From Amphibalanus amphitrite (lineage: Eukaryota > Arthropoda > Thecostraca > Balanomorpha > Balanidae): 64,000 bases of DNA. Each line of letters starts with the position of its first letter. The stretch's first letter is position 1. A program made the position numbers and the translations under genes. Location of the stretch: assembly GCF_019059575.1 (NCBI RefSeq), contig NW_024882199.1, positions 310,001 to 374,000 of the forward strand, read 5' to 3'. The notes below the pieces were generated by a model, which searched no databases, was not told the origin of the DNA, and worked only from the letters and a program-made list of their open reading frames with translations. Of the stretch, positions 1 to 64,000 are shown piece after piece.

Positions 1-3000
1 TAAAAGCACCCCATTGCCATACTAACTGACGCTTACTGCAGCAAACTGATGCTTTTTCATAAAGGCGGACAGCACTAATGATACCATACCACCTACATCG
101 AAGTACATCGAAGTAGTAATACTGACTGAAGAGGCCGATGGTAACCCTGCCGAACGCAAACAGGTAATGGACGACCAAAAGCCGATCATCGTGATCAGCG
201 GTCTGTGGCAGGTCTCATACAGTCACCTTTCAGCTCACAGTCCCATCTTAAACTGAACACAATGAATATTTAATTGCGCTTCACCAGGTACTAAAATATG
301 TTTATAAGCTATCAAGGAAGCATGTGTAGCGACCATACAGCTGCAGAGCCCATCTATGAATTTGCTGCAATAGCCATGGGGTGGAAGGTTCCTGTTATAG
401 ACCTATAGGTACTATACTTAATTAATTACACCGATAATGCTGTTGATATTTACGAAATGTATGTTTCATAGGAATGCTAGCAGTTTTTGAATGAACAACT
501 GTCACTCACCGACATTGTCCGGTCTCCGGTTCCGGAGACCCTTTGTTTTCTTCTCGCGGCACATGAAAATGCAGCTGGCACGTGTCGTAGGGGGTCGTGC
601 CGTCAGCTGATTACGCCCCAGGGTACGGCAGGTCGCACACAGGTCGGCGACCTTCCATGGGACACCAACTCGTCACAACAGACGAGAGAATGAACGAGGA
701 GTACTAGCATTTTCCCTTGACGCACGCTAGCGACCGTCCCATGGTTCAGCAGGAGCAGACATGACTCGTTCAAAAAAGTGTTCATCCCCAACACCGGCGC
801 ACTCAGGCGCAGCTGAAATTTTGAGGACATATAGACAACTCCTTGACCCACAGTGTGGTGGTAGTCCGAGACCGTACACTAGCGTACAATTTTTTGTAGC
901 TCTATTAGAACATTGACATTTTTCGAAAAAAGTGTGCCAATGTAAGGGCTGACGGAAATCAATAAATGTAACACCTATATGCATCATAATTATATAAATT
1001 ATGACTCATTACAAAGCCAAAAGCTTGCGCTATCGTTTGGTACCCAAATTATATAGTTTTGTCAATCCAAAGCTCGAAGATGTTGACGTGAAGCAAGGCG
1101 ACTGTTTCTGCGTTTGTTCGCCGAAGTTTAGCTTTCGAGAATTATCTGACTTTGTTGTACATTTTCAACGTTTTCAAAAGTTAAGGGAATAAAATTTTCC
1201 GTCGTTAAAGATGCTCTGATCATTTTTGAACACGATAGTGGCCAAATGAAAACGTTAAAAAATAGTCGATATTTCGCGTCCTGGCCAGTTTTTGGCCAGA
1301 GTTAAAACACGGTGCAGTGGTCGGTCGGGGCTCGACCGGTGGTCGGTCGGTAGACAGACCGACCGGTCACCGCCAGGTCACGGCCGGCCCACTGACAAGC
1401 ACGCCGTGCCGCCGCCGGGGCCGTGGCCGTGCTCCGGCCGTGCCCTGACCGGGCTCACCGGCTCTGACCCACCGGCCTCAGAGATCTGACACCAACTGTG
1501 ATGATGCCCCCTGGGGGTCCGGAAGCGGTGGGGAGTATGTTTCAAAAAAAAATATTGTTAATAAAATTTCGTTCATCGCGGGTGTTTTTCTCTCCGAGAT
1601 GGTTGCCGACCTGCGTCCTCCTCTGGAACAACTTCAGGTGAGTGTTTTAGGCTGGTAGATCCACAAACTGTTGATTAACTAGTTGACTCTCTTGCTGTTT
1701 GATTTTTCTCTTGTTCAAACGTAATTACACACCCATTTCCAAGTGATGATCGGTCCGTTGGTTTCAAGCTGATCGGTTCCCTTCCGCCACCGTTCCTTGC
1801 GCCTGGGCTTCGTCACAAACAATATTTATAATGAGGCTGGCTTGTCGCTTGTCAACATATAGTCTTCACTGCCTAGGATGGTATCTGTCTCATAAGGAAT
1901 TTAGGACACGGAAGTCTCCCAAAAGCATATAGGTAATTTGGATGCCTCCCTTGAGGACATAACCTGAAGCCACCATCTGATACCTGATAGCTACCCACCA
2001 TTCTCTCCCTTCCTAATGCCTATCATCCCAAAGATAATCGAGTACATCCCCTTTTAATGTCGCCCTCAATGCTGAGATTAGATCTCCCGCTGGTCCTTAC
2101 ACTATATGACGCATACCTCATTCTCCCTCAGACTCACTCTCTTTGTCATACCTCTCTCATCCCACTACAGTAAATTTGATCCCGCGTCGACCTCTCAGTC
2201 CCTCCCAGCAATTGTTCTAACTCCCTCCAGCGGTACATATCAGGGACAATAAACGCAATTTGTTCAATAGACTCCGTGATTAGTGTAAATTTCATCTAAG
2301 CTTACTCTTACCTCCCAACGACTTATCGCGCCCCGTTCCAACATTGGAATCGTGTGTGCTCTTCCTAGCACCTCTTGGGCTCCCTGGCCCAATATCCTCG
2401 AACACCTACATCACTTGACCCCGATTACTTGTCTAAAGATCGACGCGGGTAGCGTCAGTTATTAGCGTTCCTCGGTGGCTTATGATTGGTCCGTCAACCT
2501 CTGCCGCTCACGGCTCATCTCTGTTTCCCTACAAAAACCCCGCGGCCGGGCGTTGGTTACTGACCCTTGCAGCCCTTCTGTGAGAGACCGTCTTACGCGT
2601 TTTCACCTAACGAACCGGTGGACACAAGCCTGCTACCCCGACGACCGCAGTCTCACCGGGCTCATAGACAGGTACCTACTCAGTACTCTCATGCAGTCAT
2701 GGCACCCGCAAGTGGCGCCTTTGAATCATTGACCGGTGTGACTCGAAGACTCCATGACTGAATCTATCCTGCAATTTTATCCGACGCCGTGGAATTATGT
2801 CCTGCAGATGTGTGTTCAAGCGCGTTAGCGTCATGAGTGATGCATGCTGCGATCCTTCCGCGGTGGACTTAATTCACTTACCTCATCCCGGCGGTATTCT
2901 CCTCGCCTTATCCTCTATCATTTTCGTATTTGTCACTCACCTTCGGCAGTGTGCTCCCTCGTCCTGTCTCTCTCTCTCTCTCTGACTCACCTCTCAGCTT

Positions 3001-5445
3001 GGGCGTCTTATGTCGTTCTTTGTTCTGATATCTGCTTAACATATTTACTTACTTCCTCCGTAACGTGAGACAGTTCCAATCCTAGTAGACTTAGACGTGT
3101 CAGCGGAGTCAAAAACACATGGAAGTGTTGCAACATACTCCTCTTCGGCTAGCATCCATTCTTAGATCTTTCCTCCTTGTGTAATTCCGGTTTCAATATC
3201 TATCGACCACTTCAGAGTCACTCCTTCTGTATCCCCTTACCTGTCTGATCCGTAGAATCCCTTCAGTCCATGTGCGCCCCGCTGCGCGGTACGTGTCGAT
3301 TGTTACCCGTGACATGAACAAAAAAAAATCATTTGATAGAGAAATCTGCGCCGCCAAATACTCAGACCATCTACTACTCCTTTCATCTACACAATATTTA
3401 CGCCTATCAGCCGAAACGTCTCCACCGCAGCTTGCTATATTCACTCAGTGACGTCATATTCCAGGAAACAGACTGTGTTTACGCTTGTTGATCAGTAATG
3501 ACGTCATAAGATCGTGCCGTCTGCAGGTTGGTACATGGTACATCCTGACTTTTCATCGTCTAACCTTGGACACGCCAACTTTGATCGGAATTTTAACTTG
3601 AATCAACTTGAATATTCTGAGTGTTGCCTGTGATTTAATGAAGTAATTCTCGGAAGTGCCCAATCATTTGTGATCATGAATATTTTATTTGTGGATTGCT
3701 GTCTGGCGTCCCTCGCCACGTTGTCGCAAATTTCTCTGGGGTCGTAAGTATTTGCATCAAGGGAACTCTAAGGTAGTGCGCCGGATTAGTCTCAATTTGG
3801 CATTTCGATTTAAAAACAATCCAATTCATGTGATTTCATGTTATCTTACTGAACCGATTTATGAGTCAATTTTATAATGCAGATTTTATTCACATACTCG
3901 ACCAGATGATTTATTAACTTGCAATTGACAATCGACTTGTGGTGTTCTAATTTAAGGAAGCTCGGTTTACCGATTGATATGTTGTTGAAGGTATACAAAT
4001 TTTGGCAAATGTGATATCCAATTATTCGAGTGGGAACATCAGCAATGAGAAATGGTTATATCAAATCAAGCGGGGACTGTGTCCACTTCCAGTCATGAGG
4101 ACATGTTAAACTTTCGGACAATTTTATGCTATGCAACTGGAATTGCGCGGTCGGTTGGCAGGCCGAGTTCAGCACAACAAGCTATGCTTAGTGCGAGCTC
4201 TGATTTCTCAACTCTGCCCATTCACCCATTCAGACTAAATTAAAAAAAAGGCAAGAGCAGTAACTTTAACAAGCTAATGGGAACTGTCCAATGGAGAATG
4301 GTGCTAGTTTCAAACTAAATTGATGGCTCGGCAAAGACTGGTGTAATCAATAGTACGTTCATTGCCATTTCTCCAGTGTTAATGGTAATTTGATTTATTT
4401 ACCTAGTGGGTACTTTTGCTGGCAAACCTGCTATTATAATTTCAGTCAAGGTAGCTGTCCCGGATAGAGGACAATCCGATAGACAGCCCTTCGTTGTATC
4501 TGTTCCGCCATCTGACAAAGTTTGTCATGTTCAAAGATGACCTATAAATTTCAATTCCAGGATATCCCTTTTAAGTGAAACCGCACTGGTCTGAAACTGT
4601 TTTGCTAGCATCCAAGGCCAGATATGAGATTAGTATGACCTGAGGGGTCAATGGTCATTGACATTGAAATTCCATGTTCAATAGATCATGTCAATAGAAA
4701 GAGATCAACTAACGGATGTTACTGGGAATAATATGACTTGAATTGTTGCATGTTACTGATTTATCATCTGAATTCATTAATTTCAGCGTGTCCCTCCAAA
4801 ATTTTGTAAGTACAGTTGTCAGTAGCTGTTCACACCACGCTTGACATGAGATGACTGTTCTCCTAGGCTTGGGGTGGCAATGTCAAAGTTTTAGTGATGC
4901 GCGCTCAATCATAACACAATTAGTCTCCCCATTCCTGTTTTAGCCTATAATTGTCTGCTAATCTGATGTTAACCTGACTCGCGATGTAGAGTTTGGTTTC
5001 GACTGACAAAGGTAACCTGTTTCTCCCAGAATTAGACCGTAGAGTTGTTCACCAAGATTTACTAAAATTTTGATCGTATGTGACTGCTGTCAATTTCTCC
5101 CCCTTTTTGACCACCCGCAAATTTGTCCGCCTTCCTACTGAGGTCAGCGTGGGTCAATCGTTGAAAGAGGGGTTCGTCCAGCTGTCTTACCAGATAATTT
5201 GTTTCTCTCAGCAGGTCCATGTTTGTGCATTGTTCGCGATTCCGCTGAGCTGAGGGCTTGCTGGGCCAGCGCTCTCCAATCCGACGGGACTGGATGTGAG
5301 ATCTACTGCCCACGCCCTTGGCTTTCTCTGGTCTACATTAGCAATTCACACTTTGCCTACTGATTTGCAATGAAGTATCATACCCTACTCGGATGTTTAC
5401 GATAAATTAAGTGAAATTTAAATGCAATGATCACTAAATGTTATT
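1..5445. other. Unassigned sequence, no supported gene
   Basis: No open reading frame here resembles a known family, and stops are frequent in all frames. Visible details are a short palindrome of GGTCTCC/GGAGACC near 522-541, a GC-rich stretch at 1280-1500 with CCGGTC-type inverted repeats (a strong hairpin around 1338-1370), a short CT run near 2970-2984, and generally moderate base composition elsewhere. Decayed repeats are likely but I cannot assign them. Confidence 0.6.
1599..1637 (+). CDS. Possible small first coding exon (weak)
   Basis: An ATG at 1599 is followed by 13 open codons that run exactly into CAG followed by GTGAGT, a good splice-donor match. An AATAAA lies just upstream, which would be unusual for a first exon. 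I found no matching downstream acceptor or coding exon, so this may be chance. Confidence 0.12.
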
Positions 5446-5876
5446 TAGATCATTTGAGAATGTGCCCTGTGATCAAAGCTATCTTGTTTGATTCCCTCAT
5501 ATGTTAGATGTTGAAACGAAGTTGAAACTCAGACCTTTGGTTTGTTATTGCTCTGAGTCCCTTAAACAAAAGATATTCCATCGAATCTATACGATATCTG
5601 TAATTTAAGCCAACGCAGAGAGTTAGGTGATAACCATTTTTAAATGCTTGTAATTATGAGCTTAGCGGGGATATGACCTTGTTCCACACCTGACCGGCGA
5701 CCATTCTCGACTCATCGACTCATCGAGCGTCGACTCATCGACGCTTTTGGCGCCGCCTAGTGGATGTAGTTGTAGGTTACACTGGCTAGGTGGCGGTAGA
5801 GTGCTACGCATCTAATTTGTACCAAAACCTTTCATTTATGGGGTCGATCTTTGTAAAGACTGAATTAAATGTTTGC

Positions 5877-6012
<136 letters not shown>

Positions 6013-7070
6013 ACTCACTCACAAAATCTCTCTCTCTCGCTCACTCACTCACTCACTCACTCACTCACGCCCCCATTCACTCATCCACTCCCGCACGCGC
6101 CCATTCATTCACTCATTCTCCCCCTGTCCCCGTCTGTCCGACTCTCCTACGCATATTCCACGCGTGAGATGGTCGTGTAACGTCCACTCGCGGCAGAATG
6201 AATAAGCAGAGCTTGGCGTGCCTCGGTCGTAGGTGGCGCCACTGTTTCCTTTCGGCCTTCTGGGCGGTCGGGCTGTGCCGAAAGAGTTGGGTCTTGTAGG
6301 TGGCGCTAAGGGCGCTGCCGTCGGTGCGGCTATTAACCTGTTAATTGTTTAAGGGGCATACGTTTTCCATTTCGTTCCGACTACAATCGCTCAGTTTTAG
6401 TAAAAACCCACGGGGCCCAACATACTCCCAAAATTACTCACATTAAATACTTCAAGGGACGGGTGGGCGTGATCACGTTCCCGATTCCCGGTGTTAACTA
6501 ACATGATTGGGCTGGAAGTGTAGGCAATTGCTGCCCGACGGCATAATGTGTGATGTGTCCGTGCACATTACATGGTTCCTGTCAATTAATTGGGGCCTGC
6601 CGACTGTTCAGTAATCCGATCTGAACAAAATAGTCCTTATCATACCTGAATGGTGATTAATGGGCGGTGATAATTTCTCGCTTCCCTCCGTAACCGACTC
6701 TAGTTGTGTACAAGCAGGGTGACATTTTGACATAGTCGCGTCACGTTGGACGGTAACTCGTTTGATGTTTATGATCAATTGCCTCAAATGATGCATCAAT
6801 TTAACAACCGTAACATTTCTACGTTAATCTTTGATATACCTCGACGGGGGAGCTAGCATCAATATCAGTTAGGTACTGATAATGCTAGGAGGGAAAGGGG
6901 AATTGATTGACAGGTTACGAACAGCGATAAATTTATAACGATTGAAATGGTGATTCAGATTTGTATCAGTTATATGAACGCGAATCACGAAACGACTCAA
7001 TACTGATTTAATAACAACCCGGAAGGCAATTCAACTTGTTCTGGCGCTGAGCTGCCGAAGGAGCAGAATA

Positions 7071-7277
7071 ATGTTTGACGTTTACAATGTTTACTCTCCC
7101 TATCCGAATGTAACTGAACACGTTACGACTTCTTGGGCCGCCTTCGTATCAAACCTTATCCAAATGATGAATCTGCCCCAGGAATGTGGCGATCCTACGC
7201 TGACCGTCGATTTATCTCGAATAGTACTTGTAAGAATTGAGAATCGATTGACAGACTTGGAATTAACACTAGATTGA
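7071..7277 (+). other. 68-codon open frame present in both duplication copies
   Basis: An ATG-initiated frame of 68 codons occurs here and again at 14792-14998 with one serine-to-leucine difference. It has no recognised domain. Its presence in both copies is explained by the recent duplication and is not evidence of selection. Coding status is doubtful. Confidence 0.15.
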
Positions 7278-8359
7278 CAATGGATTGATACGCTGGCCTA
7301 CCAAGTTCAAACTAGTTAGATTATGAAACAACTTATGCTGACCTACTAGCTTCGAACAAAAAAAAAATGTATCTGTGATGGTCGCGTCGTGAGGGATGAT
7401 CATTGCATTTCCGTTGATTGATGATCAGACGGCCGTGGCGTAGTCTAATTCAACTCCGGTGAACCTGTGGTGTTGTTAGGCCGGCGTGAGGTCGTGTGGT
7501 CGACGTGACAACTTAAAGATAATTACGTTAGCGGTCTCTGTGAATCCGAATCAGCAACATATCTGAAGTAACCCTCCCTTCTTTCCCAGACAGATTATTG
7601 AATTTTCACGCTATATTTACAAACGGACGATACAATGCTGGTCATTTTCAACCGGTGTACCACGATCGGTTGTCAGCTCGCCAATGCCAACTTAGCCTTA
7701 AATCTAATCCTAACGCCCTAACCGCAAAATATTATTTACAAAACATCGCCAATTGAACTGTCATGACGTCATCTGACGTAGTTTGACGCGTCAGAGGTGA
7801 CCAGCGCCCCAAAAATGACACCACCTGACCTGTTCCCCTCCCCTCTCATAACTACATTGAATCCCACACCTCACTGCGGCCGGACCGCGCGCGCGATGGC
7901 CGACGGATAGCGCTCCCCCCCAATACCAATGTAATGGTGAGCCATTAGCCTACACTGACCATTACTGACCCGCCCCGTCTGTCCCGCGAACCCCCTCCCT
8001 ACCCCATTGGTAAAGCCGGACTAGTCGGACCCATTCACACCCCTCCCCGTCTTTACAAACAGACGCACCACTGCCGCGCTGCTCGGTCGGGAGCGGAATG
8101 TAGCGACCATCTGCCCTCCCCTTCCCAGTCGAGTAACACTCCCACGATGTTAAATCCATTACCCTCTAATGGTGGCTCAGGTTAGACCCCAGGGAGTGGC
8201 ATTTGTAATCCAGATCAGAGACATCCGATGGGTGAATGGGAGGTTGAATTGTCCATGACGGGGAGGCAGTCTTGATGAGGCGGACAGATGAGATGACTCA
8301 CTTGACAGTGTTTGATGATTGCTGTCCACTCCAGTTGAAGTCCGGTGCAGTGATGATCC

Positions 8360-9060
8360 GATCAGCAGAGAGGCCGCTCCGGCCGAAGCCGGGCGGGACG
8401 GTGTCCCGCGCTGAGTCCCGAGGCGTTCCGTCTCTGGTGGTCGGCCTCCGGTGGTCGATCTCGGGTCTGACTGCCCCCTTCTCCTTCTCCGCTGAGTTTT
8501 TGTTCGCCTGTGATTTCCGGGCCGGAGGTTCCGGGCGTCGGCGGGCCTCCCTGACCGGGGCAGAAAATTGGCGACATCCCGTCTCGCATCCGGAGTCGAG
8601 ACCGTCGCCCTCCTCCTCCATTCCGCCGGAACGTGACGTCATCCTCACTAGCACGGCTCATCCGTCTCAGCTGTCTCCTGCCGGATGACGTTTTCACACT
8701 CGATTTTCGCCGGATGTCGGTCCCTGCCTGTGCCGGACGGCTGACCGCAACGACATCCTTCCACCTTCCTGTCAGCTGCGTCGGCAGGATGTGCGTGGCG
8801 CCAGGCGTCGGGAGGCTGGTCCAGCACCGGGAGCAGGTGTTTCCGGCTGCGTTGCGTTTGTCGGCGGCCACTGCGCCGGCCCGGATGGGTGTGTTTGTAC
8901 TCCACCCTTCGGCGTGCCTTTGATCTTCGCTTAATGGTGACCGGCCGACGGGTCGGGGGATCGTATGGTCGACCCCCTCCCCACGCCGGCTCAGCGCCGC
9001 GGCAGGCAGTGCGATCGCCCTTACGTATAGAGTGTGTGAGATGTCCTTTTTGACGTACGA
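8360..9060. other. GC-rich segment without recognised coding content
   Basis: This stretch is rich in CCGG and CGG-type motifs, which keeps several frames open on both strands. Overlapping open frames in many frames with low-complexity Arg/Gly/Pro composition argue against a real gene. The same segment is repeated at 19708-20425. Confidence 0.5.
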
Positions 9061-9084
9061 AAAAAAATGTCACAGCTTTCAGCT

Positions 9085-12000
9085 GTTACATTTTCAGGCT
9101 TCTTCTTTTAATTGTGCCCCCACAATTTAGGATGGGCTTGTTCTGCATGGTAGTCGGCTGGCCTTCTTCGTCTGCCTTGGCTAGGACGTTGACGTCCTCT
9201 GCCTCCCTGCGATGCGAGGGTGCTGTTTCTGGACTCCATGGGTAACGTCTCCTCGATCCTCTTACAGCTGGTTGTGGTGCCGCCATCCCCCCGAGGTCAG
9301 TACCCTTGCCACCATTTGCCCTAACCTAGCTTACACCCTAACCATCCCATTAGTGACACTTCTTCCTTTCGGTATTCCATCCCCCCGAGCTAATTACAGC
9401 AGGTCATGTCCTAATCGTTTCCCCCCCCCAACATTCGTAAGGTGGTTGCCTGACAAGCCCGGTAACGAGTAAGCACAACACATATGTTTTAAGTACTATA
9501 CACCATCAGATATCTACCCCTACATAAAACCTAATGACACACCACGCGCATATTGTCACATCGGTACATACGTCGCTCCATGTTGGTACGACGGCCCGTT
9601 GTGGCTCTCTGGTAGCCACTTGGACGAGATGTCTTGGGCCTTCCCCCCGATCGCCGCCTGGCGTGACCCCCTTGGTTGCTCGTGTCCAGGCCGGGGTCGG
9701 TCGTCGTAGTCGTGTAGTCCGCTTTGTTGGCGGCAGGGTATCGGGCGCTTTTAGAGCAACGCCTCTGCCAACGCCTTGGTCGATCTGGTTCCCTCCATGG
9801 TTGGGCGCTGTTGTCGTGAAGTCCGGTTTGTTGGCGCCAGGGCATTGGGTGTCTTTGAGCAACGCCTCTGCCAACACCCTGATCGATCTGGCTCTGCCAT
9901 GGTTGGGCGCTGTTGTCGTGAAGTCCGGTGGCGGTAACCCGCCAGGGTGCTCTGGAGCTGCACGCCTCGACGCCACAGTGGTAACGTTGCTTGCTCTGGT
10001 ACCTGGAACAAAAGGGAATGGGGAGGGTGCTTCTTGGGTCGAAGGGGGGGGGGGGGAAAGGAAAGCATGAGGCGGTTGGACATGACCCTTGGAGTGGTTA
10101 GGATGGGGTTTGGGATGGTTGTTGAGCAGGATTGGTGTTACTGGGGTTTGTTGTTCAACCTCCAAGGAGCACATCAACTCTCCGTACCTCTCCTTGGTGA
10201 CCATGCCTTTGTTTCTGTATTGCAGTTATCTGGGTGGCCTGTTTTCTGTTTCACCAGCTGCTCCGTGTGTTCCCATTAGTTCGACTCACTCAGCTGCCCC
10301 GCATGCCTCGAACTTCTGGTTTCCTGAATTCCTTTGGTGTTAGTGCGACTTATACCGGTCTTCGAATTGGTTTGTTCCAGGTCAGCTCAACACGATGTTC
10401 GATGGTTCAATGACATCACGTCCTCAGGTCCATGAAGGCGCTCTTGATGTTCATCGATGTGTATTGCAGCTGTTTCTTCTGATCCGAATCGAGCGTCTTG
10501 GTACCCAGAATCTTCGGATCCATATTTTCTTCATCCTCTTTCCCGCTTAGCCAGACATCTGAGTGTTTTGTTCGCTGACACCACGACCTCTCGACTTCTT
10601 AACAGTTGGTGGTCTTGATATTTGGTCTTCGGCGTCTCCTTCTTGGGTGGTGGGTAGTTTAGGGGAGTCTTCTGCTGGTGGGTGACTTCTTCCACGGCTT
10701 GTCTCGACTCAGATGCTGATGGCGTTGCTGATCGGCTGGTTTTTCTCTTCAGGCTCGGTTGGATATTCCTTCGTTACTGCTTGGTCGACATCTCCACTTC
10801 TCGGAGTGATGTTTCCTCCTGGAACAATCCATCTTGGTCCCTCCTTCTCCGACACCGGTTAGGTAGAGGCCGCCGCTTTCTTCTAGAGTGTCGCCTCCTT
10901 CCGTTCTCCAGGAGGATTTTGTTGGCTACAGAGATTCAAAGCTTTCTATTGACCGCTCGACGATGATGCTGTTTTCGGACGAAACTAACTCCGATGATGG
11001 CGTCATGGTGAAGTTCGGCGTATGGGAAGGCGTCATGTCTGCTTCTGTACTCTTAACTTGAATTTTACTGCTGTTTCTCTGGTGACCGGTTATCATGTGA
11101 CCTGAGGCGGACCGAAGAGCCACGCCCGCGATTTGGGAAGACTGGCTGTTGATGTCTGACGAGCGACGCGAGAATCAGTGCCGGTTTCCTTTGGACCTCC
11201 TTTCGACGAGAACACTTTATACGTCGGTCCGTGTCTCGTGCTGTTGATGTAGCAAGGTGGTGGGCTTCCGTGACCAGGTTAGCTGTTTTCTTCTCAGGCT
11301 GTCTTCGATCACCTCTGATTGAGATTCCCGTAGATCCTGGACGTCGTTTCCTGTGGAGGTTGAAGGAAAGTTGCGTCCATTCGTTACCGGCTGATTCCCA
11401 TGCGAATGATGATGTCAGTGTCCTTGATGCCGTTGATTGTCCGGGAGGCATTCGAAGGCTCGGTGCCGCGGGTGGTGGTAATTGTAGCACATATTCAGAG
11501 TAAGTCCCGCTCTCGCCTGGCTTGGTTGTCGTATTTGTTGAACCCCTGCGGTCTTGAGGTCCGGTACGTCGCCATCCCTGTCCGATCGCTTGGCTTTGCT
11601 CTGATCGACTCGCTCTTGGCACGTAGACTTCTCCTTTTCACCGTACTCAACGCCACGTCAGTTTTTGTTGTGGAGTTTGGAACCGCAAGATTAGCGTAGC
11701 ATGGCTGGTGTGTTTCCTCCCGCTCCGCTTGATCTCCCCCTCAGATTTTCCCGTTGCTCGCTGGAGGCAGGCTTTGCTCTTCGCGTTCCAGTCGTCCCGA
11801 CGGCGCAGGCTTCTTCTCAGGTTCCTCCTCCCGCGTTTGGAAAAACTGCCACGATCTTTCCGACCACTTGTTGCTGCGGATTCGGGAACCTTCTTGTGTA
11901 GCAGCTCAGGACCTCCCCTTCCCGGTGGCTGGCTCCCACTGCTTCTTCTTCATCTGCCATTTCACTTCATTGTCAAATGTCTTGCATTTCCTGCACTCTT

Positions 12001-12150
12001 GATCTTGATCTTGTTGTGATCTGGGCTAAACCAGTAACATATGCTTGCGCATGTACGAGTTGGATCCTTGTGATCAGATTGCTGCTCCTCTCGGACCTCT
12101 AGATGTTATCTATCTTGTCTTTGTTTCTTCGGCGGCTTCTCGATAGGTGC
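9085..12150. other. Spacer between duplication copies, pyrimidine-rich
   Basis: The sequence has many CTTCTT, TTCTCC and TCTTCGG runs on the plus strand, so the minus strand gives spurious open frames. It contains the 103-bp minisatellite and a poly-G run near 10047. It may be an older, more decayed part of the satellite that follows. No gene is recognised. Confidence 0.5.
9695..9965. repeat. Minisatellite, about 103-bp unit, 2-3 copies
   Basis: The phrase GTCGTGAAGTCCGG recurs at about 9816 and 9918, with a variant near 9712, and GAGCAACGCCTCTGCCAAC sits at the same offset in successive units. Spacing is 104 and 102 bp. Confidence 0.85.
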
Positions 12151-13170
12151 GACTCTGCTGATTGCATGTTGCATTTTGTGACTGCAGTTCCCTTTGAATA
12201 ACTGGGTTCAAATTTGTCCCTTTGATCGCAAACTTCTTGAGATGTCATGATGGTTCTTCATCTTCTTCAGTCTTCTTTCTCCCCTTCCTGGCTCGGTTAG
12301 GTGAAGCACTGTTGATTGTAGGTTCCGTGCAACATAACTGAAACGCATCTGAACAGCTGGGTATGATTCTTCATTCTTGATTATCAATGCCTGGAACGCA
12401 ACGTCAATGCTTTTCTTAATTTTACCCGTCTTAGATTTCGCTTTCCTTGATTTGGATTTTGTGCAACATTACTGAGTCCATGTTGCTGTTGCATGCAATA
12501 GAACTGCAACGCCACCGTACGATTGGATCCGTCTTTCCTTCTTGCCCGCAGATTTCTTGGACCCAACGCCAATACTTCTTTTTACTTCTCCGGTCTTCGG
12601 TCTCGTTCTTCTGGATTTGGATTTGTGCAACATTGCTGGTTCCGTGTTGCATGCAACCGCATTGCAATGCCTCTGAACAGCTGGACCTGCTTCTGTCTCC
12701 TTGGCCACTAACTCCGTAATTGTTAATGTTCCTCCTTAAATTTTCAAGTTTTGACCTCGTTCTTCTGGGTTTGGATATGCGTAACTTCACTGATTGCATG
12801 CAACAGAACTGCAACCTTTCTCGATAGCCGGATTCAATTGTGTCCTCTTAACCTCAACCTTCTTGGATGTTATGAAGTATTTTTGAATTTCTTCTGTCTT
12901 CGGTCCTGTTTTCTGGCTTCGGGTATGTGCCACATTGCTAAATTGTGTTGCATGCAACGGAACTTGCAACGCCTCGAAACAGCTGAAGTACTTTCGGACA
13001 TCTTGACTATCACCTCCTTGAATAGTGTTCTTGAATGTAGCTTGGTATACTCCTTGATTTCTAGCGTTTGGTTTCGTTCTTATTGGTCCCTGTATGTGCA
13101 ACATGGCTGATTTTCATGTTGTGTGCAACCGGATTGCAAGTTCTCTGTACTGTTGGGTTATATCCTGTTC
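12150..13170. repeat. Degenerate satellite, about 155-bp monomer
   Basis: The pair GTGCAACAT...TGTTGCATGCAAC recurs at about 12328, 12470, 12627, 12780, 12930 and 13095, spacings of 142-160 bp. Each monomer carries a TGCATGCA-like palindrome and a pyrimidine-rich half. Monomers are clearly diverged from each other. The array stops at the start of duplication copy 2. Confidence 0.8.
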
Positions 13171-13631
13171 CAATAAAATTGCAATAGATATAGATTGCAA
13201 TAGATCATTTGAGAATGTGCCCTGTGATCAAAAGCTATCTTGTTCGATTCCCTCATATGTTAGATGTTGAAACGAAGTTGAAACTCAGACCTTTGGTTTG
13301 TTATTGCTCTGAGTCCCTTAAACAAAAGATATTCCATCGAATCTATACGATATCTGTAATTTAAGCCAACGCAGAGAGTTAGGTGATAACCATTTTTAAA
13401 TGCTTGTAATTATGAGCTTAGCGGGGATATGACCTTGTTCCACACCTGACCGGCGACCATTCTCGACTCATCGACTCATCGAGCGTCGACTCATCGACGC
13501 TTTTGGCGCCGCCTAGTGGATGTAGTTGTAGGTTACACTGGCTAGGTGGCGGTAGAGTGCTACGCATCTAATTTGTACCAAAACTTTCATTTATGGGGTC
13601 GATCTTTGTAAAGACTGAATTAAATGTTTGC

Positions 13632-13632
<1 letters not shown>

Positions 13633-13725
<93 letters not shown>

Positions 13726-13727
13726 CA

Positions 13728-13763
<36 letters not shown>
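13633..13763. repeat. (CT)n microsatellite, copy 2
   Basis: This is the CT tract of duplication copy 2. It has three CCTCT/CTCAC interruptions that copy 1 lacks. Confidence 0.95.
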
Positions 13764-16700
13764 ACTCACTCACTCACTCACTCACTCACGCCCCCATTCA
13801 CTCATCCACTCCCGCACGCGCCCATTCATTCACTCATTCTCCCCCTGTCCCCGTCTGTCCGACTCTCCTACGCATATTCCACGCGTGAGATGGTCGTGTA
13901 ACGTCCACTCGCGGCAGAATGAATAAGCAGAGCTTGGCGTGCCTCGGTCGTAGGTGGCGCCACTGTTTCCTTTCGGCCTTCTGGGCGGTCGGGCTGTGCC
14001 GAAAGAGTTGGGTCTTGTAGGTGGCGCTAAGGGCGCTGCCGTCGGTGCGGCTATTAACCTGTTAATTGTTTAAGGGGCATACGTTTTCCATTTCGTTCCG
14101 ACTACAATCGCTCAGTTTTAGTAAAAACCCACGGGGCCCAACATACTCCCAAAATTACTCACATTAAATACTTCAAGGGACGGGTGGGCGTGATCACGTT
14201 CCCGATTCCCGGTGTTAACTAACATGATTGGGCTGGAAGTGTAGGCAATTGCTGCCCGACGGCATAATGTGTGATGTGTCCGTGCACATTACATGGTTCC
14301 TGTCAATTAATTGGGGCCTGCCGACTGTTCAGTAATCCGATCTGAACAAAATAGTCCTTATCATACCTGAATGGTGATTAATGGGCGGTGATAATTTCTC
14401 GCTTCCCTCCGTAACCGACTCTAGTTGTGTACAAGCAGGGTGACATTTTGACATAGTCGCGTCACGTTGGACGGTAACTCGTTTGATGTTTATGATCAAT
14501 TGCCTCAAATGATGCATCAATTTAACAACCGTAACATTTCTACGTTAATCTTTGATATACCTCGACGGGGGAGCTAGCATCAATATCAGTTAGGTACTGA
14601 TAATGCTAGGAGGGAAAGGGGAATTGATTGACAGGTTACGAACAGCGATAAATTTATAACGATTGAAATGGTGATTCAGATTTGTATCAGTTATATGAAC
14701 GCGAATCACGAAACGACTCAATACTGATTTAATAACAACCCGGAAGGCAATTCAACTTGTTCTGGCGCTGAGCTGCCGAAGGAGCAGAATAATGTTTGAC
14801 GTTTACAATGTTTACTCTCCCTATCCGAATGTAACTGAACACGTTACGACTTCTTGGGCCGCCTTCGTATTAAACCTTATCCAAATGATGAATCTGCCCC
14901 AGGAATGTGGCGATCCTACGCTGACCGTCGATTTATCTCGAATAGTACTTGTAAGAATTGAGAATCGATTGACAGACTTGGAATTAACACTAGATTGACA
15001 ATGGATTGATACGCTGGCCTACCAAGTTCAAACTAGTTAGATTATGAAACAACTTATGCTGACCTACTAGCTTCGAACAAAAAAAAATGTATCTGTGATG
15101 GTCGCGTCGTGAGGGATGATCATTGCATTTCCGTTGATTGATGATCAGACGGCCGTGGCGTAGTCTAATTCAACTCCGGTGAACCTGTGGTGTTGTTAGG
15201 CCGGCGTGAGGTCGTGTGGTCGACGTGACAACTTAAAGATAATTACGTTAGCGGTCTCTGTGAATCCGAATCAGCAACATATCTGAAGTAACCCTCCCTT
15301 CTTTCCCAGACAGATTATTGAATTTTCACGCTATATTTACAAACGGACGATACAATGCTGGTCATTTTCAACCGGTGTACCACGATCGGTTGTCAGCTCG
15401 CCAATGCCAACTTAGCCTTAAATCTAATCCTAACGCCCTAACCGCAAAATATTATTTACAAAACATCGCCAATTGAACTGTCATGACGTCATCTGACGTA
15501 GTTTGACGCGTCAGAGGTGACCAGCGCCCCAAAAATGACACCACCTGACCTGTTCCCCTCCCCTCTCATAACTACATTGAATCCCACACCTCACTGCGGC
15601 CGGACCGCGCGCGCGATGGCCGACGGATAGCGCTCCCCCCAATACCAATGTAATGGTGAGCCATTAGCCTACACTGACCATTACTGACCCGCCCCGTCTG
15701 TCCCGCGAACCCCCTCCCTACCCCATTGGTAAAGCCGGACTAGTCGGACCCATTCACACCCCTCCCCGTCTTTACAAACAGACGCACCACTGCCGCGCTG
15801 CTCGGTCGGGAGCGGAATGTAGCGACCATCTGCCCTCCCCTTCCCAGTCGAGTAACACTCCCACGATGTTAAATCCATTACCCTCTAATGGTGGCTCAGG
15901 TTAGACCCCAGGGAGTGGCATTTGTAATCCAGATCAGAGACATCCGATGGGTGAATGGGAGGTTGAATTGTCCATGACGGGGAGGCAGTCTTGATGAGGC
16001 GGACAGATGAGATGACTCACTTGACAGTGTTTGATGATTGCTGTCCACTCCAGTTGAAGTCCGGTGCAGTGATGATCCGATCAGCAGGGCTGGGAAATCT
16101 CTCATACTTTCATACCCCAGTAGGTAGCAGATACCGCTTTATTGTTCCATCAATTGTAGCAAAATCAACATTTCTCTCTTCCGTACATCATAAAGAAAAA
16201 TACAATAAAAACATCAAAATTCGCACATTTTTAAAATAAAGGTACCACCAGCCAGTGATCTCGTCAGCGAATAAGAACAAAACATCTGTAAGACTAACAC
16301 AAGTTCAAAACGTCAGCTTTGTGCTCCATTTTATGACTAATCTGGCGGCTCTTTGTAGCAGTTTCCATTGTAGCATCACTAATTCTTCATACTCTGAGTC
16401 GTGTAACAAAAGGTATCTGCTACGCCTTTTTATGCGCTATCTTTCTTATGAATATTGCAAAAAGGAGTTTCATTATTTGTGAAATATTCAAATGACATAT
16501 TTACGAAACAAAACAAATTGTTTTTAAAAGGGCATTGTTCAATGATCAATAAAAATACAAAAAGAATCAACTCATTCTGCCCATGGCATCTCTAAAAAGC
16601 CATCTTTTATGATACAGTGTCCTGCAGCGTCTTTAATCCTTTTTGATGACGTCATACACAATTTTATTCAGTTTTTAATGTATGTTTTTGTCAAAACCAT

Positions 16701-17844
16701 ACTCATTTGAACCAAATTAGAGCTTTAAAGAACTAATAAACATTTTTTGTAAGTTTTATTAAGAAATCTTGTCAAAAATATGCAAATTACGTCATTGCTG
16801 TTTGTGTATTTTGTTGATGCATTGTTTCTGGCGCATTAGATACAATTCTAGTTATCGCTTCGCGTGGATAGTTCAGTTGAGTTTGATGAGTGTTTCTGGG
16901 TGTTTTTGAATTATTTCAGCTATTTTAGCTTTTATTTTGCCTCTATTTTAGGAAAGTGGGATATTCCAGGCCTAATTTCAAGTGTTGCAATGACAACTGT
17001 CCCTAAAGCGGCGTGCAGTACACAGTTAAAGAGCAAGGTAGCCGCCCAGCACGCAAAGCAAGATGTGTGAAGATATAGGGAGATACCTATGATCGAATTT
17101 GCGCAGAAGGTAAGATCTGATTGAAATATTGATCAAGTAACGCCCAGAAAATTTTTTATTTACTTTTTTACATGTTCAATTATTGTATCAACTCTAAACC
17201 TTGATTGGTGGCAACTGGCAACTTTTGTAGGTACAGCGGGTTCGGCATGGACAATGATTGTAAATTGTTGACCAGACTGAGCAGCCAAATCAACCTGATT
17301 TCTTTCAAATACTTTCTGCCTGAGTAGGCTGATACCATCTGAATCCTGAAGTTGCTGGAATGCTGATAGGAAAATTCTAGGGCTCACTGGAGCTCTCTGG
17401 TGCTCTCAGGTGGTGCTGGAACTTGCCCTGAGAAAGCCCTACAGCACCTTATTTTGATATTTGTATGCTTTTTCTAAAACTGAGTAGTGAGTAGGTACCT
17501 ACAAAGAGTAAAAAATAAGAAAAAGAACATTCACAGGGGGCATAAGCAAGACACTGTATCTGTTTTTGTTTAAGCGCAACCAACTAAATAAAAACATTCA
17601 AAGCTCAATTTGAGAATAGATAGAAAATGAAAGTGGAAAGCTCTGTCCAGAATTTTGATTACTTGTAAAATCATTTTCTCTAGCAAAAATGATGTGAGGA
17701 ACATTTGTGGCAATGCATAGTGTGTCAAAAGTGGAAATAGCCGGTGCGCCGTCTGGCAACCCGGCAGCCCGCCGCCATAGGGAAATTCATGCTTTTTGTC
17801 GCTTTTTCGCTCCTAAAGAGTCACTTGATCTAATTAGAGCTTAA

Positions 17845-18834
17845 CCCTATTCCTGGCGGGGGGGGGGCCTCAGGAGCCCCCCCCCCTGAGGTTTTTTGGT
17901 CATTTCTCCCAAACGCGTTGAGCTAGGAAGCTCAATTTTTCTGACTTTTCCTAAAAGGCTTCTACGCAACATGTCTGAAAATTTTGAGTTGATCTGACCT
18001 CAGGTCAGGTCACCAGAGGCGGTTTGGTGACCCTACCTCAGAAAAGTTTGCAATCACGCCAGAGCTAGAGTTTTTGACCGATCAATTTCTTCTCTTCAGG
18101 CTTTAGTTAGGGTACCAGTATGTGCAATTTGTATATCTCGGAATTTTGATATCGGTGACCTAAGGTCAGGTCAGTTTCGCGACCTCCCCATTATAAGTCA
18201 ATGGGGGAAAAATCAACTCCCTGTTTTTACCACTAAAACGGGTCGGAATGGCCCCATATACCATACATGACTTCATATACGATCAACCTTCACTACCTTG
18301 AGGTCTGTTTTGCTGTTGGGCAGTTGTGAGGTCATGTGACGTCATCAAAGGTCACCAAAGGTTTTTGGCCAATAACTCCGTACAGGAACAAGATACAGAC
18401 GCGTGGATGGTCTCATTGTGTTCAGCTCGTCAAGACGCATCGAATGATATACATGATGACCTCGAGGTCACGTGACCTGAGGTCAACCTTTGACCTTGAC
18501 CTTTCGAGGTCAACATATATATCATTCGATGCGGATTGACGAGAGAATCACGATGATGCCCTTAGTTTGTTCCTATCTTGACTAATTCGAAAGTTATTCG
18601 AGAAAAACTCTCTCCATATCTAGCGCCGCCATTTTGACTTTTTCGACCCCTGTGACGTCATCTTTGACCTGACCTGAAAATGACCTTCGTATAAGTTGTA
18701 GATCTTGACCGTGCGTATCCGATGCCGTTTACCGTTTGTCGCTGCGATGTGTAGTTTTTGAGATCTGAAGGGGGGGCCGAATCGGCCCCCCCCCCGCCAG
18801 TTTGTTGTCCCGGCGGAGCCCGCCAGGAATAGGG
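17845..18834. mobile_element. GCE-1: TTAA-flanked GC-clamp element
   Basis: A 990-bp element sits between TTAA duplications (17841-17844 and 18835-18838). It begins CCCTATTCCTGGCGGG and ends with the reverse complement. Beside each end is a G-run/C-run hairpin. The interior contains TGACGTCA palindromes, many TGACCT/AGGTCA half sites, and an inverted pair of GCATCGAATGATATA motifs (about 18438 and 18525). No reading frame is credible. It is nested in the hAT-like element and resembles GCE-14 in opposite orientation. Confidence 0.9.
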
Positions 18835-19359
18835 TTAACTAGGAACGAGGCGGGTCACTTGGACGTATTCGGGAGCCAAATACGGTGTTTTGGAGCCAAT
18901 ACCTGGGAAACCCTACCCGCCCAATGCGAGTTTTTAAGAGTCTGCATGCCCAAATTAACGTTGAGCGCGGCCGTTTTCGGTCGGTTTTCCGCGACCTTGT
19001 GGCGAAATCGCCTTATTTATTCAACCAGGGTGGGCTAATTCGCTTAACTAGGAATGAGGCGTTGAAGAGAATTATTCGAGGAATAGAGCTGTGTAAAAAT
19101 ATTTCTTGTATTGTTAAAACTGTATCCGCCCTCGAACGATGAATATTGTTGATCCATCAGGAACACATCCCCTGGAATGCGTTTGGACTTGGCTGGAACT
19201 AATATTAGCGAGTATCTGCTAATGCAGTTTCTTGGCTTACACAGTACGCACACAAGCATGCATACTTCCTGCCCTTGGTTATCCCTCACTTGAATGAAAA
19301 TTTTGCTATAATAACTATTCCAAGCAGTTAACAGGTTTTAGTGCAGTGCCAAGTCGGAA

Positions 19360-19520
19360 CCGTTCAGCGCCGCCAGTCTCCCAGGCGGCGCGTAACGGCC
19401 GCCGCCGGCCGCCGCGCCGCCGCTCTGGCGGGGTGTTTGACTTCATATTTCTGTTGCTAGAAAAGTTGTGGACCGATTTACTTGATTCTTGCATGAAAAG
19501 ATCCGCCATTCAATTCTTAG
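19360..19520. repeat. GC-rich block shared with GCE-13
   Basis: GGCGGCGCGTAACGG, a run of CCGCCG, then TGTTTGACTT and CTAGAAAAGTTG are found here and at about 45630-45770 inside GCE-13. Here the block lies inside the hAT-like element without G-run ends, so it is probably a fragment of a related element. Confidence 0.7.
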
Positions 19521-20598
19521 CAGGTAACGAAAATTTGACGTCAATTGCACGATCCGCTGCCTATATTGTGGTACTGCCATCTATTGACAAGGCTGCCGAA
19601 CTAAGGCCGGGCGGCTATTTCCACTTTTGACACACCATGGTAGCTAATAAAGAGTTTCTCGTATTATCTGGTATGTAGCAGATACAGCATTTTTCCCAGC
19701 CCTGCCGATCAGCAGAGAGGCCGCTCCGGCCGAAGCCGGGCGGGACGGTGTCCCGCGCTGAGTCCCGAGGCGTTCCGTCTCTGGTGGTCGGCCTCCGGTG
19801 GTCGATCTCGGGTCTGACTGCCCCCTTCTCCTTCTCCGCTGAGTTTTTGTTCGCCTGTGATTTCCGGGCCGGAGGTTCCGGGCGTCGGCGGGCCTCCCTG
19901 ACCGGGGCAGAAAATTGGCGACATCCCGTCTCGCATCCGGAGTCGAGACCGTCGCCCTCCTCCTCCATTCCGCCGGAACGTGACGTCATCCTCACTAGCA
20001 CGGCTCATCCGTCTCAGCTGTCTCCTGCCGGATGACGTTTTCACACTCGATTTTCGCCGGATGTCGGTCCCTGCCTGTGCCGGACGGCTGACCGCAACGA
20101 CATCCTTCCACCTTCCTGTCAGCTGCGTCGGCAGGATGTGCGTGGCGCCAGGCGTCGGGAGGCTGGTCCAGCACCGGGAGCAGGTGTTTCCGGCTGCGTT
20201 GCGTTTGTCGGCGGCCACTGCGCCGGCCCGGATGGGTGTGTTTGTACTCCACCCTTCGGCGTGCCTTTGATCTTCGCTTAATGGTGACCGGCCGACGGGT
20301 CGGGGGATCGTATGGTCGACCCCCTCCCCACGCCGGCTCAGCGCCGCGGCAGGCAGTGCGATCGCCCTTACGTATAGAGTGTGTGAGATGTCCTTTTTGA
20401 CGTACGAAAAAAATGTCACAGGTTTCAGCTTTACACAACTACCGGCTGGACGAGCCGCCGAGCGGCCTGCCGACCGACCGCTCCCGTATGGCAGCGGGCC
20501 GCCGCCAGCTGCACCACCAGACACCGACAACAAGCACCGACACACTGTCACAGCACATCCAGCAGCCGGCTTGTCTCGCTGTCAACCACGTGACCTCG

Positions 20599-20694
20599 CC
20601 TGTCCATCAACGCACTCACAAAATCAACTAATCACCCTCGCCTGACCATCAACGCACTCACAAAATTAACTTATCACCCTCGCCTGTCCTTTAA
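20599..20694. repeat. 42-bp minisatellite, left part
   Basis: Units beginning CCTGWCCATCAACGCACTCA repeat every 42 bp. The array is interrupted by GCE-2 and continues at 21870. Confidence 0.9.
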
Positions 20695-21869
20695 CCCGCG
20701 CCCCACTGGGGGGGCTATTTATTGCCCCCCTCCCGTTTTTCTGCAATAACTTCCAAACCGCTTGACGTATCGATGTGACACCAAACTCTCAGTGCCTTCG
20801 GCTGCATCAATTTGACACCTTGTGTCAAAATTTAAACTTCGTACCTACCATAGGTCGGCCGGAAATGACGTCAGAGTGACGTCATGTTCGGCCGATTTCG
20901 ACGCAAAACATTGAACCACGGCAATCGCTCCCAAGAGCTCAGTTTTTTAAAGCTAGATCCAATTTCTTTGCATGACATGACTCAAAATAGACTGCGCTAT
21001 CAAACTGCTATCTCGGATTTTCGAAACTTTGAAAATTTTGAAAATTTTGTATAATAAAATTCAAAATTTATATTTTTTACATTTTTTTTTGACTTTTCGA
21101 AAAAAAACCGGAATACATGTGATAGAACGCATTATTATGACTAACTCTGGCAAGTTTAAGCTGAATATCTTCAAAAATAGCCAAGTTATACGCATTATTG
21201 CAAAAAATTAGCAATTATTAATTTTTCAAATCAAGTTTTCAGCACGAATTTGACATCGTACGCCAATATAAATAGCACCATCGTATTCCTGAGCTCAAAC
21301 TGCATCCAATAGACACCTTTTTTGTTGAAAATTTCAACTTCAAAATTTGACCTTTTTTGACCTGAAAGTGACCTGACCTAAGCTAAATTTGACTCAAAAT
21401 GACCTCGAATGACACAGATGATATCAAATTCGAAGTTTTTGGCCTAAATGGACCATAACACATGTGTCACGTGACCGACGCATGATATAATATTTTCGTG
21501 ACCTGTGATGACCTGACCTTGACCTGAAAATCAAAGTACAAGTTTAGTACCCTCAGAGTATCTAGAGCATCTGTTCACGAGTGTGTGAGCCAAAAATGAG
21601 CCTGATCTGACTTGTAAGACGGCGGCCAGAGCCCAAAACGTGAAGAAGCCAAAATGCTATTTTTACTTTGACCTGACCTGTGACGTCATCGGTGACCTCG
21701 AGGTCAATGAAATTAGGTTTCGTTAGACAGTTTTTCAGGGGCTATCAGACGCCGTTTGAATTTTGACGATCGGCCCAGCAGTTGCGGGGTTAGGAGGGGG
21801 GGGCTTTTAATAGCCCCCCCCCCTCCCCCCAGTAGGGCGTGTTATACGCAGACCCCAGTGTGGCGCGGG
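20695..21869. mobile_element. GCE-2: TTAA-flanked GC-clamp element
   Basis: A 1,175-bp element lies between TTAA at 20691-20694 and 21870-21873. It starts CCCGCGCCCCACTGGG and ends in CCCCAGTGTGGCGCGGG. A hairpin of GGGGG(G)CTATT...GCCCCCC follows the start and a matching one precedes the end. The interior holds CRE-like TGACGTCA sites and TGACCTGACCT arrays near 21340-21720. It interrupts a 42-bp minisatellite, which confirms the boundaries. Confidence 0.9.
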
Positions 21870-21950
21870 TTAAAACGCACTTACAAAATCAACTAATCAC
21901 CCTCGCCTGGCCATCAACGCACTCACAAAAATCAACCGGTCACCCCTCGT
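21870..21950. repeat. 42-bp minisatellite, right part
   Basis: This continues the array left of GCE-2, with CGCACTTACAAAATCAACTAA and CCATCAACGCACTCA units. Confidence 0.85.
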
Positions 21951-22039
21951 CAAATACACACAAAATAACACCGAGCTCACATCCATTTCCGTATTTATCG
22001 GAAAATCCCACCACAGCAGTCACCCCCGTTGCCGTCGTG

Positions 22040-23155
22040 TGACCTTTCCGTTGCAGTGCGGGACGATTGTCGGCCCCCGTCCCTGCTGTGGCCAGCGGGC
22101 GGCTCCAGCACAGCGGCGATCGTTACTGGCTGCAGCCGGTGTGTCCGTGCCCACAGCCGGGTGCAGCTGTTGGAGGCCGTGTTGGAGGCCAGTGTGACGT
22201 CACACCGTCGTGCCGTCCCAGTCCGTGTCAGTGTCGGAGTGTCAGTGGTCTATATATGTATATACAGTGTCAGCTGTGTCCAGCTGCTGGTGCTCCGACT
22301 GTCAGCTGAACTGACACACTGACACTGCAGCCCCTGACAGTGTCAGACCGGCCCACGGTCAGTGTCAGCTGCCGGCACGGAGAGCGGTCCGGTGACACTC
22401 CCAGCTGCAGCCCCCTCCCCGTGGCTGGTGCCGCTGCAGTCTTATTGTGCCGGTGGTCAGCTCCGGCAGAATCCACCACAAACAGCTGCCGTCACTCCTC
22501 TGTCGCCGCTCCGACACTCTATTCCGGCAGCCGGACACCAAACAGCTGCAGTGGCTAGCAGTGCATTCACTCCACATGGACACACCGCTCCGAACGTCTC
22601 GCCAGACCTCGGCCGGAGGGGGCGGTGAGGGGGGGGGGGGGGTGAGGGGGGGGAGCGAAGGCGGCCAGAAAACGGCGCAGCCGAAGCCAACCAGCAGACG
22701 CCTCTGCGGCACGTGCGCCACGCACAGACCAATCAGCAGACGCTTCTGCGGCACGTGCGCCACGCACAGACCAATCAGCAGATGCATCTGCGGCTCGCGC
22801 GCCACGCACAGACCAATCAGCAGACGCTTCTGCGGCTCGCGCGTTACGCACGGACCAATCAGCAGCGCCTCCCGCGACTGGCTCCGGCCGGCCGCTGGAA
22901 AATGGCCGTAGAAAAGAGGCACACCCGCCGACACCTTAGGGCTGGTCAGTGGCGTTCGGTGGCGTGGTGGCAGCACGGCACGGGGTGGGGCCGGGATATG
23001 ACATGTCGTGGACGAGATGGTCTCCGAAACACCCGGGAAATCTGACGCCCGGCGGCGCGCGGCCCGGCTGGCCGGCCGCCGCTGTAGTTCCAAACGTCGT
23101 TCATAGGTGGCAGGTGGCACAGAAGTGGTCCCGGCCGTCCCGGTGCGATGCATTA
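22040..23155. promoter_or_regulatory. GC-rich, promoter-like region
   Basis: About 1.1 kb is rich in CpG and in CAGCTG and CAGTGTCAG motifs (22060-22400). It contains a regular array of CCAAT boxes (separate entry). A CpG-rich block with CCAAT and CACGTG elements looks like an animal CpG-island promoter, but no transcript or downstream exon was confirmed. An ATG in a GAAAATGG context at about 22900 opens a 48-codon frame to about 23045 that I cannot assign to any family. Confidence 0.35.
22687..22868. repeat. 42-bp minisatellite carrying four CCAAT boxes
   Basis: Four ACCAATCAGC motifs are spaced exactly 42 bp apart (about 22728, 22770, 22812, 22854), with a diverged CCAACCAGC at the left edge. 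The two left units also contain GGCACGTGCG, an E-box. ACCAATCAG matches the NF-Y consensus. CGTGCGCCACGCAC palindromic segments alternate with the CCAAT boxes. Confidence 0.9.
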
Positions 23156-23643
23156 GGAAGTGAACCTTTCAGCAATAGATGCATAGGTATCGGTACTTGT
23201 CTACCTAGGTATTGTAGCCTGCAAGCAAACCACTTCGTGGGACTCTTGACAAGATCACAAATGTCTGTTAGTTTCTCTTGACCCGATTAAATTATTAGTA
23301 TCTAACTACATCATCATATAACCGGGCATAACCGGGCTATCTACATAGGCGGCGGAACGGGGAGGGCACCGGGGCATCGTGCCCCCCTTTGATTCTGGCA
23401 TTTTAACATTAGCCCTATGGACGTTGCATTGAAAGAATGGGACCAAAAGTCAACGTGCCCCCTTAATTGAAGGTGCTCCGCCGCTACTGGCTATCTAGTA
23501 TCATATGTCGGATATCTCGTTAGGGAACTAAGAGAAGCCAATTTCGAATTGGGCTTCTGACGTCACCATGACTTCATTTTAAATGAGATCGACATCAAAT
23601 TTCGACACCACCTCGGCTAGGTATTCAGGAATATGTGTGCAAA
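23156..23643. other. Intervening sequence with a short hairpin-ended repeat
   Basis: No gene is visible. The segment at about 23347-23490 starts GGCGGCGGAACGGGG and ends in GGTGCTCCGCCGCTAC, so its ends are inverted repeats. Similar GGCGGCGGAATAGGGG sequence occurs at about 35530. It is probably a small dispersed element. Confidence 0.5.
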
Positions 23644-25407
23644 CCCTCGCCAGGCGAGGGAGGGCCTTTTCCATAACACGGACGGCGAGGGGGGGTTGGT
23701 ACGACCCCCTCGCGATTGGCTCCTATGGCACGTAGAAACGCCAAGGCCAAATTTACAGGGTAGGTGGGTCCATAGGAGATCTCGCCCCTGTTAAAGTTTG
23801 GTGACTCTAAGTCAAAATTTAGGGGGGTTTTGGGGGTATGAGTGCAAAAATTTTGCTAAAACATATCAAAAGTTTTTCGCTTATAACTTTTTACCTAGTA
23901 TAGATTGAGCAAAAATAAAAGCACCAGTTAACTCAGGACGTTTGTGCGCATCGCATGACATACTTTGTTACCAATTTTAGTGAACTCTGGAATTCAGTTG
24001 CCGCTAAGCTAGTCCAATTTTCCCCTGACCTTGTACCGTTTTTTTTTTTACCTGGTGACCTGACCTGAAAAGACTGGGACTTCAAATTTTCAGGGAAGGT
24101 GCGAAAATGTTGCCCCAGAGGGTATGCCAAATTTGGCGTCGCTACGCACCGCCGTTTTTACGTTATTTGCGAAAACCTTAACCTTCCAGGCGGGGGGCAT
24201 TTTTTTGCCCCCCCCCCCTTTAGTTTTTTTCGATATATCTCGAGAACCACTGCGCCGATCGTCACCAAACTTACAGTACCCTCCCGGGAGCAGCTAGCGC
24301 ACATGGTGACCAAACATTTTTCCAAAGGCTATGATAGGTTGGCCGCTAATGACGTCAGAGTGACGTCATTTTTGCAATTTTCGACCCCAAAAAAGGTTTC
24401 GCGGGAAGAGCTGTCAGGCCTACAGCTTTAGAGATACAGAAAAATGTTTCAGACATAAAAAGTGTGGAAGTAAAAGGGCTACAAAACTGTCTTTTCGGTT
24501 TTTCGAATTTTTTTGGATTTTGACCCCAAAAAATAAAAAAAAGATTTTTTGAATATAACAGCCAAAAAATCCAAAAAGTTTTTTGAATTTCGAAACAAAC
24601 CGGAATATATGTGATAGCCCCTACCGCCTTCTATCTACATACCAAATTTGAGATCAATACCTCTTTTTTTGGCCAAGTTATAGCGCAAAAACTGTTCAAA
24701 ATTGATGACGTCAAATTTTCAAACTCAATTTTTAGCAATTCTAGACCTCGTAGCGCAAAACAAAGACCACCATTAGACTCCCCGTGACGAGCTGCATCGA
24801 ATCGATACCCATTTCATGCAAAATATCAACTTTAAAATTTGATTTTTTTGACCTGACCTTGACCTGACCTCCACCAGAAAGTGACCTAAACCGTACCTGA
24901 TGGTCTTATAAGCAACACCATTGAGTCGGAAATGAAAAGCTGGCCATAAAACACGCATCGCATAACCTTAGTAAAATTGGGCTCATGTGGTGACCCTTGG
25001 TGACCTTTGGTGACCTGACCTGTGACCTGACCTGGTATGACCAGTGACCTCTAATAGCAAAATATGTACTAGACAACTGACGCCTTATCGCTGATTTTCG
25101 ACAAAATGCGTTTTACTCGGTGTTATAGCGCTTTCCCTAGAAGCCCCGTGAACGGTGAAACATTTTATCTTTGACCTGACCTGTGACGTCATCGGTGACC
25201 CCGAGGTCAATGAAATTTGGTTTCCCTCAACAAATTTGACAGGGCTATCGAACGCCGTTCGAATTTTCCGGATCCGTCCAGTAGTTTCGGAGATACGGGG
25301 GGGCAAAAAAGTGCTCCCCCACCGCGTGGAAGGTGGCTGGTAGGCCCACCGCCTGCCGGGTTAAGGGGTTGCATCAACCCCTTAAGCCCTCCTTCGCCGG
25401 GCGAGGG
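23644..25407. mobile_element. GCE-3a: interrupted GC-clamp element
   Basis: The left end begins CCCTCGCCAGGCGAGGG with a GGGGGG/CCCCCTCGCG clamp. The right end is CGCCGGGCGAGGG followed by TTAA. The left flank reads CAAA, so a matching duplication is not preserved. About 540 bp of left part and 43 bp of right part remain around GCE-3b. The left part is closely similar to GCE-18 in the same orientation. Confidence 0.75.
24182..25360. mobile_element. GCE-3b: nested TTAA-flanked GC-clamp element
   Basis: A 1,179-bp element lies between TTAA at 24178-24181 and 25361-25364, inside GCE-3a. It starts CCTTCCAGGCGGGGGGC and ends CCGCCTGCCGGG. It has a G/C-run clamp at each end, TGACGTCA sites near 24350 and 25185, and TGACCT arrays at 24850-25040. 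It matches GCE-7 in reverse orientation and GCE-2 in the same orientation. Confidence 0.88.
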
Positions 25408-25474
25408 TTAAAGAAAATGAAATAAATTATTTCAATTACGTAGATGCTAAAGCTCTCAGCACACACGGTTTTAA

Positions 25475-26064
25475 CCCGGCGGCCGCTGGGCCTCCGCGCC
25501 ACCCGCCGGCCGCTGGGGGGGAGGGCATATAGTTGCCCCCCCTTTACTTCTGCGACGCTATCGTCGCAACTCGAAGAGATAGAGAAGCGAAACTTTGCAC
25601 ACACCTTCCTGAATACCTAGCCGAGGTTGTGTCCAAATTTGGTGTCGATCCCATTTGAAATGACGTCACAGTGACGTCATAAGTGAAATTATAGATTTGC
25701 GACTCTCATATTCCTCACGATACATCAGATATATGGAACCGAATATAAAGGGTCGATTATTGGTCAGAAACTAGATGGAAGTGTAGTTAGATGTTTTAGG
25801 ATGACAGCAGGTGCTATCTAGTTCATTTACAGTGGAGTTTCATGCTCAGCGTCATCAGAAACGGTCCATATCGGAAAACGACAACACTTTATGACGTCAC
25901 TGTGACGTCATCTTAGGTGCTACAACCACCAAACTTTCCTCAAACATTGCCTAGGTATTCATTTGAAGCTATGCCAAGTTTCACGTTCGTAGCTCATCAG
26001 GTTTCGGAGATATTTCACAAAACGTAAAGGGGGGCAACTTTATGCCCCCCCAGCGGCTCGTGGG
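25475..26064. mobile_element. GCE-4: short TTAA-flanked GC-clamp element
   Basis: At 590 bp this is the shortest complete member. It is flanked by TTAA at 25471-25474 and 26065-26068. It carries two close pairs of CRE palindromes in opposite arrangement, TGACGTCACAGTGACGTCA near 25662 and TGACGTCACTGTGACGTCA near 25892. The right TTAA is shared with GCE-5. Confidence 0.88.
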
Positions 26065-26068
26065 TTAA

Positions 26069-27249
26069 CCCGCGCGGGGCTGGGGGGGGTAAATTTTACC
26101 CCCCCCCCTCGCGAATTTTTGCGATATCTCAAAAACGGCGGCGCGCAGCGCCGCCAAACTTTCAGTACCTTTTCTTACATCAATTTGACACGTTCCCTGA
26201 AAATTTGAGCGAAATCCGTCGGAAATTTTTTGAGAAATTGACGTTTTAGTGACGTCATGTTCGCCATTTTCGCCTCAAAAACGGCAAAAGTTCAAACGCC
26301 GCTAACATCTTCATTTTTAAAGGAATTAAGACGTAACAAAAAAGGTTATACGTAATTTTACTTTGTCTATCAAATGGCTATCTCGGTTTTTTGAAAATTT
26401 TGGATTTTGGCCTAATTTTTTTCAAAAAACTGACTTTTTTGGGAAAATCATAATAAAATCCAAAATTTTGAGTCTATCGAAAAAACCGGAATATATGTCA
26501 GAGAAGTGGTCTATGTGCACCTACATACCAAGTTTTAGAAGAATCGGTTCAAAAATGTGGGAGTTATTCAAAATTTTATGACGTCACGACACACAAAATT
26601 TTTGAAAAATGACTTTTTTGGAAGTTCTAGACCTCGTACGGAACCAAAAATAGCACCATTCGATTCGCCGTGAAAAACTGCATCAGATAGACACCTTTTT
26701 AGGCCTTAACAACCAACTTCAAAATTTGACCTCACTTGACCTGACCTTGACCTGACGTCGACCTGAAATTCATCCAGAGGTGGTCCATATCACTTATTGA
26801 GTGTGCCTATTGAATTCTATGAGTAAAATGACCCATAAAACATGTGTCGCACATGCCCTTTTCTATATTTTGTTTTTTGGTGACCTGACCTGACCTGACC
26901 TGACTTTGACCTTGACCTCTGAATGATACTGTATGCAACGAATATTGTCTTGGTAGCCTAAGAACACGTTTTGGGCGATCAGTCTCAGTCCATGACTCCA
27001 TTCTTCGGCAACTACGGTGCAAGGCCGATACTGTAGAAACTTGCAATTTGTACCCTTGACCTGACCTTGACCTTGACCTCAAACTTTAAATTAAGTACAT
27101 GTTTTTAGTAGTTCGTGATGAGAGCTTTCGATTGGCGTTTGAATTTTCCAAATCGGACCATTAGTTCGGGAGATAACAGGGGGGGGGTAAAATTTACCCC
27201 CCCCCCCCCAGCCCCGCGCGTTCGGCTGGAGACCCCAGCCCCGCGCGGG
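26069..27249. mobile_element. GCE-5: TTAA-flanked GC-clamp element
   Basis: A 1,181-bp element lies between TTAA at 26065-26068 and 27250-27253. The ends are CCCGCGCGGGGCTGGG and the reverse complement. Clamps read GGTAAATTTTACC between G and C runs. The interior has CRE palindromes near 26250 and 26580 and long TGACCT arrays at 26730-26920 and 27055-27075. It matches GCE-8 in reverse orientation, and GCE-17 is a fragment of it. Confidence 0.9.
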
Positions 27250-27568
27250 TTAAAGGTAGTGTGCCAGCTTTCTTGGACCGTATGGAGTTAATGGCCCAGA
27301 TAAGGAGAACCGGATTTTTAGAACTTATCCATACCTTCAAAACTCATGGAAACGTCTTAAATTCTTCAAATTTTGAGTACCCCAGTGCGAAATTCGCCCC
27401 GACGGGTTGTCGGTCGTACCCCAACCACATTTCACACCACTATGAACAATAAATGCACACACTGAAATCGCTATTACCGATATGCTCATCCAATCAAGTT
27501 TCGATAAACCCGTTCATCATCAGCTCCTGCGGTTTCGAACACGCCTGTTAGGTGGTGCGGTAGACCAC

Positions 27569-27782
27569 GCCCAAAGCCAGGGCCCCGGTAACGTGAGGTA
27601 GCCGAGTCAGGGCAGCGTGCGCTGACCCAAGCCGGAGCCGCGCGTCCTCCCGGTGTCATGTGATAGCCCGGGGCTGCCCGCGGGGATGCGGTAGACCGCG
27701 CCCAAAGCTGCGGCCCCGGCTTGGGTCAGCGCACGCTGCCCCGACTCGGCTACCTCACGTTACCGGGGCCCTGGCTTTGGGC
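27569..27782. repeat. 67-bp inverted repeat (hairpin)
   Basis: Arms 27569-27635 and 27716-27782 are complementary over 67 bp with a single mismatch and an 80-bp loop. The arms contain GTAACGTGAGGTAGCCGAG and GCGTGCGCTGACCC. The loop repeats part of the outer flank (TGCGGTAGACC...CGCCCAAAGC). It is much more GC-rich than the surrounding element. Confidence 0.95.
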
Positions 27783-28026
27783 GCGGCTTCTGCTCATACT
27801 TTGTGGTGCGGTGGTGGTGCGTCGGGCTGCGCGCTCTGACTTCGGCCAAGAAAAATGCGTCAGCTGATCATTGTCATTTCTGCCACTTGCGTGTGGTGAA
27901 ATGGGGTCATAACTTATAAGACGGCTTTTTCATAACAATTATTTTACATAAAATCATATTTCAAACCATAAAAAATGTTCGACAGCCAAATAAAAGAAAC
28001 AATACCAATACGGGCTTACAGTTTAA

Positions 28027-28942
28027 CCCGCGAGTTGCTGGGGGGGGGCGTTAAACGCCCCCACTTTTTTCGCCGGGCCATAGCATAAAAACGGCGCGCC
28101 GCAGGCGCGCCAAATTTTGGGTACCTGTAGGGAATTGATTGAAGATTATTGCGACAAAGTTTCAAAAAAATCGGTCGGAAATTTTTTGAGATATCGAGGT
28201 TTTAGTGACGTCATGATTTCTGAGTTTTCGACCAAAAACGGCAGACGTTCAAAAAATCATATAAAATCACAGAATAGACATACAGACATGCCGTAAACGC
28301 CATTAGACTGCCAATAGTATGAACAATCAAATGGCTATCTTCGATTATTGATTATCGTTCCGAATTTTCCAAAATCTTGAACTGAATCTCGGCAATTTCT
28401 CGTGACTCCTTCACGACCATGATACATGTATTTCTTAAATTTAACTTTTTGAGCCAAACACGTACACATATGATAAAATGAATGTCATCATCGTGTTCTA
28501 CGCTCCAAATTACCCATAAAACATGTGTCACAGGCTGCGAATATCAGTTTTGATTTTCGGGGATATGTGCCTACCCGGTTGACCTGACCTTGACCCTGAC
28601 CTATGCATGACTGACCCCTGCATGGAGCTGACACTCTTGTAGGCCTTATATGATGGATTGTGCACCGTTTTGACAGAGTTTATGACGAGAGCCGCCCATT
28701 GCGAAGTCCTGAAGTCCATGCTACTGAAAGCCCGATTTCAGGTGTTTGACCTGACCTTGACCCGACCTGTGACCTCAAAATTCAACTTTAAAGTATTCAT
28801 TTGATGCGTCTCGTCGCGTTCTTTCGTTTGCCGCCTCGTGCGTTTCGCTGCGCCTATTGGTTCTCGAGTTATCGGCTGGGGGCGTTTAACGCCCCCCCCC
28901 CCAGCAAACGGTGGGTGGCGAAATACCCCAGCAACTGCCGGG
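28027..28942. mobile_element. GCE-6: TTAA-flanked GC-clamp element
   Basis: A 916-bp element lies between TTAA at 28023-28026 and 28943-28946, nested in the 27254-29254 element. It starts CCCGCGAGTTGCTGGG and ends CCCCAGCAACTGCCGGG. The clamp is built around GCGTTTAACGC. TGACGTCA is at about 28207 and TGACCT clusters at 28578-28605 and 28745-28775. Confidence 0.88.
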
Positions 28943-29254
28943 TTAAGGCTCGACATTGTGTTGTCTACGATTAGACAGCTGATAACTCATTCCCGTACGT
29001 CGTATGGTCGTAACACTATAATGACCTTTGCTTATTGTCACAAGTGCGCCGCATTCGCGATTGTTGCCCGACGCCTGTTTGCAGGTGAGCCCACTACAGT
29101 TGTTATACATATCTAAAAACCGATTAACTTTTAGGCGAAAAAGGCACTATTCCAGGCCCATTTTTGATTTTTTTTTGCGAAATTTGGTAAAAACAGAAGC
29201 TTCTTATCCTAGGAAAAATAAAATGGGAAATCTTTCAAAGGTGGCACACTACCT

Positions 29255-30146
29255 TTAAATGCTTGATGTACCTAATATAAGCAAAATATAAGTCGATTTT
29301 ATCGCCTTATAATTTTTCACTTATCACGTGGAATAAAGTGCTTGACATTTTAAAGTGCTTTCATTTGATGAAAACTTATTTTTCATGTGTATGTGGCACT
29401 AGACTGCCAACTCACCTCACGCAATTTCCAACGTGTCATCGAAATGCTGCCAATGTATTTATTTATTCTGTTCCCATGGATACGATGCCGTGTAGCGCCG
29501 CATGCGTCAGGCTATTCGCTCATCTCGCCGCATGCTGCCGCATCTCGCCGCAATAAGCCGTGTCGTAGGGTGCCGCACCGCGTCGCGACGTGCCGCACCG
29601 CACCGCACCGCAACCGCACCGCATCAAAAACGCACCCATGTGGGACAGGCAGGTGACTGCATACGGCAGCATTCGGTATACGGTTAATCAAAACAGCAAA
29701 AAGCATATAAGTGAAAAAAGCAAACATACATAGGGATCGAACTACCGGCAGCATATTGATATTAGCCCTTTTCACGACGGGCTATTTGGCGAATGCACGC
29801 TATTGGACCAAATCTGCACCAAATCTTTTTTACAGCAAATATCAACATATCATGATCTTATTTCAGCGTTGTCGATTATAATGTCCCATTAGTTGACAAA
29901 GCACCCATATAAGCAATTAGTATAACCCTAGCTGATGACTACTAAGAAGCACGCAGAACCTAATTTGACCAAATCTGCACCAAATGTGCATCAAATGAAC
30001 ACCAATTGTGTACCAGATGGCCGTCGTGACAACGGCTATTGGTACACCGGGCAGGACTGTTTGGCTTTTCGATTGGCACATGTATCATCAATCCCAGCTC
30101 GGTGTAGGCAGGCCGTGCTGGTAACTAGCCACAGTCGGCCAGCGCA
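29255..30146. other. Sequence downstream of the LRR gene, no second gene seen
   Basis: A local cluster of CCGCACCGC and CATCTCGCCGC short repeats occupies about 29500-29630. The rest shows no recognisable coding sequence or element ends. Being just 3' of the LRR gene stop codon on the minus strand, it should hold that gene's 3' UTR. I could not fix a polyadenylation site. Confidence 0.4.
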
Positions 30147-30220
30147 TCAGGCGCTCCACTCCTCCAGTCGCACGCGTCCTCCGGACCTGGCCTTGCTCCT
30201 CAGCTGGAGGTAGACCTCTC
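30147..30220 (-). CDS. LRR gene, last exon with stop codon
   Basis: The acceptor is TTCTGTTCACAG. Two bases complete the glycine codon split with the previous exon, then 23 codons (EVYLQLRSKARSGGR...) run to a TGA at 30147-30149. The tail is basic and ends RLEEWSA. Confidence 0.75.
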
Positions 30221-33200
30221 CTGTGAACAGAAAACATAACACGGAAAACACTCAGTTACAGCCAACTACGGACATGTCAGGCTTAGTTACAGCTAACTAC
30301 GGAGATGTCAGGCTCAGTTACAGCTAACTACGGAGATGTTAGGTTCAGTTATACTATATCTAACTACGGAGATGTCAGGTTCAGTTACAGCTAACTATGG
30401 AGATGTCAGGCTCAGTTACAGCTAACCCGCGCCCTGGTGGGGTCTGTTTATAACGCGACCTGGTGTGGGGGGGGGGGCTATTTTTGCCTCCCCCTCGTAC
30501 CTCCAAAACTACTGGACGGATCCACAAAATTCAAACGGCGCTCGAAAGGCCTGTCAAATTTGTCGAAGGAAACCAAATTACACTGACCTCGGCGTCACCG
30601 ATGACGTCACAGGTCAGGTCAAAGATCAAATGTTTCACCGTTCACGGGTCTTCTAGGGAATGCGCTATAACACCGAGGAAAACGCATTTTGTAGAGAATC
30701 AGCGAAAGGGCGTCAGTTGCCTAGTACATATGTTGCTATTAGAGGTCTTTGACAATACCAGGTCAGGTCACAGGTCAGGTCACATGAACCCAACTTTAGG
30801 TACTAAGGTTGTGCGATGCATGTTTTATGGCCAATTTTTCATTTCCAACTCAATGGTGTTGGTTATAAGACTATCAGGTACGGCTTAGCTCACTTTCTGG
30901 TGAACGTCAGGTCAAGGTCAGGTAAAAAACGTCAAATTTTAAAGTTTATAGTTTTTCATAAAATGGGTATTGACTCGATGCAGCTCGTCACGGGGAGTCT
31001 AATGGTGGTCTTTGTTTTGCACTACGGGGTCTATGTAGAATTGCTAAAAATTGAATTTGAAAATTTGACGTCATCAATTTCGAACAGTTTTTTCGCTATA
31101 ACTTCGCCAAAAAAGAAAGGTATCAATCTCACATTTGGTATGTGGATAGAAGGCGGTAAGGACTATCAGATATATTCCGGTTTTTGCTAAATCCAAAAAA
31201 CTTTTTTGGATTTTTCGGCAAATATATTCGAAAAATCTATTTTTTTTTTGGTCAAAATCTAAAAATTTCAAAAATCCGAGATAGCAGTTTTGTAGCCCTG
31301 TATATTCTACAGCTTTTATGTCTTCATTATTTTTCTGTATTTGCAAAGCTATAGGCCTGACAGCTCTTCCCCCGAAACCCTTTTTGGATCGAAAACGGCA
31401 GAACATGACGTCACTCTGACGTCATTTCCGGCCAACCTATCATAGCCTTTGTAACATTTTTTTGGTCACAATGTGTAAAATTGATGTCTTGGAGAGTACT
31501 GAAAGTTTGGTGACGATCGACGCAGCGGTTTTGGAGATATATTGAAAAGTCTGGAGGGGGGCAAAAATAGCCCCCCCCCACCAGGGCGCGGGCTAACTAC
31601 GGAGATGTCAGGCTAAGTTACAGCTAACTACGGAGATGTCAGGCTCAGGTACAGCTCGCATGTAAGATGTATTTACCATAACATCATCATGTTTGAAATC
31701 TAATACACCCTAAATGGTATGGTTTTGGACAAGTATTTTGGGATGGACATGACTTTGATATTCTGTGCGTTTTTTTTTTTAGTTTGAACACCCGATATAT
31801 TTTCCTAAATAAGTGGACTGGACTGACAACTACAATAGACCTCCTATGGAAAAAAGTAAAGACGACGTCCAAGAAAAAAAAATCATCGAGCTTGAATAAG
31901 ATTAGACATAAGTCCTAAAGGATTGTCAGATCTGGATGGTGGTAGCACCGTTCAACGTGTGGTTTCTTGAGAAAGGTGATGGTGTACAGTCTGTCTTAAA
32001 AGTATCGCGCAAAGTGACGGTGGATCCATCGAGCCCGACTGAGCAAGGCCTGCTAAATTTGGGTCACCGAAGCAATTGGCATCCTTGTCCATTCCCTAGG
32101 TCAATTGGTCGGTGACTTTTGAATTAAAACAGGCCCTTTCTCGGTCAGGCTTGATGGATCCACCGTCACTTTGCGCGGTACTTTTAAGACAGACTGTACA
32201 GCCCTCTGCAAACTGCGTGGTAGTTATTATGTTTTCGACAAAACCGATAATATCCCGCGCCCCGCTGGGCTATTCAGCCATACGCGCCCTGCTGGGGGGG
32301 GGACAGCTTCTGCCCCCCCCCTGTCCAACTTCCGAGCCGATGGTCGTAGAAAGACGGGGAAAACGGCAATCGAAAGCTCTCAACAAGGCGGATCGTAAGA
32401 GTCCATTTTTTGCTAAAGTAGGTCAGAGGTCAGGTCAAGGTCAGGTCAAGGGTACAAAATGCAAATTTCTACAGTATCGGCCTTGCACCGTAGTTGCCAA
32501 AGAATGGACTGAGACTGATTGCCCAAAACGTGTTCTTAGGCTACCAAGACAATATTTGTTGCATACAATATCATGCAAAGGTCAAGGTCAAGGTCAGGTC
32601 AGGTCACCAAAAACGAAATATAGAAAAAGGCATGTGCGACACATGTTTTATGGGTCATTTTATTCATAGAATTCAATAGGCACAGTCAATAAGTGATATG
32701 GACCACAACTGGATGAATTTCAGGACGAGGTCAGGTCAAGTCAGGGAAAGTGAGGTCAAATTTGAAGTTGGTTGTTAAGGCCCAAAAAGGTGTCTATATG
32801 TGTCGTGACGTCATTAAATTTTGAATAACTCCACATTTTTGAAACGATTCTTCTAAAAATTGGTATGTAGGTGCACATAGACCACTTCTCTGACATATAC
32901 CTATTCCGTTTTTTCGATACATTCAAAATTTGGGATTTTATAATTATTTTCCAAAAAAGTCATTTTTTAATTTGGCCAAAATCCAAAATTTTCGAAAAAC
33001 CAACACAGCCATTTGACAAAGTAAAATCACGTACCTACAACCTTTTTCTTACGTCTTGATTCCTTTAAAAATGAAGATGTTAGCGGCGTTTGAAATTTTG
33101 CCGTTTTTGAGGCGAAAATTGCGAACATGACGTCACTAAAACGTCATTTTCTCAAAAAAATTCCGACGGATGTCGCTCAAATTTTCAGGGAACGTGTCAA

Positions 33201-36200
33201 TAAGGTACTGAAAGTTTGACCTCGCTGGCGTAACGCGTTTAGAAGTTATTGGCGAAAAACGGGAGGGGCAGATTCTGCCCCTCCCCCCCCCCCAGCGGGG
33301 CGCGGGATATCTCAAAGGCTATGTTATAAGTCGCTCAGAACTCATTGCACGTAGATGCACCATGCTTCACTCCTTAGATTAGGTGCATCACTGAACAACG
33401 TGTACGACTAGTTTGGCAGCAATATTCAAAAGTTTGTTTTCGGGACAAATATGAACTTTTGTATGTTGTTGTCAAACTGGATGGAAAATGCATACCATTA
33501 TAAGCCCAATCTAAGGTGCGGAGTCTCGCACGTCTTGCTGCTACGATTTCCGAGTGACTGATAGCATAATATTCAAGTTATTCTCGGTTTTGTCGAAAAA
33601 AGAATACCTACCACGCAGTGTACCTATGTCCCGGGTCATCCGCGTGCCACGTGCAGACGAACATATGGAGTACACAAGTATCTTATGGACGCTGAAAGTC
33701 AAACACAGGGTGGCGCAGATGCCAGATTCGCTGGTCACACGTCGCAGAGCTCGACCACTGGCATATGGTATGCTGGGCACCGCAGGGTGCCTTATGCTTG
33801 TGCTAATGGCAAACACATGATATGAGGAGGCATCCTCCGATTCCGAAGAACATTGAGATAGGCAACCAAAGACGACAGGACGACACAACTGGACGACCGC
33901 TCTAAGGCGCTATGCGAGTGGGCGTGATGGGGTGATGGTGCTCGTGCTGTGCACGTGCAAGTCTCTTTAACCCTATTACTGGTGGGCTCTCTGGACTACG
34001 CACAGAAAAATATTAACACCGTTAGCGGTGTAATTGCACAGTACATATCTGAGCACTTGAGGAAAGTTACTTTAGTCCCTTCCCCGCTTAAATTACTCGC
34101 GCTTCTAAATGAACACCAGGAAGAAGGTAATAGAACACTGTTAGGAGGGTTGGGTGTTTTGCTACATGTAGTAAAACACCCAACCCTCCTAACAGTGTTC
34201 TATTACCTTCTTCCTGGTGTTCATTTAGAAGCGCGAGTAATTTAAGCGGGGAAGGGACTAAATTAAATTTCCTCAAGTGCTCAGATATGTACTGTGCAAT
34301 TACACCGCTAACGGTGTCAATATTTTTCTGTGTGTACGTTAACTGGTGGAGGGGGCCGATTCGTCCCCCTTGATATCTCGAAAACTAAATGTCCGATCTC
34401 AATAAGACAAACGTCATTCGATTGCTCTCATCGTGAACTTTCAGAATGACTTTAAAAAGTCAAAAAAGTTCAAAATTGGGTGTCCTGGAAGCAAAAAAAA
34501 ATTGAAAAAATCGCGTTTTACACCTCAGCACTAAAAATGCTATAACTTCTTTCTTTTTTGACCGATTTTCATGACACTCCAGAAAACCCTTCTTCATGAA
34601 CTAGGCCTTCAAATATATATTCCGGTATTTTGGATATTTCAAAAATCATAGGCGGATTCAGGTAAGCTAACTTGGGATCATGTTTTGAGTTTTTGTCATC
34701 GCATATCATGTGTCTTATGACATGCGGCGTCATATATCATGTAAATTATGCAACGTGAGCACAAAATACACGTTTTCGTTAAGCATACGCGGATTCACGC
34801 ACGCTAAGACGGGGGGCAGTACATTGATATTACCCCCTTTTCTCAGATACCTGGATCCGCCTATTCCAATATTTTCATTGTAAAATGACGTCACATAGTC
34901 TTAAGGCGCATACATATGACGGGCGGTGCCACTGGTCACCAGTATAAACCTAAGCAAGTCGCTGCTTAGCCGCAAATGTCGAAATAGTCAAATCTTGGCC
35001 AAAACTACCCCCGAGAAACTCGTTCTGGAGACGCCTCGGCGCAAGCTAGAAACTCAAAAATTTGACACAATGTGCCCATTAAATAGCAAGGAAAAGTCAC
35101 CAAATTCCAAGCCCCTAGCTCGAGTCGTTTTCCGTTGAGAGGAAAAAACTACAGGTATGGGCCGATTCCCCCCCCCCCACCAGTAACAGGGTTAAAGTGC
35201 ACGTCGTGCCAACCATACAGTCGGAAAACGTCACTCAGGCTAACCCCAAGAACCAAACTGGAACGGTGCACGCATAATGAATAAAACATATGAACATATG
35301 TTTCATATGCGTGTGCGTTAGGGTGTTTCACATTTTCAAAGTGCCATATTGCGAGTCATATCGATGTTCCCCTCAAATGTCATCTGCTCACAAGTTTCTG
35401 TGTAAAATTTCACTTCATTCTGATGATGTTTAGAGGTCGCACATTTCTGCGACTTTTCATCTCTGATTTTGTTTCGGGCCGTAACATGAGTAGTCTTCCT
35501 GCGAACTGATTTGGTTGAGAAAGCCAGGCAGTGGCGGCGGAATAGGGGGTGCAGGGGGTGCAGCTGCACCCCCATCGAAAAACATGGGGGTGCAAACATA
35601 TCTTTTTTGCACCCCCAAAATCCATACAAGGGGCCCGTCGCACCATCCAATACATTTTCTCCTGAAAACCAGTGATCGGGAAACGAACACTGATGTGAAA
35701 TCATCCGGGGTGTCTATTTATGGTCAGGAGCGCCCCATGCTAGTCGGGACCTCCACACCGGCTAGAAGTGTCCCGAGCCGCGTTTGGTGCTCCACACGGC
35801 ATCTGATGGCCCCACGACGGCCTCAGAGGGCCCTTTTATGACGATCTCTGAGGGCTCCCACCTGAGGGCTTTGTCCCCTGGGGCCCTACAACGGCCACTA
35901 AGGGCCCTCGTGACGACCGCTGAGGGTCCCACAGACTCCAGGGGCCACGCGGGCCTCTGAGGGCCCCTATGACGGCCTCTGAGGGCCCTTACGATGATCT
36001 CTGTGGGCTCTCACGACGAACTCTGTCCCCTGGGGCCCTATAACGACCACTAAGGGCCCTCATGACGACCGCTGAGGGTCCCACAGGACTCCAGGGGCCC
36101 CACTGGCCCCTGAGGGTCTCTACGACGGTCTCTGAGGGCCCTCGTGACGGCCCTAGACCCAACTCAAGTCTGAGGGCCCATTTGGCTTCAGGCGGCCCAG

Positions 36201-39200
36201 CGACGGCCTCTGAGGGCCCCAACACAACCAGGCTGCGGGGGCTATGCTGGCATCTGAGGGCTCTGCAACGGTCTATTGAGGGCGACAGGGCCCTAACAAC
36301 GATGGCCTGCGAGTCGTGGAACTCAACCGGAAGGCGCTGCCCAAGCGCACCAAGGAAGAATGTGCCCCCTTCTCTGTGTAACGAGTTTTGGTGACAAAAG
36401 TGTGCGACCCCTAAATATACTTAAATTTGGGTTTCAAGCGTATCAATCGATTCAGTTTTGCGGGTAGAGTTGGGGCAAAGTCGATATGGCTGAGTTTTGA
36501 ACCAACATTATTTTACCATAGTGTAATGAAACACCCTAGTGTGCGTGCTAACTGAATGAAACAAAACATATGAATATCATTGAATATAACGATCATTTTA
36601 TGATATCCAAACGTGCGTTCTGCGCGTGCAAATGTCACCTACCTGGAACGTAGAGAATGATGGTGCGGGCTTGGCGAGAGTCTGCATGTTGGCGCAGGTC
36701 GGCGGCTTTGAGTGCGTTCAGCACGTCCAGGCTGATATCAACGGAGGCGTGAACGGAGAGACACCACAGCTGGCGGCAGCGGACGGCCAGCCTGGAGCAG
36801 GGTGGAGCGGCGGGGACCGTCACACACACGCACGCACGCACGCACGCGCACACACACGCACACGCACGCGACCCTCAAGTAGATGAGGGTCGACACACCT
36901 ACTCTTAAAATGGCATGACCCTAACCCTAATGATCTCTGACCTGTGACATGATTCCCGAGACCACTTTCGGCGGGAATCGGTGATTTGGCGAATGTCAGC
37001 TCACATTATCTTCGCATTTCCAGTCTTTTTTTTGTGATTGTAAACGCTCAAACATGTGAAATGATGTTGGTCCCATGCATTACGGTGGGTAATAGGGTTA
37101 CGTAAAGGTCAGATCAAGGTCATTGACCTTTGATGACCTCTGTTCACTTTTTGGAGTTAAACATGTTTCTAGAGTCATTTTGAAGCTGATTTCGAAGCTA
37201 CATCCATTTGAACATTGTTAATTCCTTCGTAACATGTAACGACGCCACCAGTGGTAGTTTACACCTCTTATAACCCTCGCCCGCACATGCCATTTTCCCG
37301 TCCTAGAACGCACATCGGGGGGGGGGGGGGTGCCACTCCCCCCCGTGCCATTTCGTTCCTGTTGGAGATAGAGCTTCGCAGGAAAAGACCAAAAATATTA
37401 TTTGGGAAGAGACGAATCCAATGATACCCAGTTTTACCTTTGTATCGATATGATGAGTCGCCTATATCGATATGTTATGAGTCGCTTATATCGATATGTT
37501 GTGGGTCGCCTTTTGTATCGATATCAACGTGTGGGCCAATAAAGGCGTGACGTGTCACTTGCTGGCACGGCACGGAGCACGAAACATGGCGCAGCCTGTG
37601 GTGAACTTGCGGTTTTGATTTCTTATTTTTGGTGGGTTAAGCAACTTGAAGAAGTGTAAGAAAGCGAGAAGAAGCAAGATAACATCAAGCAGTGATGTCT
37701 GGATTTACCCCACCAGAACAGTTTGATTTTACTTCACCAGAGCATTGGCCTCTGTGGCGCGACCGCTTCAGACGATATCGCCAGGCGTCAAAGCTAAATC
37801 TCGATGAGGAGGAAACCCAGGTCAGTGCACTTGTTTATGCAATGGGGCCAGAGGCTGAACATATTATTTTGAGCATAGCAGCTTTCCCTCACAACAATTT
37901 TGAAGCCGCTGTGCGCTGTTTTGATGGGTACTTTACCCCAAAGAGAAATGTGATTGCTGAGAGGCATGCTTTTGAGATTAGAACACAAGGCGCTTCCGAG
38001 TCGAACGAAAGCTACATTAGAGCAGTGCATTGCCTTGCCGAACACTGCCAGTTTGCTGACAAAAATGAAAGGATCAGAGACCGTCTCATAGCAGGAATGA
38101 AAGATAAAAATATGCCCAAGCAGATTCAGTTACGAGCTCTGGATTCAGATGTGACTCTTGAAGTTGTGGTGCAGATGCTTCGTAATCATGAACTCGTGCA
38201 TGACCCGAGTACCACAGACAATGTGAACAGGATTGAAAGCAGAGCGAGATACAAGCCAGCACCACATCAAGCGAGACGCCCAAGCCAGCCTGGACCAGCT
38301 GTTGGACGAAGCCAGAGCCAGCCAGATCCAGCCTCGTCCAGACCAAGATCAGGTCGTGGACGAGCAGGCAGAGGATCACTACTCTCCACAACATGCAGGT
38401 ATTGTGGAAGGAGGAGGCATACCAGTCCGCAGCAATGTCCAGCCCTGGGGAAAACCTGTTTCAAGTGTGGTGGCAGGGACCACTTTGCAAATGTTTGCTC
38501 GGGTTCAAGCCATAGAGTTCAGAGTGTCCAATGTGCCCCAGATACTGAACATGATGAGGATCAGGAGGAAAGTTATTTTCTTGGGGTGGTTGAAGGGCAC
38601 AAGAGCAAGGACTGGACAGTTTCTGTTGAGGTTGGTCAAAGTCAAGTCAGTTTCAAAGTGGACTCTGGTGCAGATGTTAACGTCATGTCTCTCCAGCAGT
38701 ATGAGCAGATGGTGCAGAAGCCAGACCTGCTGCCCACCTCAAGACAGCTGACCAGTGTTGGTGGTGCCCTTGATGTCCTGGGAGTATTCAGTGCAACCAT
38801 CAAGTACAAGCAGGTGAGCCTTGAGAATGAACATTTCTATGTTCTGGACACTTCTCAGAATCTGTTGTCACGCTCCACTGGAGAGAGGCTCGGAGTGATT
38901 GAATTCACTGGAGAGGTGAGACTGTCTCAGAATGTGTTTGGTCCAACTGGTTTGATGAACACATCACCAATCAAAATCAGGCTTGTTGATGATGCCGTAC
39001 CCTCTGCTGTGCATACTGCTCGTAATGTGCCATTCCCACTGCTGAAGTCCGTGAAACAGGAACTGGAGAGAATGGAGGATGCTGGAATCATCAGGTCAGT
39101 CTCAGAACCCACTGACTGGTGTGCACCAATGGTGCCCGTTCCCAAGGGTGGTGGTTCAGTCCGCATCACGGTCGATTACAAGAACCTGAACAAGTGTGTG

Positions 39201-42200
39201 AAGAGAGAGATCCACCCTATCCCCACTGTGGAACAGTTGACAGCTGAACTTGCAGGTTCGAGCATCTACAGCAAGCTGGATGCCAGCTCGGGGTTCTACC
39301 AGCTCCCACTGGACAGGGAGTCGCAGCTACTGACCACTTGCCTCACCCCATTTGGCAGGAAGGCATTCCAGCGGCTTCCAATGGGGATAAACCTGGCGCC
39401 TGAATGTTTTCAGAAAAAGATGCAGGAAATGCTGGCTGGTCTCGATGGTGTACTGATATACATGGATGACATTGTTGTGTACGGTGACAGTGTGACGCAC
39501 GACGAGCGTCTGCAGGCAGTTCTCCAGCGGATCGAGTCATCCGGGCTGAAGCTGAACAAAGCGAAGTGCGAGTTCAAGAAGGACAGCATCATCTTCTTGG
39601 GCCAGAAGATCAGCAGCAGAGGAGTGGAACCGGATCCTGCCAAGCTCGCAGCAGTGAGGGAACTGCAGGCGCCACAGAACGAGCAGGAACTGAGGAGCCT
39701 ACTTGGAACCGTCAACTATCTGGGTAAGTTTGTGCCCCAGATTCAAAGCAAGCTGAAGCCCCTAAACGACTTGTTAAAAAAGGATGTAGCATGGGTGTGG
39801 TCGCATGTTCAGCAAAAGGCTCTTGACGAAGTAAAGCAGATGCTAACTGGTGCTCCTGTGTTAGCTTTCTATGACCCAACCAGAGAGACCATTGTGAGTG
39901 CTGATGCGAGCAGCTATGGCATCGGTGGCTGTGTGTTGCAGCGACAACCCGACTCCCAGCTGAGACCCGTTGCGTTTTGTAGCAGGACGCTGACCCCATG
40001 CGAGCAACGATATGCTCAAATTGAAAAAGAGTTATTGGCTGCTGTCTGGACGTGTGAACGAATGCACATGCTACTGTCTGGTCTACCACAGTTTCGACTT
40101 GAGTTAGATCATAAACCGTTGATTCCGTTGATCAACTCAAAGAGCCTAGTCGACACACCTGTTCGATGCCAGAGACTTTTGATGCGTTTGACAAGGTACA
40201 ATCCAGTCGCCACCTATGTGCCTGGAAAGCAGCATGTTGTACCAGATTACCTATCCCGGCATCCCTGCAAAGAGACCGACAATCTCGCCACTGTCTTGCA
40301 GAATGACGTCAGCGATTACGTGTCCGGCGTGATCGGCAGCCTGCCCGTGAGTGATCACCGCCTGGAGGAGATTCGGGTGCTGCAGGAGAGGGATGATGAC
40401 ATCTGTCGTGTCACCCAGCAGACTCTTCATGGCTGGATGGAGGGTCCGAGGGCCCTGCAGGACTACTTCAGCGTCCGGCATGACCTGAGTGTGGTGCACC
40501 TGTCGTCAGGCCCTCTGCTCCTGTACCGCAACCGTCTCGTCATCCCTTCGAGTATCAGGTCAGAGATTTTGAATAAGCTGCACAATGATGGCCACTTTGG
40601 TCTATCCAAATGCCGACAACGAGCTGACCAATCAGTCTGGTGGCCCGGGATCTCTGAGGATCTGAAGAGATATGTGAGCCAGTGTCAGTTTTGTCAGATA
40701 AACAGTCCACAACAGCATCGTGAGACACTCATACCGACTCCCGTCCCAGTGTCTGTGTGGAGTCACATTGCCTGTGACATCTGTCATCACAGCGGTCACG
40801 ATTACCTGATTACAGTGGATGTGCTCAGCAGATACCTTGAGATTCAACGTCTTCCCCGTCTCACGAGTTCGGCGGTAGTAGAACGACTCAAAACGCTATT
40901 CGCCCGCCATGGAATCCCCGACATGGTAACGTCCGATGGTGGAACTCAGTTCACGTCACATGTGTTCCAGAACCTGTCCACCGAGTACGGTTTCTGGCAT
41001 CGGATAACCGACCCTCACACGCCGTCTTCGAACGGCGCCGCTGAGCGCGCCGTAAGGACGGCTAGGACTCTACACTCGACGCCGCGAGGAGGAGAGATGG
41101 TGAGAGGAAGGAGCTTCAACGAAGGAGCTTCAACAAGCATCACGGAGCTCGCGACTTGCCGCCGTTGCGGCCTGGGGATGTAGTGCGGGTGCGAACAAGG
41201 ATCGACCCGGACTGGCGTGAGCGAGTGACAGTGCGTGAGCGGATCGGGCGACGAAGTTATGTGGTAGATAACAATCGTCATACAGTGAGGCGCAATCGAG
41301 GCGCCCTGCGCCTGTCACCGGGGATCGAGCCTCCCACGGGCTCGTCGGACCTCCCGGTGCCCTTGTCGGTGCGGCCGTCGCCGGGCGTGCCGGAATCTGT
41401 GCGGCCGTCGCCGGGCGTGCCTGTTGGTGTTTCAGTGCGGCCGAGCCCGACTGTCTCGATGCCGCGGCCGGCTATCTCTCCGCCGGGTCAGACGCCGGAG
41501 CCCTGTCCTTCCGCAGCGGCGAGTCCGAGCAGGACCCGCAGCGGCCGGCTGTACGGGTCGCGTTCGTGATCCCCTGTACGAGTAGGTCGTAGTCTGTTGT
41601 ACCGTTTTGCTTTTTTTGGGGGGAGATGTATCGATATGATGAGTCGCCTATATCGATAAGTTATGAGTCGCTTATATCGATATGTTGTGGGTCGCCTTTT
41701 GTATCGATATCAACGTGTGGGCCAATAAAGGCGTGACGTGTCACTTGCTGGCACGGCACTGAGCACGAAACAACCTTCTTAGGTCAGTCATTGACCTTCC
41801 AGGTCAGGTCAAACTAAAAGATGTTGCTGACTGCTGTTTTGGGTCACCGTTGAATATCAAGTGCGCTGCTCATCATATACCGATGACGACGCCGTTTTGT
41901 GGTGCCAAGCCAGCTAGAACCTCTTTGTCACACTACCCGACCAGGTTTTTATTGCTAAGGTCATTTCAGGTCAAGTTAGGTCAAGGTCAATGATATGTGT
42001 TTGTATGTCTGTGTGGGTCTGTGTGTATACTGATGTGTGCACCGATTGTTTATGTGTCCATATTAGGTACATGAGATCATGTTGCAAAGTTTCCCTACCG
42101 CACTACCGGCATGCCGGTAAATTTTCACTACCGCAGGTTTTTTCGTGGTATCTGGCATGTCTTGCCGGTAGCATGCCGGTATTTTTGATTTTGCACAAAA

Positions 42201-45200
42201 ATAGAAAATATTAGCATATGGTTTAAACTTTGGGCACTAAGAGGCTATCAAATTATAATTACAGCAATATTAGCCACTGCAAAATACATTTTGTGGTAGA
42301 AGTGACATTGCTAAGGGTAGGGATAACACATGGACCTCAGCGATTCACAGGTTTCGTTATAATTAGGATTGTCAAGAATCTACTGTGGTCAATAAATGGA
42401 AGAATATTTATTCATGCTGCAAAAGCTCGATCAATCAGTAAGTCTAATGGTATGTAATAGGTAAAATACAACAAAATAAATAAATGTTCATGACAACGTT
42501 CCCTAGAGGAAAAGGCAGAATCAAAACACCACAAAACACATTGTTTGGAAACTGGCCTTGAGTCCTGAGATGTGGTCTGAGATACTCTACAAAGTATTTG
42601 ACACTGAAAATCCAGCTGAAAAGGCAGGTATTAGGTAGCCCTGAGCCTGACTTTGGTCCCAAAAATGAAATGTAAATCAAATAAACTGGCATTTTGTCTC
42701 ATCTTTACAAGAAAACACAATATGCATACAAAATAGGTAAACAAAGTGGCGCAGAATAACAGGGGAACCAACTCCAAGGATTGACTTTTTAGATCTTCTC
42801 TCCCCTGATGGAAGGATGTAAGATGATGACGTAATATTTATTCGTATGCCTTTTTGGTTTAATTCCTGAAAGGGAATGCATTTTCTTGTAGTGAACTAAA
42901 TTTACAATGTTGATTACATCAGAATTCAATATCGTTTTGGATCATTCACATCAACAAATCATTTATGAGGCAGTCTGCTACAGTTCAGAAACTTTTTTTT
43001 TGCAGCAATTTAATCAACTGGTTAAAAGTCTCTGTTATTATGGCGCATCTGTTTCGAAATCTTTGATAGTTGATAACCTTGTGTTTGGAGAGGAAGATGC
43101 TTCGAGAAAGCGGGTAATCGTTTTTTTGCATATTATTTGGTGACTGTTCTCAGGACAAGTGAGTTTTTCACATTTTCAAATGCTTCGTATCTTATTCATG
43201 AGCCAGCAAGCCATGGCGAAAAGGAAAAAAGGTGTTGATCTCGCTTCCTCAGGCAGATGGCCGAATCTGTAGGTACTTTTTATGTTGTGGCCATCTGGAT
43301 TTCAAAATTTGATTTTGGTTGGTAGGTTCCTGCAACATTTTAGGAGAATGTGGAATAGTAGAACACCTCTGAAATGTTAATGTGATTACTGCTAACTTGA
43401 ACTGTCCAGTCATCAGAAACAATTCAGTAATTTAAGTTCTTTTTGTCATTGCTTTTTTGATGCTTTTTTCTTACTGCTTTTTGTAGGCAATACCTCTTTG
43501 ATTACACGTGATATTTTAACAGTTATAGACTGGAACTGAGTTTCAAAATTGTGGGTATTTGTGGGGCCAACTGAGCCAAAATCATCCTGTTCGTAGTTAG
43601 GTTGGACATTGGGTGGCTGCTGGGTGGGAACTGGGATGGGTACTAAAATTGCCAAAGTGTGGCATCTCTTGTAGGGGTAAGCTAGAATCAACATTGCAGG
43701 TTTTTTTTAGTATGCCGGTAATTTGGTGGTGTTTTTGCTTGGGCCGTGGTAGCATGCCGGTATCCCAGAAAATTTTTGTGGGGCGGGGCGGTGCCGGTAG
43801 CAGCCTTTGGGGGAAATTTTGCAACTCTAAATTCATGAAATGAGAAGGTTTTACCAACAATACAGTCAAAGAAACTTTGCAATAAGTAAATTCAGCTTGC
43901 CTAAAACGCAATTATTTTAGATGGCCTAGGCTGACCTTGACCTTGACCTTGACATCTGTACATCGTCGAACAACATGTTCCATGATAGGTGGGAGGTGAG
44001 ACTGGCAAAAAAAAGCCAAAATATAGGTGCCAAAAGCCCACAAGGCCCACAGCCAACGCAAGATGTTGAGAATTGGTCATTTGGGTCACGACATGACCTG
44101 AACAACAAGTTCACATATCTCCGAAACCAAGAACCACAGAAACTTGAAATTTTCAGTGGACATCAATAAGGATAGAGGAGCAGCTATACGAAATATCAGC
44201 CTTCTAGCTATAAAAATGTTGAGTGCAGAGCAGAAAAACTCCTGGGGGTGGGGGTGGCAGCCCCCCCCCCCATGTGCGGGAGAGGGATTAATAGCCGGCA
44301 GGATCCCTACTGGTTGACCTGACCTGACCTGACCTGAACTGGCCTAAATGCAGGAAATCACCAACTGATCCAAATAAACCCGCGCATGACGGGGGGCTCT
44401 AAAGAGCCTCCCTCCCCCGGGAGCCAAGGTGCAGTGTGCCAGTGCGTCACGACCAATCAGAGGGGAGACAGCGCCCAGCCTGCGCCAGCCTCTAAGCAGG
44501 GCTCAGAAGGCCTTAACATTATCAGTTAATGACAAGTGCATGTTTTGAACTAATAAACCATATTGATGAAAATTAGGTAGGGGTCTCAAACTACCTATGC
44601 CAAAGTTTGGCTAAAATCAATCCCATAGGAAACGAAAAATAGCCGAAAAGGACTGTGACAGAGGGTCTGAAATGCATAGTAGTAGACAAATGCTACCTAA
44701 CGGTCCTCAGGTGGGTGGCAAACCGGTTAATTACGGTATTAGCTAGGTGCCCACTATTCCGTCGTAAGTGTCTGCTGACTGACCTGCTGACCGCTGCTGC
44801 TGTGAAGGCCGTCTCTGCCGGCCGCTGGCGGTCCCCCAGTTTAAGGATCCCCAGCCCCTGGCAGCCGCTGAGACTGTCCAGCACGGCGTCAGGGACGCCG
44901 CCGGACAGGGTGAGGTCGTCTAATTTGTGCAGTCTGGAGAGGGGCTCCAGGCTGCCACCCATTAGACCAGCACATTCTGGAAAGCACGCACATGTATAAA
45001 CAGGCACACAGACATAGTTAACACGCGCAGTGGAAGGGTTGCGAGTACTACGCCCAGTGGAAGGGGGGGGGGCGGATGTCGCCCCCCCTAAGATCTCAGC
45101 TCCCACTGGAGCTAGAAAGACGAAATTTGGAGGGTAGGTGTGGGCCATGGGGAACTCTGTTGTGTGTGAATTTCATGACCCTAGGTCAATATCTTGAAGG

Positions 45201-47984
45201 TCAAATGAGGTCAAATGTGGTCAAATCTGCCATATGAGCGACTTTTTTGCGTTTACACGCCGCTAACTCAAAAAGTTACCGGCCGATTTTCTTTTTTCTT
45301 TCACTATACGAAAGACCAAACATTTGCGAGTATGTATGGTGAATTTCTATTTAATCCAACAATAAATATGGCAGTTAGAAGCCTGACAAGGGTAAGATGT
45401 CGCCGGCTGAAGCGGGATCGGCCGACGCGGGAAACGCGGCAATCACAATTTTGTGTTTACACACTCATAACTCAAGTTGTTACCGGCCGATTTTCAAAAT
45501 TCTTTGACCATATGATTGCCTGTACATTTCTCAGTCTTCTCACCAAATTTGACGCGAATCTAATCTAATCAGCAGTAAGGAGCGCGATGTAAAGACGGAA
45601 CCGTCCCGCCCCGGCACAGTCTACAATTCAGGCGGCGCGTAACGGCTAGCGCCGGCCGCCGCGCCGCCGCGCCGCGGCGGCGGCAGGATGTTTGACTTTA
45701 CACCGCTATTACTAGAAAAGTTGGGAACCGATTTTCTTATTTCTTGCACGAGAAGATCCGCAATTCAATTCTGGACAGGTAGCCAAAATTTCACATTAAT
45801 ATTATGTTTGCGGCGCGAGTTATTGGCGAAAAACAGGAGGGGTGGGCGAAATCCGCCCCCCCCCCTTCCACTGCGCGTGTTAAGACATCTGCACGGACTG
45901 CAGTGAGGTCACCCACGCCAGTGTCCTGGTTCCAACACCACGATACGATATCGAGCATATATGGCTGCAAAAGCAATTAGCGCGTTCGGAGATAAATTGG
46001 ACCAAACAAATCGCGAAATAACACTTCATCTCTCATATTTTAATATTATTTCGTGTAGAACACCTTGATCAGTGGCCCATTTTATATTTTCAATATCATC
46101 CGTTAAATATTAAACATACATTTCTGGACCTCCCGTTGTGGTGTGACAAAGTAGGCGTTAGCATCTCGTTATTGAAGTGTTTCCTTCTCATTATTACATC
46201 ATAATGACGAGATCTGATCTGCCAGTCAGTGGCCCGTTTGATGGTCGTCCCCGTATTGTCGGCACTAGCGTGAGGTTCGCCGGCCGAGCCGGAGGAGCGG
46301 TCGCAGCCCCCGGCTGTCGGCTCTGGCTCACCAACCGTTGGGCCACGTTTGGGGGATGACGGTTGGACTGCCATCAGCCGTTCGGCCGCCGTCAAAGGAG
46401 TTCTCGAGGCCACGTTTGGGGTGATAGTGACGTGTCGAGCTTCAGTTCGTTCGTCCACAGTTTGCACAATAGAAATTCAAGTGGAAATTTCCCTCATTTT
46501 AAACGCGGAAGACTCGACTATCAAACGAGCAACATAACAGCATACCGTTCAGCATATAACTGTAACGTAGCTACCGGGCAGCAGACGTACCGACCATCCG
46601 GATCGTGCGCAGACCCGAGATGCGTGAGATCGAATCCAGCGCCCTGCCGGTGACGTCGGGAGAATCTGCAACAACACAGATCACATTCGACGTTGTCAGT
46701 CATCTGGCTTCGAGTGGTTCCGAGCTTCGGGGCCTCGTCATTTCAGTAAAACACAAATACACCTATCAGTGTGATGGATGGACATTCATTTGGTGTTTTA
46801 AAAACAGTAATTACTGATGCATCAGCATTCAAAGAAGTGGGACTCTGTAGGTAGGTAAGAGTAAGACTGATACGGTGCAATATTCGATGTTGTTCAGCTG
46901 CAAAAGCTCACTCCACTAGCCACCTCCTCTATCATGGCGTTACTCGGCGCCCCCATTGCCGGCCGACCTGACGCCTTTGAGGCGTCGGCTCTGCGCCACC
47001 TCACCGAGCAGGTGCAGCACGCGGACATTTCGCTTCAGGTCAGCCACCAGGGCGACTGTGTCGTCGCCAACTCCCTCCAGAGAGACGTGCAGGCCAGACC
47101 AGAACCCCGTGGGCCACCGCGTGCCCGTCACTGCCGGACCTGTGGGACGGAGCTGTGTCAGCCGACTGTACATCAACAGAGCCGTGTACAGCTGCAGCAG
47201 TAAACGGTATGGAGTAACATGTCACTAATTCGGTTGTGTAGGTATATGTACCTTATTACTCATTAGTTTGTGTCTATGTGGTCTCCGTGCCGGCGTATTG
47301 GCGGCTGGTGCGTGGGTGTCTGTGGACATACCTTTCACATTGAGGACTTTGAGGTCGTCTGGCAGTTTGTCCATCATGTGCGCCAGGTCGGCAGCAGCCA
47401 GCGACATCCGCCCAGCAGTGCACTGGAGGTCTGCGAGGCACAGCCCGACACACACGCCTGTTACAAGCTACACAATGGCAGGCCACTGGACCGGGATGGT
47501 GAACGGCTGCAGCGTGCGTGAGGCGCGCGTACACTGTGAATGGGGCAACGCTCGTCGCTCGATGCACTATTCAAAAACTATCTCGTTTGCTGCAAAATTT
47601 TGGATTTCGGCCATTAAAAAACTAATATTTTGGGGAAATACGTATAGAATAATAAATTGAGCTTATCGAAAAATGCGGAAAATATGACACAGATATAATT
47701 GCTTCTTATCTAAATTCTAATTTTAGCAAGAATCAGTTTAAAAATTTGGTGTTTTTTTAATGATGTTGACGTCACGCCACCCCAACAATTGGTGGCGTGT
47801 TTGGTGGTATGCTCTCACCAGTGTAGAAGCCGCTCAGTCCGGGCACGGTGACACGGACCCTGGCCGCCAGCCAGACGTGCGCCACCAGCAGCGGGAACAG
47901 GCCAGTGACGTAGTCGACCAGCTCGTGGCGGGTGGCGCCGACTCGGCGTCGAGCCTCCTCACATACGTCACCGAACCGGAGCAG
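30147..47984 (-). CDS. Leucine-rich-repeat protein gene, seven exons, 5' end missing
   Basis: Join of exons 47819-47984, 47332-47457, 47005-47139, 46591-46665, 44784-44976, 36643-36791 and 30147-30220. Total coding length is 918 nt, 305 residues plus stop. All exons have AG acceptors, all six introns start with GT, and every junction phase agrees. The protein carries repeated L..L.VL.L.G-type segments such as LPDDLKVLNVKG, ISGLRTIRMVG, LHKLDDLTLSGG and LGILKLGD. This pattern fits a curved LRR repeat domain as in FBXL- or AMN1-like proteins, which usually bind protein partners. No F-box is visible because the N-terminus is missing. The first exon seen starts at a codon boundary, so an upstream exon is required. 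Function is unknown. Introns of about 8.0 and 6.4 kb are filled with mobile elements. It could be a decayed paralogue, but the intact frame across seven exons argues it is functional. Confidence 0.75.
30250..30425. repeat. 31-bp minisatellite, left part
   Basis: Units CTAACTACGGAGATGTCAGG followed by CTCAGTTACAG repeat about five to six times. The array is split by GCE-7 and resumes at 31593. It lies in the last intron of the LRR gene. Confidence 0.93.
30426..31592. mobile_element. GCE-7: GC-clamp element with CTAA duplication
   Basis: A 1,167-bp element starts CCCGCGCCCTGGTGGGG and ends CCACCAGGGCGCGGG. It is flanked by CTAA at 30422-30425 and 31593-31596, inside a 31-bp minisatellite unit. 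TGACGTCA is at about 30602, 31070 and 31410, with AGGTCA arrays at 30605-30780 and 30908-30925. It is similar to GCE-3b in reverse orientation. Confidence 0.92.
31593..31656. repeat. 31-bp minisatellite, right part
   Basis: Two further units of the array left of GCE-7, beginning with the duplicated CTAA. Confidence 0.9.
31984..32199. repeat. Long hairpin, 70-bp arms
   Basis: Arms 31984-32052 and 32130-32199 are imperfect reverse complements (GTACAGTCTGTCTTAAAAGT against ACTTTTAAGACAGACTGTAC). The motif CGGTSGGGCTTGATGRAT with a nearby AGACTGTAC is also seen at about 52815-52875. This suggests a dispersed hairpin-type element. Confidence 0.88.
32254..33306. mobile_element. GCE-8: GC-clamp element with ATAT duplication
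   Basis: A 1,053-bp element begins CCCGCGCCCCGCTGGG and ends CCAGCGGGGCGCGGG. The flanks are ATAT at 32250-32253 and 33307-33310 rather than TTAA. It carries AGGTCA arrays near 32425-32450 and 32579-32606, CRE-like sites near 32806 and 33128, and G/C-run clamps at both ends. It corresponds to GCE-5 in reverse orientation. Flanks further out (about 32207-32250 and 33565-33620) are also inverted copies of each other, so it may have inserted into another hairpin element. Confidence 0.88.
33311..33966. other. Intron sequence, no gene seen
   Basis: This is part of the last LRR-gene intron. It has the inverted partner of 32207-32250 at about 33565-33620 (CGGTTTTGTCGAAAA, ACCTACCACGCAG). Nothing else was recognised. 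Confidence 0.4.
33971..35191. mobile_element. GCE-9: TTAA-flanked element with a nested palindrome
   Basis: A 1,221-bp element lies between TTAA at 33967-33970 and 35192-35195. The ends are CCCTATTACTGGTGGG and CCCACCAGTAACAGGG. The right clamp keeps its C run but the left one has been displaced by a 332-bp palindrome inserted close to the end. A GATATCTCGAAAAC segment follows the palindrome, as in other members. Confidence 0.85.
34001..34332. repeat. 332-bp near-perfect palindrome
   Basis: The sequence is symmetrical about 34166/34167 (CTACATGTAG) with about 166-bp arms and almost no loop. It begins CACAG and ends CTGTG. Only a few mismatches are visible, mainly near 34070/34260. Both strands show almost the same open frame, which results from the symmetry. 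It is probably a hairpin-type MITE. Confidence 0.95.
35321..36536. mobile_element. TA-flanked TIR element with GGGTGTTTCA ends
   Basis: It starts GGGTGTTTCACATTTT and ends AATGAAACACCC, flanked by TA at 35319-35320 and 36537-36538. The 1,216-bp interior holds a hairpin of GGGGGTGCAGCTGCACCCCC near 35550, a GGCGGCGGAATAGGGG fragment and the GGGCCC minisatellite. TA duplication suggests a Tc1/mariner-type mobiliser. No transposase was seen. Confidence 0.75.
35790..36300. repeat. GGGCCC-containing degenerate minisatellite
   Basis: CTGAGGGCCC is repeated many times with ACGACGGCC-type spacers, units about 25-45 bp. Related repeats in the opposite orientation occupy 61600-62640. Confidence 0.85.
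36643..36791 (-). CDS. LRR gene, exon 6 of those seen
   Basis: The acceptor CACCCTGCTCCAG precedes one base that completes an arginine codon split after the previous exon's AG. The donor is CCAG followed by GTAGGTG. The exon encodes RLAVRCRQLWCLSVH, then VDISLDVLNALKAADL, and ends TIILYVPG with the glycine codon split by the next intron. Confidence 0.78.
36820..36866. repeat. (CA/CG)n microsatellite
   Basis: CACACACGCACGCACGC tracts lie just 5' of the exon on the gene strand, in the intron near the acceptor. Confidence 0.9.
37436..37440. other. Ty3 target-site duplication, left
   Basis: ACCTT is repeated immediately after the 3' LTR at 41773-41777. A 5-bp duplication is typical of Ty3/gypsy integration. 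Confidence 0.93.
37441..37586 (+). repeat. 5' LTR of the Ty3 element
   Basis: It starts TGTATCGATATGATGAG and ends GAGCACGAAACA, with three internal TATCGATA copies. It is 146 bp, a short LTR. It includes an AATAAA-containing GGCCAATAAAGGCG, a likely polyadenylation signal. Confidence 0.96.
37587..37604 (+). promoter_or_regulatory. Primer-binding site of the Ty3 element
   Basis: TGGCGCAGCCTGTGGTGA begins with TGG directly at the LTR edge, as expected for pairing with a tRNA CCA end. The tRNA species is not identified. Confidence 0.7.
37695..41183 (+). CDS. Ty3/gypsy Gag-Pol polyprotein (gag, protease, RT, RNase H, integrase core)
   Basis: The first true ATG is 37695. The frame runs 1,162 codons. 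Order of parts: a capsid-like gag region (residues about 1-190); a zinc knuckle CFKCGGRDHFANVC (255-268); an aspartic protease with DSGAD at 323; reverse transcriptase with the YMDD box at 589-592; RNase H with SADASSYGIGG; an integrase HHCC zinc region (HNDGHFGLSKC...CQFCQ); and a catalytic core with D1028, D1081 and E1117, giving the D..D-35-E spacing. Gag and pol share one frame with no stop or shift between them. After E1117 the expected remaining ~80 residues of the core are mostly absent, and the frame ends in unrelated residues because of a shift near 41110-41134. These proteins make virus-like particles, copy the RNA and integrate the DNA. Confidence 0.95.
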   Translation: MSGFTPPEQFDFTSPEHWPLWRDRFRRYRQASKLNLDEEETQVSALVYAMGPEAEHIILSIAAFPHNNFEAAVRCFDGYFTPKRNVIAERHAFEIRTQGASESNESYIRAVHCLAEHCQFADKNERIRDRLIAGMKDKNMPKQIQLRALDSDVTLEVVVQMLRNHELVHDPSTTDNVNRIESRARYKPAPHQARRPSQPGPAVGRSQSQPDPASSRPRSGRGRAGRGSLLSTTCRYCGRRRHTSPQQCPALGKTCFKCGGRDHFANVCSGSSHRVQSVQCAPDTEHDEDQEESYFLGVVEGHKSKDWTVSVEVGQSQVSFKVDSGADVNVMSLQQYEQMVQKPDLLPTSRQLTSVGGALDVLGVFSATIKYKQVSLENEHFYVLDTSQNLLSRSTGERLGVIEFTGEVRLSQNVFGPTGLMNTSPIKIRLVDDAVPSAVHTARNVPFPLLKSVKQELERMEDAGIIRSVSEPTDWCAPMVPVPKGGGSVRITVDYKNLNKCVKREIHPIPTVEQLTAELAGSSIYSKLDASSGFYQLPLDRESQLLTTCLTPFGRKAFQRLPMGINLAPECFQKKMQEMLAGLDGVLIYMDDIVVYGDSVTHDERLQAVLQRIESSGLKLNKAKCEFKKDSIIFLGQKISSRGVEPDPAKLAAVRELQAPQNEQELRSLLGTVNYLGKFVPQIQSKLKPLNDLLKKDVAWVWSHVQQKALDEVKQMLTGAPVLAFYDPTRETIVSADASSYGIGGCVLQRQPDSQLRPVAFCSRTLTPCEQRYAQIEKELLAAVWTCERMHMLLSGLPQFRLELDHKPLIPLINSKSLVDTPVRCQRLLMRLTRYNPVATYVPGKQHVVPDYLSRHPCKETDNLATVLQNDVSDYVSGVIGSLPVSDHRLEEIRVLQERDDDICRVTQQTLHGWMEGPRALQDYFSVRHDLSVVHLSSGPLLLYRNRLVIPSSIRSEILNKLHNDGHFGLSKCRQRADQSVWWPGISEDLKRYVSQCQFCQINSPQQHRETLIPTPVPVSVWSHIACDICHHSGHDYLITVDVLSRYLEIQRLPRLTSSAVVERLKTLFARHGIPDMVTSDGGTQFTSHVFQNLSTEYGFWHRITDPHTPSSNGAAERAVRTARTLHSTPRGGEMVRGRSFNEGASTSITELATCRRCGLGM
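41102..41569 (+). pseudogene. Ty3 integrase C-terminal tail, out of frame
   Basis: This frame carries HHGARDLPPLRPGDVVRVR and a following SH3-like segment ending NRGALRL, the usual C-terminal integrase region. A proline-rich tail with a tandem VRPSPGVP motif follows. It is in a different frame from the main polyprotein because GAAGGAGCTTCAAC is tandemly duplicated (14 bp) at about 41107-41134. Confidence 0.85.
41627..41772 (+). repeat. 3' LTR of the Ty3 element
   Basis: 146 bp, identical to the 5' LTR except for GATATG/GATAAG and CACGGAG/CACTGAG. A polypurine-like tract precedes it and ACCTT follows. Confidence 0.96.
42081..43825. mobile_element. Candidate TIR element with GTTGCAAA ends
   Basis: The left end GTTGCAAAGTTTCCC matches the reverse complement of the right end, GGGAAATTTTGCAAC. 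ATGCCGGTA motifs are concentrated near both ends (42110-42180 and 43710-43800). A minus-strand frame at 43446-43694 ends in a lysine-rich tail but is not recognised. Target duplication is not clear. Confidence 0.5.
44379..44430. mobile_element. GCE-12: left-end fragment
   Basis: CCCGCGCATGACGGGGGG with a GCTCTAAAGAGC hairpin and CCTCCCTCCCCC marks a family end. No matching right end follows, so only a fragment remains. Confidence 0.55.
44784..44976 (-). CDS. LRR gene, exon 5 of those seen
   Basis: The acceptor GTGCTTTCCAG leads into AA, completing a split glutamate codon. The donor after AGCAG is GTCAGTC, a weaker GT site that keeps phase with exon 6. The exon encodes two LRR-like units, LEPLSRLHKLDDLTLSGG and LDSLSGCQGLGILKLGD. 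Confidence 0.8.
45022..45879. mobile_element. GCE-13: TTAA-flanked GC-clamp element in an intron
   Basis: An 858-bp element lies between TTAA at 45018-45021 and 45880-45883. The ends are CACGCGCAGTGGAAGGG and CCTTCCACTGCGCGTG. Clamps read GGCGGATGTCGCC and GGCGAAATCCGCC between G and C runs. Unlike most members it has few TGACCT arrays and no clear CRE palindrome. It sits only 45 bp upstream of the acceptor of exon 5. Confidence 0.88.
45884..46590. other. LRR gene intron sequence
   Basis: No coding signal consistent with the gene's phase was found between GCE-13 and exon 4. The 46180-46480 part is GC-moderate with open frames on both strands, but no family is recognised. Confidence 0.4.
46591..46665 (-). 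CDS. LRR gene, exon 4 of those seen
   Basis: The acceptor TGTGTTGTTGCAG and the donor GTCG followed by GTACGT bound a 75-bp exon, phase 1 on both sides. It encodes ALDSISRISGLRTIRMVG, a clean LRR unit. Confidence 0.82.
47005..47139 (-). CDS. LRR gene, exon 3 of those seen
   Basis: The acceptor CTCCGTCCCACAG and the donor CTCG followed by GTGAGG bound a 135-bp exon, phase 1 on both sides. It includes LHVSLEGVGDDTVALVADL and ends VRVLHLLG. Confidence 0.82.
47332..47457 (-). CDS. LRR gene, exon 2 of those seen
   Basis: The acceptor TAGCTTGTAACAG and the strong donor AAAG followed by GTATGT bound a 126-bp exon, phase 1 on both sides. It encodes LCLADLQC, then DLAHMMDKLPDDLKVLNVKG. Confidence 0.85.
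47819..47984 (-). CDS. LRR gene, first exon seen (not the true 5' end)
   Basis: The only open frame starts right after a pyrimidine-rich acceptor ending GCTGCTGTTGTAG and runs 55 codons to ACTG followed by GTGAGA. Upstream in that frame there is an immediate stop (the TAG of the acceptor), so splicing at this point is required. The segment has no clear LRR and looks helical (DVCEEARRRVGATRHELVDY). Confidence 0.75.
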
Positions 47985-48161
47985 CTACAACAGCAGCGGA
48001 ACACAGAGGGAGGTGGGCGGGACGGCACCGTGCTCACTGCAGTCAAGGCCTCACTGCAGTCTCATGTGTACAGTCCAGCTAGAAAGTTTCGCGCATCCGT
48101 GCGCCGGATCCATCAAGTCCAACCATAGGAAGGCTCCAACCGAAAAAAGAAAGGCTCTTAA

Positions 48162-48658
48162 AGGGACTATCCCACATCTAACATGGGGTTTGAGTTGAGA
48201 TAGCCAAGTTTGCGGCGAGGTTCAGAAACCACTATCTATCTAGGTTGCAGCCCCCGCGGCCTCTTGGTGTTGAAGAAATTCGTTCCCTTCGTTTGAAAAT
48301 GGGCCTTGTACAAGGCCCTATCTTCAACATGGAGCGACCGTTAGTGTGACGTCACCTCGTTTAGTCATTCTGATTTAAATGGGTTTGTTCATTGAAAAAT
48401 CGCTTAAAACTTGGTCTGAACTTTGTTGTGGTGCCTACAGAGTAAAAAGAATCAGCTTTATGACAGTAATGTGGCCTGGGGAAGGAGGTAATTTTGGGCT
48501 GTGACGTCACATATTTGAAAGTTTGTGTTTGGAATATGGGAAGCCTAAGATGTTTAATGAAAAATAAATGCCAGAACCGTGTTCCTGGTCATCCAATCTA
48601 TAAAGTCGGGCACAATTTAACTGGTTTTAACAACACTTTAGAAGGTGGGATAGTCCCT
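48162..48658. mobile_element. MITE with AGGGACTATCCCAC ends
   Basis: A 497-bp element lies between TTAA at 48158-48161 and 48659-48662. It begins AGGGACTATCCCAC and ends GTGGGATAGTCCCT. There is no coding content. Its right TTAA is shared with GCE-14. Confidence 0.88.
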
Positions 48659-48991
48659 TTAACCCGCGCACCGACGGGGGTCTGCGCCAACTTCGCACCG
48701 ACGGGGGGGGCGGATGACCGCCCCCCCCCCTGAGATCTCGAGAACGAAGCAAGATAGCGACAAGCGGTAAACGGCATCGGATACGCACGGCCAAGATCTA
48801 CAATTTTTACTCAGGTCATTTTCAGGTCAGGTCAAAGATGACGTCACAGGGGTCGAAAAAGTCAAAATGGCGGCGCTAGATATGGAGAGAGTATTTCTCG
48901 AATAACTTTCGAATTAGTCAAGATAGGAACAAACTAAGGGCATCATCGTGATCCTCTCGTCTATCCGCATCGAATGATATATATATGTTGC

Positions 48992-49180
48992 GGGCCAAGT
49001 GCGAAGGCTAGTCCATTCGCGAATGGCCTAGTCCAAGTGCGATAACGCACTTGGACTAGGCCGTTTGCGAATGGACTAGTCCATGTGCGTTATTGCAGTT
49101 GGCCTAGGCCGTTTGCGAATGGACGGGCGTTTATGCTCCCAGTCCAAGTGCGAAGTCAGGCCAAGTGCGAAACATCCAGC
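48992..49180. repeat. Palindromic array of CCAAGTGCG units
   Basis: AGTCCAAGTGCG and its complement CGCACTTGGACT alternate with GGCCTAGTCC and CGAATGGAC. One exact palindrome is AAGTGCGATAACGCACTT. Units are about 24-45 bp in alternating orientation. Confidence 0.85.
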
Positions 49181-49283
49181 AAAATGACGTCAACTTGGCA
49201 AGTCAACTTGGCATGTGCAAAGTCTCGTGTGAAATGATGCGTGCAAAGTATTGGTAACTCAACCGGAAAATAACTTTTCTGAT

Positions 49284-51892
<2,609 letters not shown>

Positions 51893-52004
51893 GTATACTT
51901 CGGCAGAATGTCTTCATTTTTGCATGTGATGTTGAAAGCCAGAGCGTATTTGCATTTGATATATATATTTTTGATATATATATTTTTTTGCAACATCACA
52001 TGCA

Positions 52005-52053
<49 letters not shown>

Positions 52054-52814
52054 ACCTCGAAAGGTCAAGGTCAAAGGTTTACCTCAGGTCACGTGACCTC
52101 GAGGTCATCATGTATATCATTCGATGCGTCTTGACGAGCTGAGCACAATGAGACCATCCACACGTCTGTATCTTGTTCCTGTACGGAGTTATTGGCCAAA
52201 AACCTTTGGTGACCTTTGATGACGTCACATGACCTCACAGCTGCCCAACAGCAAAACAGACCTCAAGGTAGTGAAGGTTGATCGTATATGAAGTCATGTA
52301 TGGTATATGGGGCCATTCCGACCTGTTTTAGTGGTAAAAACAGGGAGTTGATTTTTCCCCCATTGACTTATAATGGGGAGGTCGCGAAATTGACCTGACC
52401 TTAGGTCACCGATATCAAAATTCCGAGATATACAAATTGTAGCTACTAATGACCTAATAATATCCTGCGACTTTCAAGGGCCTCCGACATCTACTGTAGC
52501 TCTGGCACGGTGACAAAGTTGCAAAAAAGTGACTTGAGGTTGGGTCATTCAAAGTGACCTGGTGACCTGACCTTAAAAGGTAGGAAGTTCAAACTTGCAC
52601 ACCATGTGTAAAATTGATGAGGTTATAGTCATACTAAATTTCGCGGCGCTACGCGCCGCGGTTTTCCTGCTCTTCGCGAAAAACCTTAGGGGGGGGCGGA
52701 TATCCGCCCCCCCCGTCGGTGCGAGGGTTAAAACCGGGAATCACCAAACCATTTGAGTCCCAATGGAAAACAACAGAATAATCGGTTCGGTGATACTCAA
52801 ATCAAACAGCCTTC

Positions 52815-53141
52815 CTTCGGTCGGGCTTGATGAATACACCGCACAAGAGCGCTGTATTTTCAAGAGAGACTGTACGCGCATACTAGAAGCTATCTCTACT
52901 TGCCGTACGTTACAATTATCAAATATTGCTGGCCGCAATCTAACTATAGTCTGGCAAACCTAAGAAAGAACGGAGTTAAAGCACCTGAATCACTTAGCAC
53001 GTGTTCTAATCACTTGAAATGTATGGTTCGGAGAAATTCGTGTGAAAAGCTGTAAGAGAAAATATTCCCTCACGGTATAAATGCACATGCATCAATGGCC
53101 GGTGCACTTTAAATCCGTTCTTTCTTAGGTTTGCCAGACTA
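52815..53141. repeat. Hairpin repeat region
   Basis: TAGTCTGGCAAACCTAAGAA at 52947 and its complement ending at 53141 form perfect 28-bp arms around about 140 bp. A CGGTCGGGCTTGATGAAT motif at about 52815 is shared with the hairpin at 31984-32199. A 66-codon frame at 52763-52963 runs into the left arm and is not recognised. Confidence 0.75.
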
Positions 53142-53420
53142 AGTGGCTGGCTGGCAGGTATTTGGATGCAAGTACATAAAAAACGCAACACTCATAGCAG
53201 CCTCACTGTTGTGGTCGATGACGTCAGGAGCAGAATGTAGTTGAAATACATATGGTAAAAGCTAATCAGATCAATGTCATCATCAGACCAGAAATGTGGT
53301 GTTTGTTTTACGCGAGCTGACGCGCTGTGTAGGGGCGCTTCAGCGGAACCAAATCAGCTGCCTTCGTCGACCCTAAAATAAATTTTGGGAGGTAGCGCAC
53401 CTTAACAGCTCGGAGTTTAA

Positions 53421-53466
53421 CCCACGCCCTGATGGGGGGGGGGGGGCATTTTGGCCCCCCTGTGGT
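53421..53466. mobile_element. GCE-15: left-end fragment
   Basis: TTAA at 53417-53420 is followed by CCCACGCCCTGATGGGG, a G run, and CATTTTGGCCCCCC. The right part is missing; Ty3-type gag sequence starts directly after. Confidence 0.65.
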
Positions 53467-54501
53467 TTTTCAGTTCAGTGTGATCAAATCAGTTGAAAAT
53501 TACATGGGTGCTCAAAATATTGAATCATCTGCTCAAAAAGTGAACATCGTGCTGCATCTTCTTGGCCCGGATGTACAAGAAATTGTTGATACGCTGCCTG
53601 ATATAGCTGATGAAACCGACCCATACGTCAAACTGAGAGCACAATTGGAAAAGCATTTCAAGCCTCAAGTGAACACGGTGGTGGAGCGTCATGTCTTCAA
53701 CATGATGCAATAAGAAGGAGGTAAGGTAGAGGAGTATGTAGCTAAACTGAAAACGCAAGCAAGAAAATGCAATTTTGAAGCTTCGGAAATGGGCAATCTG
53801 ATCAGGGACAACCTCTTGGCAACGTGCCCATCCTCCAAGGTCAAGGAGTCAATGCTCAAAGAAAGAGTGCTGACCCTATCGCGTGCCATTATGATATGGT
53901 CAACTGACGCAACAGTGAATGAACAAGTAAGAAGAATGGGAAAAAGTGCAGAAGAAGAAGCAGTGAACAAGGTGAAGTGGCAGAACCAAGAAAGAAATGA
54001 ATCACTGAAGGAAAGAAGGAAACCATGGAATGTAAATGAAGAAAGAGCCATGAAGATAAGAGGACATGGAAAATGCAAATTGTCAAGGGAAGACATGGAA
54101 AAATGAAAACAATGAAAGGAGACATCGCTTCAGGTGTGGGAAAACGAACCACCTGATCAAGTTCTGCAGGGCACCACCCCACGTCAGATGCCACACCTGT
54201 GGGAAACAAGGACATCTGAAAGCAGCGTGCAGAAATGGAAAAACGCTGAATGTGGAAAAAGAAGCCCAAGATGATGAAGTTGAAAAAAAAAATCTGTGTG
54301 CGTACCAAAGCACATCAAAAGGGAAGGCAGGAATCAAAGTGAAAATGGCTGTCAACGAGAAGAACGTCACGTTCATTGTGGACACAGGCTGTCCGGTAAC
54401 CATGATTCCAGAAGCGCAGGCTGAAGGCCTCAACATGAAGAAAACCAGATGTCAGCTCACATCGTACACAGGACATGAAATACCTGTCAGAAGAATGACA
54501 G

Positions 54502-56421
54502 CACTGAGAAAAAAAATTATTCCCCAGGGGTGTTTTACGGGTGTCACACACCATTGGAGGTGTCATCGAACACCCAGATTGGTGTTGAAAAATGCTGTTT
54601 AGGGAATCATTAAGGTGTACAACACCACGATGACACCCTTTCAAGTGTTCGTTCGCATGCGAGCGTTTAGATATACCTTAATGGGATTCAGCATGACACC
54701 TTAATAGGTGTCCGACACCCACACCCATCCGGGTATCAAACACTCTAAGGTATCAAACACCCTAAAAGGTGTCAAAAATGTTCTTTTAAAAGCATCTGAC
54801 ACCCTTATGATGCCTTCACAGGTGTTGCCATTTATTGAAGCGGAATGTTAAGAGTGTCCGACACTGCTAGAGGTGTCACATTGACACTTGCAAAAGGATC
54901 TGACACCAAAAACAGCGTGAAAAAAAATGAGGAAAAATATTCCCATGGGGTGTCTCACGGGTGTCGGACATCATTGCAGTGTCATATATAACGCCCAGAT
55001 TGGTGTCAAAAATGTTGTTTTGGGAATCTATACAACACCACGATGACAACCTTCAAGTGCAACGCGCTTTTAAACACACCATGATGGGATTCAGAAAGAC
55101 ACATTAATGGGTGTCCTACACCAACATCCATTCGGGTGTCAAACACCCTAAACCATCAACACTTCAAAAGGTGTAAACAAAAATGTTCCTTAAAAGGGAT
55201 CTGATACCCTTGTGATACCTTCACGTGTGTTGTCATTTGTTGAGGAACATTCCAGCATGAGTCATGAAATGTTTGAAAGCTGTCGTGTATTCGAACCTAA
55301 ATCATCACATAAATTGTTCTGACGTCACTTGTGTTAGGAACCAGGGATGCGGTGTCTAACGGATTTTCAGTGACTCGCACTCCCGCTCTGTCTTCCAAAA
55401 TGGACTCCTATTCCGGCCAGAACTGCCAACTCCATCAGACTCCGACTCTGACTCCGTAGCACTGCTAGAAACCACAGCAGGTCCAGTGGTTTGAATCATT
55501 ACCCAATCAGCAAGCTTCATTGTGTGACGTCATTTGTGTGCTAGTCACGGCGTCAACCATGCGAAGATCAAAAAGCGCCACCTTGCAGGAAAGCCGTTAG
55601 ATTTCAGTTGGCGGCGGCGTGCCACGTGGTGCGTGTGCGGTGTGAGTGATGGCAGGGCTTTTTTTGAATTTATGTGGATAAAGTGGCGCCGAACGTTGTT
55701 CGCAGTGTACTTCTTCAAGTGATTGTGCGTTAATGATAATGTTTAGCTTTTATTTGTAGCTTGCTCCGTGTTTATTCAAATGACGAGGCGGGCGGTACTC
55801 GGTGAAATTTGAAGTCTGGAGTGAGGATGACAACACAGCATTGCACCATGGAAACGAAAGCAAGTGAACTGCGGAATAACATCTGGTTGGAGATAATCGA
55901 CGGTTAATTATCATTGCTGAAATGCGAGCAACTTCTCACTGTGAATGGACCCGATGTGTTTCGGTGAGTTTTCATTGGATTTCTCCGTAAATATAGGGCC
56001 CATATTTTTTGTACTTTATAGTTTGTTGCTGTATACAAGATAGGAATGCCATTGTATGCGATATGCCTGTTTGAACCAATAAATGTAAGAATGTGTCGAC
56101 ACCTTTTTTGGCATCCAATGGACACTCTCGTAACACCTTTAAGGGTGTGTACCAAACTGCACCTCGCTGGGGTGTCAGACGGGTGTCACTTTTGACACCA
56201 ATACAGGTGTCATTGGGAATCAAACACCGGGTGTCTGACACCCTTTTGGGTGTGCACCCAAAAGGGTATCAGACACCTAAAAGGGTGTCAGACACCCGGT
56301 GTTTCATTCCCAATGACACCTGTATTGGTGTCAAAAGTGACACCCGTCTGACACCCCAGCGAGGTGCAGTTTGGTACACACCCTTAAAGGTGTTCCAGGG
56401 GAATAATTTTTTTTCTCAGTG
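54502..56421. mobile_element. CACTG-ended TIR element with GGTGTC repeats
   Basis: The 1,920-bp element has perfect 24-bp inverted ends beginning CACTGAG and a 2-bp duplication AG (54500-54501 and 56422-56423). Removing it with one AG leaves the host protease reading frame open, which confirms the boundaries. Subterminal regions are packed with GGTGTC/GACACC words. The left side has a direct duplication of about 420 bp (54507-54926 and 54927-55260), the right side a long palindrome. CACTG ends and dense subterminal motifs recall the CACTA/EnSpm group. No transposase is visible; a 62-codon frame at 55534 is not recognised. Confidence 0.9.
56127..56392. repeat. Palindrome of GGTGTC words
   Basis: About 120-bp arms centred near 56250 (GGGTGTGCACCC) begin and end in AAGGGTGTGTACCAAACTGC and its complement. 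One arm has an extra ~20-bp unit. Confidence 0.92.
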
Positions 56422-56585
56422 AGTGGTGAACGTGCAGTATGAAGGTCAAATGAGGAAACTGCCAGGGGTGTTGCAGGTAAATTGGGAATTTTCAGACCTA
56501 ATTTCAACATGCTATTAATACGGTGAATGAAAACACAGAAAGTTGAAAGTTCGCACGTGTATTGTGTCATGTACGCACAGCCTTG

Positions 56586-57137
56586 TCACTCGATGTGATC
56601 GCCGTCGGCGTCCCGCACCCTCTCGAGACGGCGCCGGAAAGCGGAGCACGCGCGCCGGGCCTCGTCCTTGTCAATGGTGCTGACTGCCTTCCTGATGGCC
56701 TTCTTCAGGTCAGAAACGTTGGCAGGAGTGGTCGAGTTGGACTTTTGTTCTACCACGCCCCACATCCAAAAGTCGCATGGATTCAAGTCAGGCGAGTTGG
56801 AGGGCCATATGTCCTTGAGTACATATAGGGGGATCCTCTGGCTCAGGAAATCTTGCACCCTCTGGGAAGCATGTGCTGGGGCGGAGTCTTGCACCAGCAT
56901 GACTTTGCTCAAGTCATAGTATTTCATCATCCAGGGGATGAGAGACTCCTTCAGGATGGTCAAATACGCGTCAGTGTCGATCATCACACCAGCAGGCATG
57001 AAATGGGGCGGCATTATGCGGCCATCACTTGCGACGGCCCCGAACACCATTACTGATGCCGGATTTTTTCCTTTCATCACGGGAGCCACTTCATCAGGGC
57101 TGTAGGCGATAGCCCGCGAGTTCCTGTTGCGAATCAC
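56586..57137 (-). pseudogene. Tc1/mariner-type transposase, C-terminal half
   Basis: The frame has VMVFGAVASDGR, then VQDSAPAHASQ with the second catalytic Asp and SPDLNPCDFWMWG with the third. Counting residues between QD and CD gives 37, a DD37D-like spacing as in maT-type elements. The N-terminal DNA-binding half and first catalytic Asp are not found upstream (57138-57300), so it is truncated. The terminal repeats were not identified. It starts shortly after the second Ty3 fragment ends. Confidence 0.88.
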
Positions 57138-57350
57138 GCAGCAGATGTGCTATATGGGTGTCTGTCACGTGACACAGCTCGCCCTGTTTAAAATGGTCTT
57201 GCAGAGCATGTCGGGCTAAAAAAGAGAGAATACAGATGGACTTGAGTCACAGAAACGTTCTTTCGTTAACTTATGATTAATCGATTTTAACTTTAATTCT
57301 GAACAAAGTAAAACAGACAGAATCCTAATATTGAAGAATGACAATATAAT

Positions 57351-57367
57351 TGGCGACCGTGACAGGA
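57351..57367 (+). promoter_or_regulatory. Probable primer-binding site of the BEL/Pao-like element
   Basis: TGGCGACCGTGACAGGA precedes the gag ATG by few bases and starts with TGG. A left LTR should end just upstream, but its start is not recognisable and may be cut by the mariner relic. Confidence 0.55.
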
Positions 57368-57375
57368 CAATCGAC

Positions 57376-59449
57376 ATGAAAAAGTACTTAGAATCAGCAA
57401 CACGATACGGATTGCAAGGTGAAGACGCGCTGAAGTTTGCAGCTGAGCGTATGGACAAGGATGTGGAGCGAGAGGAGAGAAGATTGGAGCGCGATAAAGA
57501 GCGAGAAAAGGAAAGAGAAAAACGCGAAGAGGAAAGAGAAGAACGCGTAAAGGAAAGAGAGGAACGCGTAAAGGAAAGAGAGGAACGAGAAAAACAAAGA
57601 GAAGAACGAGAAAAGGAACGGAAACACGAGTTAGAAAAGTTGCAATATCAAAATGAGACACAGAGCACATCAAGACAAGCCGCAGACCCTGTGCTGACTC
57701 CAAAACTGCCTCCATTTGTTGAAGGCCGTGATGAAATGGACAGTTATCTCCTGAGATTTGAGAGGTTTGCTCGGGCCGCTGGATGGGAAGAGGAGCAGTG
57801 GGCGGTCTCACTGAGCGCCTTGTTAACCGGCAAGGCGCTAGAATGTTTATTATCGACTGGACGCTGAAGAGTCTTCCGACTATGAACATCTGAAACATGT
57901 ACTGCTAAGGCGTTACGGACTGACAGCAGAGGGCTATCGAAAGAAGCTGAGGGAGTCGAGGCCTGAACAAGATGAGACACCTGTGCAGTTCGTAGTCCGA
58001 CTACAAGCATATCTTAAGCGATGGATCGAAATGACAGAGACTAACGACTCGAGAGACGGCTTGAAGGCGCTGATAATTCGAGAACAGTTCATGAACACGT
58101 GTACTCCCGAGCTCCGCCTGTTCTTGAAGGAAAGGGATCTGGCCTCTCTTGAAGATCTTACCGAAACTGCTCAACAATATTTGGAAGCAAGAGGCCAGAC
58201 CTTATTTGATCTGAATAGGAAGCCTCAGTGGAGCAGGGACGCGAGACCAAGGAGTTTCAGAGTGTCGGGACAGGCGGAAACAGTTCGATCCGCATCTGCA
58301 CTACAAGTAAGTGCAAAAACCCTGAAATGCGCTTTTTGTGAGCAGCAGCACGCCACAGAAGTATGCCAAGATGTTTTAATACTCAGTGTCGAAGAGCGAC
58401 GTAAGCGACTGCTAGCATCCGGCTGTTGTTTTCTGTGCCTGCGTCCAAAGCACATCGCTAGCACTTGCGAGAGTAAGAAAACGTGCACTGCATGCCAGCG
58501 GAAACATCATGACCTACTCTGCTTTGACAACGAATCGGAAGCTTCGAAGAGACCCGCACAAGTCCTCGCAGCTCGGTCGCAAGTGCAAAACAAAACTGGC
58601 GTCGCCCTGCAGACTGCTCGCGTTATGGCTGTCGGGGCAGCGGGCTTGAAGTGCGCTAGAATGCTTGTGGATTCCGGCTCTAACCAGTCAGTTATTACAA
58701 AACGGCTGGCTACGAAACTGGAGTGCAAAACTGTCGGAGAGCAAGACACTCAGATAGTGACATTCGGAGGTACTGAGAAACATCACAAGTCAATGAAGAA
58801 GGTGTGTGTCACGCTGAGGAAGATGGGTAGCATGTCCAGCGGCCTTACACTGAGTTTGGTCCAGATTGACACCATCTGTGGCCCGGTGAACACAAGCCTC
58901 ACAGTGAATCAAGAAGAGCTGGATCACTTGCAAGATCTTGAGCTCGCTGATCCCCCAGAAGAGTGGAAAGACGGACAGGAAGTCGACATACTGCTGGGAA
59001 TGGATTTTTACCAGGACGTCATGACCGGACGTGTACGACACAGCATGTCCGGTCCGATCGCGATGGAGTCCATTTTTGGGTGGATTCTGGGCGGCCGAGT
59101 CAATTCAACTGAAGAAGAAAGCAAACAGACTCTCTTCGTTCGAACGACGAATGCCAGTGAAGATCTTGAGCGGATCTGGGACCTGGATTCGATCGGGATC
59201 AAGAGCCCTCCATTCGCTAGTGCACGCGAGGAAAAACAGAATCTGGAAAATGCAGCGGTGTCACACTTCGAGAACACGTGCACAAGACTCGACGATGGAC
59301 GATACGAAGTGCGCTGGCCAAAGAAAGAAAACTTTGACAGTCTCCCTGAAGATGACAAACTAGCTCGAGTAAGCCTCGAGCGTTGCGAGAAGGCTTTAGA
59401 GTCTAGAGGACGAAGGCAGGAATATGAGCAAGCTCTGATGCAGTATATA
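57376..59449 (+). pseudogene. BEL/Pao-like retrotransposon gag-protease, frameshifted and truncated
   Basis: The gag ATG is 57376. Residues about 30-95 are an ER-rich coiled coil, followed by KLPPFVEGRDEMDSYLLRFE. A shift near 57850-57865 moves the frame; from there it is open to about 59485. The second part has PEQDETPVQFVVRLQAYL, a cysteine-rich zinc region (CAFCEQQHATEVC, CCFLCLRPKHIASTC, CTACQRKHHDLLC), a protease with VDSGSNQSVI, and LLGMDFYQDVMTG...GPIAMESIFGWILGG, the pattern of BEL/Pao peptidase A17 regions. The last residues approach the start of reverse transcriptase, where a hairpin repeat at 59450 ends it. No RT, RNase H or integrase follows. Confidence 0.85.
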
Positions 59450-59583
59450 TGTTGCAGGCACTTTAGAAAAGCAGTCATTTTGTAAAATGCCTAGGCATTT
59501 TGCAAAATGCCTGATTTTCCAGGCTTTTTGCAAAAAGCCTAGGCATTTTACAAAATGACTGACTCTCCAGTCATTTTGCAACA
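59450..59583. repeat. 134-bp hairpin element at the BEL truncation point
   Basis: Ends are TGTTGCA and TGCAACA. The interior is built of CATTTTGYAAAATGCCTAGG-type palindromes. It may be a MITE or the scar that ended the retrotransposon. Confidence 0.8.
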
Positions 59584-59770
59584 GGGCCTCGTCTAAGGAA
59601 TTTTCACTGGGGGGGCAGAGACTGAAGGAGCCAAACCTAGGGTACCCCCAAATCCTGTTTTCTCACCGGATTTAGGCCACTTGTTTTTCGGCACAGCCCT
59701 GAGAACATGATTTTTTTAACAAAAGAAAACAAAACAAAAACCAAAATAGGCGATCTGCGCCATACCGTAA

Positions 59771-60672
59771 CCCTCGCCCGTATGCATAGCAGAAGGGTGC
59801 GGGGGGGGGGGGAGGGTCGAACGGACTCCTCTCGGTTTTTCGCAAATAAGTCGCGCAAAAAGCGACCGATCGCGACACAACTTTGAGTACCCTCGCGTTT
59901 ATCAATTTCACACCAACTCTGAAACTTTCATGACCCTGACCCAAATGACCTTTGACCTGTGAGTTACTTTTCGAGACCAGGTTTATCCGGAATCGCAATT
60001 CGGCCTACGTCGGCTCGCATTAGCCGAGCGTTTGCAGTCTTTTCGTGGTTTCAAGCGTTTAAACATGGAATATGATGTTGCTCCCATGCATAAGGGTGGG
60101 TGTCAAGGTCTCCGAAAGGTCAGGTCAGTTCATTGACCTTTGATGACCTCGGTTCACTTTTTCGAGTTTAACACGCTTTTAGACCAGTGTTTGGAGCTGA
60201 TTTGAATTTAGCAGCCATTTGAACAATTACGAAGAAGTTTTGGTGCCTTCGCAACATGTTACGAAGCTGTCAGAGGTGTTTGCCACCTACTACGAATACC
60301 CGGCAAAATCCTTACTGGTTGATCTGACCTGATTTGACCCGACCTGGCCTTAATGCATGGAGACATTATCTATTATCATAACTAACATGGTATTCGTGAT
60401 CAGCACCCCGAAAAAACCATAACAGCCACCCTTTACGACGTTCTAACAGGTCCCGATTTCCCCGACTTTTGGGTCATTGACCTGACCTGGAAGGTCAACT
60501 GATGACTAAGGATCTTGAAATTGGGTATCATCGTTTTCCTCTCGTCACGGGCAACACGGTCGTTTGTTCCGCGAAGTTCTAGCTCGATCAGGGGCGAAAC
60601 GGCAAGGGGGTCCAACGGACCCCCCCCCCCCCTATACGTTCGCGACGGGAAAAACGCCAATACCGGCGAGGG
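59771..60672. mobile_element. GCE-16: GC-clamp element
   Basis: A 902-bp element begins CCCTCGCCCGTATGC with a G-run block and ends CCGGCGAGGG. Flanks are GTAA and CTAA, an imperfect 4-bp match. The right clamp is CCAACGGACCCCCC. The interior has TGACCTTTGACCTGTGAG and AGGTCAGGTCA. GCE-11 is a fragment of the same subfamily in the same orientation. Confidence 0.8.
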
Positions 60673-61131
60673 CTAACATTAGTGTGCTACCCCTTCACAT
60701 TGACCCACCAGACAGTGATAAACATAGGTACTATCCGTGTTGGGCGTTTCATTGAGTTTGTATGTTTGTGGGGGGGGGGAGGCAAACACGAGCTGGGTTG
60801 CTGGCCAGCTGCCATTTTATGATTTGCTACTCGGCGCTCTCTGGGCCCTGTTTCACGGCACGCCCCTTCACTTCGCTTCAGCGCGCTTCACTGAAGCGGT
60901 GAGGTAAACGGAACCTCCGATGCTAAGGTATGACCCATGGGTGTAGTTTTCCAAAAATCATTGGGGGTGCTCAATAGCTTTCAGAAAGGCATTCCACAGT
61001 TTTTGTAGTTTTTTAGCTGTTCTTTTTAACTGTAGCCATCAGGCATCATTGATGCAAGAAATGATGTTAAATCGGCTCGAGAGCTTGTTTTAATAGCGCC
61101 ACTGTAAAACAATTTTGGCTCACCCAATGCA
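60673..61131. other. Intervening sequence, no gene seen
   Basis: A G run near 60770 and CTTCACTTCGCTTCAGCGCG near 60870 are the only notable features. No coding or element ends were recognised. Confidence 0.4.
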
Positions 61132-61135
61132 TTAA

Positions 61136-61425
61136 CCCGCGCGGGGCTGGGGTTTCCACTCTCCAGCCGAACGCGCGGGGCTGGGGGGATAAATTTTACC
61201 CCCCTGTTATCTCCCGAACTATTGGTCCGATTTGGAAAATTCAAACGCCAATCGAAAGATCTCATCACGAATAACTAAAAACATGCACTTAATTTAAAGT
61301 TTGAGGTCAAGGTCAAGGTCAGGTCAAGGGTACAAATTGCAAGTTTCTACAGTATCAGCCTTGCACCGTAGTTGCCGAAGAATGGAGTCATGGACTGAGA
61401 CTGATTGCCCAAAACGTGCTTGGGC
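61136..61425. mobile_element. GCE-17: truncated copy of the GCE-5 subfamily
   Basis: TTAA at 61132-61135 is followed by CCCGCGCGGGGCTGGGG and a GGATAAATTTTACC clamp. About 290 bp match the right end of GCE-5 in reverse order, up to CCCAAAACGTGCTT. The other end is missing. Confidence 0.82.
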
Positions 61426-61599
61426 CTGACCTTGGCCATAAGTTTGGCAGGCCAGATTTTGTACTGGACCATTTTGAGTCAACTTTGAGAAATACATTGA
61501 CGTACAACGGTGGTAAAATCGTTGCTATAGGTATAACACAGTTTACCCGCTCCGGGTGTGAGGGAGGGGTGTGGGGCAATGAGTGCACTGACGTGGCGC

Positions 61600-62640
61600 C
61601 CTCGGAGGGCCGGTATGGGATTAAAGCTCAGCTACACTAAGGGCTTGTGTGGTGCCTTCAGTTATCGGTGGCACCCTCAGAATCACCGGCGTAGGGCCCT
61701 CAGAGCCGCCGGTAAGGGAGGCACCGGTGTGGGGCCGCCATGCAGGTGCCGGTGTGGGCGATCAGAGGTGCTAGTGTGATTCTCTCAGAGGCGCCGATGA
61801 GGGTCCTTACAGGCGTTGCTCCGGGCCCTCATAGACGCTGGTGTAGAGCCGTTACAGACGGGTGTGGGGCCTTTAGAGCTGCTGACGCGAACTCTCTACA
61901 AGCCGGCAGGGGGTCTCAGTGACCGGCAAGGGGTCCTTATTAGGCCGGCAGAAGAAGTCCTGCGGGGTCCTAAGAGACCGGCATGGTACTGTCAGACGCC
62001 GGTGGGGCCCTCAGGGTCACCGTTGTGGGGCCCTCAAGTCATCAGTGGGTGGCCTTTAGATGCGCAGGTGTTGGGTGGGTCCTCAGAGCCGCCGATATAG
62101 GGCTTTAATAGGCACTGGTGTAGGCACTCGGAGTTGGGGGTGTGAAACCCTCAGAGACACCGGTGTGGGCCCTCAAAGGCACCGACGAGGGCCCCATAGT
62201 TGCCGTTATGGGGCCCTCAGAAAAATAAGTGTGGGACCATCACAGGTGGGAAATGCCCCTAGAACTTTTCCTCATTGGCCGGTAAGACCTCTCAGAGGCC
62301 AGTAAAGGCTGAAGCAGACTCTTTCCGCGTTCAGGAAATCGCATGCGAGAGCCTATTCAAAAACATTGTAATTCCTCTCGCATCAATCGCTCGCGGGAGG
62401 TGCGTGCGATTGATGCGAGCGTGCTTCCATGTATTTGAATAGGCTCTCGCATGCGATTTCCTGACTGCGGAAAGAGTCTGTTTCAGGCTTAACGGGCCTT
62501 TGGAGACCACCGAGGTGTCCTTAAAAGCCGCAAGAGGCCCTCAGAAGTCGGCGTGGGGCCCTTATGGAGACCTTAGTGTGGCTATTTAGGGCCCATGAGG
62601 TGCTCTAAAGAGCCCCACGGGGCCCTTCTGAGTAGAAATA
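61600..62640. repeat. GGGCCC-containing degenerate minisatellite, opposite orientation
   Basis: GGGCCCTCAGAG and CCGGTGTGGGG words repeat about every 25-40 bp. The complement (CTCTGAGGGCCC) matches the units at 35790-36300. A hairpin interrupts the array at 62315-62480. Confidence 0.82.
62315..62480. repeat. 166-bp hairpin
   Basis: Outer arms CAGACTCTTTCCGCGTTCAG and complement, with GGAAATCGCATGCGAGAGCC, enclose a second inner pair (CTCGCATCAATCGC). A few mismatches are seen. It sits inside the GGGCCC array. Confidence 0.92.
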
Positions 62641-63040
62641 TGGCCATCGTTAACCCTCAGCGGTCAAATGGCGCCACAGGGCCTCTCGGACCCAAGGGTC
62701 CCTTTGAACCCGATGGGGGGAGGGGAAACGTGTCCCCTTACACCCCTAGCTATTCCACTGTTTTATATGCATCATGTCAGGTATTTTAGGCTCGCCCCCC
62801 CCCCCCAACATGAAAATCGTTCCCGGGCCCCTGATAATATCAGATGTAATGTTAACACAAATATCATGCATCTTAATTTGTGGTGATTTATTCAATGTAT
62901 ATTCTCTTAGTCACTGAATTGAGTAAGCATAGTATGTATTTGCATGATTCACTGGGCTCATTACAGTACTAGGAGATGGACATTCTGATTATTGAGGGCC
63001 TTGAGTCAGCTGGGAATGTTTTGAGGAGGCTGGGGGTGCT
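62641..63040. other. Intervening sequence, no gene seen
   Basis: Nothing recognisable beyond a C run near 62800. Confidence 0.4.
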
Positions 63041-63044
63041 TTAA

Positions 63045-64000
63045 CCCTCGCCCTGGCAGGGCATTTTTCATAACACGGCTTGGCAGGGGGGGGGGGGTCG
63101 ATGCGACCCCCCCCCTCGCGATTGGCTCCTATGGCACCTAGAAACACCAAATTTGGTAGGTAGGTGGGCCCCCTGGAGTTCTCGCCCCTGTGCAAATTTG
63201 GTTGCTCTAGGTCAATATTTAGGGGGGTTTTGGGGGGTATAAATGCAAAAATTTCGCTAAAAACAGGTCAAAAGTTTTTCGCTTATAACTTTTGATCTAA
63301 TTAAGATAGAGCAAAAAGAAAAGCACCAGTGAACTCAGCGCGTCAAGGCGCGTCGAATGATATACTTTTTAGCTTGCTTAAGTGTACTTAAAGTTTTTTC
63401 TTAAATTTTAAGTAAACTTAAATGAATAAATTAAGTTAAAGTTAACCAAATTGCATCATATCGCATATCATTCGATTCGGCTGATCACCAGGAACACAAT
63501 GATACCATTTTTTAAGCTCTAGCGTCATTATGTGCCAAGTTATTGGCAAAAACGTCATTTGACCTCAGTTGACCTCATTTGACCTGACCCATGGATAAGT
63601 ACACCAAACAAAGAAGCACCAAGTGACCTGCTGTTAAGTACTGTGGTTTCAAAGCACAAAAGTGATAGAACGAAGCGGATATCTCCAGTATTTTCCGAAT
63701 TTAGTATTTTCCCATAGGCTTAACATTACGACGTAATGACCTCTAACTGACCTCAGGTCAGTGACCTCAAAAAACCCGAACTATATGTTATACAACTCGG
63801 TGAACTTAGCACATCCTGAAAGTTTGAAGGAAATCAGTGCAAAACTGTGAGTTGGACAGGTGCAAAAAGAAAATTGAAATTTGACCATGACCTTGTACCG
63901 GTTTTTCTGACCTGGTGACCTGACCCAAGGTCACCCGGACCTGAAATTTTCAGGTCATATGTAAAAAGGTTGCCCCATAGGCTGTGCCAAATTTGGCGGC
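63045..64000. mobile_element. GCE-18: GC-clamp element running off the window
   Basis: TTAA at 63041-63044 is followed by CCCTCGCCCTGGCAGGG and a G-run/C-run clamp (GGTCGATGCGACC). The sequence then matches GCE-3a closely (CTCGCGATTGGCTCCTATGG, TTTTTCGCTTATAACTTTT, TGACCTTGTACCG). An ACTTAA-rich stretch at 63370-63445 separates the CGAATGATATA motif from its inverted partner. The right end lies outside the window. Confidence 0.85.

What the first reader, a model, noticed from the sequence alone, without database searches (positions are those of the whole stretch)
17845..64000. A large, diverse family of TTAA-flanked elements with G-run/C-run clamps at both ends
At least eighteen copies or fragments share one plan. 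They begin CCC and end GGG, are flanked by TTAA in most cases, carry an inverted G-run...C-run hairpin near each end, and are non-coding and mostly 0.6-1.2 kb. Terminal sequences differ between copies (for example CCCGCGCCCC, CCCTATTACTGG, CACGCGCAGTGG), yet within a copy left and right ends match. That implies many subfamilies under one mobilisation system. TTAA duplication plus CCC...GGG ends is known for piggyBac, so trans-mobilisation by a piggyBac-like transposase is my inference.
Basis: partly seen in the sequence, partly recalled or inferred. Interest (0 to 1): 0.8.

Follow-up and report, generated by a model that had tools for sequence, protein, structure and literature searches.

The report
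piggyBac elements with G-run palindromic ends
This eukaryotic genome carries many thousands of non-coding jumping genes that most likely ride on a piggyBac-type enzyme, and whose ends use runs of G and C where the classical piggyBac has its enzyme-binding palindrome.

Summary
The window lies in an 807.5-Mb genome and has 11 complete copies plus 4 single ends, with 4-bp duplications (9 TTAA, 1 CTAA, 1 ATAT of 11). Joined flanks of one copy match 40 uninterrupted loci at 98%. All 14 scored elements (10 of 11 in the window) have unequal ends: the G-run/C-run palindrome starts 10-14 nt in at the short end, 39-41 nt at the long end. Genome-wide spacing is bimodal: 14,917 short, 607 between, 16,528 long; reversed controls 0, 4, 0. 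The same ends bound three transposase-bearing copies (two families). Their transposases match Trichoplusia ni piggyBac (1.3e-56, 9e-79), with its cysteine-rich domain. A related copy on the window's contig shares about 700 bp with window elements. The layout repeats piggyBac's LE35/RE63 asymmetry, so the G/C palindrome is probably the cysteine-rich-domain site (inferred). Apparently new: poly-G palindromes with covarying cores, a T-run on short ends only (19 of 20), and one pair of subfamilies with 98%-identical interiors but different tips at both ends. No activity was tested.

The parts
17841..18838 (+). complete non-coding element, tips CCCTATTCCTGGC, TTAA both sides (strand + = short end at the lower coordinate, here and below)
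   Evidence: joined flanks match 40 uninterrupted loci at 98%; TTAA+tip 2141 forward / 2151 reverse genome-wide, control 0/0
20691..21873 (+). complete element, tips CCCGCGCCCCACT / CCCGCGCCACACT; sits in a minisatellite
24178..25364 (+). complete element with poorly matching tips (7 of 10); 75% over 740 nt to the 5' part of the C702 transposase-bearing element
25471..26068 (-). complete 598-bp element; shares the TTAA at 26065-26068 with the next element
26065..27253 (+). complete element, tips CCCGCGCGGGGCT, core TAAATTTTA at both ends
28023..28946 (+). complete element, core CGTTAAACG at both ends
30422..31596 (-). complete element with CTAA duplication inside a tandem repeat whose neighbouring units show the unfilled site
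32250..33310 (-). complete element with ATAT duplication, tips CCCGCGCCCCGCT (one search used a start one base off, so its printed flank and spacing there are one off)
33967..35195 (-). complete but decayed element without scorable palindromes; a 340-bp inverted repeat lies inside
45018..45883 (-). complete element with tips CACGCGCAGTGGAA (not CCC)
48659..52731 (-). element with tips CCCTCGCACCGAC / CCCGCGCACCGAC, interrupted by about 3 kb of other DNA; interior 97.8% over 406 nt and 90.8% over 282 nt to 17841-18838, tips different
37270..37344 (-). single long end (ATAA-CCCTCGCCCGCACAT)
53417..53460 (+). single short end (TTAA-CCCACGCCCTGAT), similar to the C33 short end
61132..61418 (-). 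long-end fragment of the CCCGCGCGGGGCT family (92% to 26965-27253)
63041..64000 (-). long end of an element, other end not seen in the window (TTAA-CCCTCGCCCTGGCA)
17858..17886 (+). example of the short-end G-run/core/C-run palindrome

Best explanation
These are non-autonomous, mostly 0.6-1.2 kb, high-copy piggyBac elements (long MITEs). Shown: 4-bp target duplication with empty sites; asymmetric ends in which a G-run/C-run palindrome begins 10-14 nt (13 in most) from the tip at the short end and 39-41 nt at the long end; the same layout on elements of this genome that encode a piggyBac transposase. Inferred: such transposases cut and paste the non-coding copies in trans; the 13-nt tip is read by the catalytic part; [quoted passage not shown] the two spacings build the unequal synapse that piggyBac needs; tip and core are the address of a transposase lineage; non-coding copies arose from coding ones by internal deletion and by change of ends.
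For: Ends against 40 shuffles: 17 against 0. Empty sites: 40 scored loci (of 457 candidates) at 98% over 158-160 of 160 joined-flank bases, and the CTAA copy in a tandem repeat. Palindrome start differs between the ends by 27 in 10 of 14 scored elements, by 26-30 in all 14. Genome-wide bins: tip 12-14 nt 14,917; 17-35 nt 607; 38-42 nt 16,528. Transposase-bearing copies with both ends: L069, L071, C33; short end only: L080, C702. Short end upstream of the gene in L069, L071, C33 and C702 (4 of 4). PF13843 1e-59 and 3.4e-68; PDB 6x67 piggyBac 1.3e-56 and 9e-79, alignment running through the CRD. Tree of 19 rows: the 5 rows with G-palindrome ends or the same CRD type are one side of a 100/100 branch. 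0 of 18 loci with both ordinary CCC ends resolved have a G5/C5 palindrome at those ends. C702 transposase-bearing element aligned with four window elements over 712-740 nt, 64-75%. LE35/RE63 and CRD palindrome at bp 17-33: passages of PMC7351741.
Against: No transposition or binding assay. CRD binding to the G/C palindrome rests on position and symmetry; a hairpin role would also keep the palindrome. Coding copies were found for two tip families with both ends and a third with the short end, against about 25 tip types. 75 of 116 transposase places were not examined. In L080 the long end was not found where expected and in C702 it was not reached. In the tree the ends of 8 of the 14 ordinary-side rows were not both resolved, the two labelled groups are each not a clade on their own (2 changes each), and the root is a midpoint. 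Unassigned G/C palindromes lie near ordinary-side loci L017, L020, L070 and L072. Tips of L069 and L071 match each other across the element at only 10 and 9 of 14.
Confidence: 0.9

Rival explanations
1. The G-run/C-run palindrome acts as a nucleic-acid hairpin (DNA cruciform, or an RNA stem with a T-run as terminator) that shields the element from outside transcription, rather than as a transposase site.
For: T4 or more within 22 nt inside the palindrome at 19 of 20 short ends and 0 of 20 long ends; 13% of window 22-mers have one. Outer core pairs complementary in 60 of 75, shuffled mean 26.0, 0 of 5000 as high.
Against: The palindrome is also on the long end, which lacks the T-run, and it sits where piggyBac's CRD site sits, in coding and non-coding copies alike.
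Confidence: 0.2
2. The elements are mobilised by another TTAA-specific superfamily (Kolobok or Sola3 type; recalled), with piggyBac resemblance by convergence.
For: TTAA duplication alone does not single out piggyBac (recalled). Other TTAA-flanked inverted repeats exist in the window, 48158-48662 and 27250-29258.
Against: Transposase-bearing elements with these ends encode piggyBac DDE proteins. Kolobok and Sola3 were not searched for.
Confidence: 0.03
3. The elements are dead relics and the G-runs expanded by slippage after insertion, without function.
For: G-run length varies widely between copies. Whether any coding copy is intact and active is unknown.
Against: Fixed spacing in thousands of copies; present on coding copies; copies 95-98% identical in two families (a third pair, L064 and the copy at 30422, is 90%).
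Confidence: 0.05

Closest known systems
piggyBac of Trichoplusia ni (PDB 6x67/6x68; PMC7351741, passages read)
   Same: TTAA target, unequal ends (35 and 63 bp), a palindrome at bp 17-33 held by a CRD dimer, RE 34-63 nearly repeating LE 7-35, DDE transposase with C-terminal CRD.
   Different: Here the palindrome is G-run, subfamily-specific core, C-run; the CRD has a longer basic stretch after the first Cys pair; about 25 tip types; a T-run on the short end.
piggyBat of Myotis lucifugus (PDB 9c0f; PMC11707139, passages read)
   Same: piggyBac superfamily; imperfect palindrome bound by a CRD dimer.
   Different: P0001 and P0003 are nearer piggyBac than piggyBat; piggyBat has three palindromes on its left end and none on its right.
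Coral CMITEs (PMC2872659, passages read)
   Same: Non-coding TTAA elements with CCC tips; one piggyBac-like transposon shares tips with CMITE family I.
   Different: 96-108 bp long; no G-run palindrome in the passages read.
Ordinary piggyBac elements of the same genome (tips such as CCCATTAGTGCC, CCCTTTACCGGGC, CCCAGATCTGCCC)
   Same: TTAA, CCC tips, PF13843 transposase.
   Different: No G5/C5 palindrome at the ends in 18 of 18 resolved loci, which are copies of about six families; other side of a 100/100 branch; the one tested, P0004, is nearer piggyBat.

Membership tests
piggyBac superfamily | TTAA target site duplication | tested here: met
   9 of 11 complete window copies TTAA, one CTAA, one ATAT; empty sites
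piggyBac superfamily | terminal CC[C/T] and inverted tips | tested here: met
   10 of 11 window copies begin CCC or CCT; 45018 begins CAC; tips match poorly in 24178 (7 of 10) and 25471 (9 of 13)
piggyBac superfamily | piggyBac DDE transposase between the same ends | tested here: met
   L069, L071, C33; aligned Asp residues conserved (that these three are the catalytic ones is recalled)
piggyBac superfamily | unequal ends with an internal palindrome | tested here: met
   compared with PMC7351741
piggyBac superfamily | C-terminal cysteine-rich domain | tested here: met
   P0001 and P0003 align to the piggyBac CRD; in L069 the frame is lost before it
piggyBac superfamily | seamless excision and transposition | not testable with these tools
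   needs an assay
MITE (miniature inverted-repeat element) | short, non-coding, high copy, homogeneous, both ends kept | tested here: met
   598-1229 bp for 10 of 11 window copies; thousands of ends; copies 95-98% identical in two families; longer than many MITEs
Kolobok or Sola3 | their own transposase between these ends | not tested
   no search with those families was made

The most novel reading that the evidence does not exclude
A modular end-exchange system: the transposase address (tip, palindrome core and spacer, at both ends) is replaced as a matched pair on an otherwise unchanged interior, so that a non-coding passenger changes driver; the shared G-run/C-run may be the place where ends are joined, and the short-end T-run tells left from right. 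For: L006 (tips CCCTATTCCTGGC) and L050 (tips CCCGCGCACCGAC) agree in 619 of 632 interior bases but 6 of 13 at both tips; L062 and L067 agree at 93% in the middle and 8 and 7 of 13 at the tips; conversely L001 and the copy at 17841 share tips and ends but not the middle. Against: four different-tip pairs were compared; in the other two the short and long tips of L064/24178 do not change alike (3 and 9 of 13) and the tips of 26065/32250 (10 of 13) are no less alike than the interior (76-85%). At the short side of L006/L050 the break lies about 280 nt inside, not at the G-run.
Probability: 0.3. Interest if true: 0.7.

Novelty: new variant of a known kind. Interest (0 to 1): 0.52.

Why it matters
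About 25 natural piggyBac end types in one genome, each with its own palindrome core, would let one read how a cysteine-rich domain and its DNA site change together. It is also a natural test of why piggyBac ends are unequal: the two spacings are kept in all scored elements while the tips change.

Tried and rejected
Hemocyanin (PF03722) as a clue to the host group: no match, and none in the 14 control genomes either, so nothing follows; the host group is not established. The end pattern in viral contigs: 0. Literature: tip strings and 'piggyBac G-rich/poly-G' gave 10 papers, 9 listed, with titles unrelated to transposons (not read). Searches (9 papers; 107, 15 listed; 43, 10 listed; 37, 12 listed) list piggyBac and MITE papers; no listed title or start of abstract mentions poly-G palindromes. 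Only passages of three papers were read. Repbase was not available.

Best-scoring piggyBac genes (L009-L035) as partners: rejected where both ends were resolved, since those ends lack the palindrome (18 loci). L028 looked like a coding copy, but its transposase has its own TTAA-CCCATTAGTGCCC ends and lies inside a G-palindrome element. L036 and L073 have the same CRD type, but their two ends were not both seen. L001 aligned with its family at 67-69% because the middle is unrelated. Reverse-strand counts of gapped patterns are inflated by overlapping matches and were not used.
Full report
What is there. Frames in it match gypsy-type reverse transcriptase, RNase H, integrase and protease domains at 37683-41183, retroelement protease pieces at 54060-54602 and 57842-59485, and, just below its curated cut-off, DDE_3 at 56586-57149. 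I take it as eukaryotic; the species is unknown. Between 17.8 kb and the right end lie 11 complete elements bounded by 4-bp duplications and 4 single ends. The end motif occurs 17 times; 40 dinucleotide shuffles give 0.

Unequal ends. I scored 15 elements (11 of the window, L028, L069, L071, C33); 14 gave two palindromes, and the copy at 33967 did not. The G-run starts 13 nt after the TTAA at most short ends (10 in the copy at 24178; 14 in 45018, L069 and L071) and 39-41 nt at the long ends; the difference is 27 in ten and 26-30 in all fourteen (one of the four others, 32250, is one off through my start coordinate). In most copies the long end carries part of the terminal motif again just before its G-run. 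Over the genome, with a non-G base required before the run, tips of 12-14 nt give 14,917 forward matches, 17-35 nt give 607 and 38-42 nt give 16,528; forward/reverse controls are 0/0, 4/2 and 0/0. The middle bin is the widest. Doubling for the other strand suggests roughly 30,000 elements (inference).

Target sites. Joined flanks of 17841-18838 with one TTAA match 40 scored loci, of 457 first-look candidates, at 98% over 158-160 of 160 bases without interruption. The copy at 30422-31596 duplicates CTAA inside a tandem repeat whose neighbouring units show the site unfilled. The copy at 32250-33310 is flanked by ATAT.

The partner. PF13843 has 116 matches in the genome and none in 14 control genomes. 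I read 41 of these loci (30, 10, L080), some only in part. Eighteen of the first 30 show both of their own TTAA-CCC ends, and none of these ends has a G5/C5 palindrome; they are copies of about six families. Three loci carry a transposase frame between a short and a long G-palindrome end: L069 and L071, which are one family, and C33:447032-451754. L080 shows the short end only. A transposase frame about 270 kb away on the window's own contig has its short end at C702:39481; its long end was not reached. In L069, L071, C33 and C702 the short end lies upstream of the gene. The L069 frame is lost before the cysteine-rich domain and the L071 frame starts late, so I do not claim an active copy.

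The proteins. The C33 and L071 frames match T. ni piggyBac at 1.3e-56 and 9e-79, through its cysteine-rich domain, and piggyBat more weakly. An ordinary piggyBac of the same genome (P0004) matches piggyBat best, 1.5e-27 against 5.5e-10 for piggyBac. Tree: 41 frames, near-copies collapsed to 20, L071 added, two frames under 500 aa dropped, 19 rows. Five rows (L069, L071, L077 with G-palindrome ends; L036 and L073 with the same CRD type, L073 with the short end seen) lie on one side of a 100/100 branch, 14 on the other. Each of the two labels alone is not a clade, the root is a midpoint, and ends on the other side are resolved for 6 of 14 rows. G/C palindromes of unknown ownership lie near L017, L020, L070 and L072.

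Descent. About 700 nt upstream of the C702 gene align with window copies 24178-25364 (75%, 740 nt), 30422-31596 (74%, 712), 26065-27253 (65%, 728) and 20691-21873 (64%, 732), the last two through to the tip; C33 shares shorter stretches with 17841-18838, 48659-52731 and 53417. Internal deletion of coding copies is the plain reading (inferred).

How it works. In T. ni piggyBac the minimal ends are 35 and 63 bp; the first 16 bp are held by the main domains; a palindrome at bp 17-33, centred near bp 25, is held by a dimer of C-terminal cysteine-rich domains on one end; RE 34-63 nearly repeats LE 7-35; with the native enzyme only unequal ends both excise and integrate in cells (PMC7351741, passages). 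Here the palindrome centre falls mostly at nt 25-28 of the short end (21-31 over all, from the lengths) and recurs about 27 nt further in at the long end. I therefore take the G/C palindrome as this lineage's CRD site. Position and symmetry are shown; binding is not.

The palindrome is kept while its letters change. Among 25 distinct cores of 26 tip types, 60 of 75 outer core pairs are complementary; pairing with other cores' right halves gives 26.0 on average, 44 at most, in 5000 shuffles. The cores were copied by hand, one per tip, and related subfamilies are not independent. This supports a symmetric site but does not tell a dimer site from a hairpin.

Two unexpected features. First, T4 or more follows the palindrome within 22 nt at 19 of 20 short ends and 0 of 20 long ends, against 13% of window 22-mers (one element per short tip; the decayed copy at 33967 gave none and the C702 piece was left out; some tips are close relatives). 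It may be a bending tract or a transcription stop; both are guesses. Second, interiors and tips do not always travel together. L006 and L050 agree in 619 of 632 interior bases but in 6 of 13 at both tips, and within each copy the two tips match. L062 and L067: 93% in the middle, 8 and 7 of 13 at the tips. L064 and 24178: 89%, 3 and 9 of 13. 26065 and 32250: 76%, 10 and 10 of 13, so here the tips are not faster. Three same-tip pairs have 13 of 13 at both tips. L001 has the tips of 17841 but an unrelated middle.

Verdict. The elements are long MITEs of the piggyBac superfamily, most likely served by a clade of piggyBac transposases whose ends use poly-G/poly-C palindromes. The superfamily is known. 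The palindrome type, the number of address types in one genome and the end/interior mosaic appear to be new, as far as the listings show; Repbase and most subscription papers could not be consulted.

Noticed in passing
window elements between 17841 and 64000, and L073: AGGTCA/TGACCT is dense in the elements (128 in 13.1 kb, 9.8 per kb, against 1.3 per kb outside), as is TGACGTCA (1.9 against 0.35 per kb), like nuclear-receptor half-sites and CRE sites (names recalled); two of the first ten elements have no AGGTCA/TGACCT. The DNA around the L073 transposase frame has such arrays too.
   Followed up: partly
short ends, e.g. window 17887-17900: A T-run directly inside the palindrome at short ends only (19 of 20 against 0 of 20 long ends).
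   Followed up: partly
48158-48662: A different TTAA-flanked inverted repeat (AGGGACTATCCCAC) abutting the element at 48659; similar tips in L015.
   Followed up: no
27250-29258: TTAA-flanked inverted ends AGGTAGTGTGCCA about 2 kb apart, around element 28023-28946.
   Followed up: no
33997-34336: A near-perfect 340-bp inverted repeat without spacer (97% complementary) inside the decayed element.
   Followed up: no
49282-51897: About 2.6 kb bounded by inverted (TA)n tracts and an AGGGTGGCACT motif, inside element 48659-52731.
   Followed up: no
5446-8368 and 13201-16087: Direct repeat of 2.9 kb, 98.6% identical; also 8358-9090 and 19705-20435 at 99.6%.
   Followed up: no
37441-41772: Gypsy-like frame of 1166 codons with 146-bp flanking repeats at 98.6%.
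   Followed up: no
L028:667-3347: An ordinary piggyBac (TTAA-CCCATTAGTGCCC) inside a G-palindrome element (L028:7-3825).
   Followed up: partly
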